Shown here: in pieces, positions 1-64,000 of the stretch
Numbering within the stretch: position 1 is the stretch's first letter
How the letters are laid out: the number at the start of each line of letters is the position of its first letter
From: Streptomyces sp. NBC_01237
GTDB lineage: Bacteria; Actinomycetota; Actinomycetes; Streptomycetales; Streptomycetaceae
Assembly (NCBI RefSeq): GCF_035917275.1
Contig: NZ_CP108508.1
Coordinates: 6,324,001-6,388,000 of the forward strand
DNA length: 64,000 bases
Reading direction: 5' to 3'
Notes under the pieces: model-generated
What the model was told of the DNA's origin: nothing
Seen by the model: only the letters and a program-made list of their open reading frames with translations
Databases searched by the model: none
Position numbers and translations under genes: made by a program

Positions 1-408
1 GCGGCGCTCGGCTCGGCGGCCCTGGTCATCGCCGTCGGCCGGCTCGCCTACGGCGTCCCGCTGCCCCGGCAACTCCCCGGATACGCCCTGGCGCTGCTGC
101 TCGCCGTCGCCGGTGTGCTGGCCCTCGGCGCCACGATCTGCTCCCTGTCCCGTACGACCAAGGCGGCCGGTGCGGTCGGGTCGGTCAGCTACCTCGTGAT
201 GATGTTCACCGCCGGGGTGTGGCTGCCGGTCCAGACGATGCCCGGCACCCTGCGCCACATCGTGCAGCTCACCCCGCTCGGCGCCGCCTCCCAGGCCCTG
301 GACCAGGCGGTCACCGGTCAGTGGCCGGGCTGGGTCCACCTCGGGGTCGTCGCCCTGTGGACCGTCGTGCTGGGCTTCACGGCGAGCCGCGTCTTCCGGT
401 GGGAGTGA
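1..408 (+). CDS. ABC-2 type transporter permease, C-terminal part
   Basis: The reading frame is open from the first base, so the N-terminus lies outside the window. The 135 visible residues are mostly hydrophobic, with about four membrane segments, and end in a short basic tail (SRVFRWE). The segment around residues 60-90 (FTAGVWLPVQTMPGTLRHI) is typical of the last third of ABC-2 permeases of drug or lipid exporters. The two-component pair follows after 32 bp, an arrangement common for ABC exporters controlled by DesK/DesR-like systems. The substrate cannot be told. Confidence 0.8.
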   Translation, partial: AALGSAALVIAVGRLAYGVPLPRQLPGYALALLLAVAGVLALGATICSLSRTTKAAGAVGSVSYLVMMFTAGVWLPVQTMPGTLRHIVQLTPLGAASQALDQAVTGQWPGWVHLGVVALWTVVLGFTASRVFRWE

Positions 409-440
409 CGGGGACCGGGCGCCCGGGGGAGACTGCGCGG

Positions 441-1730
441 ATGACGCAGGCGCTCCGTACCCCCCACACGCCCGGAGCCGCCGGTCCCCACCGGGCCGAC
501 CAGCGCTGGGAGCAGTTCTACCGGTACGGCTCCTACGCCATCCTCACCCTCGCCACCCTGGTCGCGGCGGCCGCCGCCGACCTGATCATGACCCGTACCG
601 AGATGTACGTGGCCGGGGTGCTGGCCGCCGCGGCGTACGCGCTCCAGTTCTGGTGGGGCCGCGTCCGCCCGCGTACCGCACCGGGGGCCCCGGCCGGGCA
701 GGTCTACTACGCCCTGCGTACCGTCCTCGCCTTCGCGCTGGGCTGGCTCAACCCCTTCTTCGCGGTCTACGCGGCCCTCGGCTACTTCGACGTCGAGCCC
801 CTGCTCCCCAGGCGCGCCGTCCGGGTCGGGCTGTTCGCCACCGCCGTCACCATGGCCGGTTCGCAGAGCGGAGGGCTGCCGCCCGCCTCCCCGATGAACT
901 GGGTCGCCTTCGGCGCGCTGTTCGTCCTCAACGCCGCCCTGGTCGAGTTCTTCAGCAACGTCGCGGCCCGGGAGGCGGAGAAGGCCCGGATCCAGGTCGA
1001 GACCATCGCCGAGCTGGAGCGCACCAACCTCCGGCTGGAGGAGGCGATGGCCGAGAACGCGGCCCTGCACACCCAGCTCCTGGTCCAGGCCCGCGAGGCC
1101 GGGGTGGACGACGAGCGGCGCAGGCTGGCCGCCGAGATCCACGACACCCTGGCCCAGGGCCTCACCGGCATCATCGCCCAGCTCCAGGTCGTCACCTCCA
1201 CCGCGGACACCGATCCGGAGACCGCCCGCGTCCACCTCGGCCGGGCCGCCGCGCTGGCCCGGCACAGCCTCGGCGAGGCCCGGCGCTCGGTCCACAATCT
1301 CGCCCCCGTCGCCCTGGAGCACGACGATCTGGTGGGCGCGCTGAAGGCCGCGGTGGCCGACTGGTCCCAACAGCGCCGGGTGCGGGCCGACTTCACGGTG
1401 ACCGGGACCGTCGAGCAGGTCCACGACGAGATCGCCGCCGCTCTCCTGCGCATCGCGGGCGAGGCCCTCGCCAACGCCGGGCGGCACGCCGGGGCGGGCC
1501 GGGTCGGCGTCACGCTGTCCTTCATGGGCGACGAACTCGCCCTGGACGTCCGGGACGACGGGCGCGGCTTCGAGCCGGGCGCCGTGCCCCCGGCCGGCCG
1601 CAGCGGCGGATTCGGCCTCGGCGGGATGCGGGCCCGCGCCGAACGGGTCGCGGGCTCCCTGGAGGTGGAGTCGGGGCCGGGCCGGGGCACGGCCGTCTCG
1701 GCGCGGGTCCCCCTGGTCCGGCAGAGCTGA
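441..1730 (+). CDS. Sensor histidine kinase, HisKA_3 (NarL/DesK-type)
   Basis: A 429-residue membrane sensor kinase. About four to five hydrophobic segments fill residues 30-175, followed by a short coiled coil. The dimerisation domain has EIHDTLAQGL with the phospho-accepting His near residue 234. The ATPase domain carries DVRDDGRGFEPG and GFGLGGMRARAERV. The ATG at 441 was chosen because the longer upstream frame overlaps the permease gene and reads as low-complexity Pro/Arg sequence. The response regulator follows after 23 bp, so kinase and regulator are very probably one operon, perhaps with the upstream ABC permease as target. Confidence 0.9.
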   Translation: MTQALRTPHTPGAAGPHRADQRWEQFYRYGSYAILTLATLVAAAAADLIMTRTEMYVAGVLAAAAYALQFWWGRVRPRTAPGAPAGQVYYALRTVLAFALGWLNPFFAVYAALGYFDVEPLLPRRAVRVGLFATAVTMAGSQSGGLPPASPMNWVAFGALFVLNAALVEFFSNVAAREAEKARIQVETIAELERTNLRLEEAMAENAALHTQLLVQAREAGVDDERRRLAAEIHDTLAQGLTGIIAQLQVVTSTADTDPETARVHLGRAAALARHSLGEARRSVHNLAPVALEHDDLVGALKAAVADWSQQRRVRADFTVTGTVEQVHDEIAAALLRIAGEALANAGRHAGAGRVGVTLSFMGDELALDVRDDGRGFEPGAVPPAGRSGGFGLGGMRARAERVAGSLEVESGPGRGTAVSARVPLVRQS

Positions 1731-1753
1731 TCACGCGTACCGTTCGACCTGCC

Positions 1754-2404
1754 ATGACTGAGGAATCCGCACGCGTCATCACACTCATCGTCGTCGACGA
1801 CCACCCCGTCGTACGGGACGGCCTGCGCGGCATGTTCACGTCCGCCCCCGGCTTCCGGGTCCTGGGGGAGGCGGCGGACGGCGTCGCGGGCGTGGACCTG
1901 GCCGCCCGCCTGGACCCCGACGTCGTCCTGATGGACCTGCGGATGCCCGGTGGCGGCGGGGTCGCGGCCATCGCCGAGCTGACCCGGCGCGGCGCCCGCT
2001 CCAGGGTCCTCGTCCTCACCACGTACGACACCGACTCCGACACGCTGCCCGCGATCGAGGCGGGCGCCACCGGCTATCTGCTCAAGGACGCCCCGCGCGA
2101 GGAACTGTTCGCCGCCGTCCGGGCCGCCGCCGACGGCCGCAGCGTCCTGTCGCCCGCCATCGCCTCCCGGCTGATGACCCGGGTGCGTACCCCCGAGGCC
2201 CCCGCCGACGAGTCCCTCTCCGCCCGGGAACGTGAGGTGCTGGCCCTGGTCGCGCGGGGGACCACCAACCGGGAGATCGCCGCCGAACTGTTCATCAGCG
2301 AGGCGACCGTGAAGACCCATCTGACCCATGTCTACGCCAAGCTCGGCGCCAAGGACCGGGCCGCGGCCGTCGCCGTCGGCTACGACCGGGGCATCCTCGG
2401 CTGA
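1754..2404 (+). CDS. LuxR/NarL-family response regulator
   Basis: A 216-residue two-domain regulator. The receiver domain has the acidic pair at VVDDHP and the phosphorylation Asp in VVLMDLRMPG, with the conserved Lys in GYLLKDAPRE. The C-terminal LuxR HTH reads LSAREREVLALVARG and EATVKTHLTHVYAKLG. The stop lies 25 bp from the end of the convergent glgX. It is the cognate partner of the kinase just upstream. Confidence 0.93.
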   Translation: MTEESARVITLIVVDDHPVVRDGLRGMFTSAPGFRVLGEAADGVAGVDLAARLDPDVVLMDLRMPGGGGVAAIAELTRRGARSRVLVLTTYDTDSDTLPAIEAGATGYLLKDAPREELFAAVRAAADGRSVLSPAIASRLMTRVRTPEAPADESLSAREREVLALVARGTTNREIAAELFISEATVKTHLTHVYAKLGAKDRAAAVAVGYDRGILG

Positions 2405-2429
2405 CCTCCCGCCCGCGCCCCGCTCCCGG

Positions 2430-4652
2430 CTACGCCGTCACCCGCAGCAGCAGCACCGAGCGCGCCGGTACGGTCAGGTCCTCGCCGCCCGCGTGGGCCG
2501 TGCCCGGCGCGGCCGACTGGTCCTCCCGCGAGGTGTCCAGGACCAGTTCGTAGCGCGCCGCCCAGGGGGGTCCCGGCAGCCGAAAGCCGATCGGCTCCGC
2601 CCCGGCGTGCAGGATCGTCAGGAAGCTGTCGTCGGTGACCTGCTCGCCCCGCGCGTCCCGGCCGGGAATGTCGCGGCCGGAGAGGAAGAGCCCGAGCATC
2701 GCGGCCGGCGCGTACCAGTCGGCCTCCGTCATCTCCGTACCGTCGCGGGTGAACCACGCCAGGTCCCGCAGTCCGTCCGGGGCCTGCGGGCGCCCGGAGA
2801 AGAACGCCCGGCGGCGCAGCACCGGATGGGTGTGGCGCAGCTTCAGCACCCGGGCCGTCAGCTCGGTCAGCTCCCGCCACCGGGGCTCCTCCAGCAGCGA
2901 CCAGTCCAGCCAGCTGACCTCGTTGTCCTGGCAGTACGCGTTGTTGTTGCCGCCCTGGGTACGCCCCATCTCGTCGCCCGCCACCAGCATCGGTACGCCC
3001 GTGGAGAGCAGCAGCGTGGTGAGGAGGTTGCGCAGCCGGCGCAGGCGCAGGGCGTTGATCCGCGGGTCGTCGCTCTCGCCCTCGGCCCCGCTGTTCCAGG
3101 CGCGGTTGTCGTCGGTGCCGTCGCGGTTGCCCTCGCCGTTGGCCTCGTTGTGCTTGTGCTCGTAGCTGACCAGGTCGCGCAGGGTGAAGCCGTCGTGCGC
3201 GGTGACGAAGTTGACGGAGGCGTACGGCCGTCGGCCGCCCCAGGCGTACAGGTCGCTCGATCCGGTCAGCCGGTAGCCGAGGTCCCGTACGTCGGGCAGG
3301 GCGCCGCGCCAGAAGTCCCGTACGGCGTCGCGGTAGCGGTCGTTCCACTCCGTCCACAGGGGCGGGAAGGCGCCGACCTGGTAGCCGCCGTCGCCGACGT
3401 CCCACGGTTCGGCGATCAGCTTGACCCGGCGCAGCACCGGGTCCTGGGCGATCACCGCGAGGAACGGGGAGAGCATGTCGACGTCGTGCATCGAACGGGC
3501 CAGTGCCGCCGCCAGGTCGAAACGGAAGCCGTCGACGCCCATCTCCGTCACCCAGTAGCGCAGGGAGTCCGTGATCAGCCGCAGGACGTGCGGCTGCACC
3601 ACGTGCAGGGTGTTGCCGCACCCCGTGTAGTCCGCGTATCTGCGGGCGTCGGGCTGGAGGCGGTAGTAGCCGCGGTTGTCGATGCCGCGCAGGGACAGCA
3701 TCGGGCCCAGCTCACCCGCCTCCGCCGTGTGGTTGTAGACCACGTCGAGGATGACCTCGATCCCGGCGTCGTGCAGGGCGCGCACCATCCGTTTGAACTC
3801 GCCGACCTGGCGGCCCGCGGTGCCGCTCGCCGAGTACCCGGCGTGCGGGGCGAAGTAGCCGATGGAGTTGTAGCCCCAGTAGTTGTGCAGACCGCGCCGC
3901 AGCAGATGGTCCTCGTGCGCGAACTGGTGCACCGGCAGCAGTTCGACGGCCGTCACCCCCAGCCGTCGCAGATGCCCGATCGCCGCCGGGTGGGCGAGAC
4001 CGGCGTACGTGCCCCGCAGCTCCGGCGGGATGCCGGGGTGCAGTTTCGTGAAGCCGCGCACATGCAGCTCGTAGATGACGCTGTCCGCCCACGGGGTCTT
4101 GGGGCGCCGGTCCTCCACCCAGTCGTCGTCGTCATGGACGACGACGCCCTTGGGCACGAAGGGGGCGGAGTCCCGGTCGTCGCGCACGGTGTCGGCGACC
4201 TGCTGCTGCGGCCAGTCCCGCACATGGCCGTACACCTCGGACGGCAGGGTGAAGGAGCCGTCCACCGCGCGCGCGTACGGATCGAGGAGCAGCTTCGCCG
4301 CGTTCCAGCGGGCGCCGGTCCAGGGGTCCCAGCGGCCGTGCACCCGGTAGCCGTACCGCTGTCCCGGCCGCACACCGGGCAGGAAGCCGTGCCGGATCTC
4401 ATGGGTCAGCTCGGTCAGGAAACAGCGCCGCTCGCCGCCCCGCTCGTCGAAGAGACAGAGTTCGACCGCCTCGGCGCCGCCCGCCCAGAGCGCGAAATTG
4501 GTGCCCGCCACCCCGTCCGGACCGACCCGGAAACGGGCGCCGAGCGGCATCGGCGTACCGGGCCACACGACGGGGGCCGCCGTTTCGTCTCCGTACCCGG
4601 CCGTGCGGGGCTCCGGCTCCTGTACTGCCTCCTGCTCGGCTGCGCTCGACAC
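2430..4652 (-). CDS. glgX: Glycogen debranching protein GlgX
   Basis: A protein of about 740 residues of the GH13 isoamylase type that hydrolyses alpha-1,6 branches of phosphorylase-trimmed glycogen or maltodextrin. An N-terminal CBM48-like region (GTPMPLGARFRVGPDG) precedes the catalytic barrel. The four GH13 motifs are present: DVVYNHT, GFRFDLAAAL with the nucleophile Asp, IAEPWDVG with the acid Glu, and NFVTAHDGFT. The GTG start at 4652 is preceded by GGAGG at good spacing; the frame stays open upstream but becomes Arg/Pro-rich. It stands alone and converges with the response regulator. Confidence 0.93.
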   Translation of the reverse strand: MSSAAEQEAVQEPEPRTAGYGDETAAPVVWPGTPMPLGARFRVGPDGVAGTNFALWAGGAEAVELCLFDERGGERRCFLTELTHEIRHGFLPGVRPGQRYGYRVHGRWDPWTGARWNAAKLLLDPYARAVDGSFTLPSEVYGHVRDWPQQQVADTVRDDRDSAPFVPKGVVVHDDDDWVEDRRPKTPWADSVIYELHVRGFTKLHPGIPPELRGTYAGLAHPAAIGHLRRLGVTAVELLPVHQFAHEDHLLRRGLHNYWGYNSIGYFAPHAGYSASGTAGRQVGEFKRMVRALHDAGIEVILDVVYNHTAEAGELGPMLSLRGIDNRGYYRLQPDARRYADYTGCGNTLHVVQPHVLRLITDSLRYWVTEMGVDGFRFDLAAALARSMHDVDMLSPFLAVIAQDPVLRRVKLIAEPWDVGDGGYQVGAFPPLWTEWNDRYRDAVRDFWRGALPDVRDLGYRLTGSSDLYAWGGRRPYASVNFVTAHDGFTLRDLVSYEHKHNEANGEGNRDGTDDNRAWNSGAEGESDDPRINALRLRRLRNLLTTLLLSTGVPMLVAGDEMGRTQGGNNNAYCQDNEVSWLDWSLLEEPRWRELTELTARVLKLRHTHPVLRRRAFFSGRPQAPDGLRDLAWFTRDGTEMTEADWYAPAAMLGLFLSGRDIPGRDARGEQVTDDSFLTILHAGAEPIGFRLPGPPWAARYELVLDTSREDQSAAPGTAHAGGEDLTVPARSVLLLRVTA

Positions 4653-4831
4653 CTCTCGGCCTCCCGCGGCTCGTACGGACCGGGGCCGGCGGGAGGGCAC
4701 GCGGCGTCCCGGCCGCGGCCTCCCCCGTGCGGTCCCTCCGTGAAGTCCTCTGTGCAGTCCTCCCCCCTGTTCTGCCCAGGGCCGGGCCCGCACTCACGTT
4801 TCCCCCGACCGGCCCTGATCGTTGGGGGGAC

Positions 4832-6058
4832 GTGAATCACGTAGCGAAGAGAGCACGGGCGGGTTCGGCCGCCGTGCTGACATGGGCAGGACTACTCACC
4901 GTGCTGGCCGTACTGGCCGGCTGCACCGACGGAATGCCGTCGGTCCTCAACGGAAAGCCGCGCACGCCGACGGACGTGATCCGGATCGTGCCCGAGGACG
5001 GTGCCAAGGACGTCGGGGCGAAGACCCGGATCGAGGTGAAGATCCCCGACGGGCGCCTGGAGAGCGTGCATGTGAGGCGGATCGAGGACGCCCGGGGGGA
5101 GGAGATCGCGGGCCGCATCTCCGAGGACGGGCTCTCCTGGATTCCGGAGGCGGACGCGGGCCGGATCGGGCTGGCCGCGAAGTACAGCGTGGACGCGGTG
5201 GCCGTGGACGGGGAGGGGCGCCGCTCGGCCCGCCACACCACCTTCACCACGGCCGTGCCCGACCACCGCTTCATCGGCTACTTCAAGCCGGAGAACCGGT
5301 CCACCGTCGGGACCGGGATGATCGTCTCCTTCTCGTTCAACCAGCCGGTCACCAACCGGGCGGCGGTGGAGAAGGCCATCAGGGTCACCGCCGAACCGTC
5401 GGTGGAGGTGGTGGGCCACTGGTTCGGCAAGGACCGTCTGGACTTCCGTCCGGCCGCCTACTGGAAGCCCGGCACCGAGGTCACGGTGGACCTGGGGCTG
5501 CGCGATGTGCAAGGTGCCCCCGGGGTGTACGGCAGTCAGGACAAGACGGTCGTCTTCACCGTGGGCCGGTCCCAGGTGTCCCTGGTGGACGCGGCGGAGC
5601 ACACCATGGAGGTACGCCGCGACGGGGAGGTGATCAGCACCATCCCGATCTCCGCGGGCGGCCCGAAGACGACGACGTACAACGGGAAGATGGTGGTGAC
5701 CGAGATGCACGACGTGACCCGGATGGACGGCCGGACGGTCGGGTTCGGCGGGGAGTACGACATCAAGGACGTCCCGCACGCCATCCGGCTCACCGAGTCC
5801 GGCACCTTCCTGCACGGCAACTACTGGGAGCCGTACGACACCTTCGGCTCCGAGAACACCAGCCACGGCTGTGTCGGACTGCGCGACGTGAAGGGCGGCA
5901 GCGGGGACACCCCGGCGGGCTGGTTCTTCGACCGGACCCTCGTCGGGGACGTGGTCGAGGTGGTCAACTCCCGTGACAAGAAGGTCGCTCCGGACAACGG
6001 GCTCGGCGGCTGGAACCTCGACTGGAAGAAGTGGAAGGCGGGCTCGGCACTGCGCTGA
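4832..6058 (+). CDS. L,D-transpeptidase lipoprotein (first copy)
   Basis: A 408-residue exported L,D-transpeptidase that would make 3-3 cross-links in peptidoglycan. The GTG start at 4832 gives a signal peptide with lipobox LAGC (Cys31). Two Ig-like domains follow (about residues 45-140 and 145-245), then the YkuD catalytic domain with HGNYW and SHGCVGLRD (Cys347, His345). The order Ig-Ig-YkuD is the same as in mycobacterial LdtMt2-type proteins. The next gene is a paralogue in the same orientation. Confidence 0.92.
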   Translation: MNHVAKRARAGSAAVLTWAGLLTVLAVLAGCTDGMPSVLNGKPRTPTDVIRIVPEDGAKDVGAKTRIEVKIPDGRLESVHVRRIEDARGEEIAGRISEDGLSWIPEADAGRIGLAAKYSVDAVAVDGEGRRSARHTTFTTAVPDHRFIGYFKPENRSTVGTGMIVSFSFNQPVTNRAAVEKAIRVTAEPSVEVVGHWFGKDRLDFRPAAYWKPGTEVTVDLGLRDVQGAPGVYGSQDKTVVFTVGRSQVSLVDAAEHTMEVRRDGEVISTIPISAGGPKTTTYNGKMVVTEMHDVTRMDGRTVGFGGEYDIKDVPHAIRLTESGTFLHGNYWEPYDTFGSENTSHGCVGLRDVKGGSGDTPAGWFFDRTLVGDVVEVVNSRDKKVAPDNGLGGWNLDWKKWKAGSALR

Positions 6059-6073
6059 CACCCCGTGCGGTAC

Positions 6074-6103
6074 GGGGCCGGCGCCCGCGTCGGTCCCGGC
6101 CCC
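6074..6103 (+). terminator. Possible terminator after the first L,D-transpeptidase
   Basis: An 8-bp GC-only inverted repeat (6074-6081 with 6096-6103) lies 16 bp after the stop, with a 14-base loop and no T-tract. It is weak and could be chance in such GC-rich sequence. Confidence 0.3.
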
Positions 6104-6361
6104 TTCCCGGCTCCCCGTTTCCCGGCTCCGTCCCGGTCCCGGCGGGCGCCGCCCCTCGCGCCGTTCTCCCGGCGCCCGGCGCCGCCGGGGCCCCGCACCC
6201 CGTGCCACCTGCGCATGTCCCGGACAAGTTGGGACTGAACGGTGACATTCGCGGGGGAGTCCACCCGCCTCCGGTGTGATTATCTTGCGCCGAGCACGCA
6301 TATGCAGCGTGCGGGGGTGCGGGCCGGGCGGTGCCAGGCCGTGCGAGGGGAGACGACCACA

Positions 6362-7606
6362 TTGAACGGGCAGCCGATATCGGGGGCATCGGCCGGGGCG
6401 AGCAGGGGAAGGCGCGGGCGTGGGGGCCCGGGACTCCTGGCCCTGGTACTGGGTGCGCTGCTGTTGCTGGTGACGGCATGCGGCGGTAACGCCGACGCGG
6501 GGGACAAGGCGGGCGGCGGCTCGAAGGCGGAGGACACCAGCGCCTCCGAAGCGGTGGTGACCGTCGCACCGAAGGACGGCGCCGACTCCGTGTCCACCAG
6601 CGGAGCGCTGAAGGTCTCGGCCGCCCAGGGCAAGCTGACCACCGTGAAGGTGGCCGACCCCAAGGGCAACGCGGTCGAGGGCAAGATCGCGGCCGACGGT
6701 GCGAGCTGGGCACCGGAGCGGCATCTGGCCGCGGCCACCAAGTACACGGTGCACGCGGTCGCCAAGGACGGCAAGGGCCGTGAGTCGGCGAAGGACACCA
6801 CGTTCACCACGCTGGTTCCGCAGAACACCTTCATCGGCCAGTACACGCCGGAGGACGGTTCGACCGTCGGCGTCGGCATGCCGGTCTCGATCCACTTCAC
6901 CCGGGGCATCACCGACCCGGACGCCGTGAAGAACGCGATCAAGGTGACGTCGGAGCCGGCCGTCGAGATCGCGGGCCACTGGTTCGGCAACGACCGTCTC
7001 GACTTCCGCCCGGAGAACTACTGGGCCGCGGGCACCAAGGTGACCGTGGAGCTGAACCTCGACGGCGTCGAGGGACGGCCGGGCGTCTACGGCAAGCAGT
7101 CCAGGACGGTGAAGTTCACCATCGGCCGCAGCCAGGTCTCCACGGTGGACGCGAGCACGCACCGGATGAAGGTGGTCCGGGACGGCGAGCAGATCAAGGA
7201 CATCCCGATCTCCGCGGGCGCCCCTGCGACGACCACGTACAACGGGCAGATGGTCATCAGCGAGAAGCTCAAGGTGACCCGGATGAACGGCGACACGGTC
7301 GGCTTCGGCGGTGAGTACGACATCAAGGACGTGCCGCACGCGATGCGGCTGTCCACGTCGGGCACCTTCCTCCACGGCAACTACTGGGGCTCCTCGGGCA
7401 TCTTCGGCACGACCAACACCAGCCACGGCTGTGTCGGTCTGCGCGATGTGCGCGGCGGCTACGACGGCCAGACCCCGGCCGCGTGGTTCTTCAACAAGTC
7501 GCTCATCGGCGACGTGGTGATCGTGAAGAACTCCAAGGACAAGACGATCGCTCCGGACAACGGCCTCAACGGCTGGAACATGGACTGGTCGGAGTGGACC
7601 AAGTAG
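6362..7606 (+). CDS. L,D-transpeptidase lipoprotein (second copy)
   Basis: A 414-residue paralogue of the gene just upstream, with the same order: basic N-terminus, hydrophobic core, lipobox VTAC (Cys40), two Ig-like domains and a YkuD domain with HGNYW and SHGCVGLRD (Cys about 357). The TTG at 6362 was chosen because GAGGGGAG lies 9 bases upstream; an in-frame ATG at 6302 has no visible ribosome binding site. A 300-bp gap separates the two copies, so the second probably has its own promoter. Confidence 0.9.
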   Translation: MNGQPISGASAGASRGRRGRGGPGLLALVLGALLLLVTACGGNADAGDKAGGGSKAEDTSASEAVVTVAPKDGADSVSTSGALKVSAAQGKLTTVKVADPKGNAVEGKIAADGASWAPERHLAAATKYTVHAVAKDGKGRESAKDTTFTTLVPQNTFIGQYTPEDGSTVGVGMPVSIHFTRGITDPDAVKNAIKVTSEPAVEIAGHWFGNDRLDFRPENYWAAGTKVTVELNLDGVEGRPGVYGKQSRTVKFTIGRSQVSTVDASTHRMKVVRDGEQIKDIPISAGAPATTTYNGQMVISEKLKVTRMNGDTVGFGGEYDIKDVPHAMRLSTSGTFLHGNYWGSSGIFGTTNTSHGCVGLRDVRGGYDGQTPAAWFFNKSLIGDVVIVKNSKDKTIAPDNGLNGWNMDWSEWTK

Positions 7607-7626
7607 GTCCCCGTCGCGAAGAGCGT

Positions 7627-7669
7627 GGAGCGGGCCCGGTGCTGTGACCAACAGCACCGGGCCCGCTCC
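7627..7669 (+). terminator. Strong intrinsic terminator-like hairpin
   Basis: A perfect 19-bp inverted repeat (7627-7645 with 7651-7669) with a 5-base loop begins 21 bp after the second L,D-transpeptidase gene. There is no long T-tract, as is usual in Streptomyces. Confidence 0.85.
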
Positions 7670-7695
7670 CGTTAGCCACGGTTAACCTGCTCCCC

Positions 7696-8463
7696 ATGAC
7701 CGTAACCCTCGAAGTACGCGACAACGTCGGCACGATCCGGCTGGACCGGCCGCCGATGAACGCCCTGGACATCGCCGTCCAGGACCGGCTGCGCGAGCTG
7801 GCCGACGAGGTGGCCCGGCGCGACGACGTGCGCGCCGTCATCCTCTACGGCGGTGAGAAGGTGTTCGCGGCGGGCGCGGACATCAAGGAGATGCAGCGGA
7901 TGGACCACCCGGCGATGATCGTCCGGTCCAAGGCGCTCCAGGACTCCTTCACCGCCGTCGCCCGCATCCCCAAGCCCGTCGTCGCCGCCGTCACCGGCTA
8001 CGCGCTCGGCGGCGGTTGCGAGCTGGCGCTCTGCGCCGACTTCCGGGTCGCGGCGGACAACGCCAAGCTCGGCCAGCCCGAGATCCTGCTCGGCCTGATC
8101 CCGGGCGCCGGCGGTACCCAGCGCCTGGCCCGGCTGGTCGGCCCGTCCAAGGCCAAGGACCTCATCTTCACCGGTCGTCAGGTGAAGGCGGACGAGGCCC
8201 TGGCGATGGGCCTGGTGGACCGTGTGGTGCCCGCCGCCGAGGTGTACGAGCAGGCGCACGCCTGGGCCACCCGGCTGGCGAAGGGGCCCGCGCTGGCGCT
8301 GCGCGCCGCGAAGGAGGCGGTGGACGGCGGACTGGAGACGGACATCGACACCGGGCTCACGATCGAGCGGAATTGGTTCGCAGGTCTGTTCGCCACGGAG
8401 GACCGTGAGCGCGGTATGCGCAGCTTTGTGGAGGAGGGTCCGGGCAAGGCCAAGTTCCTCTGA
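7696..8463 (+). CDS. Enoyl-CoA hydratase/isomerase (crotonase family)
   Basis: A 255-residue crotonase that probably hydrates enoyl-CoA esters in fatty acid oxidation. The oxyanion-hole segment AAGADIKEM and the second segment [16 protein letters not shown] are present. The two Glu residues expected for hydratases are in GGGCE and in the region [15 protein letters not shown]. The length is normal for the family. It follows a strong terminator and so starts a new transcription unit. Substrate chain length cannot be read from the sequence. Confidence 0.9.
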
Positions 8464-8522
8464 CCGAACGCCAGTTGGGTACGTGGGGACGACGGTTCAT
8501 TCGTGCGAGCGGATTATCCGGA

Positions 8523-8541
8523 CCTTAAGGCAGCCTTAAGG
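8523..8541. promoter_or_regulatory. Twin CCTTAAGG palindromes
   Basis: Two identical 8-bp palindromes (8523-8530 and 8534-8541) sit 11 bp apart, one helical turn, in the 250-bp gap before the ATP-binding protein. TTAA is rare at this base composition, so the pair stands out. A regulator site is possible; no regulator is identified. Confidence 0.4.
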
Positions 8542-8626
8542 CGCGGACGCCCTCGGCCGCGGTTTTTCCCGGTCGGGGGTGCGTTCTCCCAGGTCAGATG
8601 GGTTGTGTGCGGCGTCGGCTTGCCTC

Positions 8627-8638
8627 TGGCATATGCCA
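8627..8638. promoter_or_regulatory. 12-bp palindrome TGGCATATGCCA
   Basis: A perfect palindrome about 76 bp before the likely start of the ATP-binding protein. The TGGC half-sites resemble AdpA-type operators, but a plain dyad could serve many dimeric regulators. Confidence 0.4.
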
Positions 8639-8713
8639 AAACACCCCTACGGAATGATGCGTTCCGGGGGGCGGATTCCCTGGGAACGGCCCCGGAAGCC
8701 GCTCCGTGCGGCC

Positions 8714-9229
8714 ATGATGGTGGACATGGCGGGCCTGGAGGGTGTGGAACAGCCGCGACCGTGCGGCAGCGCGGCGGCGGCACGCTTGACGTCGACTGTT
8801 GAGGACGAACAGGCGTTCAAGGCACTGGAGTTGTTCGGAAATCCGACCGAGGGTGAGGTCCGGCTGCCCTCGCGGCCGGAGTCCGCGGCCACCGCCCGCC
8901 GGCTCACTTCCTGTGTGGTGCTGCGTCAGTGGGCGCTCTCGCCGCAGACCGCCGAGTACGCGGTGCTGCTCGTCTCGGAACTCGTCGGCAACGCGGTACG
9001 GCACACCGGCGCCCGGGTCTTCGGGCTGCGGATGCTGCGCCGTCGCGGCTGGATCCGGATCGAGGTGCGCGACCCCTCGCGCGGGCTGCCCTGTCTGATG
9101 CCCGTGCGTGAGATGGATGTCAGCGGGCGCGGTCTCTTCCTGGTCGACAAGCTCTCCGACCGCTGGGGCGTGGATCTGCTGCCGCGCGGCAAGACCACCT
9201 GGTTCGAGATGCGGATCTCCGACCGCTGA
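8714..9229 (+). CDS. ATP-binding protein, anti-sigma-factor kinase-like (HATPase_c)
   Basis: A protein of about 171 residues related to the serine kinases of the RsbW/SpoIIAB type, which are abundant in Streptomyces. The N box is in SELVGNAVRHTG and the glycine-rich lid region is GRGLFLVDKLSDRWG. No sensor or membrane segment is visible. The start is uncertain: ATG codons at 8714, 8717 and 8726 are all possible and none has a clear ribosome binding site. No anti-sigma antagonist or sigma factor gene is adjacent. Confidence 0.8.
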   Translation: MMVDMAGLEGVEQPRPCGSAAAARLTSTVEDEQAFKALELFGNPTEGEVRLPSRPESAATARRLTSCVVLRQWALSPQTAEYAVLLVSELVGNAVRHTGARVFGLRMLRRRGWIRIEVRDPSRGLPCLMPVREMDVSGRGLFLVDKLSDRWGVDLLPRGKTTWFEMRISDR

Positions 9230-9232
9230 CAC

Positions 9233-9279
9233 ACAGAAGCCCCCGGTCGGCCGTGGTGCGGCGCTGCGGGGGCTTCTGT
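9233..9279 (+). terminator. Terminator hairpin
   Basis: A perfect 12-bp inverted repeat (9233-9244 with 9268-9279) starts just after the stop of the ATP-binding protein gene. The 23-base loop is itself GC-rich. Confidence 0.7.
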
Positions 9280-9623
9280 GGGAGGCCGTGAAATGGGGGG
9301 TGTTCTCACGGCCGCTTGTGACGACCCGGCCCGGGTCAATGGGGGTCGTGTCACCGACTATGGCAGACGGGCGACCCCGGCGCCAAAGTCGCATTTCTCT
9401 TTATTTTCGACATAACCGGACAATCCATAGGTGAATCGTAGGTGTGCTGGGTCACTCGCCTGGCATTCAGTGAATCCTTATGGCATCCGATGAATGATTC
9501 ATAGACCATCCAGAGGGTCGTTCAATCGGTATATTTCGCCCGTCCCACCTCTACTGTGATGCGGGGATCCGCCGTCCTGCCGGACACCGGATCCGTCACG
9601 CCGATCCCGCGAGGTGGACGTGC
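9280..9623. promoter_or_regulatory. AT-richer promoter region before the deacetylase, with a 13-bp dyad
   Basis: This 344-bp gap is clearly less GC-rich than its surroundings from about 9390 to 9560. It includes a 13-bp dyad, ATGAAT-G-ATTCAT at 9490-9502. It probably holds the promoter of the deacetylase/beta-propeller pair. I see no gene in it. Confidence 0.5.
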
Positions 9624-10442
9624 ATGAACGGTCGCGAAACACCGGTGCGCCGCCGGGAAGCCCTGCGCGCGGGCGCCGGGGCGCTCACCGCGGCAGCGCT
9701 CGCCGCAGGCTGCGCGGACGGCGGGGGCACCGCAGCGGACGGCGGGAGCACCGCATCGCGCACGCCCGCCGCCCGCCCCGCCGCGAGCCCGGCGAAGAAC
9801 GCGCGGAACGCCGCGGCCCCCGCACCCCGCCGCTTCCGCGGGCAGCCGGTCCAGGTGAGCCACGGCCCCCGCGACCGGGCCCGCGTCGCCCTCACCTTCC
9901 ACGGGCAGGGTGACCCCGCCGTCGCCGAGTCCGTACTCGCCGCGGCCGAACGGGCCGGGGTCCGGCTCACCGTGCTCGCCGTCGGCAGCTGGCTCGACGA
10001 GCACCCCGGCATGGCCCGCCGCATCCTCGGCAGGGGGCATGACCTCGGCAACCACACCCAGCACCACCTCGACATCAACACGATGGGCGAGAGCGAGGCG
10101 TACGCGGAGATCACCGCCTGCGCCCGGCGCCTGCACCGGCTGACCGGGTCCATCGGCACCTGGTTCCGGCCCTCGCGCGCCCAGTACGCCACCCCGCTCG
10201 TCCAGCGGCTCGCCCGTCGGGCCGGCTACCCGCACGTCCTGTCGTACGACGTGGACTCCCTCGACTTCACCTCGCCCGGCGTCCCGGCCGTCACCCGCAA
10301 GGTCGCCGGGGAGCTCCGCAACGGGTCCGTGGTGAGCCTGCACTTCGGTTACGCGGACACCGTCGCCGCGCTGCCGCTCCTCCTCACCGAAATCGACCGG
10401 CGCCGAATGCGCGCGGTGACCACCACGGAGCTGTTGACCTGA
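9624..10442 (+). CDS. Polysaccharide deacetylase-like protein (NodB fold), atypical metal motif
   Basis: A 272-residue exported protein with Arg-rich N-terminus, hydrophobic core and lipobox-like LAAGC, then an Ala/Pro-rich linker and a NodB homology domain. In active carbohydrate esterase family 4 enzymes the first motif is TFDDG; here it reads TFHGQGDP, so the two Asp residues that bind metal and act as base are not in place. The second motif (GNHTQHH) and third (WFRPSRAQ) are recognisable. A ribosome binding site GAGGTG lies before the ATG. It overlaps the next gene by one base (TGATG). It may be a diverged or inactive deacetylase. Confidence 0.78.
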   Translation: MNGRETPVRRREALRAGAGALTAAALAAGCADGGGTAADGGSTASRTPAARPAASPAKNARNAAAPAPRRFRGQPVQVSHGPRDRARVALTFHGQGDPAVAESVLAAAERAGVRLTVLAVGSWLDEHPGMARRILGRGHDLGNHTQHHLDINTMGESEAYAEITACARRLHRLTGSIGTWFRPSRAQYATPLVQRLARRAGYPHVLSYDVDSLDFTSPGVPAVTRKVAGELRNGSVVSLHFGYADTVAALPLLLTEIDRRRMRAVTTTELLT

Positions 10443-11638
10443 TGCCTCCCTTCACCCGCACCACCACCACTGCCGCCACCGCCCTGCTCGGGGGCCTCCT
10501 CGTCGCCGCGCTCGCCGCCTGCGGCACCCCCGCGGACCGGGAGAGCCCCCGGGCGCGGAGCACCGAAGCCGCCGCGCCCGCCGAACCGGTCCGCGCCGCG
10601 GCCCCGCCCTCGCTGCCGGGCATGCCGCCCGTGCTCGACCCGAAGGACGTCTACGCCGCCGACCGGGCGGGCAGGCTGGCCCCGGCCGTCAAGAACTTCC
10701 CGCCCCGCGTGTACGTCCCCAACACCAGCTCCAACACGGTGTCGGTGATCGACCCGAAGACGTACAAGGTCATCGAGACCATCCCGGTCGGCAACCAGCC
10801 GCAGCACGTGGTGCCGTCCTGGGACATGAAGACGCTCTGGGTCAACAACGACCTCGGCGACAGCCTCACCGCCATCGACCCGGCCACCGGGAAGGCCGGC
10901 CGGACCGTCGAGGTCTCCGACCCGTACAACCTCTACTTCACCCCGAACGGCAAGTACGCCGTCGTCATGGCCTCGATGGACCGCGAGCTGGTCTTCCGGG
11001 ACCCGCGGACCATGGACCGGGTCAAGACGGTCCCGGTGACCTGCGCGGGCGTCAATCACGCCGACTTCTCGGCGGACGGCAGGTACTTCATCGTCTCCTG
11101 CGAGTTCTCCGGCGAACTCCTCAAGGTCGACACGGAGAAGATGAAGGTCGTCGGTCAGCGGAAACTGCCGCTGAAGGGCGCGATGCCGCAGGACGTCAAG
11201 CTCTCCCCGGACGGGAAGACCTTCTACATCGCCGACATGATGGCGCACGGCATGTGGGTGCTGGACGGGCTGAAGTTCACCGCCCCGAAGCTGCTGCCCA
11301 CCGGCAAGGGCTGTCACGGGCTCTATGTCGGCCGCGACTCCAAGGAGATGTACATCTCCAACCGGGGCGAGGGTTCCGTCTCCGTCTTCGACTTCGCGCG
11401 GAACGCACTGACGAAGAAGTGGCATCTGCCGGACGGCGGCAGCCCCGACATGGGCGGCGTCTCCGCCGACGGCAAGGTGCTGTGGCTGTCGGGGCGTTAC
11501 GACGCCGAGGTGTACGCGATCGACACCACCAGCGGCAGGCAGCTCGCCCGTATCCCGGTCGGCAGCGGGCCGCACGGTCTCGCCGTGTACCCGCAGCCGG
11601 GCCGTTACTCGCTCGGCCACACCGGCATCTTCCGCTGA
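10442..11638 (+). CDS. YVTN beta-propeller lipoprotein
   Basis: A 398-residue secreted lipoprotein (LAAC lipobox near residue 28) whose mature part is a seven-bladed beta-propeller of YVTN/NHL-like repeats, such as VYVPNTSSNTVSVIDPKTY and LWLSGRYDAEVYAIDTTSGR. Its stop-start overlap with the deacetylase-like gene implies coupled translation and joint work at the cell surface. The molecular role is unknown; such propellers usually bind proteins or cell-wall polymers. Confidence 0.8.
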   Translation: MPPFTRTTTTAATALLGGLLVAALAACGTPADRESPRARSTEAAAPAEPVRAAAPPSLPGMPPVLDPKDVYAADRAGRLAPAVKNFPPRVYVPNTSSNTVSVIDPKTYKVIETIPVGNQPQHVVPSWDMKTLWVNNDLGDSLTAIDPATGKAGRTVEVSDPYNLYFTPNGKYAVVMASMDRELVFRDPRTMDRVKTVPVTCAGVNHADFSADGRYFIVSCEFSGELLKVDTEKMKVVGQRKLPLKGAMPQDVKLSPDGKTFYIADMMAHGMWVLDGLKFTAPKLLPTGKGCHGLYVGRDSKEMYISNRGEGSVSVFDFARNALTKKWHLPDGGSPDMGGVSADGKVLWLSGRYDAEVYAIDTTSGRQLARIPVGSGPHGLAVYPQPGRYSLGHTGIFR

Positions 11639-11744
11639 GCCGGCCCGGCACCGGCGACCGCCGCCGCGACCCGGCCGCCGCACGGGCCGCCGGGACGGCC
11701 CGATAATCTGACCCCGACAGTTGGCATGACGAAGGGGCGGAACA

Positions 11745-11960
11745 ATGGCGGACATCGAGTCGGCGCGCAAGGCATTCGAGCGGTTCGACCAGGACGGCGA
11801 CGGCCGGATAACGGCGACCGAGTACAAGAGCGCCATGGCGCAGCTGGGCGACCCCTACGTCACCGAGACGGTGGCGCAGGCGGTCATCAACTCCCACGAC
11901 ACGAACGGTGACGGCCGGCTCACCTTCGACGAGTTCTGGGCAGCGCAGAACAAGGGCTGA
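11745..11960 (+). CDS. Small EF-hand calcium-binding protein
   Basis: A 71-residue calmodulin-like protein made almost only of two EF-hands. The loops are DQDGDGRITATE (about residues 15-26) and DTNGDGRLTFDE (about 51-62), both with the canonical Asp/Asn/Asp/Glu ligands. Streptomyces carry several such proteins (CabB/CabD type), thought to buffer or sense calcium. It appears to be a single-gene unit. Confidence 0.9.
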   Translation: MADIESARKAFERFDQDGDGRITATEYKSAMAQLGDPYVTETVAQAVINSHDTNGDGRLTFDEFWAAQNKG

Positions 11961-12326
11961 CCGCAGGGGAACCCCCGGCCGGACCGGTCGGGGGGCCGTT
12001 GTTACCTCCCCGATGAGCCTTTCGGGTGAACTTCAGGCGTTCCCATGGACAGTGGGCCGTTTGTTGTGCGTATGTCCACCGGCAAGGGTCGGGCCGTGAT
12101 GTTCCCCGGTCCGCCCACCGAATCCGCCGAACCTGCCGAACCCGCTGTGCCCGCCGCACCCGTGAGACCCGATGACGCCGCGCCGGATCGCCCGCCGTGA
12201 ACAGGCCGTACCGGCCCTGGTCGTCCTGGTCTCGGCGGTCCTGACCGTCGTCCCCGGCCCGCACCGGCTCAGCACGCGCTGGGCGTATGGACCACGAGCG
12301 TCGTCAGCAGGGCCGGGACCGGGTCC
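11961..12326. other. Gap with no recognised gene
   Basis: This 366-bp gap between the EF-hand gene and the end of the carboxylesterase gene has an imperfect GC hairpin (about 11972-11996) that may end the EF-hand transcript. A short hydrophobic frame at 12172 (about 35 residues) runs on into antisense of the esterase without a natural end, so I do not call a gene. Confidence 0.5.
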
Positions 12327-13796
12327 CTACCGGGGCCAGCCGCTCAGCTCGTCGTCGCGCGGGGCCAGGACCACCGCGGGCGCGCCGGGGCCGAAGCCCA
12401 TCACCGGCCGGGTCGCGTCCCAGGACGGCCAGCCCGGGTCGCCGGAGACGGCGAACCGTACCCACGCGCCGTGCATCGCGTCCGCCAGTTCCTGCGGGGC
12501 GTCGGGGCCGGTCAGGGCCACTGTGTCGGGGTGGGCCAGGGTGTCGAAGACGAAGCCGATCTCCAGGGCGTGACAGGCGCCGAGCCGCCGCACGGGGGAG
12601 GGCCAGCCGAACTCGTAGAAATACGTGGCCCCGGCCGCGTCCGTGCGGGCGTCGGCCAGCCGGTTGAGCGGGACCCGCAGCAACAGGTCCGTGGCGATCG
12701 CGCCCAGCAGCTCGCCCGGTGTGGCACCCGGCCGGTTGGCCCGGTACGGGCGCGCCATGGCGGCGGACACCTTGAACTTCAGCAGCGCCAGGCGGAGCTT
12801 GACCTTCCCCAGCTTCTCGACCAGTCCGCTGGGGACGAACCAGAGCCGGTACTCCTCGCTGTTCGTCCCCATCAGCAGATCGACGTCGGCCGAGGCGCCG
12901 GCCCGCAGCGCCTCGGCCGGATCGCGGGGCAGCAGATCGCCGTCCACCACTATCTGGAAGGAGTTCCCACCGGTCAGCGGCGATCCGCCGCCCGTCACCT
13001 CGGTCTGCGCGGCGAGCAGCTCCGCCGGGTCCGCGGCGGCCAGTGCGGCGGCCGTCGCCGGGAGGCCCAGCCGCTTCGCGATCCGCTCGGTCGTACCGCG
13101 CCCGGCCGCCACGGAGAGCGCGGTGGGCGCCCCGCTCTGGAGCACCGCACGCCGGAACAGCCCCGCCGCCCTCGGCGCGGCCAGCAGCGCTCCGATGCTG
13201 ATCGCGCCCGCCGACTCACCGGCCACCGTCACCCGGTGCGGATCGCCGCCGAACGCCGCGATGTTGTCCCGCACCCACTCCAGCGCCGCGATCTGGTCCA
13301 GCAGCCCGCGGTTGGCGGGCGCGTCCGGGAACACCCCGAAGCCCTCCATCCCCAGGCGGTAGTTGACCGAGACGAGCACCACCCCGTCGCGGGCGAACGC
13401 CGCCCCGTCGTACACCGGCACGGCGGAGGAGCCGTGCAGCAGCGAACCGCCGTGGATCCAGACCAGGACCGGCAGTCCCGCCGGGCCGGTCGACGGGGTC
13501 CACACATTGAGGTTGAGACAGTCCTCGCCCGCCACCTCGGGGTCCGGCAGCAACGCGTCCAGCGGCGGGGCGTAGGGGCGCTTGGGCGCCGTCGGGCCGT
13601 ACGCGACGGCCTCCCGGACGCCCTGCCACGGCTCCGGCGGCTCCGGCGCCCGGAAGCGGCGCGCGCCCACCGGCGGCGCCGCGTACGGGATGCCCCGGAA
13701 GACCGCCACACCGTGCTCCAGCGTGCCGCGGACGGCGCCGTGGGCGGTGGCCGCCTGCGGGGGTATCTCCACCTGGGTCTCGGACATGGTGCGCAT
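12327..13796 (-). CDS. Type B carboxylesterase
   Basis: A protein of about 489 residues of the carboxylesterase/lipase alpha/beta-hydrolase family. The oxyanion loop is VWIHGGSLLHGS, the nucleophile elbow GESAGAISIG, and the catalytic His is likely in GACHALEIGFVF. The length is normal. The ATG at 13796 overlaps the stop of an upstream frame as TGATG; a second ATG at 13787 (MSETQVEI) is equally possible, with AAAGGG 12 bases upstream. The substrate is unknown; the synthetase upstream suggests lipid or xenobiotic ester use. Confidence 0.88.
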   Translation of the reverse strand: MRTMSETQVEIPPQAATAHGAVRGTLEHGVAVFRGIPYAAPPVGARRFRAPEPPEPWQGVREAVAYGPTAPKRPYAPPLDALLPDPEVAGEDCLNLNVWTPSTGPAGLPVLVWIHGGSLLHGSSAVPVYDGAAFARDGVVLVSVNYRLGMEGFGVFPDAPANRGLLDQIAALEWVRDNIAAFGGDPHRVTVAGESAGAISIGALLAAPRAAGLFRRAVLQSGAPTALSVAAGRGTTERIAKRLGLPATAAALAAADPAELLAAQTEVTGGGSPLTGGNSFQIVVDGDLLPRDPAEALRAGASADVDLLMGTNSEEYRLWFVPSGLVEKLGKVKLRLALLKFKVSAAMARPYRANRPGATPGELLGAIATDLLLRVPLNRLADARTDAAGATYFYEFGWPSPVRRLGACHALEIGFVFDTLAHPDTVALTGPDAPQELADAMHGAWVRFAVSGDPGWPSWDATRPVMGFGPGAPAVVLAPRDDELSGWPR

Positions 13797-14113
13797 CAGC
13801 CCTTTCGCAAGTCGATGGACGAGGTGCCGTACGGATGGTGGGTGAGGGAGCCGTCGGGGTGCGGCACCTCGACCGGAACCGGTGACTCGATACGTACCCG
13901 TTCCGGCGCCGCGCCGACCTGGACCGGGCCCCGGGGTGGGCACCGCCCCGCGCGCCCGGGAGAGCCCGCCGGGCCGAGGGGCGACGTGTACCCGCAGGTG
14001 GCCGGGCTCGGCCGGGGCGACGCCGGGCGTGTGCACCAGCAGATCACGGCCGGGGGTGGCCGACCATCCGCGGCAGAGCCCCTCGATCCGGTCGCCCAGG
14101 CCGCCCCGGCGGC
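13796..14113 (-). pseudogene. Probable frameshifted remnant of an upstream gene
   Basis: Just before the esterase, the minus strand has a plausible protein tail (VRIESPVPVEVPHPDG to IDLRKG) ending in a TGA that overlaps the esterase ATG. Further upstream the sensible-looking sequence (GRDLLVHTPGVAPAEPGHLR) lies in another frame, and no start or ribosome binding site is visible. The fragment is about 105 codons and abuts a tandem repeat at the end of the synthetase gene. I read it as a decayed gene coupled to the esterase; the family is not recognised. Confidence 0.35.
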
Positions 14114-14199
14114 GCTCAGGACGTGGTGGCCGTGGTCCGGTGTGCGCTCAGGACGTGGTGGCCGTGGTCCGGTGGCGTGCTCAGGATGCGGTGGCCGTC
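14114..14199. repeat. Tandem repeat of about 32 bp at the 3' end of the acyl-CoA synthetase gene
   Basis: Three units begin at 14114, 14146 and 14179. The first two are identical over 29 bases; the third is diverged and contains the TGA of the synthetase gene. The repeat therefore looks like duplication of the gene's end into the downstream spacer. Confidence 0.75.
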
Positions 14200-15674
14200 A
14201 GGGCACGCTTGAGGACCTTGCCGGTCGGGCCGAGCGGCAGCCGCTCGGTGAACCGGACGATCCGCGGGTACTTGTGCCGCCCGAGCCGTTCCTTCGACCA
14301 GGCGATCAGCTCGTCCCCGGTGACCGGCTCCGCGTCCGGCCGGACCACCACGACCGCGCAGATCTCCTCGCCCCGCGCGTCGTCGGGCACCCCGATCACC
14401 GCGACCTCGCCGACCGCGGGATGCCGGATCAGGATCTCCTCGACCTCGCGCGGATAGATGTTGAACCCGCCCCGGATGATCAGGTCCTTCTTCCGGTCCA
14501 CGATGCTCAGGTAACCGTCCGCGTCCCGCACCCCGAGGTCCCCGGTGCGGAACCAGCCGTCCACGATCGCCGCCGCCGTCGCCTCCGGATCGTCCAGATA
14601 GCCCGCGAAGACACAGTGGCCGCGCACCACGACCTCGCCGATCTCCCCGTCCGCCAGCAGCCGCACCGACTCGTCCACCGCCGCGTCCGCGATCCCGATC
14701 TCCACGCCCCACACCGGATGCCCGACCGTACCGGGGCGCCGGCCCGGATGCGGCTGGTTGAACGTGGCGGCCGGGGACGTCTCGGTCAGCCCGTACCCCT
14801 CCAGGACCTGCGTGGAGAAGGCCGCCTCGAACCGCTCCAGGACCGCCACCGGCAACGCCGCACCACCCGAGACCGCCGCCCGCAGTGTCAGCCCCCGTGC
14901 CGCCTGCCCGCCCAGCGCCGCCGCCTCGACCAGGGCGTGGTACATGGTCGGTACGCCCATGAAGATGCTCACGCTCTCGGCCGCCAGCGCCGTCAGGGCC
15001 GCCGCTCCGGTGAAGCGCGTCATCAGGACGAGGGTCGCCCCGGCCCGCAGCGTCGCGTTCATCGCACATGTCTGGCCGTAGCTGTGGAACAGCGGCAGAC
15101 AGCCCAGCACCACATCGTCCGGGCCCATGTCCAGGAGGTCCTTGGTGATCACGGACGCGTTCATGACGATGTTGAGATGGGTCAGCCGCGCCCCCTTGGG
15201 GCGGCCCGTCGTCCCGCTGGTGTAGAGGATCACCGCGGTGCCGGTGGCCTCGGCGGGCTCGGCGGCGGTCAGCGGCTCACCGTCGGGTGCCCCGTTCAGG
15301 GCCCGCACCCCGGCCGCCCGAGCGGCCTCCTCGGCCACCGGCCACAGCGGCCCGGCACTGATCAGCGCCACCGACCGGCTGTGCCGCAGCACGTACGCCA
15401 CCTCGTCCGCCACGAGCAGCGCGTGCACCGGGACCACCGTCGCCCCGGCGGCCAGCGCCCCGTAGTACGCGTACAGGAAGTCCGCGGAGTTCGGCAGCAG
15501 GACCGCCACCCGGTCGCCCGGCCGCACCCCGGCGGCCCGCAGCGCCCCCGCGCAGCGCAGCGACCGTGCCCACAGCTCCGCGTAGGTCAGACGCACCTCG
15601 CCGTCCACCACGGCGGTACGGCCGGGATACCGGCGGGCGGACTCGCCCAGGACAGAGGCGACGCTGAGAGACAT
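14181..15674 (-). CDS. Acyl-CoA synthetase (AMP-forming, FadD-like)
   Basis: A 497-residue ANL-superfamily ligase that would activate a carboxylic acid as acyl-AMP and then acyl-CoA. The P-loop-like motif is YTSGTTGRPKGARL, the A5 region GYGLTETSP, and the hinge DGWFRTGDLGVRDADGYL followed by DRKKDLIIRGGFNIYPREVE. The catalytic Lys is in GPTGKVLKRAL. The ATG at 15674 has GGAG six bases upstream. The PucR regulator is divergent from it, which suggests regulation of this gene. Probably fatty or aromatic acid catabolism rather than the polyketide cluster. Confidence 0.9.
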   Translation of the reverse strand: MSLSVASVLGESARRYPGRTAVVDGEVRLTYAELWARSLRCAGALRAAGVRPGDRVAVLLPNSADFLYAYYGALAAGATVVPVHALLVADEVAYVLRHSRSVALISAGPLWPVAEEAARAAGVRALNGAPDGEPLTAAEPAEATGTAVILYTSGTTGRPKGARLTHLNIVMNASVITKDLLDMGPDDVVLGCLPLFHSYGQTCAMNATLRAGATLVLMTRFTGAAALTALAAESVSIFMGVPTMYHALVEAAALGGQAARGLTLRAAVSGGAALPVAVLERFEAAFSTQVLEGYGLTETSPAATFNQPHPGRRPGTVGHPVWGVEIGIADAAVDESVRLLADGEIGEVVVRGHCVFAGYLDDPEATAAAIVDGWFRTGDLGVRDADGYLSIVDRKKDLIIRGGFNIYPREVEEILIRHPAVGEVAVIGVPDDARGEEICAVVVVRPDAEPVTGDELIAWSKERLGRHKYPRIVRFTERLPLGPTGKVLKRALTATAS

Positions 15675-15837
15675 GGCACGCTCCGGGAAACATGGCGTTA
15701 ACACGGCTGATGTCCCTCAGAATCAGCCGTGCGTCCGTCTCCGCACAATGTGCAGGTGCCCACCATCCGCCCCGCTCACCTGGGCAGCGGCACCCGCAGC
15801 CGTGCGCCGGGCGCGGCATTCGCCTAATCTCCTGGCC

Positions 15838-17178
15838 ATGGCGTCCGCGAAAGTCCCTCAGGGCCCCCAGAGCCCCCGGAGCTCCCCGACCCCGCAGGGG
15901 CCGTTGTCCGGCGGTGGCGAGGACATCGGTCTGCGGCACGACCTGGCCGCCGCCCTGCTGCCGGAGCTCGACGAGCTGACCCGCAGGGTCGTCGACGACA
16001 TCCACGCGCACAGCGGTACGTACGCGGCGCAGAACCCCGTCAGCCGCGAGGACCTGTGGCGGATCTGCCGGGACAATCTGCTCTGCGCCCTGGAGGACTT
16101 CGGCGGACTGCCGCCCACCGGGGGCGACTTCGAGCACGCGGCCCGCGAGACCGGACGGCGCCGCGCCGAGCAGAACCTCCCCCTGGACACCGTCCTCCAG
16201 GCGTACCGGCGCGGCGGGCGGGTGATGTGGCAGGTCATGGCGGAGTACCTGCGCGCGGGCACGGGACGCCGGGAGCCGGGGCCCGGACAGCGGGAGCCGG
16301 GCACGGTGGACCGTCGCGACGTGGAGCTCGATGTGGCGGGCGCCCTCTGGGAGACCATCGACCGGTACTCCCTGGTCATGGCGGAGTCGTACCGGCTCAC
16401 CCAGCTGGAGATGCAGGGCCGCCAGGACACCCGCCGCGTCGCCCTCTTCGAGGCGCTGCTCGACGGGCGCGGCTCCGATCCGGCCGTCGCCTCGGCGGCG
16501 GCCGCCGCACTCGGCGTACCGCTGCACGACCGGTATGTGATCGTGGTCGCCGCCCAGGACCCGGCCGCCCCGCCCAACCCGGCACCCGTACTCGACGAGC
16601 ACGGCCTCTGGTCGTTCTGGCGGCCGCGCTCGGGGCGGTACGCGGGCATCGTGCGCCTGGCGGCGGGGGAGTCGGGCATGCTGCTGGAGCTGCTGCGCGG
16701 GCGGACCGGGGCGACCGCGGGGGTGTCCCCGGAGTTCGACCGGCTCGACGGTGCGGGCCGGGCGCTGCGGCTGGCCGAGCAGACGCTGCGCACGCTGCCC
16801 GCCAAGAGCGGCGGGGCGGCGGCGTTCGACGACCGGCTGACGGAGGTCCTGCTCACCGGGCGCCACGAGATCGCCGCCCGGATCGTCTCCCGGTACCTCG
16901 GCCCCGTACTGGACACGGCGGCCGAACGCGACGCGCTGCTCGACACGTTGCGCATCTGGCTCGACAACGGCTGTTCGGCGGCGCGGGCCGCCGAACTCCT
17001 CTACTGCCACCGCAACACGGTCCTCAACCGGATCGGCCGGGTCGCCGAACTCACCGGCAGATCCGCCGAGTCGGGTGAGGACCGGCTGGGGTGGGCACTG
17101 GCGCTGCGCGCCCTGCCGCTGTCGGGCACCGGTGACGAACCGGCGCCCGACGACTACTGGGACGTGACGCCTACTTGA
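15838..17178 (+). CDS. PucR-family transcriptional regulator
   Basis: A 446-residue regulator. Residues 30-190 form a RsbRD-like N-terminal sensor region (LDELTRRVVDDIHAH), followed by a GGDEF-like CdaR segment. The C-terminal helix-turn-helix of PucR proteins reads DNGCSAARAAELLYCHRNTV and VLNRIGRVAELTG. The ATG at 15838 fits the conserved start better than the longer upstream frame, which is poor in conserved residues. It is divergent from the acyl-CoA synthetase. Its last 8 bp overlap the end of the convergent amidase gene. Confidence 0.88.
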   Translation: MASAKVPQGPQSPRSSPTPQGPLSGGGEDIGLRHDLAAALLPELDELTRRVVDDIHAHSGTYAAQNPVSREDLWRICRDNLLCALEDFGGLPPTGGDFEHAARETGRRRAEQNLPLDTVLQAYRRGGRVMWQVMAEYLRAGTGRREPGPGQREPGTVDRRDVELDVAGALWETIDRYSLVMAESYRLTQLEMQGRQDTRRVALFEALLDGRGSDPAVASAAAAALGVPLHDRYVIVVAAQDPAAPPNPAPVLDEHGLWSFWRPRSGRYAGIVRLAAGESGMLLELLRGRTGATAGVSPEFDRLDGAGRALRLAEQTLRTLPAKSGGAAAFDDRLTEVLLTGRHEIAARIVSRYLGPVLDTAAERDALLDTLRIWLDNGCSAARAAELLYCHRNTVLNRIGRVAELTGRSAESGEDRLGWALALRALPLSGTGDEPAPDDYWDVTPT

Positions 17179-19471
17179 GGTGGACGAGTCCGTCCGTGGT
17201 GACGGTCGGGCGGCCCTTGGTGCCGGCCACCACGATCTTGACGGTGTGCTTCGCACTGGAGGACCAGGACTTCGTCCAGATCGCGTCGCGGTACTTGGTG
17301 CTGGAGGACTTCAGGTCCACCGTGGCCACCTTGACTCCGTCCACATAGACGTACGCGATGCCGGAGGTCGAGGCGCGGGAGACCACCCAGGCGACCGAGC
17401 GGCCGGTGAACGTCCAGGTGAGGGCGGCGTTCCTGGTGCTGCTCGCGTACGACTTGCCACCCAGGTAGTGGGACGAGGACTTCGTCGACCAGCTGCCGGA
17501 CTTCTTCGCCGAGGACTCCTTGAGGATGACCGGAGTACCGGTGACCGAGGCGGCCGCCGCGTTGCCCGCACGGTCGTACGCCGTCATCCTCCAGGCGGTC
17601 GCCACGCCGGACTTCGCGGTGTGGGAGGCGCTGACCGTCGTCGGACCGTACGTCTTGGCCGTGGGCGCGGTGAGCCTGACCTCCTTGAGCGAGACCGCGT
17701 CGGTGGCCTTCCACTTCAGTGTGAGCGGGACGGCGGTGGTGCTCACCGTGCCGGTGCGCAGCGACAGGCTCGGCCCGGCCGGGAAGGCGGGCGGCGTACG
17801 GTCGGCGACGACGGTCGCCGTCGCGGAGAGGCTGGTCCTCCCCGACTGGTGGGTGGCCCGGACCTGGACCTTGTGGCTGCCCGCGGCGAGCGTGGCCCGG
17901 GCCGAGGTGACGCCGCCCTTGGTGGTGGCCACGGACTTCCCGTCGACCAGCAGGTCGTACGCGGTGATGAACGCGGCGGGAGTGGAGGCCGCCCAGCCGA
18001 CGGTGATGTCCGACGTGGTGTGGTAGGTGCCGCCCGAGGCGCTCGCTCCGGTCACCGACGTGATGGCCAGGCCCGTGACGGGGCCCGCGGCGAGGCCGCG
18101 GACAGCGGAGAGCTGACCGTAGAGCCTGCCGCCGGGGCACTGGGTGTTGAAGCCGTCCCGGTGGCCGGAGATCCGCTGGAAGGAGTACTTCCTCCCGGCG
18201 GTGAACTTCGTACCGGCGTAGTTGTTGCCCGCCGCGCCCGCGGTCAGCGGGACCGTACCGGCGGGGTCGCCGCCGTACTGGCCGAGCTTCCACGCGGCGA
18301 TCCGGGCGACCGAGGCGGTCGCGGCGCTCGCGGCCTTCGTGTCGGTGTACATCCCGATCACGGCGATACCGGCGGTGTCGCGGTTGAAGCCGTAGGTGTG
18401 CGCGCCCTGGACCGCCCGGTCCACGCCGCCCTTACGGCCTTCGAAGATCTTTCCGCACTTGTCGACCAGGAAGTTGTAGCCGAGGTCCTTCCAGCCGTTC
18501 GACTTCACATGGAAGGCGAGCAGACCGCGCACGATGGCGGGAGAGTCGGCGCAGGAGTAGCTGTTGGTCTGCGCGGTGTGGTGGACGAAGACGGCTTTGA
18601 CCGAGGACATGTAGTCCGGGGACTCGTTGTTCAGCGACTCGTCCGCGCCCCACCCGGCGCGCGGGACGACCGGCGGCCGGGGCACCGTGGACGGCGGGGC
18701 GGGCGGCAGGGTCGCCGACGGCTCGGCGGTCACGGACGGCGGCTGCGACGGGGCCGGGGACGTCAGCCCCGGGTCCGGGTCGGAGCTGGGCGTTCCGGCG
18801 GTCTCCGTCGTCGCGGAGGGGTCCGGTCCGGTGGTGTCGGACACGGACGGATCGGGCGACGGCGCGGTGTCGGGCGTCTGTGCCGGGTCCCCGGTGGCCG
18901 CCGGCTCTTCGGAGGGCTCCACCGGAGCGGTGTCGGCAGCGACGTACGCGGCCGGTTCGGCGGCCGTGGACGTGCTCCCTCCGGGGTCCACGGTGTCCAG
19001 CCGCAGCCCCTCCGGGAGCCCGGCCGACGTACCGTCCCCGGCGGTGACGCGGACCTCCACGCCGTTGGACGGACCGACCCAGCGGGGTTCGGTGGTGCCC
19101 CGGACGCCGGGGCGGCCCGCCTCGGTACGTCCGTCGATCTCGGTGTCGAGCGGCAGCCAGCCGGTCCATCTGCCCGTGGCGGCGGACCGGGTACGTGCCT
19201 CGACCTCGCCCGACACCCTGGCGGCCGGGTCGGTCCAGGTGACGCCGAGCATGCTGAACGGTTCGGTGCTGCGCCGGCGCAGGGAGGCGGAGTCGCCGTC
19301 CTCGGACACCTTCAGCGCGCTCTTGCGCACATCGGCCCGCGCGGGAGCGGACTTGGCGTCGGGGTCCTCGCCCGTGGTGGGTGTGCCGGTCACCCCCTGG
19401 ACGACCAGGACACCCGCCACGGCTGCCGTCGCGACGGCAGCCGTGGCCCATACTCTTCGCTTCGATCTCAC
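17171..19471 (-). CDS. Secreted PGRP-type N-acetylmuramoyl-L-alanine amidase with C-terminal Ig-like/adhesive domains
   Basis: A 766-residue exported protein. A signal segment (about residues 5-28) is followed by an N-terminal domain, a long Thr/Pro/Ser-rich linker (about 185-265) and a peptidoglycan recognition domain. The domain has FVHHTAQTNSYSC and SGHRDGFNTQCPG, giving the His, His, Cys zinc ligands of amidases. The C-terminal 300 residues hold fibronectin-like repeats (VQVRATHQSGRTSLSA) and a jelly-roll-like tail. The GTG at 19471 was chosen because GGGGA lies five bases upstream. It probably remodels or binds peptidoglycan. Confidence 0.85.
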   Translation of the reverse strand: MRSKRRVWATAAVATAAVAGVLVVQGVTGTPTTGEDPDAKSAPARADVRKSALKVSEDGDSASLRRRSTEPFSMLGVTWTDPAARVSGEVEARTRSAATGRWTGWLPLDTEIDGRTEAGRPGVRGTTEPRWVGPSNGVEVRVTAGDGTSAGLPEGLRLDTVDPGGSTSTAAEPAAYVAADTAPVEPSEEPAATGDPAQTPDTAPSPDPSVSDTTGPDPSATTETAGTPSSDPDPGLTSPAPSQPPSVTAEPSATLPPAPPSTVPRPPVVPRAGWGADESLNNESPDYMSSVKAVFVHHTAQTNSYSCADSPAIVRGLLAFHVKSNGWKDLGYNFLVDKCGKIFEGRKGGVDRAVQGAHTYGFNRDTAGIAVIGMYTDTKAASAATASVARIAAWKLGQYGGDPAGTVPLTAGAAGNNYAGTKFTAGRKYSFQRISGHRDGFNTQCPGGRLYGQLSAVRGLAAGPVTGLAITSVTGASASGGTYHTTSDITVGWAASTPAAFITAYDLLVDGKSVATTKGGVTSARATLAAGSHKVQVRATHQSGRTSLSATATVVADRTPPAFPAGPSLSLRTGTVSTTAVPLTLKWKATDAVSLKEVRLTAPTAKTYGPTTVSASHTAKSGVATAWRMTAYDRAGNAAAASVTGTPVILKESSAKKSGSWSTKSSSHYLGGKSYASSTRNAALTWTFTGRSVAWVVSRASTSGIAYVYVDGVKVATVDLKSSSTKYRDAIWTKSWSSSAKHTVKIVVAGTKGRPTVTTDGLVHLK

Positions 19472-19666
19472 GTGATTCCCCGGGGACGTTGGTGAAAGGA
19501 GCGGCATTCCAGCAGGTCAGGAGCTGTGTGGGGGAACAGCGGTTCCGTCGGCGCGGCCGACGGCGACCTGTGGTGGTGCCGGTTTCCCCAGTCTTCCATG
19601 TGATCGTCTCTGATCTGTCCCGCCCTGTCCCGACCTTTCATGACTCGATCCGATCACCATGGGAAA

Positions 19667-19701
19667 GGGCCCGGGACTCCCTCGTCGGGAGTCCCGGGCC
19701 C
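19667..19701. terminator. Terminator hairpin after the terpene synthase
   Basis: A perfect 15-bp inverted repeat (19667-19681 with 19687-19701) with loop TCGTC lies 56 bp beyond the terpene synthase stop, in the gap before the amidase gene. Confidence 0.85.
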
Positions 19702-19756
19702 TGTGAACGGCCGGTGCCGCGCCCTCGGGCCTTCAGCCCCTCACACGCTTTGATCC

Positions 19757-21212
<1,456 letters not shown>

Positions 21213-21284
21213 ATGTCTACGTTGTTCGGTTGGTATCGGCGCTTTACGCCGGCTCCGGGTGGAGCCGGTGGTCACATGCGCTGA
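21213..21284 (+). CDS. Leader peptide of DAHP synthase attenuator
   Basis: A 23-residue open frame, MSTLFGWYRRF followed by a Pro/Gly-rich tail. Phe5, Trp7, Tyr8 and Phe11 are all three aromatic amino acids within seven codons, in front of a gene for the first enzyme of aromatic synthesis. AGGG lies eight bases before the ATG, though the same bases may be the -10 box. Codons 13-19 form a perfect 8-bp hairpin (21249-21256 with 21261-21268). It ends 28 bp before a terminator. The peptide is probably only a sensor of charged aromatic tRNAs. Confidence 0.7.
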   Translation: MSTLFGWYRRFTPAPGGAGGHMR

Positions 21285-21339
21285 CCACCGACCAATCATC
21301 CGGAGCCAGCAGGGCAGAGACGATCCGTCTCTGCCTTTT
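21249..21339 (+). promoter_or_regulatory. Putative transcription attenuator with intrinsic terminator
   Basis: Three stems are visible: 21249-21256 with 21261-21268, 21267-21274 with 21282-21289, and a terminator of 10 perfect pairs (21313-21322 with 21326-21335) with a 3-base loop followed by TTTT. The segment 21251-21258 can also pair with 21300-21307, so competing folds exist. I could not find a clear antiterminator covering the 5' arm of the terminator, so the switching step is inferred. Confidence 0.65.
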
Positions 21340-21425
21340 CGTCGTTGAGGCGGCTGGTAGCGGGTGACGCGGACGTAGCACCGCAGGACCGGGACCCTGC
21401 CTCGACACAGAGACAGGATCACCCC

Positions 21426-22520
21426 ATGACCACGCCCACCACGGGCCCCCTGCGCACCAATGACCTGCGCGTCACCGGATTCCAGCCCCTGATCGCCCCG
21501 TCCGTCCTGCTCGACGACCTGCCGTTGGGCCCCACCCGCGCGGCTCTGGTCCAGGACAGCCGGCGCGCCGTCGAGAACGTGCTCACCGGGGAGGACGACC
21601 GCCTGCTGCTGGTCGTCGGCCCCTGCTCCGTCCACGACCCGGCCGCCGCCCGGGACTACGCCCGCCGCCTCGCCGCGGCCGTCGCCCCGCTCCACGAGGA
21701 CCTGTGCGTCGTGATGCGGGTGTACTTCGAGAAGCCCCGTACGACGCTCGGATGGAAGGGGCTCATCAACGACCCCCACCTGGACGGGACGCACGACGTC
21801 CAGCACGGGCTGCGGATCGCCCGCCAGGTGCTGCTCGATGTGCTCGACACCGGACTCCCGGTGGGCTGCGAGTTCCTGGAGCCGACCAGCCCGCAGTACA
21901 TCGCGGACGCGGTGACCTGGGGAGCGATCGGCGCGCGTACGCCGGAGAGCCAGGTGCACCGCCAGCTCGCCTCGGGCCTGTCGATGCCCGTCGGCTTCAA
22001 GAACGCGACCGACGGCGCGGTGCAGCCCGCCGTCGACGGATGCCGGGCGGCGGCGGGCGACCATGTCTTCTTCGGCGTGGACGAACAGGGCAACGGCTCC
22101 ATCGTCTCCACGAGCGGCAACCCCGACTGCCACGTCATCCTGCGCGGCGGGCGCGGCGGCCCCAACTACGGCCCCGAGGACATCCGCGACGCCCTGGAGC
22201 TGCTGGCCAGGGCGGGCATGCCCGAGCAGCTGGTCATCGACGCCAGCCACGCCAACAGCGGCAAGGACCACCACCGGCAGGCGGAGGTCGTCGGCGAGAT
22301 CGCCGACCGGATCGCCGGGGGCGAGGAAGGGATCGCCGGGCTGATGGTGGAGAGCTTCCTGCGCGAGGGACGTCAGGAGCCGGGCCCCCTCGACACGCTC
22401 ACCTACGGGCAGAGCGTGACGGACGCCTGCATCGGATGGGAGCGGACGGAGGAGCTGCTGGGCGAGCTGGCGTCGGCGGTGCGCCGGCGCCGGGAGGCAC
22501 GGCGCACGCCCGCCGGATAG
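21426..22520 (+). CDS. 3-deoxy-7-phosphoheptulonate (DAHP) synthase, class I (AroFGH type)
   Basis: A 364-residue enzyme joining phosphoenolpyruvate and erythrose 4-phosphate, the first step of the shikimate pathway. The family motifs VVGPCSVHD, RVYFEKPRTTLGWKG, SMPVGFKN and IDASHANSGKDH are present. AGGAT lies seven bases before the ATG. Streptomyces usually rely on a class II enzyme for primary metabolism, so a class I copy with its own attenuator is an extra, separately controlled entry to aromatics. It lies outside the polyketide cluster and does not obviously supply it. Confidence 0.93.
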   Translation: MTTPTTGPLRTNDLRVTGFQPLIAPSVLLDDLPLGPTRAALVQDSRRAVENVLTGEDDRLLLVVGPCSVHDPAAARDYARRLAAAVAPLHEDLCVVMRVYFEKPRTTLGWKGLINDPHLDGTHDVQHGLRIARQVLLDVLDTGLPVGCEFLEPTSPQYIADAVTWGAIGARTPESQVHRQLASGLSMPVGFKNATDGAVQPAVDGCRAAAGDHVFFGVDEQGNGSIVSTSGNPDCHVILRGGRGGPNYGPEDIRDALELLARAGMPEQLVIDASHANSGKDHHRQAEVVGEIADRIAGGEEGIAGLMVESFLREGRQEPGPLDTLTYGQSVTDACIGWERTEELLGELASAVRRRREARRTPAG

Positions 22521-22565
22521 GACCCGGCCGGGCGTGCGGGGCCGGGCCGCCGGCTCGCCGAGCGG

Positions 22566-23780
22566 TCACAGGGTGACGGGCAGGGCCCGGAACCCGTTCG
22601 AGATGAACGACTCCAGGGGCACCAGGTCCCGCGGTTCCCCGGCGAGCGACAGGCCGGGGAACCGTTCGAAGAGGGCCGGCAGGGCGATGCGCGCTTCGAG
22701 GCGGGCGAGGGGCGCGCCCAGGCACATGTGCACACCGTGGCCGAACGCCAGATGCCCGTGGGCGGGCCGGGTGATGTCGAAGCCGTCGGCGTCCTCGCCG
22801 TGCTGATCCGGGTCCCGGCCCGCCGCCGCGTAGGCGGGCAGGATCGCCTCGCCCCTGGCGATCGTCCGGCCGTCGGGGAGCGGGATGTCGTCCACGGCGA
22901 AGCGCAGGGGCAGGCTGGCCACGCTCGGCGCCCAGCGCAGGGTCTCCTCGACCACATCGCTCCAGGACGCCTGGCCCGCGGTGACGAGACGGAGCTGCTC
23001 GGGATGGCTGAGCAGGGCGTGCACGGCGTTGCCGATGAGATTCACGGTGGTCTCGAACCCGGCGGAGATCACCAGCCACAGGGTGTGCAGCAACTCCTCC
23101 TCGCTCAGCCGGGTTCCGTCCTCGTCCCGGGCGGCGATCAGCACACTGGTCATGTCGTCGCCGGGGTCGGGGCGCTTGAGCGCGACCAGTTCGCTCAGCA
23201 CCTCCTGGATCTCCTGCCAGGTGGACGCGGCCTCCTCCGGACCGATGTCGGTGTCGAAGATGCGGGCGATGACCGCCGCGGTACGGGGCCGCAGCCCTTC
23301 GGGGATCCCGAACAGCCGGCACATGACCTGCATCGGCAGCGGGTGCGCGTAACGGGCGCGCAGATCCACCGTCCGGCCGGCCGGCTCGGCGGCCATGGAG
23401 TCGAGCAGCCGCCCGGCCACCTTCTCGATGTCACCGGCCAGCTCCTCGGTGCGGCGGGCGGTGAACGCCGGGGCGACGAGTTTGCGCAGCCGCCGGTGGT
23501 CCTCCCCGTACGCCGTGAACATGTTGACCACGCCGAGCCAGGTGTGCAGCCAGGAATCGGGGGTGACCTCCCCCCGCTGCCAGGTGGGCCAGTGCGCGCG
23601 GGGGTCCTTGCTCACCCGGTCGTCGGTGAGGAGCCGCTTGATCAGCGAGTGATGGCTGACGGCCCAGGCGGTGACCCCGCCGGGCAGGGTCACGGGAGTC
23701 GCGGGTCCGGCCGCGCGGAGCCGTGCGCCCTCGCCGGGAATGTCGCTCCCGGCCGGGTCGATGGCGAAGGGCACGTCCAC
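22566..23780 (-). CDS. Cytochrome P450
   Basis: A 404-residue soluble bacterial P450. The I-helix oxygen-binding motif reads SAGFETT, the ExxR pair is in EETLRWAP, and the heme ligand loop is FGHGVHMCLGAPLARLE. The GTG start at 23780 has AGGAG seven bases upstream. No ferredoxin is next to it. It converges with the DAHP synthase gene, 45 bp apart. It could act on the terpene made nearby, on the polyketide, or on neither; sequence alone does not decide. Confidence 0.92.
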   Translation of the reverse strand: MDVPFAIDPAGSDIPGEGARLRAAGPATPVTLPGGVTAWAVSHHSLIKRLLTDDRVSKDPRAHWPTWQRGEVTPDSWLHTWLGVVNMFTAYGEDHRRLRKLVAPAFTARRTEELAGDIEKVAGRLLDSMAAEPAGRTVDLRARYAHPLPMQVMCRLFGIPEGLRPRTAAVIARIFDTDIGPEEAASTWQEIQEVLSELVALKRPDPGDDMTSVLIAARDEDGTRLSEEELLHTLWLVISAGFETTVNLIGNAVHALLSHPEQLRLVTAGQASWSDVVEETLRWAPSVASLPLRFAVDDIPLPDGRTIARGEAILPAYAAAGRDPDQHGEDADGFDITRPAHGHLAFGHGVHMCLGAPLARLEARIALPALFERFPGLSLAGEPRDLVPLESFISNGFRALPVTL

Positions 23781-24921
23781 GGTACGGCTCCTGTACTGGT
23801 CGTGGGGGGACCGGGGATGGGGTGACGGGCGGAACGGTGAGGGACGCCCGCCGGTAACAGGCCGTCCATGATCAGGCTACTGATCAGCCGCCTTCCGGTC
23901 CTTGATCGAGGGCGCATTGAGCACGATGGAAGACGTGCCCCCCTCGGCCCGCCGACGGGTACCGCGGGGCGTCGCGCCGGAGCCGCGTCGGCTTCCGCGG
24001 GCGTCCGGAGAGCGCCGGAGGTCCGGTCCGCGTACATCGGGGCCGATGAGCGGGTATCGGCCACTTGCCCCATTCGGCGGCCGGGTGACCGCCGTGGAGC
24101 CGTCCGCGGGCCGCCGGGGATATCCAGCCGAACTCGCGCTGCGCCCGGACCATGACGGTGTTGCCGTGACGGATGCGGATGTCCGGGTCGGGGGACCGGG
24201 AGGCACGCCCGCCCCGGCTCGCCCGTGGTACTTCTACCCCGAAAAGCACGACCGAACGGAGGGGTCGCGAATTCCCCGCCGGCGGTGTGCCGGGGGTCGT
24301 TCAAAGGGGTCCGGCGGGCAGGCGCCACGCGGTATTCGGGGTGCGCGGCGACCGGGCCGCTCCGGCGGCGGCCGCGGCCCCGGACGAGTGCGGCGGCACC
24401 GTCCCGGAGAGGCGCCGGCCCTTCCGGGGCCTGCTCCGGCACGGCTTCCGCCCCGCCCCCGGGCGGCCGGGCGGGACGTGCCGCGCACGGCCCCGGCCTC
24501 ATGTCCGCGAAGTGGTACGGGCCAGGAATGGCCGCGGTCCGGGGTCCGGTTCCGTCAAAGGAAGTGGTCCGAAGGGCAGTGGCGGCGCCGATAGGAAACA
24601 TGCGGCAGAGTATTTTCCGAAAATGCCCCTGGACTATTCGATGAGCGAGACCTGGCCACCCGGATCTCCGGACTTTTAGGGCAGCTTCTGTCCTGTATCG
24701 CATTTCCGGACGTGTTCGGGGGGCTCCGTCATCTGTCCGGACCGGTGTACAACCTGGCTTGATGTGATCGCATCGCGGCGAATCTCCCTACATAAAAAAC
24801 CAGCGGGATGGTTTTCTAGTGGGGCGGATGCTTCTCCTGGGGGGTGCCGCAGGTTCGGGGGAGCCACCTCGCTTCACCGCCGGCCTTGTCCAGAGAGACC
24901 GATCGACGAGTGGAGACGTTC
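23781..24921. other. 1.1-kb gene-poor boundary before the polyketide cluster
   Basis: All frames here are short, overlapping and Arg/Pro-rich, and none has a good start or a known motif. The last 350 bp become AT-richer and hold two dyads: ATTTTC-C-GAAAAT at 24612-24624 and AAAACCA-(6)-TGGTTTT at 24796-24815. The region probably carries the control sites of the SARP gene. Confidence 0.6.
24796..24815. promoter_or_regulatory. Inverted repeat upstream of the SARP gene, possible operator
   Basis: A 7-bp inverted repeat AAAACCA / TGGTTTT with a 6-base centre lies in an AT-rich patch about 107 bp before the SARP ATG. It loosely resembles autoregulatory elements bound by gamma-butyrolactone receptors (AAACC and GGTTT arms), although the centre is longer than usual. 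No receptor gene is in the window. Confidence 0.35.
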
Positions 24922-25725
24922 ATGAGGTTCAGCCTGCTCGGTTCCTTCGAGATCACCACCGGAGCCGGAGCGCCGTGCACCCTGCGATCCCCGAAGGTGC
25001 GGCAGGTCCTGGCGCTGCTGCTCGCCCGCGCGAACGAAGTCGTGCCGGTGGACGCGCTGATACAGGAGCTGTGGGGCGACTCTCCGCCGCGCAGCGCACT
25101 GACGACTCTTCAGACGTACGTGTACCACGCGCGAAAGGCGTTCGCCCAGGAAGGTCTCGCGACAGCCGACAGGCCCCTCCTGGTCACCTGCCCGCCCGGC
25201 TACCGCATGGAGGTGGAGAGCGGCGAGGTGGACGTCGCCGTGTTCGAGGAGCGCATCAGGGAGGCGCGCAACAAGCTCCGTGAGGGTGACGACGAGTCGG
25301 CGCTGCGCCTGCTCACCGATGCCCTGGGGATGTGGCGGGGCAGAGTCCTCGCCGATGTCCTCGCGGGTGATGTGCTCACCTCGCACATCGCCTATCTGGA
25401 AGAGCTGCGGCTGCGCACCATCGAACTGCGCATCGAGGCCAGCATCCGGCTGGGCCACCGGCGCGAACTCGTCGCGGAGCTCTACGCCCTGGTCAAGGAC
25501 CACCCGCTCAACGAGTGGTTCCACGGCCAGCTCATCTCCATACTCGGCCTCTCGGGACGCCGCGGCGAAGCACTTGAGGCGTACCGGAACCTGCGGCAAC
25601 TGCTCAACGACGAGCTCGGACTCGACCCGTCGCCCGAGCTCCAGCGGCTCCAGCAGGAAGTACTCAACCCGTCACAGAGCGAACTGTCCCCGTTCATGTT
25701 CCGAGGGCTCGTCGCCGTCGGCTGA
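24922..25725 (+). CDS. SARP-family pathway activator
   Basis: A 267-residue Streptomyces antibiotic regulatory protein, the size of ActII-ORF4 and DnrI. Residues 1-95 are the OmpR-like winged helix (MRFSLLGSFEI, SPKVRQVLALLLARANEVV, LQTYVYHARKAF); residues 96-250 are the bacterial transcriptional activation domain (AYLEELRLRTIELRIEAS and GRRGEALEAYRNLRQLL). The ATG at 24922 has GGAG six bases upstream. SARPs bind direct heptamer repeats near the -35 region, and such repeats lie in front of most operons of this cluster. No TTA codon is seen in the gene. Confidence 0.95.
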   Translation: MRFSLLGSFEITTGAGAPCTLRSPKVRQVLALLLARANEVVPVDALIQELWGDSPPRSALTTLQTYVYHARKAFAQEGLATADRPLLVTCPPGYRMEVESGEVDVAVFEERIREARNKLREGDDESALRLLTDALGMWRGRVLADVLAGDVLTSHIAYLEELRLRTIELRIEASIRLGHRRELVAELYALVKDHPLNEWFHGQLISILGLSGRRGEALEAYRNLRQLLNDELGLDPSPELQRLQQEVLNPSQSELSPFMFRGLVAVG

Positions 25726-25739
25726 GCTGTGCGCGGACT

Positions 25740-25755
25740 TCGAGTGACGTGCGAG
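25740..25755 (+). promoter_or_regulatory. SARP-type repeat before the 2,3-dehydratase
   Basis: TCGAG at 25740 and GCGAG at 25751 are 11 bp apart in the gap between the SARP gene and the sugar dehydratase, 78 bp before its ATG. Confidence 0.5.
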
Positions 25756-25832
25756 CGAGATGTCATGTGGTCTGCGGACCATGGGCGAACGGGCGGGGGA
25801 CCCGCCGAAATCCGCCCTCTGGGAGGCTTGTC

Positions 25833-27122
25833 ATGTTCGGACGCATGTCGGAGTTCCACGCCTGGTTCGCGGAGCGGCAACGAGCGCAAACGTGCCGGGT
25901 GACCCCGGCGCCCCTCGACGCCCTGGACGGTTGGGAGGCCGACCGGGGCGCGAGCCTGATCCGCCACCGCACCGGACGGTTCTTCACGGTGGAGGGCCTG
26001 GAGGTCAGTACGGGAAACGGTGAGGGCACCTCCTGGGCTCAGCCCATCATCAATCAACCGGAATCCGGAATTCTAGGAATCCTGGTCAAGCGGTTCGGCG
26101 GCGTTCCGCATTACCTTCTCCAGGCGAAGATGGAGCCGGGCAACATCAATGTCCTGCAGCTGTCGCCCACCGTCCAGGCCACCCACAGCAACTACACCGG
26201 AGTTCACCGGGGAACGGCGGTTCCGTACCTGGAATACTTCCTCGCTCCTCGGCGCGGGAAAGTCCTCTTCGACGCACTTCAGTCGGAACAGGGAGCCTGG
26301 TTCCTGCGCAAGAGAAACCGCAACATGATCATAGAGGTCGCTGAAGACGTTCCCCTGCTCGACCGGTTCTGCTGGCTTACCCGGGAACAGATCGGCGAGC
26401 TACTGCGCTGTGAAAACCTGGTGAACATGGATACCCGTACCGTGCTGTCCGGACTTCCCCTGCCGGTAAACCCCGATGAACCCGGTGCGCACTCCACCGC
26501 GGAAATTCTCAGCTGGTTCACCGAGGCGAAGGCGGGGCGCCGGCTGGAGCGTTCCCGGGTACCCCTGGACAGCATCAAGGACTGGGTCCGGGAGGAAGGG
26601 CGCATCGTCCACACGAGCGGCCGCTACTTCTCGGTGATGGGCGTGGATGTGGAAGCGGGCGACCGGGAAGTCGCCCGGTGGTCGCAGCCGATGATCGCCC
26701 CCGTCGGCCGAGGCCTCATCGCCTTCCTGACGAGGACGATCCAGGGAGTGCCGCACCTCCTGATCCAGGCGTGCACCGAGGCGGGTACCCGCGACGTGGT
26801 CGAGGTCGGCCCCACCGTGCAGTGCAATCCCGGCAACTTCGCCCAGGAGCCCGCCGCATCGTGGCCGCGGTTCCTCGGCTCCGTCCTGTCGGCCCCGCCG
26901 TCCCGGATCCGTCTGGACGTGGTGCACTCGGAAGAGGGCGGACGCTTCTATCACGCCGAGAACCGGTACGCCGTGGTCGAGGCGGGTGACGACTTCCCCG
27001 ACACGGTGCCGGACGGCTTCATATGGGCGACGGTCGGCCAGCTGACCGAGCTGGCGCGGCTCGGCAACGTCGTCAACGTGGAAGCGCGCAACCTCCTCGC
27101 CTCCCTGCGGTTGATCCCGTGA
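25833..27122 (+). CDS. NDP-hexose 2,3-dehydratase
   Basis: A 429-residue enzyme of the EvaA/TylCVI/SpnO family that removes the 2-hydroxyl from NDP-4-keto-6-deoxyglucose, giving the unstable 3,4-diketo sugar. The protein is two homologous halves: SWAQPIINQPESGILG in the first (about residue 70) and RWSQPMIAPVGRGL in the second (about 280), each followed by SPTVQ or GPTVQ. The ATG at 25833 has GGGAGG seven bases upstream. Its stop overlaps the GTG of the 3-ketoreductase as GTGA, so the two steps are translationally coupled. Confidence 0.93.
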   Translation: MFGRMSEFHAWFAERQRAQTCRVTPAPLDALDGWEADRGASLIRHRTGRFFTVEGLEVSTGNGEGTSWAQPIINQPESGILGILVKRFGGVPHYLLQAKMEPGNINVLQLSPTVQATHSNYTGVHRGTAVPYLEYFLAPRRGKVLFDALQSEQGAWFLRKRNRNMIIEVAEDVPLLDRFCWLTREQIGELLRCENLVNMDTRTVLSGLPLPVNPDEPGAHSTAEILSWFTEAKAGRRLERSRVPLDSIKDWVREEGRIVHTSGRYFSVMGVDVEAGDREVARWSQPMIAPVGRGLIAFLTRTIQGVPHLLIQACTEAGTRDVVEVGPTVQCNPGNFAQEPAASWPRFLGSVLSAPPSRIRLDVVHSEEGGRFYHAENRYAVVEAGDDFPDTVPDGFIWATVGQLTELARLGNVVNVEARNLLASLRLIP

Positions 27123-28093
27123 TCCGCCTCGGCCTGATGGGCTGCGCCGACATCGCACTGCGGCGGATGATCCCCGCCGTCGCCGCGACCGAGGGTATCG
27201 AACTGGCCGCGGTGGCCAGCCGCAACCCGGACACCGCCCGCTTCGTCGCCCAGTGCGCCGACGCCGAGCCGGTCGACGACTACCGCGCGCTGCTGGAGCG
27301 CCCGGACATCGACGCCGTCTACATCCCGCTGCCGCCGGTGATGCACGCCGAGTGGATCGGCCGGTCGCTGCGCGCGGGCAAGCACGTCCTGGCGGAGAAA
27401 CCACTGACCATCAGCTACGAGACGACCAGCGAGATGGTCGCGCTGGCGCGTGCCTCGCACCTGGTGCTGCGGGAGAACTACATGTTCCTCCACCACGGCC
27501 AGCACCGGCGGGTGCGGGAGCTGCTGGACGAGGGAGCCATCGGGGACCTGCGCTCCTTCTCCGCCTCCTTCGCCATCCCCGCACGCCCCCCGCAGGACAT
27601 CCGGCTGCGGCCGGAGCTCGGCGGCGGTGCGCTGTTCGACGTGTGCGGCTATCCGCTGCGAGCGGCACAACTGCTGCTGGGATCCGATCTGAAGCTCCTG
27701 GGCTCCGGCCTGCGCCTCGATCCCCGGCAGCGGGTCGACATCGGGGGCAGCGCCCTGCTGCGCCGGGCGGACGGGGTGACCGCCCAGCTGACGTTCGGCA
27801 TGGACCATCAGTACACGTCCGAGTACGAGCTGGTGGGCAGCGCCGGGCGGATCAGTCTGCGGCACGCCTTCACCCCGCCCGTGGACCACCGGCCGGTCCT
27901 GCGCATCGAGCGGGGGACCTGCCAGGAGGAGCTCGTGCTGCAACAGGAGGACCAGTACGCGGCGGCCGTCGCCGCCTTCGTACAGGACATCGCCGGAAAC
28001 AACACGGCGGTGGACCCGGCGACGGTCAGACAGGCCGGGTTCATCGCGGCGATCCGCCGGACGGCCGACCGCTCGTGCGGCTGCGCTTCCTGA
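27119..28093 (+). CDS. NDP-hexose 3-ketoreductase (Gfo/Idh/MocA family)
   Basis: A 324-residue NAD(P)H oxidoreductase of the type (TylCII, SpnN, OleW, KijD10) that reduces the 3-keto group of the 2,3-dehydratase product. The N-terminal Rossmann segment is IRLGLMGCADIALRRMIPAV; the conserved GKHVLAEKPLT with the catalytic Lys and the region GGGALFDVCGYPL follow. The GTG start overlaps the 2,3-dehydratase stop. The end of the gene converges with the 3,4-dehydratase across a strong hairpin. Confidence 0.92.
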   Translation: MIRLGLMGCADIALRRMIPAVAATEGIELAAVASRNPDTARFVAQCADAEPVDDYRALLERPDIDAVYIPLPPVMHAEWIGRSLRAGKHVLAEKPLTISYETTSEMVALARASHLVLRENYMFLHHGQHRRVRELLDEGAIGDLRSFSASFAIPARPPQDIRLRPELGGGALFDVCGYPLRAAQLLLGSDLKLLGSGLRLDPRQRVDIGGSALLRRADGVTAQLTFGMDHQYTSEYELVGSAGRISLRHAFTPPVDHRPVLRIERGTCQEELVLQQEDQYAAAVAAFVQDIAGNNTAVDPATVRQAGFIAAIRRTADRSCGCAS

Positions 28094-28099
28094 ACGGCG

Positions 28100-28143
28100 A
28101 CGGCTCCCCCCGCACCTGCCACGTCAGGTGCGGGGGGAGCCGT
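28100..28143. terminator. Bidirectional terminator between convergent sugar genes
   Basis: A perfect 19-bp inverted repeat (28100-28118 with 28125-28143) with a 6-base loop fills the gap between the 3-ketoreductase and the 3,4-dehydratase. Confidence 0.9.
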
Positions 28144-28165
28144 TTCTCGCCGGTCCGGGGAGGTC

Positions 28166-29464
28166 TCAGGAGTTCTTCGAGGTGAAATCCCTGATGGACT
28201 CCGCCATGTAGTCGATCATCTCCTCGCTCAGGCCGGGATAGACACCGATCCAGAAGGTGTCCGTGGCGACCCTGTCGCTGTTCTCCAGGGAGCCGCTGAT
28301 GCGGTGGGGGTGGTCGATGTACGCGGGGTGGCGGGTGAGGTTGCCGGCGAAGAACCGGCGGGTACCGATCCTGCGCGCCTCCAGGAAGCTCACCAGCTCC
28401 TTGCGCGTGTACCGGGCGTCCTCGGCCACGGTGATGGCGAAGCCGAACCAGCTGGGGTCGCTGTCCGGGGTGGCCACGGGCAGGAGCAGCCCCGGTACGG
28501 AGTCCAGGCCCTCCCGCAGCCGCCGCCAGTTGGCACGCCGCGCCGTCCCGAAGTCCGGCAGTTTGCGCAACTGGCTGAGCCCCAGGGCTGCCTGAAGGTC
28601 CGTCGACTTCAGGTTGTAGCCGACGTGCGAGAAGATGTACTTGTGGTCGTAGCCGTGCGGCAACGTGCCCATCTGGTAGTCGAACCGCTTGAAGCAGCGG
28701 TTGTTCTCACCGGGCTCGCACCAGCAGTCACGGCCCCAGTCCCGCATCGACTCCACGATCCTGGCCAGTGCCAGATTGTCCGTGAGCACACAGCCGCCCT
28801 CGCCCATCGCGATGTGATGGGCCGGGTAGAAGCTGGTCGTCGCGATGTCGCCGAAGGTGCCCGTCAGCCTGCCGCGGTAGGTGGAGCCGACCGCGTCGCA
28901 GTTGTCCTCGATCAGGAACAGCCCGTGGTCCTCGGCGATGCGCGCGACCTCCTCCACGGCGAAGGGATTGCCCAGCGAGTGGGCGATCATGATGGCCTTC
29001 GTACGCGGCCCGATGGCCTCGGTGATCCGCTCCGGGGTGGTGTTGTAGGTTCCCAGCTCCACATCCACGAACACGGGGACCAGCCCGTTCTGGATGATCG
29101 GATTCACCGTGGTCGGGAATCCGGCCGCCACGGTGATCACCTCGTCACCGGGGACCAGCCGGCGGTCCTCCAGCTGGGGTGAGGTGAAGGCGGACATCGC
29201 GAGCAGGTTCGCCGAGGAACCGGAGTTCGCCAGATGGGCCTTGCGGAGCTTGAAGACCTTCGCGAACTCCCGCTCGAAGGTACGAGAACTCACCCCCGCG
29301 GCGATCCGCATGTCCAGGGCGGCCTCCACCAGGGCCATCCGGTCCTCGGCGTCGAACACCGCGCCCGACGGCCATACTTCGGAGACGCCCGGCTCGAACT
29401 CCTTCTCGTCACTGCCGTGGTACGCGCGGACCTGTTCCAGGATGCGGGCCTTGGCTTCGTTCAC
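28166..29464 (-). CDS. NDP-4-keto-6-deoxyhexose 3,4-dehydratase (SpnQ/UrdQ/RfbH type, PMP-dependent)
   Basis: A 432-residue aspartate aminotransferase-fold enzyme that removes the 3-hydroxyl group. In this subfamily the usual PLP-binding Lys is His, which lets the enzyme dehydrate instead of transaminate; here the segment is FYPAHHIAMGEGG, in agreement. Other conserved parts are GDEVITVAAGFPTTVNP and LIEDNCDAVGS. The GTG start has GGAGG upstream. It is the last gene of a six-gene minus-strand operon. SpnQ uses general ferredoxin or flavodoxin reductases, and none is dedicated here. Confidence 0.92.
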   Translation of the reverse strand: MNEAKARILEQVRAYHGSDEKEFEPGVSEVWPSGAVFDAEDRMALVEAALDMRIAAGVSSRTFEREFAKVFKLRKAHLANSGSSANLLAMSAFTSPQLEDRRLVPGDEVITVAAGFPTTVNPIIQNGLVPVFVDVELGTYNTTPERITEAIGPRTKAIMIAHSLGNPFAVEEVARIAEDHGLFLIEDNCDAVGSTYRGRLTGTFGDIATTSFYPAHHIAMGEGGCVLTDNLALARIVESMRDWGRDCWCEPGENNRCFKRFDYQMGTLPHGYDHKYIFSHVGYNLKSTDLQAALGLSQLRKLPDFGTARRANWRRLREGLDSVPGLLLPVATPDSDPSWFGFAITVAEDARYTRKELVSFLEARRIGTRRFFAGNLTRHPAYIDHPHRISGSLENSDRVATDTFWIGVYPGLSEEMIDYMAESIRDFTSKNS

Positions 29465-29503
29465 TTCTCATCGCCTCCCAGGGGCGTCGTCACCGAGTCG
29501 CTC

Positions 29504-30091
29504 TCATGCCGTGTACGGCTGCTTCTCGCGCCCCTCGCGCAGCGTCCTGCCCCACCAGGCCAGCTGGTCGAAGAGGACCTCGGCGGCCTTGCCGGTCCCG
29601 TCCGGGTCGAGCGGGTGCCCCTCCGCGTCGAACTGCTCCCACATGTTGTGGAAGCTCACGACGTCCCGCAGGGTGACGGCGTGCATCTCCGCGAAGACCT
29701 GCCGGAGCTGCTCGACGGCACGCTGTCCGCCGGCCATGCCCCCGTAGGAGACGAACGACACCGGCTTCGCCTGCCAGGCGGTGTACACGTAGTCGATGGC
29801 CAGTTTGAGGGACGCGGGATAGCCGTGGTTGTACTCGGGTGTGATCACGACACAGCCGTCGAGCGGCTCGATACGGTCCGCCAGTCCCGGCGTGTCCGCC
29901 GGCTCCGGGCGCGCGTCGAGCGTGAGCTTGAGCTCGTCGAGGATCGCCGGCTCCGCGAGATCGATGACGTGGATGTCCAGATCGGTGCGCTTGCGGGCCT
30001 CGGCGATGAACCAGTTGGCGATCGTGTCGGCGTACCGCCCGGTGCGGACGCTCCCGATGATGATGCCGATCTTGAGAGGTGCGTCGGACAT
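29504..30091 (-). CDS. NADPH-dependent FMN reductase (flavodoxin fold)
   Basis: A 195-residue reductase. The FMN phosphate loop is GSVRTGRYADTIANW, and TPEYNHGYPASLKLAIDY is the family signature. It would provide reduced FMN or reduce a quinone. Within the same operon lie two flavin-dependent oxygenases (the LLM protein and the ActVA-ORF5-like protein), so it may feed one of them. It may also deliver electrons to the 3,4-dehydratase next to it. Start ATG at 30091. Confidence 0.9.
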   Translation of the reverse strand: MSDAPLKIGIIIGSVRTGRYADTIANWFIAEARKRTDLDIHVIDLAEPAILDELKLTLDARPEPADTPGLADRIEPLDGCVVITPEYNHGYPASLKLAIDYVYTAWQAKPVSFVSYGGMAGGQRAVEQLRQVFAEMHAVTLRDVVSFHNMWEQFDAEGHPLDPDGTGKAAEVLFDQLAWWGRTLREGREKQPYTA

Positions 30092-30167
30092 GGAGAAGGG
30101 ACCTCACTCTGGGACTCGGAGATGTGGCGGAGCGCCGAGGACGGCACCCCGCCGCGGTGCGGGGGCT

Positions 30168-31118
30168 CTACGCGTTCGGCGCTACCGACGCGAGCGCCTT
30201 CAGGACGGCCAGCTGCTTGGTGTCGCGGGACCGGACGAGTTCCGCGTAGGTCTTGTCGCCGAACGCCTCTTCCGCCTGTGCGACAAGCGTCTCGATGAGG
30301 TCGTCGTCCACCCGCGGACGTCCCAGCAGCTCCCAGCCCTGCTCCATGCCGACCGCGCGGCCGGTGAGCCACTTGCGCAGACCCCCCTCGCCGCCCCCCA
30401 GGTGGAAGGCGTGGAAGGGACCGATGGTGGACCAGCGCAGCCCGATGGAGTTGGTGACGACCTCGTCCAGTTCCCCGACGGTGACCACTCCCTCGCGTAC
30501 GAGGTGGATGGACTCCCGCAGCAGGGCGTTCTGCAGCCGGTTGGCCGCGAAGGCGAGGATCTGCTTGCGCAGGACGACGGGAACCCGGCCGACCGAACGG
30601 TAGAACTCGACCGCCTCGCGCACCGCCTCCGGATCCGTCTCCTCGCCCGCCACGACCTCGATCAGCGGCACCACATGGGGCGGGTTGAACGGGTGGCCGA
30701 CGACGAGCCGGCTGCGGTCCGCCATCCGCGCCCCCATGGCATCGGGGCTGAGCATCGAGGTGGAGGAGAGGATCAGCGCACCGGCCGGCGCGGCCTTGCC
30801 CACCCGCTCGAACAGCTCCTGCTTCAGCTCCAGATTGTCCGGGGCGTTCTCCACGATGACATCGGCGTCCGCCACCGCCGTCTCCAGATCGGGCTCGAAC
30901 TCCAGCCGGTCGGCGGAGTCGGCCAGCCGGTCCGCTTCCTCCGGGAGGAAGGGGGCGAAGAGCGCGATGCCCTCCTGGACGATCCGCTCCGCCTCCGGGC
31001 GACGGCTGTTGACCCGCACACGCAGCCCGTAGCCGAGGAAGAGCGCGATCCAGCTCAGCCCGATGGTGCCCGCCCCGATCACCGTGACGGTACGGGGCTC
31101 CTTGTTCTGTTCACTCAT
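30168..31118 (-). CDS. ActVI-ORF1-like 3-hydroxyacyl-CoA dehydrogenase (pyran ring ketoreductase, RED1)
   Basis: A 316-residue NAD-dependent dehydrogenase with N-terminal motif VIGAGTIGLSW and catalytic region VVGHPFNPPHVVPLIEVV. Fatty acid enzymes of this family act on CoA esters, but in actinorhodin-type clusters ActVI-ORF1 reduces the C-3 ketone of the bicyclic polyketide and fixes the stereochemistry of the later pyran ring. Use of this enzyme family, rather than a short-chain dehydrogenase, is linked to 3S products in actinorhodin work, so 3S is inferred. It lies between the flavin reductase and the LLM oxygenase. Confidence 0.88.
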   Translation of the reverse strand: MSEQNKEPRTVTVIGAGTIGLSWIALFLGYGLRVRVNSRRPEAERIVQEGIALFAPFLPEEADRLADSADRLEFEPDLETAVADADVIVENAPDNLELKQELFERVGKAAPAGALILSSTSMLSPDAMGARMADRSRLVVGHPFNPPHVVPLIEVVAGEETDPEAVREAVEFYRSVGRVPVVLRKQILAFAANRLQNALLRESIHLVREGVVTVGELDEVVTNSIGLRWSTIGPFHAFHLGGGEGGLRKWLTGRAVGMEQGWELLGRPRVDDDLIETLVAQAEEAFGDKTYAELVRSRDTKQLAVLKALASVAPNA

Positions 31119-31137
31119 GCGCTTGTCCGACCTCGCC

Positions 31138-32202
31138 TCATCGCCGGGAGAGCTTGGGAATGACCTGCTCGGCCATCAGCCGCATGGTGGTGGCCGCGTC
31201 CTCGTAGCTGAGATGGCCCGAGTGGACACCGAGACTGATGGTGATGTCGTCGCCGAACCACTCGGCGATGTCCTCCAGTTGGGACCTGACCTGATCCGGC
31301 GCACCGATGAGGAGCTTCCGGGCGTTCATCTTGTCGTCGAAGTGGGACCGCTTCGTCGCCTCGAACAGCCGCTCGTAGCCCGGGTACGCGGAACTGGTGG
31401 TGGTGCCCCAGGACTGCACCGCCTGGTGGATGGCCGCGGTGTTGCGGTCGTCGTCGTGGCGTCCCAGACGGCGTGCCTCCTCGCCGTCGAGGGAGACCAC
31501 GCACGGGTAGCTGAAGTGGATCTGCTCCGTCCCCGGCTCGTGCCCGGAGGCTGCCCACTCCGCGCGGTAGACGCTCAGCCGGTTCTTCAGTTCCTCGGTG
31601 GACATCACATTGGGCACCGTCTGCAGGCTGTGACCCGCCCGGCCCGCCTCGGCGCAGGACTCGGCGCTGCGGGCGGTGGTGACGAAGACGGGGGGATGCG
31701 GCTGCTGCAACGGCCGCGGCAGCAGGGTGACCGGGCCGAACTGGTGGAACCGGCCGTCGAACACGACGTCCTCTTCCGTCCAGAGCCGCTTGATGGCCTC
31801 CACACCCTCGACGAAGCGGTCCTTGCTCTCGTCGATGGGGACGCCGAACGCCTTGAACTCGTCGGGCAGGAAGGCGCGTCCGAACGCGGCGTCCACCCGG
31901 CCGTTGGAGATGTTGTCGAGCATGGCGAGCTTGCCGGCCAGCTTCACCGGGTGCTGGAACGCGGGGATGGTCGCGCTCGTGCCGAGCCGGACGCGGCTGG
32001 TGCGGCCCGCCGCCGCGGCCAGGAAGGTGACCGGGTCGGGGCTGTAGCCTCCGTACGAGAAGAAGTAGTGCTCCACCATCTTGACGTGGGCGAAGCCCAG
32101 TTCCTCGGCCAGGTCGACCAGCCTGAGGCTCTCGTCGAAGTACTGCTGGGCCGGCTTGTCGGCCGGTCCGACGGTGGGAAAGAAGACGATCCCGAACTTC
32201 AT
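31138..32202 (-). CDS. LLM-class flavin-dependent oxygenase (luciferase-like)
   Basis: A 354-residue TIM-barrel flavoprotein of the bacterial luciferase superfamily. Recognisable parts are FGIVFFPTV at the start, GFAHVKMVEHYFFSYGG, VRLGTSATIPAFQHPV and DNISNGRVDAAFGRAFLPDEF. It needs reduced FMN or F420; the neighbouring reductase suggests FMN. The ATG at 32202 has GGAG five bases upstream. Its step in the pathway is not known; hydroxylation or oxidative ring change of the aromatic core is possible. Confidence 0.87.
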   Translation of the reverse strand: MKFGIVFFPTVGPADKPAQQYFDESLRLVDLAEELGFAHVKMVEHYFFSYGGYSPDPVTFLAAAAGRTSRVRLGTSATIPAFQHPVKLAGKLAMLDNISNGRVDAAFGRAFLPDEFKAFGVPIDESKDRFVEGVEAIKRLWTEEDVVFDGRFHQFGPVTLLPRPLQQPHPPVFVTTARSAESCAEAGRAGHSLQTVPNVMSTEELKNRLSVYRAEWAASGHEPGTEQIHFSYPCVVSLDGEEARRLGRHDDDRNTAAIHQAVQSWGTTTSSAYPGYERLFEATKRSHFDDKMNARKLLIGAPDQVRSQLEDIAEWFGDDITISLGVHSGHLSYEDAATTMRLMAEQVIPKLSRR

Positions 32203-32218
32203 GGTGACTCCTCGTCGA

Positions 32219-32689
32219 TCAGTCTTGGGCCGAGCCGTCGTGGCGCAGATTGCGGTGGCGCACCTGCCAGTCCCCGTCCACCACGACCAGGTGGTCCCGG
32301 CAGAGCACACTGGCGAAGACGTCCAGCGGGCCGCCGCGCGGCGTGCGCATCGCCAGCGCGTACGTACGGGCGTGCAGGCTGCCGTCGTCCTGCGGGCTGA
32401 CGTCGAGCATGCTCAGCCAGTGCCGGAAATCGATCTTGTCCCGGTCGAGCCGCTCCTGCCTGGCCCGGCTGGAGAGCCGGATGGCCTCCCTGCCCCGTAC
32501 CGGCTCGTCCAGCCGGCCGGCCTCCTCGAAGACCGCGTCCTCGGTGAAGGTCCCGGCCCACTCGTCGGGCTTGCCGTCGTCGATGAGGCCCATCTGACGG
32601 GCGTAGAACTGCTGCACCTGTGCGTAGACCTCGGCGGACACATAGCCCTTGGGGCCCGCTGCCGTGGTTTCGGCCTGCGTACTCGTCAT
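32219..32689 (-). CDS. ActVI-ORFA-like NTF2/SnoaL-fold protein (copy A)
   Basis: A 156-residue cystatin-like alpha+beta barrel protein. It shares a clear backbone with the gene at 42,936: FTEDAVF, RHWL-x-MLDV-x-PQDDGSLH, LAM-x-TP and V-x-HRNL. Such proteins accompany pyranonaphthoquinone clusters, where ActVI-ORFA keeps flux toward the product. No catalytic residues can be named with confidence. It lies 16 bp from the LLM oxygenase and 39 bp from the ActVA-ORF5-like gene. Confidence 0.85.
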   Translation of the reverse strand: MTSTQAETTAAGPKGYVSAEVYAQVQQFYARQMGLIDDGKPDEWAGTFTEDAVFEEAGRLDEPVRGREAIRLSSRARQERLDRDKIDFRHWLSMLDVSPQDDGSLHARTYALAMRTPRGGPLDVFASVLCRDHLVVVDGDWQVRHRNLRHDGSAQD

Positions 32690-32728
32690 TCCGGTTGCCT
32701 TTCGTCTGTCAGGAGGAGATCGCCCGGG

Positions 32729-33874
32729 TCAGCTGCTCCGTTGTGCCGCCGGCTCCCGGGCCTGGGCCAGAAGGTGGTCCCCGTAGGCCGTGGCCGCGGG
32801 ATCGAAGCGGAGTGCCACATGGCTCGCGAGGGTGTGGGCGTCCCGCCAGACGCGCTGGAGGGGGTTCGAGGCGAGCTGCCCGGTGCTGCCGATCGTGCGG
32901 TACAGCAGTTCGACGGTGTCGACGAGCTTCTCCACCGCCACGGCGCAGTCCACCGGGTTGCGCAGCGCGTCGGTGGTCGTCGCCGTGCCGGAATCGGCGA
33001 CGCCGGCGGCCCGTTCCAGCAGCAGCGCGGCCCCGTCGATGCCGGTGGCGGCGCGTGTCAGGGTCAGCCGGGTCAGCGGATCGGCCTCGACGGGCCGGGC
33101 ACCGGGAGCCGTGTGGCGGGACCAGATCCGCAGCGCGTGCCGTGCCGCGCCCAGCGCGGGGGCGCCGAACAGCAGACCGCTCACCAGCCGCAGCGGCGCC
33201 GTGTGACAGGGGGCCGCCGAAACCGTGCTGCGCCCGGCCATCACCAGCCCGCGGGAGAATCCGCGGTGCGCCGGTACGAACACGTCGTCGGCGACCAGGG
33301 TGTCGCTGGCGGTGCCGCGCATCCCCACGGCGTCCCAGCTCTCCGCCACCGTGTACTCCCGGCGGGGCAGCGCGAAGAACCATGCCTCCGGGCCGTGCTC
33401 GCCGGACGCCGTCGCGCACACCAGCGCCCAGTCGGAGAAGCCCACGCCACTGGTGAACTCCCACCGGCCGCTCAGCCGCCAGCCGCCGTCCGTGCTCGTC
33501 GCACTGCCCCGGGGCATCAGGGCGCCCACCACGACGGTGTCCGCGCCCTTGGCCCAGAGGTCCCGCTGTCCCTGCTCGGGCAGATAGGCACCCATCCGCG
33601 CGGCGCCCGCGATCACGGACGCGGTCCAGGCCGCCGAGGCGCAGCCCTCGCCGAGCGCGGCGGCGGCGTGCAGCAGATCGCTGGTCCGGCCGGCCACTCC
33701 GCCCCACTCCCGGGGGACGAAGTGCCGGGCGAAGCCCGCGTCGAGGATGCCCTCCAGGACGTCCCTGTGCAGCACTCCGTCACGGTCCGCCCCGGCGGCG
33801 TGGCGGGTGGCCACGGCCGCGAGCCGCTGCGCCCTGGTCGGCAGATCGGTGGTTGTAGTCGGCTGGCCCGGCAT
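32729..33874 (-). CDS. ActVA-ORF5-like FMNH2-dependent monooxygenase (acyl-CoA dehydrogenase fold)
   Basis: A 381-residue protein with the acyl-CoA dehydrogenase fold (REWGGVAGRTSDLLHAAAAL, WDAVGMRGTASDTL) but in the class of two-component flavin monooxygenases. In actinorhodin, ActVA-ORF5 with the flavin reductase ActVB hydroxylates the naphthalene core and leads to the quinone; an ActVB-like gene lies at 58,692. GAGGAAG precedes the ATG at 33874. It is the first gene of the six-gene minus operon and faces divergently a SARP-box region. Confidence 0.87.
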   Translation of the reverse strand: MPGQPTTTTDLPTRAQRLAAVATRHAAGADRDGVLHRDVLEGILDAGFARHFVPREWGGVAGRTSDLLHAAAALGEGCASAAWTASVIAGAARMGAYLPEQGQRDLWAKGADTVVVGALMPRGSATSTDGGWRLSGRWEFTSGVGFSDWALVCATASGEHGPEAWFFALPRREYTVAESWDAVGMRGTASDTLVADDVFVPAHRGFSRGLVMAGRSTVSAAPCHTAPLRLVSGLLFGAPALGAARHALRIWSRHTAPGARPVEADPLTRLTLTRAATGIDGAALLLERAAGVADSGTATTTDALRNPVDCAVAVEKLVDTVELLYRTIGSTGQLASNPLQRVWRDAHTLASHVALRFDPAATAYGDHLLAQAREPAAQRSS

Positions 33875-33943
33875 GCGACCCACTTCCTCACTCGTCGTGG
33901 CACTGAGGCGTTGCACAAGGTGCCCGCCCCCGATCCAGCCCGG

Positions 33944-33959
33944 CTGGAGGAGCGCTCGA
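33944..33959 (-). promoter_or_regulatory. Possible SARP-type repeat, minus orientation
   Basis: On the minus strand TCGAG (33955-33959) and TCCAG (33944-33948) are 11 bp apart, about 70 bp before the ATG of the ActVA-ORF5-like gene. The second unit has one mismatch. Confidence 0.4.
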
Positions 33960-34006
33960 TGCCCGCCGTCGCTCCCGGGCCGCGCGGAAGAGGGGGCGTG
34001 ACCGCC

Positions 34007-34033
34007 TCGACACCGGCACGAGGAGCCTTCGAG
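34007..34033 (+). promoter_or_regulatory. SARP-type triple repeat before the methyltransferase
   Basis: TCGAC at 34007, ACGAG at 34018 and TCGAG at 34029 follow each other at exactly 11 bp, 58 bp before the methyltransferase ATG. This is the spacing and core of ActII-ORF4/DnrI-type sites. Confidence 0.65.
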
Positions 34034-34090
34034 CGAGGCGCAACAGGGTGGGCCACGGCCAGGTACGACCACCGAGACGAGGAGTCCTGC

Positions 34091-34921
34091 ATGTCGCAGT
34101 ACGCAGCGAAGAGCGCCGACGAGGTAGGCGAGTACTTCGACGACCGGAACTGGCTCTACGAGCTGTTCGGGACCGCCGCCTTCAATCTGCACATCGGCTG
34201 GTTCGACGGTGGGGACGAGGAGACCGAGCCCAAGGACCGGCTGATCGATGTGCTGGCCGAGGCGTGCGGTCTCGGCGAGGGCGACCGGATGCTGGACGTG
34301 GGATGCGGCTTCGGCCGTCCCGCCGTCCGGGCCGCGCAGATCAGCGGCGCCCATGTCACCGGGATCAACATCAGCGCGAAGCAGGTCGAGCAGGCGACGA
34401 CGCTCGCCGCCGAGGCCGGTCTTTCGGACCGGGTGGTCTTCCAGCAGGCCGACGGAATGAACCTGCCCTACCCGGACAACTCCTTCGAGCACGTCTGGGC
34501 CGTGGAGTCGGTGATGTACATGTCCGACCGTGAGCAGGCGCTGCGGGAGATCCAGCGGGTGCTGGTGCCCGGCGGTACGTTCGTGCTCTCCGACTACGTG
34601 GAGCGCACCGAACTGAGCGCCGAGCAGCGCACGGCGCTGAAGGAGGGCTTCACCGTCGACGCGCTCCCGACCGCCGAGGAGTACCGCACGATGCTCGGTA
34701 CGGCGGGACTGTCCGTGGAGCGGTTCGAGGACGCGACCGGGCAGCTGCGCATCTCCGCCGCCAGGATTCCCCAGCAGCTGGAGAAGAACGCCCCGGTCAT
34801 CGCCGAGAAGGCCGGACAGGAGTACGCCGACGAGTTCAAGGCCATGGTCACCAGGGTGGGTGTCCTGGAGCGCGATGTGCTCGGCTACCTGATCGCCGTG
34901 GCCAGGAACCCGAAGGCCTGA
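34091..34921 (+). CDS. SAM-dependent methyltransferase (class I, UbiE/sterol-MT-like)
   Basis: A 276-residue methyltransferase with motif I LDVGCGFGRPAVRAA (about residues 70-84), GINISAKQVEQA after it, and post-motif ALREIQRVLVPGGTFVLSDY. It is the only methyltransferase in the cluster. It is not visibly of the small SpnS/DesVI type that dimethylates amino sugars, so it may act on a phenol, a sugar hydroxyl or a carbon. It is a single-gene unit behind a SARP repeat and ends in a strong hairpin. Confidence 0.87.
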   Translation: MSQYAAKSADEVGEYFDDRNWLYELFGTAAFNLHIGWFDGGDEETEPKDRLIDVLAEACGLGEGDRMLDVGCGFGRPAVRAAQISGAHVTGINISAKQVEQATTLAAEAGLSDRVVFQQADGMNLPYPDNSFEHVWAVESVMYMSDREQALREIQRVLVPGGTFVLSDYVERTELSAEQRTALKEGFTVDALPTAEEYRTMLGTAGLSVERFEDATGQLRISAARIPQQLEKNAPVIAEKAGQEYADEFKAMVTRVGVLERDVLGYLIAVARNPKA

Positions 34922-34956
34922 TCCGGCGGTCCGGTGCGAGGGCCCGGCCCGAAGAA

Positions 34957-34998
34957 GGGGCCGGCGTCCCGATCCATGAGGATCGGGACGCCGGCCCC
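34957..34998. terminator. Bidirectional terminator
   Basis: A perfect 19-bp inverted repeat (34957-34975 with 34980-34998) with loop ATGA lies between the convergent methyltransferase and secreted-protein genes. Confidence 0.9.
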
Positions 34999-35014
34999 TT
35001 CGGCCGGTCGCCGG

Positions 35015-35656
35015 TCAGACGACGGTGATCGTGCTCAGGGTGGTCCCCCCGGCGGGGTCCGGGTAGCACTGGGCCTGGCCCCACGCGTTGCTCGGTATGC
35101 CGAGGAAGCGGAACGCGTAGCCGGGATTGGTGAACGACGTGCCGCCCACCTTGCTGACGAGCGTGCCGGAGGCGGGAGCGGTCAGAGTGACCTCCAGGTT
35201 GGGCAGATCGAGGGTGGTGCTGGTGGTCAGCGGTCCCGCCGTCACCACCGACAGCTCGTGCCCGTTGGCCTTCACCTTCACCTGGGCGGTGCCGAGGCCG
35301 TTGCCCCCGGTCAGCTGGTAGCTCTGGATGACCGCGTTCTGCGGGAGCCGGTAGACCAGCTTCACGTCCCGCACCTCCGCGGCGTAGGTCGGGTTCGCGA
35401 GGTTGGCGGAGGTGTCGAAGGCGATGGTGAACGTCTGGTTCGGGGAGACCGTGGCGGGTGCGGTCACGTCGAAGCCGCGGGGGCCGGTGTAGGGCTCCCA
35501 GGCGCCGGTGCCTTCGGCGCTGCGGCAGAGGTAGGGGACGGTCGTGGTGGTGGCGCCGGCGACGGTCGTCGACATCGTCCACAGGGCGGTGGACGCGGCG
35601 GCGGTGGCGAGCAGTCTTCGCGTCCACGTGGCCTTGGAGGTCAGGGAAATGGGCAT
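35015..35656 (-). CDS. Secreted protein of unknown function
   Basis: A 213-residue protein with a Sec signal peptide (basic start, then LLATAAASTALW and a likely cut after VAGA). The mature part is beta-rich, with two Cys residues (near the mature N-terminus and near the end, AQCYPDP) that may form a disulfide. It contains no enzyme motif that I recognise and resembles small secreted domain proteins common in Streptomyces. It lies 85 bp behind the glycosyltransferase-like gene in the same direction. A role in the polyketide pathway is not evident; it may be a passenger. Confidence 0.6.
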   Translation of the reverse strand: MPISLTSKATWTRRLLATAAASTALWTMSTTVAGATTTTVPYLCRSAEGTGAWEPYTGPRGFDVTAPATVSPNQTFTIAFDTSANLANPTYAAEVRDVKLVYRLPQNAVIQSYQLTGGNGLGTAQVKVKANGHELSVVTAGPLTTSTTLDLPNLEVTLTAPASGTLVSKVGGTSFTNPGYAFRFLGIPSNAWGQAQCYPDPAGGTTLSTITVV

Positions 35657-35741
35657 GGGGTACTCCCGTTCGAGTGCTGGGGTTCGGTGTGATGGGAAGG
35701 AAAGTGGAAGGAGGTGACGGCCGGGCGTGGGCGCCGGGCGG

Positions 35742-37019
35742 TCAGGACAGGTCGCTCAGCCCGGATCGCCGGGCGGCCTCGGAGAAGACCTCGACGGTGT
35801 CGGGCAGGGCGTCGATCTGCCGCCGGTATCCGTCGCGTGCCGTCGCCAGACGGTCCTGGGCGGCGGTGTCGTACAGCAGCTCCTCCAGCCGGCCGACGAC
35901 CGAGGGCTCGTCGAGGATCTCGGCGTGCGCGACCGCGTCCGCGAAGGGATTGCCTGCGTACAGCGGCCGGTAGATGGAGTTCCACCGCAGCGGCCACAGA
36001 TGGAATTCGGGCAGGGGCAGCGGGAACGCGTCCAGCCATTCCGCCACCTGCCCGGAGACTCCGCCCAGCGCGTCCGTGAGCACCGTGCGGCCGGCGCCGG
36101 GCGCCACCTCGATCCCGTTGACCGCGTAGAGACCCGGGACATCGGCGAAGACGGACCGCTCCAGTGCGGGGGAGGGGAGGTGGAAGGCCATCACCCCGTC
36201 CGCGGAACGGACCCAGTCGTCGTGTTCCGCGGGGCTGTAGGACGGCACCAGGTGGGTCCGCTCCGGGGGCAGCCGCCGGAACGCCTCCCACTCCGGTCCG
36301 AGCAGCAGGAAGTGGGTGCGCTCGGGCAGCTTCCCGAGATAACCGGCGATCAGCTCCGGCACCCGGCTGCCCAGCTCCCTGGTGATCCGGTCGCCCTTGG
36401 CCGCGATGATCCGCTGCCAGTCCATGGTGGGGACCACGAGGAGACGTTCGTCGTCGGACAGTCCGAGCGGGCCGCGTATCCGCTCCCGTTCGGCGGCCGG
36501 AGCCGGCCCGATCGTCCGGCTCAGCCGGTAGGGCAGGGCCTGGCCGTCACCGGGGGCCGGTTCCGGCCGGGCCACGGGGACCGGCCGCAGATGCGCGGGC
36601 ATGGACAGGATCCGGTCGTCCGCCCGTACGGGGCGGCCCAGGATCTCCAGCTCGAAGTCGGTGTTCGCCAGCTCGTACAGGTCCAGCGGAATGACCGGCA
36701 GGCCGAACTCCTCCACGCACCACGGGTCCGTCCGGTAGGCGTAGGTGAACGCGACCCAGTGCGCGACATAGTCGCTCAGCACGATCGCGTCCGGCCGGAA
36801 CTCCCCAACGACCCCGCGCAGTACGTCGAGGATGCCGGCGTCCATGGTGGGCGAGACGATCGTGTGGGCGTAGCCCGCGGCCCGCACCTGCTGTTCGTTG
36901 TAGGTGTCGACGATGAAGTGACTCTCCACGCCGGCGCTTCGGAGCTGGTTGGCGAGGTCGATACCGACGGTCGCCTCGTGGTGCTCCTTGACCACGGTCG
37001 CGAGAAACAACAGCCGCAT
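35742..37019 (-). CDS. Putative glycosyltransferase-like protein (GT-B-like)
   Basis: A 425-residue protein whose N-terminus (MRLLFLATVVKEHHEATVGI) and C-terminal parts (THFLLLGPEWEAFRRLP, VRSADGVMAFHLPSPALERS) look like the two Rossmann domains of a GT-B enzyme. It lacks the usual HHGGAGT-like nucleotide-sugar motif, so it is either a distant glycosyltransferase or a helper. Another, normal glycosyltransferase lies at 45,177. Start ATG at 37019, with a G-rich stretch upstream. Function unproven. Confidence 0.55.
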   Translation of the reverse strand: MRLLFLATVVKEHHEATVGIDLANQLRSAGVESHFIVDTYNEQQVRAAGYAHTIVSPTMDAGILDVLRGVVGEFRPDAIVLSDYVAHWVAFTYAYRTDPWCVEEFGLPVIPLDLYELANTDFELEILGRPVRADDRILSMPAHLRPVPVARPEPAPGDGQALPYRLSRTIGPAPAAERERIRGPLGLSDDERLLVVPTMDWQRIIAAKGDRITRELGSRVPELIAGYLGKLPERTHFLLLGPEWEAFRRLPPERTHLVPSYSPAEHDDWVRSADGVMAFHLPSPALERSVFADVPGLYAVNGIEVAPGAGRTVLTDALGGVSGQVAEWLDAFPLPLPEFHLWPLRWNSIYRPLYAGNPFADAVAHAEILDEPSVVGRLEELLYDTAAQDRLATARDGYRRQIDALPDTVEVFSEAARRSGLSDLS

Positions 37020-37164
37020 GACACGCCCCCGTTGACGGTATCGAGGCGGTGTCCGGCCGGTGCCGGCGAACCGCCCTGCTCTGCGGTGCACACCCTGCAC
37101 ACGATGGCTCTAAGCGCGCTGGACGGGGACTGGAGAGTTGGTGGACAGACGTTTGGGAGCGGCC

Positions 37165-37180
37165 ACGAGTAGGAATCGAG
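37165..37180 (+). promoter_or_regulatory. SARP-type repeat before the first acyltransferase
   Basis: ACGAG at 37165 and TCGAG at 37176 are 11 bp apart, 98 bp before the ATG at 37278. Confidence 0.5.
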
Positions 37181-37277
37181 CCACGGCGGTCAGGCTGGCC
37201 CTGTCCTCTCCGACGACGGGTTTTCGCCACCCCCACCGGGCCCGCCGCGGAGATGTCCCACCGCATGGAAGGTTTTT

Positions 37278-38465
37278 ATGAGCACGGCTGAGATCCGGTC
37301 CGCGGGAGAACGCCTTCCCACACTCACGGGGATGCGGTGGCTGGCCGCCCTCTCCGTCTTCGTCTACCACGCCGTCTGGGAGACCTTCCCGGCCCAGCTC
37401 TTCGGGGAGTCCGGGGGCCGGCTGGTGAGCAACCTCGGCTGGGTCGGGGTTTCGTTCTTCTTCGTGCTCAGCGGGTTCGTCCTGGCCTGGTCGGCCAAGC
37501 CCGGTGACACGGTGCGCCGCTTCTGGCGCCGGCGGCTGCTGAAGATCTACCCCAACCACCTGGTCACACTGGCGGCGGCACTCCTGCTGGCCCTGTGGGC
37601 GGGAGCGGAGGTCACCGGGGTGGTACCGGGGGCGCTGCTGATCCAGTCGTGGTGGTCCGACCCCACGATCTCCATGGGCGGCAACCCGGTGAGCTGGTCG
37701 CTCTCCTGCGAGCTGCTGTTCTACGCCTCGTTCCCGCTGTGGCGCAGGCTGATCGCCCGGATATCGCCGCACCACCTGTGGTACTGGGCGGCCGGGCTGG
37801 CGGCGGTGGTGATCTGTCTGCCGTTCGCGGCCGGGCTGCTGCCGGAGCGCCCGTATCTGCCCTGGGCACCCAACCCCGCCTGGCAGTTCTGGTTCGTCTA
37901 CGTGTTTCCCCTGACCCGCATGCTCGAGTTCGTCCTCGGCGTCCTGATGGCACGCATCGTGCGGGAGGGCCGCTGGGTGGGGCCGGGTCTGATCGGCGCG
38001 ACGGTCGCGATGGCGGCGGGCTACGCGCTCTCGCTCTACGTCCCGGTCCTGTTCGTGTTCGCGGCGGCGACCATCGTGCCCCTGGCCCTGCTGATCGGGG
38101 CCGGCGCGGTGGCCGACGTACGCGGAACCCCCTCACCCCTGCGCGGCAGAGTGATGGTCCGGCTGGGCGAGATCTCCTTCGCCTTCTACCTGTGGCACCA
38201 CATGGTGCTGACCCGGCTGACCGGGGCGTTCGAGAAGGAGCAGTGGAGCACCGCGGCGGCCACCGGGGTCGTGGCGCTGTCGCTGCTGGTGACGCTGGTC
38301 CTGGCGTGGCTGCTGCACGATCTGGTCGAGCAGCCCGTCATGCGCCGGTTCGGCCGTTCCGCACGAGGGAGGCGCACCCCGCCCGCGGGAGGCACCGGGG
38401 GAGAGGCCGCGCCGAAGGACGGCGAACGTCCTGAGCGCGAGTCCGCGGTCCCGCACGGCGGATAG
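37278..38465 (+). CDS. Membrane O-acyltransferase, acyltransferase-3 family (copy 1)
   Basis: A 395-residue integral membrane protein with about ten hydrophobic segments. The N-terminal family motif reads [16 protein letters not shown], followed by [14 protein letters not shown] and [15 protein letters not shown]; the segment [15 protein letters not shown] lies near the end. Relatives in antibiotic clusters (MdmB, AcyA) acylate sugars or hydroxyls of macrolides. A GGAAGG ribosome binding site lies before the ATG at 37278. It closely resembles the gene at 40,671. Confidence 0.88.
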
Positions 38466-38482
38466 CCGTCCCGACGAAGGGT

Positions 38483-38513
38483 GCTGCTCCCGGCCATCCG
38501 GGCCGGGAGCAGC
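38483..38513. terminator. Bidirectional terminator
   Basis: A perfect 13-bp inverted repeat (38483-38495 with 38501-38513) with a 5-base loop sits between the convergent acyltransferase and SDR genes. Confidence 0.85.
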
Positions 38514-38520
38514 GCGCGTG

Positions 38521-39348
38521 TCATTCCGGCCAGTGGATCGACTCGACGCTTCCGTCGGGTGCGAACCTGCGCAGCCGCTGTACATAGAGGTCTTCCTGTT
38601 CGATCTCCTTGATCCGCGACATCAGCAGATCCAGATCGTCCTCCGCGGAGAGGTAGCGGCCCGCGAGCGCGTCGTAGGCCCCGGAGGCCAGCTTGGTGAC
38701 CAGGTCCCCGCTCAGCTCGACGGGAGTCCAGGAGGTATCCGGATACCGGTCGACGAACTGCTCCGTCATCGAGGTACGGACGAGCCCGGGGTTGATGGCG
38801 AACGTCCGGACGGCAGCGCCCTGCTCGGCCAGCGCGATGGAGAGCGACTCCGTCAGGCGGACCACGGCGTTCTTGCTCAGGTTGTAGGAGTTCAGCGGCA
38901 TGGGGATCACCCCGCCGTCGCTGCCGACACTGATGATCCGGCCGCCCCCGGCGGCGAGCATCGCGGGCAGCACGGCCCTGCTGCACACCAGCGTCCCGAA
39001 GAGGTTGATCTCCACGGTCCGCCACCACGCGCCGAGGTCCGCCTCCCACAGCGGGGGCTCGTCGGGGGCGTAACCGCCCGCGTTGTTCACCAGCAGGGTC
39101 GCCGGGCCGAAGCGCTCGTGGGCCTCGGCGACCGCGCGGCCGACGGCCTGCTCATCGGTGACGTCCGCGACGGCGGTGTGCACCCGTGCGCCACCGGGGT
39201 CGGCGAGGGCGGCCGTCCGCTCCAGTTGGGCGTGATCGCGGGCGATCACCGTGACCCGGGCCCCGGCGGAGGCGAGGGCGACGGCGATCTCCCTTCCGAT
39301 GCCGCGCCCCCCTCCGGTCACCAACGCTGTCTGGTTCGAGAGATCCAT
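38521..39348 (-). CDS. Short-chain dehydrogenase/reductase (tailoring)
   Basis: A 275-residue classical SDR: cofactor motif [13 protein letters not shown], catalytic Ser in ISVGSDGG and the YxxxK pair in SYNLSKNAV. The ATG at 39348 has GGAG six bases upstream; an in-frame ATG at 39363 is possible. It is not the ActIII-type polyketide ketoreductase (that is at 52,931). It could reduce a quinone, a side chain or the 4-keto group of a sugar; sugar 4-ketoreductases are usually of the extended SDR type, so this is uncertain. Confidence 0.85.
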
Positions 39349-39678
39349 GATCGACTCCGGCATCAGGGGACGGGAAGGCGGCGCGTCGGGCGGTGCCTGC
39401 CGCCGGATCGCGCGCGGGGCGACTCTCGCCCGTCGGAATCGAGCACCGGTGGAGGCCCGCTCGGGCGGCGCCACGAGCGGGCTTCGAGCCGGCTTCGAGT
39501 GAGCCGCGAGAGTCTTCGACGGTCGCTGTCCCGCGACGCCGCACCCGAACGCGGAGAACGGAGTCCGCGATGCCGGTTCGAGGAAGCCTCCACCGCCGTA
39601 CCGCAGTCTCGGGCCGTCATGAGTCAACGAGCGCGTTCTCCCGATGCGGGGGACGCGCCACGTGAGCGAGGTGCCAGC
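39349..39678. promoter_or_regulatory. 330-bp divergent promoter region with SARP array
   Basis: No gene is seen here. The region separates the SDR (minus) from the RmlA operon (plus) and holds the densest SARP-like repeat array of the cluster at 39473-39520, plus a lone TCGAG at 39439. Confidence 0.6.
39473..39520 (+). promoter_or_regulatory. Five-unit SARP-type repeat array
   Basis: ACGAG (39473), TCGAG (39484), TCGAG (39495), GCGAG (39506) and TCGAC (39516) follow each other at 11, 11, 11 and 10 bp, all on the plus strand, 159 bp before the RmlA start. Confidence 0.7.
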
Positions 39679-40611
39679 TTGAAGGGAATCATCCTGGCCG
39701 GCGGTAGCGGGACGCGACTGCACCCGATCACCCTCGGTCTCTCGAAGCAACTGCTGCCTGTGTACGACAAGCCGATGATCTACTACCCGCTGTCGGTCCT
39801 CATGCTGGCCGGTATCCGGGACATCCTCATCATCAGCACCCCCGAGGACCTGCCGCACTTCCGCAGGCTGCTCGGCGACGGCAACTCCCTCGGAATCGAG
39901 CTGAGTTACGCGCAGCAGCCGGAACCGCGCGGGCTGGCCGAGGCGTTCGTCATCGGGGCACGGCACATCGGCTCCGGCCCGGTCGCGCTCGTGCTGGGCG
40001 ACAACATCTTCCACGGCCCCGGTTTCTCCGGGCTGCTGCGCAGCCATGTGCCGCACACCGACGGGTGTCTGCTGTTCGGCTATCCGGTCAAGGACCCCGA
40101 GCGGTACGGGATCGCCGAGGCCGACGAGTTCGGCCGGCTGCTCTCCATCGAGGAGAAGCCGCGGCGTCCGGCGTCCAACCGCGCCATCACCGGGCTGTAC
40201 TTCTACGACAACGACGTGGTCGCCATCGCCAGGGACCTGCGCCCGTCGGCGCGCGGGGAGCTGGAGATCACCGATGTGAACCGCCACTACCTGGAGCGGG
40301 GCAAGGCCGCGCTGGTCGACCTCGGCCGGGGGTTCACCTGGCTGGACACCGGGACGCACGACTCCCTCCTGGAGGCGTCCCAGTACATCCAGATCCTGGA
40401 GCGCAGGCAGGGACTGCGCATCGCCTGTATCGAGGAGGTGGCGCTGCGCATGGGATTCATCGACGCGGACCAGTGTCACCGGCTCGGCGTCGGCCTGGCG
40501 AAGTCCGGATACGGCCAGTACATCGTGTCCGTGGCCGAGGCGGTACGTGCCGCGGGCGGAGGACGCGGAGAGCGGTCCTCCGAGTACGGGATCAGGGCAC
40601 TCGCCGTATGA
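39679..40611 (+). CDS. rmlA: Glucose-1-phosphate thymidylyltransferase
   Basis: A 310-residue enzyme making dTDP-glucose, the first step of deoxysugar supply. The signature is [11 protein letters not shown], followed by [18 protein letters not shown] and the active-site regions VLGDNIFHG and EEKPRRP. The TTG at 39679 was chosen because the protein then begins LKGIILAGG, as in its family (MKGIILAGG), with GAGG seven bases upstream; an ATG at 39619 is in frame but would add 20 unconserved residues. The stop overlaps a start at 40608 (ATGA), so the next gene is in the same operon. Confidence 0.93.
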
Positions 40612-40670
40612 GCCTCCCTGACACCGCCCGCGAACGGCCCGAACCCGCCCGCGAATCAAAGGAATTCGGC

Positions 40671-41837
40671 ATGGCAGACCACGACCGGACCGGAACCCTC
40701 CCACGGAGACCCGCCACGCTGCCCGCGCTCACCGGCATGCGGTGGGTGGCGGCCATGCTGGTGTTCGCGACCCACATCTCGCTGTCCTGGATCTTCCCCG
40801 GCGAGGGCGTGAACGAGGCGCTGGCGGAGTACGTCTCCACGCTCGGCTTCATCGGAGTGCAGTTCTTCTTCATCCTCAGCGGCTTCGTCCTCACCTGGTC
40901 CGCGCGCCCGGGTGACCACTGGCGCGGCTTCTGGCGCCGCCGGATGGTGAAGATCCTCCCCAACCACCTCGTGACCTGGCTGGCCGGCCTGATCCTGATG
41001 GCCGGAGCCGGTGTGGCGCTCACCGCCAAGGCGGCGATCCCCAGCCTTCTGCTCATCAAGCCCTGGTTCCCCGACTTCACCGTCGTCGTGGGGATCAACG
41101 GGCCGAGCTGGTCGATCGCCGTGGAACTGATCTTCTACCTCTCCTTCCCCTGGCTGCTCGTGCTGGTCAACCGGATACGGCCGGAGCGGCTGTGGCTGTG
41201 GGCCGGGATGCTCTTCGCCGGGATCGTGGCGATCCCGTTCATCGCGACCCTGCTGCCCGACAACCCCAGGGTCGATCTCTACGACGTCTCCTGGTGGAAG
41301 TACTGGTTCGTCAACTTCCTCCCGCCGAGCCGCGTCTTCGAGTTCGTGATCGGCATGGTGATGGCACGGATCGTGATGACCGGCCGCTACCTCCGGCTGC
41401 CGCTGCCGCTCGCCCTTCTCACCGTGGTGCCCGGATACCTGGTCACCCTGTGGCTGCCCAGCCCCTTCGACATGGTCGTTCCCTGCGTCATCCCGCTCGC
41501 GCTGGTGGTGGCCAGTGCCGCCACGGCCGATGTGGCGGGCCGGGAGGGCTTCTTCGCCAGCCGCCCGATGGTGTGGCTCGGGGAGATCTCCTTCGCCTTC
41601 TACATGGTGCACATGCTGGTCCTCTACTACGGTCCCATGAAGTTCGGTTCCGGCCGCCAGTGGGAGCTGCTCCCGGCGCTCGGCATCGTGGCGCTCTCCT
41701 TCGTCATCGCCCTCGGCCTCGCCTGGCTGCTGTACCGGCTCGTCGAGATCCCCGCAATGCTCCGCTGGTCCCGTACGCGCCGCTCACCCGACGCGACGGA
41801 CGAGCGGCTCCCGCTCGTCGATTCGCACAAGCAGTGA
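40671..41837 (+). CDS. Membrane O-acyltransferase, acyltransferase-3 family (copy 2)
   Basis: A 388-residue paralogue of the gene at 37,278 with the same landmarks: ALTGMRWVAAMLVFATH, FFFILSGFVLTWS, GFWRRRMVKILPNHLV and [18 protein letters not shown]. The length equals that of MdmB-type macrolide acyltransferases. An in-frame ATG at 40608 overlaps the rmlA stop, but AAAGGA seven bases before the ATG at 40671 and alignment with copy 1 favour the latter. It would transfer an acyl group from acyl-CoA across or at the membrane; the acceptor may be the sugar. Confidence 0.87.
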   Translation: MADHDRTGTLPRRPATLPALTGMRWVAAMLVFATHISLSWIFPGEGVNEALAEYVSTLGFIGVQFFFILSGFVLTWSARPGDHWRGFWRRRMVKILPNHLVTWLAGLILMAGAGVALTAKAAIPSLLLIKPWFPDFTVVVGINGPSWSIAVELIFYLSFPWLLVLVNRIRPERLWLWAGMLFAGIVAIPFIATLLPDNPRVDLYDVSWWKYWFVNFLPPSRVFEFVIGMVMARIVMTGRYLRLPLPLALLTVVPGYLVTLWLPSPFDMVVPCVIPLALVVASAATADVAGREGFFASRPMVWLGEISFAFYMVHMLVLYYGPMKFGSGRQWELLPALGIVALSFVIALGLAWLLYRLVEIPAMLRWSRTRRSPDATDERLPLVDSHKQ

Positions 41838-41922
41838 ACCGACGGCACCCCCGCCCCCTCGCCGGGGCGCGCATCAAGAAATGTCCGGCCCCCACGGCCG
41901 GATACAAGTTGGAGGAGTTCGT

Positions 41923-42843
41923 ATGAAGATGAAAGCCGCAGCGTTCGCAGAGTTCGGGACCGCGGATGTCCTGCGCACGACCGAACTGGACGCGCCGCAG
42001 GCCGGTCCCGGCCAGGTGCGGGTGAACGTCAAGGCAGCCGGCGTCATGCCGTACGACCCCGCGGTACGCGCCGGCTGGACCCCGGCCGGGTACACGATGA
42101 ACTTCCCCGAGATCCCCGGCAATGAGTTCGCCGGAGTCATCGACGAGATCGGCGAGGGAGTCACCGGATTCGCCGTGGGCGACGAGGTGCTCGGCTTCAG
42201 CATGCTCAAGTGCTACGCCGAGTACCTGGCCGTCGGCGCCGACCAGATCGTGCGCAAGCCCGCGGGCATGACCTGGGAGGCCGCGGGCGGCTTCCCCGGC
42301 AACGCACAGGGCGCCGCGCTCGCCATGGAGGTCCTCGCGGTCGGGGAGGGGGACACCCTGCTCATCCACGGTGCCTCCGGTGGCCTCGGCACCCTCACCA
42401 TCCAGCTCGCGAAGCGGCTGGGCGCGGCCGCGGTCATCGCGACCGCGAGCGAGCCCAACCACGAGTACCTGCGTTCCCTCGGCGCCATCCCGGTGGCGTA
42501 CGGGGAAGGCGTCGTGGACCGGGTGCGGGCCGCCGCGCCCCAGGGTGTGGACGCCGCCCTCGACCTGGCCGGCGAGGAGGCCCTGCGCGCCTCGGTCGAG
42601 CTGGTCGAGGACCGGAAGCGGATCGGCACCATGGTCGCCTACCACCTCCACGAGGAGCTGGGCGTCCAGGTGGTGCGCGGTGAGCGCACCGCGGAGCGGC
42701 TCGCGGGCATGGTGGAGCGTTACGACCGCGGCGAGCTCACGGTCCACCTGCGCGAGGTCTACCCGCTGGACCGGGCGGCCGACGCGCACCGTGACGTCGA
42801 GAGCGGCCACGGCCGGGGCAAGGTCGTCATCTCCATCGGCTGA
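41923..42843 (+). CDS. ActVI-ORF2-like enoyl reductase (MDR family, RED2)
   Basis: A 306-residue zinc-independent medium-chain dehydrogenase of the quinone oxidoreductase type. Cofactor motif GASGGLGTLTIQLAKRLGA (about residues 150-168); the N-terminal part contains PGNEFAGVIDEIGEGV. In actinorhodin, ActVI-ORF2 reduces the enol double bond of the pyran ring to give DNPA, working after ActVI-ORF1; both partners are present here. GGAGGAG precedes the ATG at 41923. It probably shares a transcript with rmlA and the acyltransferase. Confidence 0.87.
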   Translation: MKMKAAAFAEFGTADVLRTTELDAPQAGPGQVRVNVKAAGVMPYDPAVRAGWTPAGYTMNFPEIPGNEFAGVIDEIGEGVTGFAVGDEVLGFSMLKCYAEYLAVGADQIVRKPAGMTWEAAGGFPGNAQGAALAMEVLAVGEGDTLLIHGASGGLGTLTIQLAKRLGAAAVIATASEPNHEYLRSLGAIPVAYGEGVVDRVRAAAPQGVDAALDLAGEEALRASVELVEDRKRIGTMVAYHLHEELGVQVVRGERTAERLAGMVERYDRGELTVHLREVYPLDRAADAHRDVESGHGRGKVVISIG

Positions 42844-42883
42844 GTCGCCGCGGTGACGTCCGAGAGGTGAGGACGGCAACGGG

Positions 42884-42917
42884 TGAGGGGATGGCTCCCG
42901 CGGGAGCCATCCCCTCA
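42884..42917. terminator. Bidirectional terminator
   Basis: A perfect inverted repeat, 15 bp per arm (42884-42898 with 42903-42917) with loop CGCG, lies between the convergent enoyl reductase and NTF2 genes. Confidence 0.88.
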
Positions 42918-42935
42918 TTCCTGCCCTCGGTCGGG

Positions 42936-43388
42936 TCAGGCCGCGCGGCCGTCCAGGGTGAGGTTGCGGTGGGACACCTTCCATCCGCCGTCCCGCTTCA
43001 CCAGGACGTCCTCCATGACGACGCTCGCGTGGATGTTCAGCGCGCCGCCGGTCGGCGTGTGCATTGCCAGCGAATAGGCGCGCACATGCAGACTGCCGTC
43101 GTCCTGGGGCCGCACGTCGAGCATGCCGAGCCAGTGCCGGAAGAAGTCCAGGCCCTTCTCCACGACCTCGTCGGCACGGGCGAGAACCTGCTTGCGGATG
43201 ACGTCACGCCCCTGCAGCGCGACACCGGTGATCTGGTCGAACACGGCGTCCTCGGTGAACAGCTCGGCCCACTCCGCGATCCTGGTCTGGTCGAGCAGGC
43301 CCAGCTGGCGGACGTAGTACTGCTGTATCTCCGTGTAGAGCTCCGGGGAGACGAAGGCGTCGGCGGTGAAGTTCTTCGGCTGGGTCAT
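42936..43388 (-). CDS. ActVI-ORFA-like NTF2/SnoaL-fold protein (copy B)
   Basis: A 150-residue paralogue of the protein at 32,219. The shared core is strong: LFTEDAVF, RHWLGMLDVRPQDDGSLH, LAMHTPTGGAL and SHRNLTLDG. Compared with copy A, the N-terminal tail is shorter. It is the last gene of the minus-strand operon that begins with the glycosyltransferase, so the two paralogues are in different transcription units. In actinorhodin a single ActVI-ORFA is found; why two are kept here is unknown. Confidence 0.85.
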   Translation of the reverse strand: MTQPKNFTADAFVSPELYTEIQQYYVRQLGLLDQTRIAEWAELFTEDAVFDQITGVALQGRDVIRKQVLARADEVVEKGLDFFRHWLGMLDVRPQDDGSLHVRAYSLAMHTPTGGALNIHASVVMEDVLVKRDGGWKVSHRNLTLDGRAA

Positions 43389-43450
43389 CTGAACTGCCTT
43401 TCCGGTGAGGGGAACAGAGGGAATCCGTGGTGCGGCCGTCGGCCGGGCCG

Positions 43451-44584
43451 TCAGCTCCGGGAGGCGACGGCCTTGCGGAGCGCGGTGGCCACCTCGCGCA
43501 CCTGGGCGTCGTCGAGGCTGTGGTGCAGCGGCAGGCAGAGCGTGCGCTCCGAGGCCCGCTCGGCGTCCGGAAGCACGAGGTTGGAGCCATAGGCGGGGAC
43601 CTTGTGCAGCGGCGGGTAGCGGAAGGTCGTGTAGATGCCGGAGGCGTAGAGTTCGGCGGCCACCTCGTCCCGCAGGGCGGCGTCCATCTGCACCCAGTAG
43701 AAGTAGTGCGACGTCTCGTGGCCCTCCGGCAGGGCCGGGGGCAGCACGAGGCCCTCCACGCCCGCCAGTTCGCTGTTGTAGAGCTCCACCGACCGGGCGC
43801 GGTGCCGGACGAACTCCGGCAGCTTGCCGAGCTGAACGGTGCCGATCGCCGCAGTCAGGTCATTGCCGATCACGCGCCGGGCGAACTCCTGCACATCCAG
43901 CTCCCACCAGCGGTGGGAGACCCTGGCGCCGGCGAATCCGCTGGACTGCCCCAGCCCGTGGTACGCCAGCCGGCGGGCCTGGCGCGCCTTCTCGGGGTCC
44001 TTGACGTACAGCATCCCGCCGTCCCCGGTGACCAGGATCTTCATCGCGTCGAAGCTCCACACGGAGATGTCGCCGAAGGTGCCGACGGCCTGTCCGTCGA
44101 CGCGGGAGGCGACCGCGCACGCCGCGTCCTCGATCAGCGGGATACCGAGTTCGCGGCAGCGCGCGGCGATGCGCGCGATGTCGCCCGGGTAGCCGCCGTA
44201 GTTCAGGACGACGACCGCCCGGGTCCGCTCGGTGAGGGCGCCCTCGATGTGCTCCACGGTCGGGTTGAGGGTGCGCGGATCGACGTCGCAGAAGACGGGC
44301 AGGGCGCCCGAGCCGGCGACGGCGTTGGCCGCGGCCACGAAGCTGATCGACGGCATGACGACCTCGTCGCCCTCGCCCAGTCCCAGCAGCTCGACGGCGA
44401 GGAACAGCCCGGCGGTGCAGGAGTTGATGAAGACGGTGTGCTCGGCCCCGACACCGATGTGCTCGGCGAAACCCGCCTCGAACTCCTTGCTCCGGGGGCC
44501 GTGCCCGAGCCAGTTGCTCTCGAACACCGCCTTGACCGCGGCGAGTTCCTCCTCGCCCAGCTGCGGCTGGAAAACATTGATCAT
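43451..44584 (-). CDS. NDP-4-keto-hexose 4-aminotransferase (DegT/DnrJ/EryC1, SpnR-like)
   Basis: A 377-residue PLP aminotransferase. The PLP Lys is in WSFDAMKILVTGDGG, and PSISFVAAANAVAGSG and LIEDAACAVAS are conserved. The pattern matches the SpnR-type enzymes that place an amino group at C-4 of 2,3,6-trideoxy sugars (forosamine path); this fits the presence of 2,3- and 3,4-dehydratases. A 3-aminotransferase is less likely since C-3 is deoxygenated. The ATG overlaps the RmlC stop (ATGA). Confidence 0.88.
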   Translation of the reverse strand: MINVFQPQLGEEELAAVKAVFESNWLGHGPRSKEFEAGFAEHIGVGAEHTVFINSCTAGLFLAVELLGLGEGDEVVMPSISFVAAANAVAGSGALPVFCDVDPRTLNPTVEHIEGALTERTRAVVVLNYGGYPGDIARIAARCRELGIPLIEDAACAVASRVDGQAVGTFGDISVWSFDAMKILVTGDGGMLYVKDPEKARQARRLAYHGLGQSSGFAGARVSHRWWELDVQEFARRVIGNDLTAAIGTVQLGKLPEFVRHRARSVELYNSELAGVEGLVLPPALPEGHETSHYFYWVQMDAALRDEVAAELYASGIYTTFRYPPLHKVPAYGSNLVLPDAERASERTLCLPLHHSLDDAQVREVATALRKAVASRS

Positions 44585-45180
44585 CGCATTCCTCCGTACA
44601 CATCGAAGATGTCTTCCTGCCAGGTCGGCAGTGTTCCTGCGGCCAGCGCCCGGGCCAGCGAGGGGGCGCCGGCGTCCTTCGGGGAGAGCAGAGGGGCGCC
44701 GGTGAGCCCCCAGGGCAGGTCGAGTTCCGGGTCGAGCGGATCGATCTCGAACTGGGTGCCGGGGACGTACCGGCTGGACAGGACGTAGCAGATGCAGGCG
44801 TCGTCGCTGAGTGCGAGGAAGCCGTGGCCGAGACCTTCGGGGACATACACGGCCGTTCCCGCGCGGGCGTCCAGGACGTTCACGGCGTGCCGGCCGAACG
44901 TCGGCGAGCCGACCCGCAGGTCGACGACCATGTCGAGCAGCGTGCCGCTCACACAGGTGACGTACTTCGCCTGCCCCGGCGGAATGGTCACGCCATGGAT
45001 GCCCCGCAGCGTACGCGCGCGGGACACCGAGTAGTTGATCTGCTCGACGGTGAACGTCCGCCCCGTGACCTCGCGCAGCGCGTCGGTCCGAAACCCCTCG
45101 AAGAAACTGCCCCGTTCGTCGAGATGGGGCGTGGGAGTGATCAGCAGCGCGCCGGGGACGTCCAGCTCGGTGATCCTCAT
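44581..45180 (-). CDS. rmlC: dTDP-4-keto-6-deoxyhexose 3,5-epimerase (RmlC-like)
   Basis: A 199-residue cupin epimerase. The active-site His and Lys are in LRGIHGVTIPPGQAKYVTC and the catalytic Tyr in CYVLSSRYVPGT. Inversion at C-5 moves the sugar to the L series; in 3-deoxy sugars only the C-5 change matters. It overlaps the glycosyltransferase stop upstream and the aminotransferase start downstream, so all three are tightly coupled. Confidence 0.92.
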   Translation of the reverse strand: MRITELDVPGALLITPTPHLDERGSFFEGFRTDALREVTGRTFTVEQINYSVSRARTLRGIHGVTIPPGQAKYVTCVSGTLLDMVVDLRVGSPTFGRHAVNVLDARAGTAVYVPEGLGHGFLALSDDACICYVLSSRYVPGTQFEIDPLDPELDLPWGLTGAPLLSPKDAGAPSLARALAAGTLPTWQEDIFDVYGGMR

Positions 45181-46307
45181 CCAGCGAGCTTCTCGAGGAT
45201 GTCCACGACCTCCGAAGGCTTCGGCTGCGCGGCCATCTCCTCGGAAAGCTCCCGTGCGCGCCCGGCGTACGAGGGATCGCCCAGCACCTCACGGCAGGCG
45301 GCGACGATGTTCTCCGTCGAGTCCTCCTCGGGGGTGAGCATCTTCGCGGCGCCGAACTGCGCCAGCCTGCTGGTGTAGTCGACCACGTACGGCAGATACG
45401 GGATGAGCACCTGCGGTACGCCGTACGCCATACCGGCGAGCATGGTGTTGCCGCCCGCGTGGTGGACGAACAGATCACAGGTGCGCCCCACCACGTCCAG
45501 CGGCATCCAGCCGACCCGTACGTTGTCGGGGAGCAGCGGGCGGAGCTCTTCCGAGATCGCCTCCGGCGCCGCGATCAGCAGCTCCACGTCCAGCTCGGCG
45601 ACGCCGTTCCCGAGGGAGACGAGGATGTCGAAGTCGAACTCCTTGGTCACCCGGCTGCCGGCCGTGACCAGCACCCGCGGCTTGTCGCCCCTGGTGTACA
45701 TCCAGGGCTCGACCTGCCGCTGGGTGACGAACGGCACGTACCGCATGAGCTGCGCCGCCGGCGCGTCCGCGCGGCGCATGGTGGGCGGGCAGATGTCGAT
45801 GAAGAGGTCCGGACGGGGCATGTCGTGCAGCCCCAGCTGCGCGAGTTCCACGCCGAGTTCGGCGGCGGCCGCCAGGTCGATGGTGCGCGGCTCGCCCATG
45901 TCGATGGCGTGCCGCACGAACGGGACACCGAGGTGTCCGGCGATGACGGGTGCCGCGAAGGACAGCGCGCCGCCGACGACCACATCGGGCCGCCAGCGTT
46001 CGACGAGCTCCAGCAGCCCCGGTACACAGGCGGCGGCGAACCGGCCCATGATGCGCCCGTTGAAGATGAAGCGCTCGTGCAGGTCCTGGGGCACCTCGAC
46101 CTTGTTGCCCTGCCGGTCGGCGAGGAAGTCGGGCATGGTCCGGTCGGTGACCGCGACGAAGGGCAGCCCCGCGCTCGTCACGGTCGATGCCACGTTCTGG
46201 GGCCCGGCCACGTAGACCTCATGCCCCGCGACACGCGCGGCGACGGCGAGCGGGGTGATGGCGAAGACGACGCCGCCACTGCCCCCGGCGACGAACAGAA
46301 GCTTCAT
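45177..46307 (-). CDS. Glycosyltransferase, GT1 family (GT-B)
   Basis: A 376-residue enzyme of the antibiotic glycosyltransferase class. It begins MKLLFVAGGSGGVVFAITPL; the nucleotide-sugar binding segment is FVHHAGGNTMLAGMAYGVPQ, as in relatives that use dTDP-deoxysugars. The acceptor domain has RHAIDMGEPRTIDL. It is the first gene of a four-gene minus operon with RmlC, the 4-aminotransferase and NTF2 copy B. It most likely attaches the 4-amino-tetradeoxy sugar to the aromatic core, by an O- or C-bond that sequence alone does not show. Confidence 0.9.
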   Translation of the reverse strand: MKLLFVAGGSGGVVFAITPLAVAARVAGHEVYVAGPQNVASTVTSAGLPFVAVTDRTMPDFLADRQGNKVEVPQDLHERFIFNGRIMGRFAAACVPGLLELVERWRPDVVVGGALSFAAPVIAGHLGVPFVRHAIDMGEPRTIDLAAAAELGVELAQLGLHDMPRPDLFIDICPPTMRRADAPAAQLMRYVPFVTQRQVEPWMYTRGDKPRVLVTAGSRVTKEFDFDILVSLGNGVAELDVELLIAAPEAISEELRPLLPDNVRVGWMPLDVVGRTCDLFVHHAGGNTMLAGMAYGVPQVLIPYLPYVVDYTSRLAQFGAAKMLTPEEDSTENIVAACREVLGDPSYAGRARELSEEMAAQPKPSEVVDILEKLAG

Positions 46308-46362
46308 GTGTACACCTTCGATGCGTGGGTGGACGCGGTCGCGGCGATCGTCGCCACACGGG

Positions 46363-46378
46363 CTCGAAGCACGGTCGA
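46363..46378 (-). promoter_or_regulatory. SARP-type repeat, minus orientation (glycosyltransferase operon)
   Basis: On the minus strand TCGAG (46363-46367) and TCGAC (46374-46378) are 11 bp apart, about 56 bp before the glycosyltransferase ATG. Confidence 0.55.
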
Positions 46379-46433
46379 GGATGCCGCGACACGGACCGGC
46401 CGTGCGGGCGGGGCCCGTACCGCCCGTGCCGGT

Positions 46434-46449
46434 TCGAGGGGGCTTCGAG
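46434..46449 (+). promoter_or_regulatory. SARP-type repeat, plus orientation (DsbA-like/MFS operon)
   Basis: Two exact TTCGAGG-type units, TCGAG at 46434 and at 46445, are 11 bp apart, 143 bp before the ATG at 46592. Confidence 0.6.
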
Positions 46450-46591
46450 GAAGGCCCCAGCACGGCCCGGGATCCTGCGCGGTGATGCCTCGCGCACGTG
46501 AGACCAAACCGTGACTTGACCTCAAGTTTGGTTGAGGTGGCCCAATGGAGACCGGCTACCGGCCACGGCCGACCAACCGGAGGAGAGCGCT

Positions 46592-47308
46592 ATGACGACT
46601 GAACACACCGACCGCGACCAGGTGGACTTCTGGTTCGACCCCCTGTGCGGCTGGACCTGGCTCGCGTACCAGTGGTTACGCCAGGTGGAAAGCGTGCGTG
46701 AGGTGTCGGTGCGCCTCCGTCCCACCGGGCTCGCGCTGATGCGCGCACGGACCGGGCAGGTGGATGTGAACCCGCGGTACCACGAGCTCGCGCAGGGCCC
46801 GGCACGGGTGATCGCGGCCGCTCACGCCCTGCGCGGCGACGAGATCCTGGCACCGCTCTACGACGCGGTCGGTTCGCGCCTGCACGCCCCGGGCGGTGTC
46901 CTGGAGGGCACTTTCGGGCGGGCACGCGATCTGTCGCCCGAGGACCGCAGGCTGGTCCAGCTGGAGGTGCTGGGGAAGGCCGAAGGGGCGGTCGCCGCGG
47001 CGCTCACCGAGGTGGGGCTGTCTCCGGATCTGACGGAACAGATGCGCTCCACGCAGTGGGACGGGGCGCTGAGCGACTCCCACGCGGCGATCCCGCTCGA
47101 CGGCCGGCGGATCGAACTCATCGGTGTCCCGGTGATCTCCGTCAACGGCGGCAACGGCTGGTTCGGCCCGGTGCTCAGCGCGATTCCCGCGGGGGAACGG
47201 GCGGGGCGGCTGTGGGACGGCTTCCGGCTGGTCGCGGCCGAGGAGCTGGTCGGCGAGATGAAGGTGGTCGGCGACCGTACGGTCCCGCAGCCGCGGCTGG
47301 TGTTCTGA
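46592..47308 (+). CDS. DsbA-family (FrnE/mycothiol-dependent nitroreductase-like) protein with a TTA codon
   Basis: A 238-residue thioredoxin-fold protein of the Rv2466c/FrnE group; frnE itself was named from the frenolicin pyranonaphthoquinone cluster. The N-terminal active-site region reads DFWFDPLCGWTWLAYQWL; relatives have CPWC, here only one Cys remains (C-G-W-T). A TTA leucine codon occurs at 46676-46678 (codon 29), so translation may need the bldA tRNA. GGAGGAGA precedes the ATG. It may protect from, or reduce, quinone products together with mycothiol. The MFS gene follows 36 bp later. Confidence 0.8.
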   Translation: MTTEHTDRDQVDFWFDPLCGWTWLAYQWLRQVESVREVSVRLRPTGLALMRARTGQVDVNPRYHELAQGPARVIAAAHALRGDEILAPLYDAVGSRLHAPGGVLEGTFGRARDLSPEDRRLVQLEVLGKAEGAVAAALTEVGLSPDLTEQMRSTQWDGALSDSHAAIPLDGRRIELIGVPVISVNGGNGWFGPVLSAIPAGERAGRLWDGFRLVAAEELVGEMKVVGDRTVPQPRLVF

Positions 47309-47344
47309 CCGTCATGGCTCGATCCGAGAAGGGATGTATCAGCC

Positions 47345-49015
47345 ATGGCTGAGTCAGTCGCCGCACCCGAGGACCCGAAGTACCCCGAGCTCACTCAGCG
47401 GACCATCACCCTGGTGGTGACGGGGCTCCTGCTCGCGGTCTTCATGTCCGCACTCGACGGCATGATCATGGCCACCGCGATGCGGACGGTCGCCGACAAC
47501 CTGCACGGGCAGACCCTGCAGGCATGGGCCACCACCGGCTATCTGATCACCGCGACCATTTCCTTGCCGCTCTACGGAAAACTCTCCGACATCTTCGGCC
47601 GCAAGCGGCTGTACATGATCGCCATCGTGCTCTTCCTGCTGGGTTCGCTGCTCTGCGCGATGGCCCAGTCGATGTACGAACTCGCCCTGTACCGCGGCAT
47701 CCAGGGGCTGGGCGGCGGTGGACTGGGCTCGGTCGCCCTGGCCGTGCTGGCCGACATGCTGCCGCCGGAGCAGCGCGTGCGCTACCAGGCGAACTTCGGC
47801 GCGGTCTTCGGGATCGCGAGCGTCCTGGGCCCGGCCGTGGGCGGGCTGTTCGCGGGCCTGGACAGCTTCCTGGGTATCGCGGGATGGCGCTGGATCTTTC
47901 TCATCAATCTGCCGATCGGCCTGATCACGCTGGTCGTCGTCGGGAAGCTGTTCACGTTCAGGAACGTCCGGATCCCCCAGCGCGTCGACTACTGGGGGGC
48001 CACCGCGCTGGTCGCCGGGCTGGTGCCGCTGCTGCTGGTCGCCGAACAGGGCAAGCAGTGGGGCTGGACATCGCCGCTCTCGATGGGGCTGTTCGTCCTG
48101 GGCGCGGTCGGCCTGGCGTGGTTCCTGCTCGTGGAGCGCAGGATGGGCGACGCGGCGCTGATGCCGCCCCGGCTCTTCCGCAACAGCGCTTTCACACGGG
48201 TGAACGTGGTGAACTTCATCGGCGGTATCGGCGCCTTCACCTCCATGACGTTCCTGCCGCTCTACCTCCAGATCGTGCAGGGGCTGTCGCCCACCACCGC
48301 GGGCCTGTTGCTGCTTCCGCAGTCGCTGGCGACCACCGTGGGAGCCAAGTTCGCCGGCCCCATCGTCGCCAGGACCGAGCGCTACAAGTTCATGCTGGCC
48401 GGCGGACTGGCCATGCTCAGCGCCACCTACCTGGTCCTGAGCACCGTCGGCGTGGACACCTCGCTGTGGGTCATGGGCGCACTGGCCGTGGCGATGGGCC
48501 TGGGGCTCGGCATCTTCATGCAGACGGTCCTCACGGCCCTCCAGAACAGTGTTCCCCCGCGGGACATGGGTGTGGCCAGCGGGCTGTACAGCTTCTCGCG
48601 GCAGCTCGGCGCGATCTCCGGTACGGCCGTCTTCCTCTCGGTCATGTTCGGTATCGCCGCCGGCCGGATCATCGACTCCTTCGCCTCGGTGCGGAACACG
48701 CCCGAACTGCGGGCCGCGATGAACGACCCGGCGGTGCTGTCCAGCGCGACGGACCAGAAGGTGCTCACCGGGCTGCTCGACGGCACCGAGGGCATCGACC
48801 TCGACAACACGGCGGTGCTCGACACCCTCGACCCGCGCATCGCGCGCCCGATCCTGGAGGGCATGGGGAGCAGCATCAACACGGTCTTCCTCGTCCTGGG
48901 CGGTCTCGGCCTCCTCGCGGTACTCGTATCGCTCACGATCAGGGAGAAGGCCGGATCCAAGGCGCCGGCCCAAGAGAGCGACGGGGCCGGGGAACGGCTC
49001 GCCGCCGCGGAGTGA
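47345..49015 (+). CDS. MFS drug exporter, DHA2 (EmrB/QacA) family
   Basis: A 556-residue transporter with about 14 hydrophobic segments. The antiporter motif C reads GIASVLGPAVGGLF, and the N-terminal ALDGMIMATAMRTVADNL and GRKRLYMIAI are typical of DHA2 exporters. The size and family equal those of ActVA-ORF1-type exporters of actinorhodin-like clusters. It most likely exports the final product and gives self-resistance. It is in an operon with the DsbA-like protein and ends at a strong hairpin. Confidence 0.92.
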   Translation: MAESVAAPEDPKYPELTQRTITLVVTGLLLAVFMSALDGMIMATAMRTVADNLHGQTLQAWATTGYLITATISLPLYGKLSDIFGRKRLYMIAIVLFLLGSLLCAMAQSMYELALYRGIQGLGGGGLGSVALAVLADMLPPEQRVRYQANFGAVFGIASVLGPAVGGLFAGLDSFLGIAGWRWIFLINLPIGLITLVVVGKLFTFRNVRIPQRVDYWGATALVAGLVPLLLVAEQGKQWGWTSPLSMGLFVLGAVGLAWFLLVERRMGDAALMPPRLFRNSAFTRVNVVNFIGGIGAFTSMTFLPLYLQIVQGLSPTTAGLLLLPQSLATTVGAKFAGPIVARTERYKFMLAGGLAMLSATYLVLSTVGVDTSLWVMGALAVAMGLGLGIFMQTVLTALQNSVPPRDMGVASGLYSFSRQLGAISGTAVFLSVMFGIAAGRIIDSFASVRNTPELRAAMNDPAVLSSATDQKVLTGLLDGTEGIDLDNTAVLDTLDPRIARPILEGMGSSINTVFLVLGGLGLLAVLVSLTIREKAGSKAPAQESDGAGERLAAAE

Positions 49016-49045
49016 GCCCCCGCGGCCGTGGCCGGGATCACCCGC

Positions 49046-49084
49046 ACGAGCGCCCCACCGGACCGGGTCCGGTGGGGCGCTCGT
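49046..49084. terminator. Bidirectional terminator
   Basis: A perfect 17-bp inverted repeat (49046-49062 with 49068-49084) with loop CCGGG lies between the convergent MFS and multicopper oxidase genes. Confidence 0.9.
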
Positions 49085-49119
49085 GCCGGTGGGTGACCGG
49101 GATTCCCGCAGGCCGCGGC

Positions 49120-50562
49120 TCAGGGGGCGACGATGTCGATCCGGCCCATCTGCCCGCCCGAGGAGTGGCCGAGCTGATGGCAGTGGTAGAGGTACGAGCC
49201 GGTGTAGCCGCTCCACGTCATGGCGAGGCGGACCGTGTCGCCCGGCGCCAGCGTCACGGTGTCCTTGAGCCCGGCGTCGTCGGGGCCCGGCCCCCGGCCG
49301 TTGCGGTCCAGCACCCGGAAGTTGACCAGATGGGTGTGGAAGCTGTGCCAGACGTGGAAGTCGGGCCGTGCGACGGGGGGTTCGACGTTCTTGACGGTCC
49401 AGATCTCGCTGCTGCCCAGTGTGGTCCGCACATCGACGCGGGCCGGGTCGTACAACTGGTCGTTGATCGTCATCTGCGGATAGGTCCGCAGGACGAACTC
49501 CCGCTCCACATCGGCCCTGGGCACGGGCGGCAGGACGGAGAGCCGGCCCGGCACCGAGCTGCGGTCCTCGGCCGTGCGGTCGATGTCGAAGCGCAGCACC
49601 TCGGTGCGTTCCCCGGACCCCGCCAGGGTGTTCTCCAGCACCACCGTCGAACCGACCGGGTACCGCGAGAAGTCGACGACGATGTCGACCCGCTCCCCGC
49701 CCATGACGGTCATGGAGGTCCGGGTGACCGGCGCGTCCAGCAGGCCGCCGTCACCGCCGATCTGGGTGAACTCCGCCCCGTCGGCGAACCGCAGTGAGAG
49801 GTAGCGGTTGACACAGGCGCTGAGGACGCGCAGCCGGTACTTGCGCGCCGCGACCTTGAAGTACGGCCGTTCCTTGCCGTTGACCAGCAGGTGGGGACAG
49901 TCGGACGGCCGGGTGTACACGAACGTGCCGTCGGCCTCGACCCGCGCGTCACGGATGACCAGCGGTACGTCGTACCGACCCTTGGGCAGGGGGAGGCTCA
50001 GCTCGTGCTCGTCGGTGATCCGGTACTGGCCGTGCAGGCCCATGTGGACGTTCTCGGCCTCCAGATGGTGCGCGTGATCGTGGTACCAGAGCAGCGCCGC
50101 CCGCTGCTGGTTGGGATAGGTGTACGTACGTGTGGCGCCGGGTGCGATGGTGTCCATCGGGAGGCCGTCGTCCTGGGAACGGACGTGACCGCCGTGCAGA
50201 TGCACCGCGGTGTCGACGGCGAGGCCGTTCGTCTGGTGGACGACGGCCGTGCGCCCCCTGACCGCGTGGATGGTCGGGCCCGGAAGGCTTCCGCCGTAGG
50301 TGCGTACCGTGGACCGCAGGCCCCGCACGACCTCCAGGCTGCTCTCGGCCATGCGCAGATGGTAGGTGTCGGCGGCCGCGGTCGAGGACGACGGGCGCAG
50401 CACGGGAGGTATCGGCATGGCGTGCGCGAACGGCGCCGACGTGGCCGCGTCGCCCAGGACCGCCACGTTCCCGGACGGGGACGCCATCACCCTGCCCCAG
50501 GGGAACAGGCCGACGGCCCCGGCGCCGGCAGCGGCCTTCAGCAGGTTTCTGCGGTTCAGCAT
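49120..50562 (-). CDS. Multicopper oxidase with Tat signal
   Basis: A 480-residue three-cupredoxin oxidase. A twin-arginine signal (RRNLLKAAAGAGAVG) directs it out of the cell. Copper ligands: HLHGGH, WYHDHAHH, HVWHSFHTHLVNF and YHCHQLGHSSGGQM. In CotA/PhsA-like enzymes the fifth residue after the last His is the axial Met; here that place is Gln, with Met one further on. PhsA-type relatives couple or oxidise phenols, so a role in quinone formation or dimerisation is possible. Its ATG overlaps the upstream stop by 7 bp. Confidence 0.88.
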   Translation of the reverse strand: MLNRRNLLKAAAGAGAVGLFPWGRVMASPSGNVAVLGDAATSAPFAHAMPIPPVLRPSSSTAAADTYHLRMAESSLEVVRGLRSTVRTYGGSLPGPTIHAVRGRTAVVHQTNGLAVDTAVHLHGGHVRSQDDGLPMDTIAPGATRTYTYPNQQRAALLWYHDHAHHLEAENVHMGLHGQYRITDEHELSLPLPKGRYDVPLVIRDARVEADGTFVYTRPSDCPHLLVNGKERPYFKVAARKYRLRVLSACVNRYLSLRFADGAEFTQIGGDGGLLDAPVTRTSMTVMGGERVDIVVDFSRYPVGSTVVLENTLAGSGERTEVLRFDIDRTAEDRSSVPGRLSVLPPVPRADVEREFVLRTYPQMTINDQLYDPARVDVRTTLGSSEIWTVKNVEPPVARPDFHVWHSFHTHLVNFRVLDRNGRGPGPDDAGLKDTVTLAPGDTVRLAMTWSGYTGSYLYHCHQLGHSSGGQMGRIDIVAP

Positions 50563-51134
50563 GGAGGGACTTCTCTCTTGGTCGGTCGGTGGGACGGGCC
50601 GGCCTCGGCCCAGGACACGCCGAAGGCGACGGACAGCAGGAGACCGGTGGGCAGGCAGGAGCGCAGAACGGTCACCGCATCCGCCCGCACGGCGTCCCAC
50701 AGGCCGGCTCCGTCGTAGGGGCTCAGCGCCAGGGCCAGCGCGGTGACCGGGACACAGACGAGCACCGCGGCCGTCGCGGTGAGCGCGGCGAGGACCGTCC
50801 GGGCCATGAACGGGGTGCCGCGGCGTGCCGTCACGAAGGCGCGCGCCGCGTGCGAGGCCAGCACGAGCAGGGGCAGCAGCAGGTACAGAGCGGCGGCCGA
50901 CAGGGCGAGATAGGTCCCGGGGCCGCCCGCGCCACCGGAGCCGTGGGCGTGCCCGCCGCCGCCGTGCCACCAGTCCATCACCACCATGTCCCGGGTGGGC
51001 AGGGTCCGTTCGTACGCCACCCGGGCGATCAGAAAGGCCGCCACGAAGGCGGACACGCCGAGCACGGCGGGGCGCAGGACCGTCGGCGTGAACCGCCGCG
51101 CGGAGTGCGCCCCGCCGTGAACCCGGCTGCTCAC
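50556..51134 (-). CDS. Small membrane protein with a His-rich loop
   Basis: A 192-residue protein with about four membrane helices (for example PAVLGVSAFVAAFLIARVAY and YLALSAAALYLLLPLLVLAS). A loop after the first helix reads MDWWHGGGGHAHGSGGAGG and could bind metal. The GTG start overlaps the SDR stop (GTGA), and the end overlaps the multicopper oxidase start. The tight coupling suggests a copper delivery or electron-transfer partner of the oxidase. I do not recognise the family. Confidence 0.7.
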   Translation of the reverse strand: MSSRVHGGAHSARRFTPTVLRPAVLGVSAFVAAFLIARVAYERTLPTRDMVVMDWWHGGGGHAHGSGGAGGPGTYLALSAAALYLLLPLLVLASHAARAFVTARRGTPFMARTVLAALTATAAVLVCVPVTALALALSPYDGAGLWDAVRADAVTVLRSCLPTGLLLSVAFGVSWAEAGPSHRPTKREVPPC

Positions 51135-51976
51135 TGCTCGAAGTCCGTGGTGCGTGCCAGGTGGTCCCAGCTCGCCCACTCCTCCAGACGCTCCTGGTAG
51201 GTACGGGGAGCGAGGTCGGCCGCGCTGTTGCCGAGCAGCAGCCGCAGCGGCGGATTCTCCTCCTCCAGCAGCTTGATCAGGGTCTGCCCCGCCTTGCGGG
51301 GGTCGCCGGGCTGCACGTCCGCGTAGGCACCGGAGAGCCCGTGCCGCCGGGCGGCGAGTACGGAGTCGTACTCCGGCATGGGGGTGGCCCGGGTCATGCT
51401 GCCCGCACTCCAGTCCGTACGGAACTCGCCCGGCTCCACCAGGGTGACGCGGATACCGAATCCGGCGACCTCCTTGGCGAGCGTCTCGCTCATGCCCTCC
51501 AGCGCCCACTTCCCGGCCTGGTACATGCTGAGGTTGGGGTAGGAGGCAATGCCCGCGATGGAGGACATCTGCAGGATGTGACCGCATCCCTGGCGGCGCA
51601 TCACCGGCAGCACGGCCTGAGTCATCCAGAGCACGCCGAAGAAGTTCACCTCCATCTGGTCGCGCACCTGCTGCTCGCTGACTTCCTCCACGGCCCCGGC
51701 CAGACCGTAACCGGCGTTGTTCAGCAGGACGTCGATCCGGCCGGCGAGGTCGGCCGCGCGGGCGACCGTGTCCATGGCGGCCCGGCGGTCGGTGACGTCC
51801 AGGGCGAGCGGGATCACGCGGTCGCCGTGCTGGTCCCGCAGCTCCTCCAGCGACTTGGGATCGCGTGCGGTGGCGACGACCACGTCGCCCGCTTCGAGCG
51901 CGGTCTCGGTGATGGCCCGCCCCAGACCGCGGGAGGCGCCGGTGATCAGCCAGGTGCGCGGGGCCTCGCGGCTCAC
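51131..51976 (-). CDS. Short-chain dehydrogenase/reductase
   Basis: A 281-residue classical SDR with TGASRGLG, NNAGYG, catalytic Ser in MSSIAG and YxxxK in SMYQAGKWAL. The GTG start overlaps the aromatase/cyclase stop as GTGA. Relatives are general oxidoreductases in Streptomyces; within this operon it probably carries out one tailoring reduction or oxidation of the aromatic core. It is distinct from the ActIII-type ketoreductase two genes upstream. Confidence 0.86.
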   Translation of the reverse strand: MSREAPRTWLITGASRGLGRAITETALEAGDVVVATARDPKSLEELRDQHGDRVIPLALDVTDRRAAMDTVARAADLAGRIDVLLNNAGYGLAGAVEEVSEQQVRDQMEVNFFGVLWMTQAVLPVMRRQGCGHILQMSSIAGIASYPNLSMYQAGKWALEGMSETLAKEVAGFGIRVTLVEPGEFRTDWSAGSMTRATPMPEYDSVLAARRHGLSGAYADVQPGDPRKAGQTLIKLLEEENPPLRLLLGNSAADLAPRTYQERLEEWASWDHLARTTDFEQ

Positions 51977-52917
51977 CGCTCGTCCCGTTCGGCGTAGCGC
52001 TTGGCGTGGCCGAGCGTCGCGCTGCTGTTGGTGCCCAGGGCGTTGCGGACGAAGCTCCGGGCCTCCGCGACACCCGCGTCCGCACCGAGGATCCGGGTGA
52101 TGTTCTCGGTGTTGATGACGACGGTGTGCTGAGAGGTGGCGGTCGTGCTCCCGTCACCGTTGTCGGTCAGCTGCCAGTAGCCCGTGTGCAGCGTCATGAG
52201 CGCCGGCAGGGTGGTCTGCTTGTAGGCGATCCTGTGGTGCGGGAAGCACACCCGGACCGACTCGGTGGTGTGGGAGGAGCCGTCCTTGGTCAGCGTGTCC
52301 ATCCGCAGTACCTGGAGGCCCGGCTCGTCCTCACGCAGATCGACCTCGGCGACGTGCGGCAGCCTGGACTTCCACTGGTCGGCCTCGTTGATGAAGTCGT
52401 AGACGTCCTTCGCCGGCCCCTCGACCCGCACGCTGTCCTCGAAGGACAGGGTCAGCTCCTCCGTGCCGGTGACCAGCTCGACGTTCGCCTTCAGGGCCGC
52501 CAGCTCGGAGCGGCTGTTGCGGTCCACGGCCTTGTCGATCCAGTCGAGGCTCCCGGGGTCGTCGTCGACCGCCCGGTAGTCGTGCAGCAGCCGCACGCGG
52601 GACCTGCTGTCGCCGAGGGGCTCGATGATCCAGGTGCCGCCCATGGCGGCCACCGGAGGAGTGGACACCTCCTGCCGGAAGGTGATGCGCAGCCCTTCGG
52701 GATCCAGGGTGCGGCGCGAGGTCCATTGCTTGGCCTCGCCGTTGGCGGTGGCCCAGATCCGGATGCGCTCCGTACGCTCGCCGCGTTCGACCTGGTCCAC
52801 GTACACGGTCGGCGGAAAGATCCGCGGCCAGTTCTCGACTTCGGCTATCAGCCGGTAGATGTCCGCGGCGGCCGCGTCGACCGTGATCTCATGCTCGACT
52901 TCCCGGGTCATGCTCAT
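51973..52917 (-). CDS. Polyketide aromatase/cyclase, two-domain (ActVII type)
   Basis: A 314-residue protein made of two START/Bet v1-like domains (residues about 5-150 and 155-300); the first starts VEHEITVDAAAADIYRLIAE and the second SVRVEGPAKDVYDFINEAD. Didomain ARO/CYCs of this kind dehydrate and aromatise the first ring of C9-reduced octaketides. It sits 13 bp behind the ketoreductase, and the two act in succession. Confidence 0.93.
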   Translation of the reverse strand: MSMTREVEHEITVDAAAADIYRLIAEVENWPRIFPPTVYVDQVERGERTERIRIWATANGEAKQWTSRRTLDPEGLRITFRQEVSTPPVAAMGGTWIIEPLGDSRSRVRLLHDYRAVDDDPGSLDWIDKAVDRNSRSELAALKANVELVTGTEELTLSFEDSVRVEGPAKDVYDFINEADQWKSRLPHVAEVDLREDEPGLQVLRMDTLTKDGSSHTTESVRVCFPHHRIAYKQTTLPALMTLHTGYWQLTDNGDGSTTATSQHTVVINTENITRILGADAGVAEARSFVRNALGTNSSATLGHAKRYAERDER

Positions 52918-52930
52918 GTCTCCTAACTGC

Positions 52931-53716
52931 TCAGAAGTTGCCGAGGCCGCCGCAGACGTTGATGGCCTGCGCGGTGATGGAGGCGGCGGTGTCCGTGGCC
53001 AGATAGCCGACGAGACCGGCCACCTCCTGGGGAGTGGAGTAGCGGCCGAGCGGGATCTTGGCCTGGAACTTCTCCAGGATCTGCTCCTCGGAGGTGTCGT
53101 ACGCGGCCGCGTAGCCCTGCCGAACCCGCTGGGCCATGGGCGTCTCCACGTAACCGGGGCACACGGCGTTCACCGTGATCCCGGTCGGGGCCAGCTCGTT
53201 GCCGAGCGCCTTGGTGAAGCCGACCACGCCGTGCTTGGAGGCGGAGTACGGGGCGCCGAGCACCACGCCCTGCTTCCCGGCGGTGGACGCGATGTTGATG
53301 ATCCGGCCGCTTCCGCGCCCCTCCATTCCGCCGGCGGTGAGGACTTCACGGGTGATGCGGAAGACGCTGTTGAGGTTGGTCTCGATGACGTCGGACCACA
53401 GCTCGTCCGCGATGCCCGAGGTGGGCCCGCCACCGCTGCGGCCGGCGTTGTTCACCAGCACGTCCACCGGGCCGTAACGGTCCACTGCCGCCCGCACCAG
53501 GTGCTTGACGTCCCCTGCGTCACGTACATCGCAGGCGACCCCGTCCACCTCCAGTCCCTCGTCGCGCAGCTCCTTCACCGTCGCGGTCACGCTGTCCTCG
53601 GTGCGTGCGCAGATGAACACCTGATGCCCCTGGCCGGCCAGCAGCCGGGTCACAGCGAGGCCGATCCCGCTCGTCGCACCGGTGACAAGGGCGACCCGCT
53701 GGGCCTGATCCGACAT
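52931..53716 (-). CDS. Type II polyketide C9-ketoreductase (ActIII type)
   Basis: A 261-residue SDR, the same length as ActIII. The motifs are TGATSGIGLAV, NNAGRSGGG, IASTAGKQGV with catalytic Ser, and YSASKHGVVGFTKAL with the YxxxK pair; the end reads QAINVCGGLGNF as in its relatives. It reduces the C-9 carbonyl of the nascent octaketide on the ACP and so fixes the first fold. TAGGAGA precedes the ATG. It is the first gene of the minus-strand operon that runs to the multicopper oxidase. Confidence 0.95.
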   Translation of the reverse strand: MSDQAQRVALVTGATSGIGLAVTRLLAGQGHQVFICARTEDSVTATVKELRDEGLEVDGVACDVRDAGDVKHLVRAAVDRYGPVDVLVNNAGRSGGGPTSGIADELWSDVIETNLNSVFRITREVLTAGGMEGRGSGRIINIASTAGKQGVVLGAPYSASKHGVVGFTKALGNELAPTGITVNAVCPGYVETPMAQRVRQGYAAAYDTSEEQILEKFQAKIPLGRYSTPQEVAGLVGYLATDTAASITAQAINVCGGLGNF

Positions 53717-53779
53717 GAGCTCTCCTAGACAGTCGGGTTGCGTCGCCCACCGACGTTCACAGGCCCGACTGGAGTGCCA

Positions 53780-53795
53780 CTCGAAGCGGTCTCGT
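53780..53795 (-). promoter_or_regulatory. SARP-type repeat, minus orientation (ketoreductase operon)
   Basis: On the minus strand TCGAG (53780-53784) and ACGAG (53791-53795) are 11 bp apart, about 64 bp before the ketoreductase ATG. Confidence 0.55.
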
Positions 53796-53817
53796 GGCGG
53801 CCCGCCCCGACCGGATC

Positions 53818-53843
53818 TCGAAGCGCCATCGAGGGAACTCGCG
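53818..53843 (+). promoter_or_regulatory. SARP-type triple repeat, plus orientation (rmlB)
   Basis: TCGAA (53818), TCGAG (53829) and TCGCG (53839) are spaced 11 and 10 bp. GAATCTT a few bases downstream could be the -10 element; the rmlB ATG is at 53880. Confidence 0.55.
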
Positions 53844-53879
53844 GAATCTTCTGCCGATGCGAAGCCCTGGGAGGCCTCA

Positions 53880-54851
53880 ATGTCCACAATCTTCGTCACC
53901 GGCGGAGCCGGCTTCATCGGCTCGCACTACGTCCGGACGCTGCTGGCGGGCGGCTACGCCGGCTACGAGGACGCCCGTGTCACCGTGCTGGACAAGCTCA
54001 GCTACGCCGGCAACCCCGCCAATCTGCCGCTGGAGGACCCGCGACTGACCCTGGTACGCGGGGACATCGGCAACCAGGAACTCCTGCGACACCTGCTGCC
54101 CGGCCACGACGCGATCGTCCACTTCGCCGCCGAATCCCATGTGGACCGGTCCGTGGATGGCGCGGCGGATTTCGTACGCACCAACGTGCAGGGCACCCAG
54201 AGCCTGCTGGACGCCGCGCTCCACACCGGGACCGGTCCCGTCGTCCATGTCTCCACCGACGAGGTCTACGGGTCCATCGACTCCGGCACCTGGACCGAGA
54301 GCGCGCCGCTGCTGCCCAATTCCCCCTACTCCGCCTCCAAGGCGGGCAGCGATCTCCTCGCCCGTGCGTACCACCGCACACACGGCCTGGACGTCCGTGT
54401 CACCCGCTGCTCGAACAACTACGGGACGCACCAGCACGTGGAGAAGCTGATCCCGAACTTCGTCACCCGGCTGCTGCGCGGACTGCCCGTGCCGCTCTAC
54501 GGCGACGGCAGGAACATCCGCGAATGGCTGCACGTCGACGACCACTGCCGGGCCATCCAGCTGGTGCTCACCGGTGGGCGTCCCGGAGCCGTGTACAACA
54601 TCGGCGGGGCCACCCCACTGACGAACCACCAGATGACCGAGCGGCTGCTGGACCTCTGCGGCGCGGACTGGAGCGCGGTGCAGTCCGTGCCGGACCGCAA
54701 GGGCCACGACCTGCGGTACGCCGTCGACGACACCAGGATCCGGACCGAGCTCGGCTACGCGCCCCGCGTCCCGCTGGACGAGGGCCTGGCGCGGACCGTC
54801 GGCTGGTACCGCGACCACCCCGACTGGTGGAAGCCGCTGATCGCGGCATGA
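53880..54851 (+). CDS. rmlB: dTDP-glucose 4,6-dehydratase
   Basis: A 323-residue extended SDR making dTDP-4-keto-6-deoxyglucose, the branch point of deoxysugar synthesis. The motifs are GGAGFIGSHYVRTLL, FAAESHVDRSV, STDEVYGSI with the Asp-Glu acid pair, and YSASKAGSDLLARAYH with the catalytic Tyr and Lys. GGGAGG lies before the ATG at 53880. Its partner rmlA is 13 kb away, which shows that the sugar genes are scattered across the whole cluster. Confidence 0.94.
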   Translation: MSTIFVTGGAGFIGSHYVRTLLAGGYAGYEDARVTVLDKLSYAGNPANLPLEDPRLTLVRGDIGNQELLRHLLPGHDAIVHFAAESHVDRSVDGAADFVRTNVQGTQSLLDAALHTGTGPVVHVSTDEVYGSIDSGTWTESAPLLPNSPYSASKAGSDLLARAYHRTHGLDVRVTRCSNNYGTHQHVEKLIPNFVTRLLRGLPVPLYGDGRNIREWLHVDDHCRAIQLVLTGGRPGAVYNIGGATPLTNHQMTERLLDLCGADWSAVQSVPDRKGHDLRYAVDDTRIRTELGYAPRVPLDEGLARTVGWYRDHPDWWKPLIAA

Positions 54852-54904
54852 CCGGCGTCCTCGCACCGGGTACGACACCCCCACGACCGGGCTCCTTGCG
54901 CCCT

Positions 54905-54940
54905 TCGAGTGGGTCTCCAGGTGTGTCCTCGACTCTCGAA
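54905..54940 (+). promoter_or_regulatory. SARP-type repeats before the minimal PKS operon
   Basis: TCGAG (54905) and TCCAG (54916) are 11 bp apart; TCGAC (54929) and TCGAA (54936) follow with less regular spacing. They precede the thioesterase-minimal PKS operon by 47 bp. Confidence 0.5.
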
Positions 54941-54986
54941 CCGCCCACCACCCCTCATGGACCGGCCAACGTGAAGAGGAGTATCG

Positions 54987-55751
54987 ATGTCTGATCGGGG
55001 GCCGATAAAGCTGTACTGCTTCCCCCACGCGGGAGCCGGTGTCTCGTCCTTCGGCCGCTGGCCCTCGGCGGTCGGCTCCGCCGCGTTGTCCACCCCGGTG
55101 CTGCTGCCCGGCCGGGGCGGCAGACGCCGCGAGAGACGCATCGTCGACCCCAGTGGGCTGCTCGCCGAACTGCTCCGGATGTACGGGAGACCGACGAAGG
55201 AGCCGTACGGGCTCTACGGACACAGCCTCGGCGGGATGATCGCCTACACCGTCGCCCGCGCGGCGCACCGGGCCGGGCTGCCGGGTCCCGCCTTCGTCGC
55301 CGTCGGGGCGTGCCCACCGCCCCACGCCACCGGGGGGCTCACCGAAGCCGGTGACCTCTCCGACGACGAACTGCTGGACCTGCTGCACGAGTTCGGCGCC
55401 GTACCGCCGGATACACCGCGCGGCGGGGTGTGGCAGCGCGTCGCGCTGGCCGTCATCCGGGACGACCTGAGACTCGCGCGGGCGCTCCGTGCGGACGCGG
55501 ACGGCCCGCTCGATGTGCCGCTGCTCATCCTCTCCGGCCGCGACGACCCGCTGGCCGCGCCGGACGTCATGACCGGCTGGCGCGACTGGGGCAGCCGGAC
55601 CGTCGTCGAGCGAACGCTTCCCGGCGACCACTTCTTCGTACGCGGAAGGGAACTGCCCCGGCTTCTCGGGCGGGCCTGCCGTGTCGTACAGCGCACCCAG
55701 CCACTGGCGCATCAGGTCAGCGGGAGGACAGACGTGGAGGATCGCCGATGA
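54987..55751 (+). CDS. Type II thioesterase (alpha/beta-hydrolase)
   Basis: A 254-residue editing thioesterase. Ser in [15 protein letters not shown], Asp in LSGRDDPLA and His in PGDHFFVRG form the triad. Type II thioesterases usually remove wrong acyl groups from carrier proteins of modular PKS or NRPS; in type II aromatic clusters they are uncommon, so here it may free mis-primed ACP. GGAG precedes the ATG, and the stop overlaps the KS-alpha start (ATGA). Confidence 0.9.
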
Positions 55752-57016
55752 ACCGTCGAGTCGTCATCACCGGCATAGGAGTCGTGGCCCCCGGCGGGGT
55801 CGGCACCAAGGAGTTCTGGTCGCTGCTGACCGCCGGCCGGACAGCGACCCGGGGCATCACCCTGTTCGATGCCTCGCCCTTCCGCTCACGCATCGCCGCC
55901 GAGGCCGACTTCGATCCGATCGAGCACGGCTTCTCGGACGACGAGTCCCGGACTCTCGACCGGGCAGCCCAGTTCGCGATCGTCAGTGCGGCCGAGGCCC
56001 TTGAGGACAGCGGTCTGACCGGCGCTCTCGACCCGCTGCGTACGGGGGTCACCCTGGGCAGCGCGGTCGGCTGCACGATGGGGCTGGACCGGGAGTACAA
56101 CACCGTGAGCGAGGGGGGCCGCGACTGGCAGGTCAACCACGAGCTGGCCGTGCCCCACCTGTTCGACTACTTCGTGCCCAGCTCGATGGCGGCCGAGGTG
56201 GCCTGGCGGACCGGTGCTCAGGGACCGGTCTCCCTGATCTCCACCGGATGCACCTCGGGCCTGGACTCGATCGGCCACGCGGTGGAACTCATCCGCGAGG
56301 GAAGCGCCGATGTCATGGTCTCCGGGGCCACCGAGGCGCCGATCTCACCGATCACCGTCGCCTGCTTCGACGCGATCAAGGCCACCTCGCCGCGCAACGA
56401 CGAACCGGAGACCGCCTCGCGCCCGTTCGACGCGACCCGCAACGGGTTCGTCCTGGGCGAGGGTTCGGCCGTCTTCATCCTGGAGGAGCTCTCGCACGCG
56501 CTCCGCCGCGGTGCGCACGTCTACGCCGAGATCTCCGGCTTCGCCACCCGCTGCAACGCCCACCACATGACCGGGCTGAAACCGGACGGCAAGGAGATGG
56601 CCGAGGCCATTCGGGTCGCCCTGGACGAGGCACGCCTCGACGGCACCGCCGTCGACTACATCAACGCCCACGGCTCGGGCACGAAGCAGAACGACCGGCA
56701 CGAGACCGCCGCGTTCAAGCGCAGCCTGGGCAGCCACGCCTATGACGTACCGGTCAGCTCCATCAAGTCGATGATCGGGCACTCGCTCGGCGCCATCGGG
56801 TCACTGGAGGTGGCGGCCAGCGTGCTGGCCATCGAGCACAACACCGTGCCGCCCACCGCCAACCTGCACACGCCGGACCCGGCCTGCGACCTCGACTACA
56901 CCCCCCTGACCGCTCGCGAGCAGCGCACGGACACCGTGCTCAGCGTCGGCAGCGGCTTCGGCGGCTTCCAGAGCGCCATGATCCTGACCAGCCCGCGCCC
57001 GGGAGAGGCCGCATGA
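55748..57016 (+). CDS. Type II PKS ketosynthase alpha
   Basis: A 422-residue beta-ketoacyl synthase, equal in length to ActI-ORF1. The active-site Cys is in [10 protein letters not shown] (about residue 168), the two His in [11 protein letters not shown] and GHSLGAIGS, and Lys in SIKSMIGHS. With KS-beta and ACP it builds the poly-beta-ketone from malonyl units. Start overlaps the thioesterase stop, and stop overlaps the KS-beta start. No dedicated KSIII or acyltransferase is seen, which fits an acetate starter by malonyl decarboxylation. Confidence 0.97.
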
Positions 57017-58275
57017 CCACCCAGACCCTGCACCGGACCGGCTCCGGCGCCCCGTCCGCGGCCGAAGCCCCCGTCGTCACCGGCATCGGCGTCACCGCGC
57101 CCAACGGCCTCGGCACCGAGGCGTGGTGGGCGGCCGTCCTGCGCGGCGAGAGCGGCATCCGGCCCGTCTCCCGCTTCGACACCGGCCGGTACCCCGCCAA
57201 GCTCGCGGGGGAGGTACCGGGCTTCGACCCGGCGGCGCACATCCCCAGCAGGCTGCTGCCGCAGACCGACCACATGACCCGCCTCGCGCTGACCGCCGCC
57301 GAGGAGGCGTTCGCCGACGCGGGACTGGACACCTCCGAGCTCCCCGACTACGCCGCCGGAGCCGTCACCGCCAGTTCCGCCGGCGGTTTCGAGTTCGGCC
57401 AGCGGGAGCTTCAGGCCCTGTGGAGCAAGGGCGGCAAGTACGTCAGCGCCTACCAGTCCTTCGCCTGGTTCTACGCCGTCAACACCGGGCAGATCTCCAT
57501 CAGGCACGGCCTGCGGGGACCCAGCGGTGTGCTGGTCACGGAGCAGGCCGGCGGACTCGACGCGGTCGCCCAGGCCCGCAGGCAGCTCCGCAAGGGCACC
57601 CGGCTGCTGGTCACCGGCGGGGTGGACTCCTCGCTCTGCCCCTGGGGGTGGGCGGCCCATCTGGCGGGCGGTGAACTGAGCACCGGGGAGGACCCGGACC
57701 GGGCCTATCTGCCGTTCTCCGCCGACGCCCGCGGCCATGTCGCGGGTGAGGGCGGTGCGCTCCTCGTCCTGGAGGACGCGGCCCACGCCCGTGAGCGGGG
57801 GGCCGGGGTCCACGGCACGGTCGACGGATACGCGGCGACCTTCGACCCGCCCCCCGGCTCGGGCGGCACCCCGAGGCTGCGCGCCGCGGCCGAACTGGCC
57901 CTGCGCGACGCCGGACTGACGGCGGCCGACGTGGACGTGGTGTTCGCCGACGCGGCGGGCAGGCGCGAGGCCGACCGTCAGGAGGCCGAGGCGATCAGCG
58001 GGATCTTCGGCGAGTACGGCGTCCCGGTCACCGCGCCCAAGACCATGACCGGACGGCTGTCGGCCGGCGCCGCCTCCCTGGACGTGGCCGCGGCGTTCCT
58101 CGCCCTGCGGGACCAGGTGATCCCGCCGACCGTCAACGTCGCGGAGGTGGCCGGGGACTGCCCCCTCGACCTCGTGACCGGCACGAGCCGCCCGGCCCCG
58201 CTGCGCACGGCGCTGGTGCTGGCGCGCGGCCGGGGCGGCTTCAACGCCGCCATGGTCGTCCGGGCCGCCGGCTGA
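57013..58275 (+). CDS. Type II PKS ketosynthase beta (chain length factor)
   Basis: A 420-residue partner of KS-alpha in which the active-site Cys is replaced by Gln: [11 protein letters not shown] (Gln about residue 178), the classical sign of a chain length factor. It helps set the number of extensions. Together with the ActIII, ActVII and ActIV types nearby a 16-carbon (octaketide) chain is expected. The N-terminus is about 15 residues longer than in ActI-ORF2. Starts at ATG 57013, overlapping the KS-alpha stop. Confidence 0.96.
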
Positions 58276-58336
58276 CCGCCACCAGGACCACCACGGAACA
58301 CGACCGACCCCCACCCGACGAAGACCTGAGAGGGCA

Positions 58337-58597
58337 ATGATGACTGCTTTCACGATCACCCAGCTGACCGGCCTGCTGCGCGAGTGCGCGGGCGAGGACG
58401 ACACGGTCGACCTCAGCGGCGATGTGCTCGACACCGCCTTCGCCGACCTCGGCTACGACTCCCTCGCCCTGTTGCAGACCACCGGATGCATCGAGCGCGA
58501 CCACGGGGTGACCATCGACGAGGACGCGGTCTCCGAGGCCGAGACGCCCCGCCAGTACCTCGTACTCGTCAACGAGGCGCTCTCGGTCAAGAGCTGA
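58337..58597 (+). CDS. Type II PKS acyl carrier protein
   Basis: An 86-residue acidic carrier protein. The phosphopantetheine Ser is in LGYDSLALLQ (Ser42). It follows KS-beta by 61 bp. ATG codons at 58337 and 58340 are both possible. It is activated by a phosphopantetheinyl transferase, for which a candidate lies three genes downstream. Confidence 0.96.
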   Translation: MMTAFTITQLTGLLRECAGEDDTVDLSGDVLDTAFADLGYDSLALLQTTGCIERDHGVTIDEDAVSEAETPRQYLVLVNEALSVKS

Positions 58598-58691
58598 TCC
58601 GGCTCCCTACTGCCCAAGGTTCCCGACCGTCCTCGCGGTCCGTGCGCGGCAAGCGGCGGCCGCGGGGCGGCGGGTCCGAACCGGTATCGCC

Positions 58692-59210
58692 ATGCCAGGA
58701 GGACCGTTGCCCATCGTCGACCCCACGGAATTCGTCCGCGCCATGGCACGCGTGCCCACCCCGGTGACCGTGGTCACCACCGTGGACGCGGCCGGCCGGC
58801 GCTGGGGATTCACCGCCGGCACCTTCAGTTCGCTCTCGCTCGACCCGCCGCTGGTCCTGGTCTGCCCGGCCAAGTCGGCCTCCTGCCACGGAGCCTTCGT
58901 GTCCGCGGACCGGTTCCTGGTGAACGTCCTGTCCGCCGACCAGTCGACCATCGCCGCCGACTTCGCCCGGTCCGGCCACGACAAGTTCGCCGGCGGCGCC
59001 ATGATGCCCTGCGAGTCCGGGCTGCCCGGACTGACCACCGCCACCGCCCGGATCGTCTGCACGCTTCACGCGGTGCTGGACGGCGGGGACCACAGCATCC
59101 TCGTCGGCCGCGTCGAATCCGTCGCGACGGGCGACCGGGACCCGCTCGTCTACTACAACCGGCAGTTCACCCGGCCGGCGGCGGACCCGGCCCTCGCACC
59201 GGCCCGCTGA
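58692..59210 (+). CDS. ActVB-like flavin reductase
   Basis: A 172-residue flavin:NAD(P)H oxidoreductase of the HpaC/ActVB family. Family marks: MARVPTPVTVVTT, GFTAGTFSSLSLDPPLVLVC and the terminal LVYYNRQF. It should supply free reduced FMN to the ActVA-ORF5-like monooxygenase 25 kb away, as ActVB does. The ATG at 58692 has no clear ribosome binding site; a TTG at 58707 with AGGAGG four bases upstream is an alternative start. Its stop overlaps the next ATG (TGATG). Confidence 0.92.
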   Translation: MPGGPLPIVDPTEFVRAMARVPTPVTVVTTVDAAGRRWGFTAGTFSSLSLDPPLVLVCPAKSASCHGAFVSADRFLVNVLSADQSTIAADFARSGHDKFAGGAMMPCESGLPGLTTATARIVCTLHAVLDGGDHSILVGRVESVATGDRDPLVYYNRQFTRPAADPALAPAR

Positions 59211-60940
59211 TGACCGCGTCCCCGTGCGCCACCGCCACGGACCGTGTCGCGGCGCTGGAGACCGTGCTCGGGGACCCCGCGGACCCCCTCAACCCCCTCG
59301 GTGACGCGGCCGTGCTCGCCGCGGACCGGCGCGGCGAACTCCCTCCGGGAGCCGAGTCGTTGCTCGGCTCCTTCGGCCTCGACGCCGAATTCGTCCCCCT
59401 CGACCTGGGCGGGCGGCTGACCGACGTCGCCACCGCGGCGGAACTGCTGCGCGCGGTCAGCCGCAGGGATCTGGCGCTGGCCCGCGGATACGGCTCCGCC
59501 AGCCTGCTCGCCGCCCAGTTCGTCTGGGCGTACGGCAGCCCCGGGCAGCGACGCGACACCGCCCGTCTCCTGCTGGGCGGAGGCAAGCTCGCCACCGGCG
59601 CCTACAGCAGCCACGGCCTGGCGGTCGTCCCCCGCGGGGGCACCGCGCGGTGGCAGCTCGAAGGATCGCTGCCCGCCCTGGTCAACGCCCCCCGGGCCGC
59701 GGGGTTCGTCACGGCGGCGCGCCACCCGGCGGACGGCGGCGAGTCGGTCCTGCTGATCCGCCGGGAGGACCTGCCTCCCGGCGCCGTCCGTGAGTGCTCG
59801 CCCGACGAGGCCGACGCTCCCCGCCGGATTCCCGCCGGCAGCCTGGAGTTCCGGGGCTGGCCGGTGCCCGAACGGTCCTTCGTCGGCCCGCCGGGCCACG
59901 GTTTCCCGGCGACCGTCCGGGTACTGGAGGCCACCCGCACGCTGGGCCCCTCGATGGCGCTGGGCTGCGCGGACACCGCGCTGCGCGCCGCACTCCGCGC
60001 CGTCCTCACGGCCGAGGGCGGTGTCCGCCGCATCACTTCCCGATCCACCCGGCGGGCCGTCGTCTCCCAGTTCGCCGATCTGCTCGTCGCGGACTGCGTC
60101 CTGCTCGTCGCGACCCGTTCCCTGTATCTGCGGCCGGGACCTTCGAGCATCTGGACGGCGGCGGCGCGCTGTCTCGTACCGCGCCTCCTCCAGCAGAGCA
60201 CGGGAGACCTCCGTGCCGTACTGGGCGCGCATCTCCTGCGTGAGGACGGAGGGTACGGGACCTTCCGCAAGCACCTGCGCGATCTCGCCGAAGTCCCGCC
60301 GGGCTCGGTCGGGGACAGCCGGGCGCTGTCCACCCTGCTGCCCCATCTGGCGACCCTGGCCCGGCGGTCGTGGACCGCGGCGGACGCGGGCGGGATCGAT
60401 GAACTGTTCCTTCCCGGCGGGCCGCTGCCACCGCTGGACCTCGGCCGCCTGGACGGCGCGACCACGGTGGACCCGCTGGCCGGCATGCTGGCCGGCGCAC
60501 ACGATCCGACCGGGGTGGGCACGGGGCCGACGCCGACCGCGCTCCGGCTCCGGCTCCGGGAACTGGGCGGTCAGCTCGCCGGGCTGAGGGAGGAGTGCCG
60601 GCGGCTGCCCGAACACGACCCCGCCGCCGTGGCCAACGCCCGCGGCTACGCCCACGCGGAGCGCTACACGCTGCTCGTCGCGGCCGCCGCCTGTCTCGGG
60701 GTGTGGCAGTCGGCGCGCTGGCGGCCGGACGCCGGATTCCTGGCCGACCCCAGCTGGCTGACCGTCGCGCTGGGCCGGATCTCGTTGCGGCTGGGCCTGC
60801 CCGTCGCGGCACCGGCGCCCGGCAGCCGGGAGGAGGAGGCGCTGCTGAGCGAGGCGGTGCGCCGCTGCCGGGAGAACCGCAGCCTCGACCTGTACGACAC
60901 GGTGCTGGGATCCGCGGACCCCGGCCGTCGGGGAGGCTGA
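59210..60940 (+). CDS. Acyl-CoA dehydrogenase-fold flavoprotein, enlarged
   Basis: A 576-residue protein whose first 380 residues keep the acyl-CoA dehydrogenase layout (RRDLALARGYGSASLLAAQF, VLEATRTLGPSMALGCADTA) and whose C-terminal 190 residues form an extra helical part with conserved RGYAHAERYTLLVAAAACLG. Normal members have about 380-400 residues. The catalytic Glu of true dehydrogenases is not evident. It lies between the ActVB-like reductase (overlapping start) and the phosphopantetheinyl transferase, so it may be a second reduced-flavin oxygenase or an oxidase of the pathway. Confidence 0.75.
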   Translation: MTASPCATATDRVAALETVLGDPADPLNPLGDAAVLAADRRGELPPGAESLLGSFGLDAEFVPLDLGGRLTDVATAAELLRAVSRRDLALARGYGSASLLAAQFVWAYGSPGQRRDTARLLLGGGKLATGAYSSHGLAVVPRGGTARWQLEGSLPALVNAPRAAGFVTAARHPADGGESVLLIRREDLPPGAVRECSPDEADAPRRIPAGSLEFRGWPVPERSFVGPPGHGFPATVRVLEATRTLGPSMALGCADTALRAALRAVLTAEGGVRRITSRSTRRAVVSQFADLLVADCVLLVATRSLYLRPGPSSIWTAAARCLVPRLLQQSTGDLRAVLGAHLLREDGGYGTFRKHLRDLAEVPPGSVGDSRALSTLLPHLATLARRSWTAADAGGIDELFLPGGPLPPLDLGRLDGATTVDPLAGMLAGAHDPTGVGTGPTPTALRLRLRELGGQLAGLREECRRLPEHDPAAVANARGYAHAERYTLLVAAAACLGVWQSARWRPDAGFLADPSWLTVALGRISLRLGLPVAAPAPGSREEEALLSEAVRRCRENRSLDLYDTVLGSADPGRRGG

Positions 60941-60943
60941 ACG

Positions 60944-61819
60944 GTGCCCCCGCGCCCCGGCCTGACCGGCCCGCCCCCCACCCGCGTCGCCGGCCCGTCC
61001 GGCCCGTGGCACCCGGTACGTGACGCCCTGCGGGACCGGGGGTACGCGCTCGTCCACGCCCAGGTCGGCGACTGGCTTCCCGTCGCCGGGGACGAGCGGG
61101 CCGTGGAGCGGCTGCTGGGCCACGAGGCCGGGCGCCTGGACACGATCGGAGGAGCCGGGGCCCGCGACCGGTTCACCGTGTCCCGGCTGCTGCTGAAGTA
61201 CGCGGCCGGGGCGCTGCTCGACGCCGAACCGGCCGATCTGGAGCTGGCCCGCGGCCCCAACGGGCGTCCGTACCTGCGCGGGTTCAGCCGGTTCGAGATC
61301 ACCTTGAGCCATACCGGCCGCACCGTGGCGGTGGGACTGAGCGGACTCGGCCCCATCGGGGTGGACGTCGAGCAACCGGGCCGTCCCGCCTACGCCACCG
61401 GCCTGGCGGAGGACATCTGCACCCCGTACGAACGCTCCGTCCTCGACTGGCTCCCTCCCGAGGACCGCAACGCGGCGGTGATCCGGCTGTGGACCCTCAA
61501 GGAGGCGTACAGCAAGGCCCTCGGCCTCGGCACCCGGCTCTCGTTCCGGTCCTTCGGTTTCACCACCCCGGCCACCGACGACACCGCTCCGCGGCTGCTG
61601 AAGGCGGACGGACAGCCCTCGGACACCGGGGGCTGGCAGTTCGAGACGCACCCGCTGGAGGGCGGTTGCACGCTGAGCGCCGCCGTCGGCCCTTCGGCCT
61701 TCGCGTCCACCGGGATCCAGCGCGCGGCGGAAATGGTCGATCAGCGGCTCATGAGGGCCGTCGTGCGCGGACCGTTCGACGCGCACGACGGCCCTACCGA
61801 AACGAGGAGAGAACAATGA
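60944..61819 (+). CDS. Sfp-type 4'-phosphopantetheinyl transferase
   Basis: A 291-residue transferase that would load phosphopantetheine on the cluster ACP. The family motifs are LSHTGRTVAVGLSG, GPIGVDVEQPG with the magnesium Asp, and WTLKEAYSKALGLG with the catalytic Glu and Lys. The GTG start at 60944 has GGGGAGG upstream; its stop overlaps the next ATG. Many Streptomyces type II clusters lack their own enzyme, so an in-cluster copy supports an independent unit. Confidence 0.92.
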   Translation: MPPRPGLTGPPPTRVAGPSGPWHPVRDALRDRGYALVHAQVGDWLPVAGDERAVERLLGHEAGRLDTIGGAGARDRFTVSRLLLKYAAGALLDAEPADLELARGPNGRPYLRGFSRFEITLSHTGRTVAVGLSGLGPIGVDVEQPGRPAYATGLAEDICTPYERSVLDWLPPEDRNAAVIRLWTLKEAYSKALGLGTRLSFRSFGFTTPATDDTAPRLLKADGQPSDTGGWQFETHPLEGGCTLSAAVGPSAFASTGIQRAAEMVDQRLMRAVVRGPFDAHDGPTETRREQ

Positions 61820-62733
61820 TCAGTCCTTCCACGTCCGCCGCGCGGCTCCAGGAGGTCGCCGAGGACATCTACGCCTACGTCCAGCCGGACGGCGGCTGGT
61901 GCCTCAACAACGCCGGCCTCATCACCGCGGGGGGCCGCCCCGCGCTCATCGACACCGCGGCCACCGAGGCACGCGCCCTGGCTCTGCGCGAAGCGGTCGC
62001 CGAAGTCACCCCGCACGATCCCCGCTACGTGATCAACACCCACCCGCACGGCGATCACACCTTCGGCAACCGCTTCTTCGCGGAGGAGGCGGTGATCATC
62101 GCCCACGAGGCGACCCGCGCCGAGATGGACCTGGCCGGACTGCATCTGACCGGTCTGTGGCCCGGAGTCTGCTGGGGCGACCTCTCGGTGGAGCTGCCCG
62201 CCCTCACCTTCCGCGAGCCCATCACCCTCCACCTCGGCGGCGTACGGGCGGAGCTGATGCACCTGGGCACCGCCCACACCACCAACGACACCGTGGTCTG
62301 GCTGCCGGACCAGCGCGTCCTGTTCACCGGCGACGTGGTGATGTCGGGAGCCACACCGTTCTGCCTCACCGGGTCCGTCGCCGGGTCGATCTCCGTCATC
62401 GAGCGGCTGCGCGCCCTCTCGCCCCGCGTCGTGGTTCCCGGTCACGGCCCGGTCGGCGGTCCCGAACTCCTCGACACCACGGAGTCCTATCTGCGGTACG
62501 TCCAGCGCCTGGCCGCCGACGGCATCGCCGCGGGACTCTCCCCGCTCCGGATCGCACGCGAGGCCGCCCCGACCCCGTTCGCCCACCTCCTGGACAGCGA
62601 ACGTCTGGTGCCCAACCTGCACCGCGCCTGCGCCGAGGCCAACGGTGCCGCGGCGGGCCATCACCTGGACATCGGGGAGCTGTTCTCCGAGATGGTCGAC
62701 TTCCACGGCGGCCTGCCCCACTGCGCGGCCTGA
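61816..62733 (+). CDS. Metallo-beta-lactamase-fold polyketide cyclase (ActIV type)
   Basis: A 305-residue MBL-fold protein with INTHPHGDHTFGN (HxHxDH), LGTAHTTNDTVVW, LFTGDVVMSG and VVVPGHGPVGG, so both zinc sites are complete. ActIV of the actinorhodin pathway closes the second ring and releases the bicyclic product by thioester cleavage; the overall sequence fits that group. GGAGA precedes the ATG at 61816, which overlaps the transferase stop. It is the last gene of the minimal PKS operon and of the cluster. Confidence 0.9.
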   Translation: MISPSTSAARLQEVAEDIYAYVQPDGGWCLNNAGLITAGGRPALIDTAATEARALALREAVAEVTPHDPRYVINTHPHGDHTFGNRFFAEEAVIIAHEATRAEMDLAGLHLTGLWPGVCWGDLSVELPALTFREPITLHLGGVRAELMHLGTAHTTNDTVVWLPDQRVLFTGDVVMSGATPFCLTGSVAGSISVIERLRALSPRVVVPGHGPVGGPELLDTTESYLRYVQRLAADGIAAGLSPLRIAREAAPTPFAHLLDSERLVPNLHRACAEANGAAAGHHLDIGELFSEMVDFHGGLPHCAA

Positions 62734-62756
62734 CACCACGCCCGGCACCGGCCCCC

Positions 62757-62806
62757 GAGGGGCCCCGGCCACGCCGCGGACACGAAGCCGCGGGCCGGGG
62801 CCCCTC
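62757..62806. terminator. Bidirectional terminator at the cluster edge
   Basis: Arms of 14 bp (62757-62770 with 62793-62806) are perfect complements and enclose a further CCGCGG pair. It separates the cyclase from the convergent serine dehydratase. Confidence 0.85.
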
Positions 62807-62808
62807 CC

Positions 62809-64000
62809 TCAGCACTCGATGATGTTCACCGCGAGCCCGCCGCGTGCGGTCTCCTTGTACTTCACGCTCATGTCGGCGCCCGTCTCCTTCATGGTCTTGA
62901 TGACCTTGTCGAGGGAGACCTTGTGGCTGCCGTCGCCGCGCAGTGCCATCTTCGCCGCGGTGACCGCCTTGACCGCGGCCATGCCGTTGCGCTCGATGCA
63001 CGGGATCTGGACGAGGCCGCCGACCGGGTCGCAGGTCAGACCCAGGTTGTGTTCCATGCCGATCTCGGCGGCGTTCTCGACCTGCTCGGGGGAGCCGCCG
63101 AGGACCTCGGCCAGCGCGCCCGCGGCCATGGAGCAGGCGGAGCCGACCTCGCCCTGGCAGCCGACCTCGGCGCCGGAGATGGAGGCGTTCTCCTTGAAGA
63201 GCATGCCGATGGCTCCGGCGGCGAGCAGGAAGCGGACGACGCTGTCCTCCTTCTCGGTCTCGGTGCAGCCGCCGGCGGCGAAGTTCATGTAGTAGTGCAG
63301 AACGGCGGGGATGATGCCCGCCGCGCCGTTGGTGGGGGCCGTCACCACGCGCCCGCCCGCCGCGTTCTCCTCGTTGACCGCCATCGCGTAGAGGGTGATC
63401 CACTCCATGGCGTGGGCCTGCGGGTCGCCCTCGGCGCGCAGCTGGCGGGCCGAGTTCGCGGCGCGGCGGCGGACCTTCAGGCCGCCGGGCAGGATGCCCT
63501 CGCGGGACATGCCGCGCGAGACGCACGCCTGCATGACGCGCCAGATGTCCAGCAGACCGGAGCGGATCTCGTCCTCGGAGCGCCAGGCCCGCTCGTTCTC
63601 CAGCATCAGGGAGGAGATGGACAGGCCGGTGTCCCTGGAGAGCCGCAGCAGTTCGTCGCCGGTGCGGAAGGGGTGCTTGAGCACGGTGTCGTCCAGGACG
63701 ATGCGGTCCTCGCCCACGGCGTCGTCGTCCACGACGAAGCCGCCGCCGACCGAGTAGTACGTCTTCTCCAGGACCAGGGCGCCCTCGTGGTCGTAGGCGA
63801 AGATCGTCATGCCGTTGGCGTGGTACGGCAGGGCCTTGCGGCGGTGCAGGACCAGCTGCTCGTCCGCGTCGAAGGGGATCTCGTGCATGCCGAGCAGGTT
63901 GATCCGGCCGGTGGCGCGGATCTGCTCGACGCGGGCGTCGGCGCCCTCCACGTCGACGGTGCGGGGCGACTCGCCCTCCAGACCGAGCAGCACGGCCTTG
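62809..64000 (-). CDS. sdaA: L-serine ammonia-lyase (SdaA type), 5' part outside the window
   Basis: About 397 C-terminal residues of the iron-sulfur L-serine dehydratase, which converts serine to pyruvate and ammonia; the full protein is usually about 455 residues, so the N-terminus lies beyond position 64,000. Conserved parts are [52 protein letters not shown] and [13 protein letters not shown] with the cluster-binding Cys residues. A primary-metabolism gene that marks the right end of the polyketide cluster. Confidence 0.94.

Follow-up and report, generated by a model that had tools for sequence, protein, structure and literature searches.

The window, the whole 64,000-nucleotide stretch of Streptomyces sp. 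NBC_01237 DNA analysed here, carries an island of about 39 kb (~38.9 kb; 23948..62808) that is absent from a same-species genome, G077. Alignments of the flanks stop at position 23947 and resume at 62809, and in G077 the site is occupied by 1.47 kb of other sequence; two cluster genes have no match in that genome. By flank alignment the island encloses a biosynthetic gene cluster at positions 24922-62733, whose gene sets are found again in related clusters when the regions are compared by homology. This recurrence, together with the absence of the island from G077, establishes that the cluster is real and exceeds chance. An integrase and a second copy of a 38-bp sdaA repeat were considered as marks of the left island edge and rejected: no scanned window protein has an integrase match in Pfam, and no copy of the repeat with at least 30 of 45 matching bases occurs in the window. 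Pfam and NCBIfam searches establish the gene content and family assignments of the cluster, and bear out the gene types and positions given in a sequence-only reading of this DNA. These comprise sugar genes (2,3-dehydratase, 3-ketoreductase, two DegT-family enzymes and 3,5-epimerase), tailoring genes (a 3-hydroxyacyl-CoA dehydrogenase of the ActVI-ORF1 type, enoyl reductase, SnoaL_4, acyl-CoA-dehydrogenase-like hydroxylase and flavin reductase), and core genes (ketoreductase, aromatase, metallo-beta-lactamase-fold cyclase and ketosynthase/chain-length factor/acyl carrier protein). A glycosyltransferase and a SARP-family regulator (24922..25725, +; Pfam BTAD and Trans_reg_C) are also present.

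The polyketide synthase consists of a ketosynthase alpha (KS; 55748..57016, +; Pfam), a chain-length factor (CLF; 57013..58275, +) and an acyl carrier protein (58337..58597, +; Pfam). Associated with it are a C9 ketoreductase of the ActIII type (52931..53716, -) and an aromatase/cyclase (51973..52917, -), both assigned by Pfam and by comparison with the auricin plasmid pSA3239, a metallo-beta-lactamase-fold second-ring cyclase of the ActIV type (61816..62733, +; Pfam; 81% to an auricin-plasmid gene), a type II thioesterase (54987..55751, +; Pfam) and a phosphopantetheinyl transferase (61016..61819, +; Pfam). The sequence-only reading had ascribed an actinorhodin logic to this system. The ActIII-, ActVII-, ActIV- and ActVI-ORF1-type genes, the enoyl reductase and the ActVA-ORF5/ActVB-type genes are indeed all present, but the logic does not extend to the KS/CLF pair. 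The three gate positions of the CLF (109/112/116), at which we take the residues to be tied to chain length, read F/G/L rather than the octaketide F/T/F found in act. In a CLF tree, the check that the same reading had suggested, the window CLF groups as Aur2B does with a non-octaketide system, the two lying in a 22-row clade (100/99) apart from a nine-row F/T/F clade (100/99) that contains act. According to the available text of a review, mutating CLF channel residues swaps octaketide and decaketide output (PMC12664062). Published deletion work found the aur2A/aur2B pair to be essential for auricin, and the pair formed a decaketide when expressed heterologously. Deletion of aur1DE had no effect on auricin (PMC10409956); an earlier report had described auricin as abolished on deleting aur1D, the other KS gene (PMC6784081, section 2.3). 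Because the window KS and CLF resemble Aur2A (85%) and Aur2B (82%) and the CLF carries the F/G/L gate, the aglycone is likely to be of the griseusin/auricin type rather than an octaketide benzoisochromanequinone. Sequence alone gives no certainty about chain length, and this corrected scaffold prediction, a decaketide resembling those of auricin and griseusin, follows from homology with a KS/CLF pair that has been tested by experiment.

The tailoring genes support the pyranonaphthoquinone-type set that had been proposed. A block with 63-88% identity to the auricin plasmid is formed by a pyran-forming reductase of the 3-hydroxyacyl-CoA dehydrogenase (ActVI-ORF1) type (30168..31118, -; Pfam; 73% identity to the auricin-plasmid gene and 63-65% to those of four act-type clusters), a luciferase-like monooxygenase (31138..32202, -; Pfam; 88% to the auricin-plasmid gene), a SnoaL_4 protein (32219..32689, -; Pfam) and an acyl-CoA-dehydrogenase-like flavin hydroxylase of the ActVA-ORF5 type (32729..33874, -; Pfam; 63% to the auricin-region gene and 45-47% to those of four act-type clusters). 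Pfam also identifies an NADPH-dependent FMN reductase (29504..30091, -), an ActVB-type flavin reductase (58692..59210, +), a second SnoaL_4 protein (42936..43388, -), a multicopper oxidase with a Tat signal (49120..50562, -; 67% to an auricin-plasmid gene) and two short-chain dehydrogenases (51131..51976, -, 72% to an auricin-plasmid gene; and 38521..39348, -). A diverged acyl-CoA-dehydrogenase-like protein (59210..60940, +) has no Pfam match itself, and two of its homologues (cf386, L012) match ACAD domains weakly. The enoyl reductase (41923..42843, +; Pfam) is present, as the sequence-only reading had claimed, but is closer to ActVI-ORF4 than to the ActVI-ORF2 of that reading: it is 34% identical to the act gene at the ORF2 position and 50% to that at the ORF4 position, the act reference being genome G286, whose CLF is 100% identical to that of act. 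A secreted protein of 213 aa (35015..35656, -), which lacks a Pfam match and has homologues of about 37% in act-type clusters, is 37% identical to the act-cluster gene lying between these two reductases; we take that gene to occupy the ActVI-ORF3 position, and the names ActVI-ORF2 and -ORF4 are presumed in the same way.

The sugar genes comprise a glucose-1-phosphate thymidylyltransferase (39679..40611, +; PF00483), a TDP-glucose 4,6-dehydratase (53880..54851, +; Pfam), a TDP-hexose 2,3-dehydratase (25845..27122, +; PF03559, 3.8e-161), a TDP-hexose 3-ketoreductase of the Gfo/Idh/MocA family (27128..28093, +; Pfam), a TDP-hexose 3,4-dehydratase (28166..29464, -; best solved matches the CDP-hexose 3-dehydrases 3bcx/3bb8, RfbH model above cut-off), a TDP-4-keto-hexose 3,5-epimerase (44581..45180, -; PF00908) and a TDP-hexose 4-aminotransferase (43451..44584, -; Pfam; closest solved structures TlmJ and then ArnB; 70% identical to its auricin-plasmid counterpart). 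Of the two DegT-family enzymes, the dehydratase has His in place of Lys within FYPAHHIAMGEGG, as the sequence-only reading had said, and the aminotransferase has Lys within SFDAMKILVTGDGG. The seven activities make up an L-tolyposamine gene set, and the proposed pathway to a 4-amino-2,3,4,6-tetradeoxyhexose, with a 3,5-epimerase pointing to the L series, is supported. Alignment with RmlC shows that the epimerase keeps His62, Tyr132 and Asp171, which we take to be the catalytic residues.

A methyltransferase gene that was absent from the sequence-only reading was detected at 34091..34921 (+) through a match to PF13649. Its product is of the MitM/RebM type, may act in N- or O-methylation, and has homologues of 55-66% in clusters with the same glycosyltransferase and DUF6365 protein; the idea that an N-methyltransferase is absent was dropped once this gene was found. 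An SpnS-type N,N-dimethyltransferase, part of the D-forosamine set (SpnO/N/Q/R/S), was sought with the auricin-plasmid candidate, and no counterpart was assigned in the window, which has the MitM/RebM-like enzyme instead. The remaining genes encode two membrane acyltransferases (37278..38465, +, PF01757; and 40671..41837, +, PF01757, 51-55% in related clusters), a mycothiol-dependent DsbA/Rv2466c-like protein (46592..47308, +; Pfam) and an MFS exporter (47345..49015, +; Pfam).

From this gene content, we consider it probable that the product of the island is a glycosylated pyranonaphthoquinone that belongs to the auricin/griseusin branch and bears a 4-amino-tetradeoxy-L-hexose. In the proposed pathway, the Aur2-type KS/CLF would yield a decaketide whose first two rings would be closed by the ketoreductase, aromatase and metallo-beta-lactamase-fold cyclase, and the pyran and quinone would be formed by the ActVI-ORF1-type reductase, the enoyl reductase, the secreted cyclase-like protein, the luciferase-like oxygenase and the two-component flavin hydroxylase. 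TDP-glucose would be converted by the 4,6-dehydratase, 2,3-dehydratase, 3-ketoreductase, 3,4-dehydratase, 3,5-epimerase and 4-aminotransferase to TDP-4-amino-2,3,4,6-tetradeoxy-L-hexose, possibly methylated; the sugar or sugars would be attached by the granaticin-type glycosyltransferase and by a DUF6365 protein of predicted GT-B fold, and the product would be acylated by one or two of the acyltransferases. We infer the formation of a spiroketal, the linkage, the site of methylation and the acylation. The sequence-only reading had the 4-amino-tetradeoxy sugar on a benzoisochromanequinone of octaketide origin, the work of an actinorhodin-like synthase, in keeping with the ActVI-, ActVA- and ActVB-type tailoring genes and with the existence of related F/T/F clusters that share the sugar genes, glycosyltransferase and DUF6365 protein (G129, Streptomyces gobiensis, and G442). 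We regard an octaketide as quite improbable, however, since the CLF gate, identity to Aur2B and tree all place the synthase with the decaketide auricin system, and, among the regions compared, close homologues of the luciferase-like gene (82-88%) sit in the auricin region and in regions with F/G/L among their CLFs (in one short piece no CLF was seen), while none of the four act-type regions has a match. This gene was rejected as an exclusive decaketide marker, a 61% homologue being present in G221 within a region that, when extended, shows an F/T/F CLF. The 3,5-epimerase could belong to the route of another sugar, in which case the amino sugar would be D-configured, like D-forosamine, and the product a forosaminyl-griseusin close to known ones. 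The remaining sugar genes do match clusters in which no epimerase match was found, the aminotransferase being 64-70% identical to theirs; against this, the epimerase and aminotransferase genes share 4 bp, and the epimerase retains the catalytic residues and is 65-67% identical to epimerases from L-rhodinose-type gene blocks; we think a D-sugar unlikely. A new, defined way of making pyranonaphthoquinones with an L-configured 4-aminosugar would be of practical interest; auricin is one of the antibacterial members of this class.

How this L-sugar would be attached bears on two further proteins. The glycosyltransferase (45177..46307, -), of the UrdGT2/LanGT2 type, is 60-64% identical to those of other DUF6365 clusters. 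Its identity of 57-59% to those of five granaticin-type clusters argues for a C-linked aminosugar, the arrangement found in Sch 38519 and granaticin, over an O-glycoside. It is also 48% identical to the C-transferase UrdGT2, against just 30% for an auricin-plasmid glycosyltransferase, but the identity to the O-transferase LanGT2 is the same 48%, so that overall identity permits no call, and the segment that we presume to switch between C and O modes is mixed; C-linkage is possible though somewhat doubtful. The DUF6365 protein (35742..37019, -; PF19892; 88% identical to homologue P0002 of Streptomyces sp. NPDC017448) has a predicted GT-B fold (model pLDDT 91.3) and, from its co-occurrence pattern, is a candidate trideoxysugar transferase. 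The fold match alone names no substrate, because the structural matches span many GT-B families, and the HxGG donor-phosphate motif is missing, the equivalent stretch, as judged by eye, having the consensus FHLPS when 23 homologues are aligned. Among granaticin-type clusters, DUF6365 is present or absent as a unit with the L-rhodinose genes, and because of this co-occurrence it is a candidate for the rhodinosyltransferase of granaticin B; the natural pattern of presence and absence points to it as the second transferase there. For the granaticin cluster, the available text of PMC12190653 identifies a single glycosyltransferase homologue and describes sugar attachment as unclear, a point to which DUF6365 offers a testable answer. 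We propose, tentatively but as a serious possibility, that DUF6365 is an unrecognised GT-B glycosyltransferase family for 2,3,6-trideoxy and 4-amino-tetradeoxy hexoses, including the L-rhodinosyltransferase of granaticin B and an L-tolyposamine-type transferase in the window. If so, the product would be a two-transferase glycoside of a decaketide pyranonaphthoquinone, a scaffold-sugar combination not found in the literature examined.

The sequence-only reading could name no pyranonaphthoquinone with a 4-amino-tetradeoxy sugar, but auricin and 3'-O-D-forosaminyl-griseusin A are known, both with D-forosamine (PMC6784081, PMC8588249), and Sch 38519 is described in the available text of PMC12190653 as a benzoisochromanequinone bearing an aminosugar. 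The auricin cluster (aur1/aur2), for which the first 126 kb of pSA3239 were searched for window genes, shares the Aur2A/B-type KS/CLF, cyclase, flavin reductase, ketoreductase, aromatase, short-chain dehydrogenase and multicopper oxidase, as well as the 4-aminotransferase, the ActVI-ORF1/luciferase/SnoaL/hydroxylase block, the 3,4- and 2,3-dehydratases and the 3-ketoreductase. Unlike the window, the plasmid carries a candidate methyltransferase resembling SpnS, a further KS/CLF pair that is reported inactive, different glycosyltransferases, hyp350 and a second SRPBCC protein, whereas the searched 126 kb gave no match to the 3,5-epimerase that the window has. Because the hyp350, second SRPBCC (SRPBCC2) and GT2 genes were assigned nowhere in the window, its aglycone or decoration may differ from griseusin. 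The forosaminyl-griseusin cluster BGC 1.31 (Streptomyces sp. CA-256286) resembles the window by description in its SpnO/N/Q/R-type genes, KS/CLF/ACP, ketoreductase, aromatase and C5-C14 cyclase, with the gene order of TP-A0874, a window relative, but differs in its known D-forosamine product and SpnS-type methyltransferase, of which no window counterpart was seen with the auricin candidate. Grecocycline, carrying L-tolyposamine, has in the available text of PMC4943663 all seven of the window's sugar activities, including the 3,5-epimerase and 4-aminotransferase, but an angucycline aglycone and an additional 4-ketoreductase for L-rhodinose. Granaticin-type clusters share the glycosyltransferase (5/5) and, in four of five, DUF6365 (43-44%), the 3,5-epimerase (65-67%) and the 3,4-dehydratase (69-71%), yet have an F/T/F CLF, a 4-ketoreductase-like gene (4/5) and no close 4-aminotransferase, with matches of just 28-30%. 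Compared at the level of the compound, Sch 38519 in the available text of PMC12190653 likewise joins an isochromanequinone to an aminosugar, but one that is doubly C-linked. Within this comparison set, what is special to the window is the combination of a 3,5-epimerase giving an L-tolyposamine gene set with a granaticin-type glycosyltransferase and DUF6365.

All gene types named in the sequence-only reading lie where it placed them in the window (G000:C1:6324001-6388000, within a 10.19-Mb host genome of four contigs), as confirmed by Pfam and NCBIfam matches. In G077, the one conspecific genome compared, alignment of the left flank runs as far as window position 23947 and that of the right flank begins at 62809, with 1.47 kb of other sequence between them; neither the ActVI-ORF1-type protein (at E 1e-90) nor the DUF6365 protein (35742-37019, minus strand; at E 1e-60) has a match there. 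The cluster is therefore an island of about 38.9 kb. The replaced stretch in G077 (locus L224, about 3377-4425 in window orientation) contains an open frame that looks PIN-like by eye, as well as a second copy of the 38 bp that close the L-serine dehydratase gene at its 3' end, and the PIN-like gene sits between both copies. The site looks like one of repeated insertion.

A methyltransferase gene at 34091-34921 (plus strand; PF13649), absent from the earlier reading, encodes a protein whose closest solved structures are MitM, then a RebM-type chain (3bus) and a D-glucose O-methyltransferase. Since the SpnS-type candidate of the auricin plasmid has no counterpart assigned anywhere in the window, the enzyme is not of SpnS type. 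The gene at 59210-60940, coupled to the flavin reductase gene, encodes a 576-residue protein with no Pfam match and 57-60% identity to four homologues in or near the clusters of family A (TP-A0874, S. neyagawaensis, MA5143a, S. chumphonensis and JJ36). It is a diverged relative of acyl-CoA dehydrogenases and may serve as a hydroxylase. A gene for a mycothiol-dependent, Rv2466c-like protein (46592-47308) may function in self-protection, because forosaminyl-griseusin occurs as N-acetylcysteine adducts whose source is thought to be mycothiol (PMC8588249).

The proposal of an actinorhodin-type octaketide synthase is not borne out by the chain-length factor (CLF). With the actinorhodin KS/CLF crystal structure (1tqy) as octaketide reference, positions 109/112/116, which we take to be the chain-length gate, read F/T/F in actinorhodin and F/G/L in the window. 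Among 31 compared regions, in nine of which no CLF is seen, F/T/F occurs in four actinorhodin-type clusters (G286, G144, G373 and G089; CLF 91-100% identical to that of actinorhodin), in G129 and in one of two G072 CLFs, the other reading Y/G/L. F/G/L is found in the window, family A, NRRL S-31, S. seoulensis, S. fimicarius, G136, cf386, G319 and Saccharothrix carnea, while G268 and G096 each have one F/G/L CLF plus one with another reading. Because F/G/L is common across many cluster types, and more frequent than any other reading in the 80 nearest CLF loci, this motif argues against the actinorhodin type and not for any one product. When 59 CLF rows are placed in a maximum-likelihood tree, the window groups with Aur2B of auricin in a 22-row clade (100/99), away from actinorhodin, which falls within a separate nine-row F/T/F clade (100/99). 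Such a grouping is what the sequence-only reading had itself named as refuting an octaketide assignment.

What a synthase of the window type makes can be read from the auricin plasmid: Aur2A shares 85% identity with the window KS and Aur2B 82% with the window CLF, and the Aur2B gate is also F/G/L. Csolleiova et al. (2023) describe loss of auricin, which has a decaketide aglycone, upon deletion of aur2AB and not of aur1DE, and formation of rabelomycin by aur2AB with landomycin or aur1 partners (PMC10409956, in part); contrary to this, the same group had earlier reported loss upon deletion of aur1D (PMC6784081, section 2.3). Three further genomes, G136 (L171-L173), G268 (L168-L170) and G096 (L174-L176), carry aur1-like and aur2-like KS/CLF pairs as auricin does, with aur1-like gates that vary (FGL, TGL and SAL; FAL in auricin itself). 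Streptomyces sp. Isolate_45 (L007 12434) has an F/T/F octaketide-type CLF beside a window-like KS/CLF (CLF 78%, gate Y/G/L), and glycosyltransferase, DUF6365 and methyltransferase genes. In the host itself a second CLF-like gene, 65% identical to the window CLF and with one in-frame TGA, lies about 230 kb away (G000:C1:6092976-6094181).

One block of the auricin plasmid resembles the window in its ActVI-ORF1 type (73%), luciferase-like (88%), SnoaL (68%) and hydroxylase (63%) proteins, and the aur2 region does so at 67-81% in the core genes (MBL, flavin reductase, KR, aromatase, SDR, multicopper oxidase and aminotransferase). BGC 1.31, confirmed by its authors as the source of forosaminyl-griseusin, begins, by position and locus tag, with SpnO-SpnN-SpnQ; a C5-C14 cyclase comes next, and after it aromatase, KR and SpnR (PMC8588249). 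This published order recurs in TP-A0874, a relative that shares 87% identity with the window in its KS and 74% in its CLF. By our count from Table 2 of that paper the BGC 1.31 product has 20 skeleton carbons, which fits a decaketide.

The seven sugar activities of the window equal the L-rhodinose plus L-tolyposamine set of grecocycline minus the 4-ketoreductase, as that set is given in PMC4943663 (in part). The 3,4-dehydratase, which matches CDP-hexose 3-dehydrases, does have His at the aminotransferase Lys position, as had been noted. The aligned 3,5-epimerase keeps three catalytic residues of RmlC, His62, Tyr132 and Asp171. Of the 31 regions, the window and cf386 are the two to which an epimerase match is assigned, cf386 with no aminotransferase match in its compared region; elsewhere the epimerase is found at loci L009 and L075 (43-45%), in an extension of the G221 region (53%), in four rhodinose-type granaticin clusters (65-67%) and in G360 and G143 (45-55%), G360 also having a weak aminotransferase match (33%). 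Among the compared regions, some of them partial, a close aminotransferase and the 3,5-epimerase occur together only in the window.

Two alternative modules recur across the 31 regions. One comprises an SpnS-like methyltransferase, an auricin-type glycosyltransferase, hyp350 and SRPBCC2, of which the SpnS-like match is absent in S. neyagawaensis, MA5143a and S. chumphonensis and the SRPBCC2 match in G096. The other, a MitM/RebM-like methyltransferase, a UrdGT2-type glycosyltransferase and DUF6365, is carried by the window, NRRL S-31, S. seoulensis, G136, G072 and G129. The window glycosyltransferase (45177-46307, minus strand) is 48% identical both to UrdGT2, a C-transferase, and to LanGT2, an O-transferase, and its identity therefore does not fix the linkage as C or O; LanGT2 is reported to have been converted into a C-transferase (PMC3391682, in part). 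The cluster of G129 (Streptomyces gobiensis, L179-L181) is of F/T/F pyranonaphthoquinone type, with the methyltransferase type of the window, a 3,4-dehydratase (82%), 4-aminotransferase (67%), glycosyltransferase (64%) and DUF6365 (54%). As a candidate, it suits the benzoisochromanequinone with a 4-amino sugar originally proposed for the window, or a Sch 38519-like product, better than the window does.

DUF6365 is a rare family, found in 6 of 392 Streptomyces genomes (E 1e-60) and 9 of 394 genomes of a family-wide draw, the host counted in both. The AlphaFold2 model (pLDDT 91.3) has a GT-B fold; Foldseek ranks the forosaminyltransferase SpnP first, and VIA places BshA, UDP-GlcNAc 2-epimerases, LanGT2, SpnP and UrdGT2 all within two Z units. 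The family consensus has FHLPS at the HxGG stretch (matched by eye), which speaks against ordinary catalysis. A glycosyltransferase at least 60% identical to that of the window occurs in five other genomes of the 392 (G129, G381, G136, G331 and G246), and DUF6365 in all of these except G246. The G246 cluster is colinear with that of G331, in blocks of 71-88% DNA identity across about 53 kb of G331, and from regulator to flavin reductase the two differ in one large block, 4.5 kb versus 0.3 kb (G331 26723-31244 versus G246 38595-38892, in joined regions L244 and L285); a second difference, 2.7 versus 9.3 kb, is located upstream of that regulator. The 4.5-kb block encodes the 3,4-dehydratase, DUF6365 and the 3,5-epimerase. 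A 4-ketoreductase-kind SDR (PF01370), located between hydroxylase and 3,4-dehydratase in G559, G651 and G711, has an 80% match in G331. None of these four proteins is matched in G246.

The 3,4-dehydratase, 3,5-epimerase and 4-ketoreductase-kind SDR constitute the L-rhodinose branch, of which G331 and G246 thus represent a natural presence and absence. Because DUF6365 is present or absent together with these three enzymes, it should be regarded as a candidate L-rhodinose transferase, in an argument based on four clusters that carry the block and a single one that lacks it. Counted against a transferase role are homologues (38-39%) in G217 and G488 that lack neighbours of this sort, save a 29% thymidylyltransferase match in G488. 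The clusters compared for the block look granaticin-type: they have an F/T/F gate, and a PPTase gene adjoins the cyclase gene, as described for gra-orf32/33 (PMC9813960, in part), the description through which the likeness is drawn. Granaticin B contains L-rhodinose, and its cluster is credited with a single glycosyltransferase homologue (PMC12190653, in part).

The view that pyranonaphthoquinones carrying a 4-amino-tetradeoxy sugar were without precedent proved mistaken, as such compounds are described in PMC6784081 and PMC8588249 (both in part). None with L-tolyposamine or L-forosamine is named in the literature searched, which covers few of the subscription journals. Two homologues of DUF6365, one at 88% (Streptomyces sp. 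NPDC017448) and one at 80%, suggest that close relatives of the cluster exist elsewhere. The window cluster is a variation on a known kind, with DUF6365 as a testable side finding.
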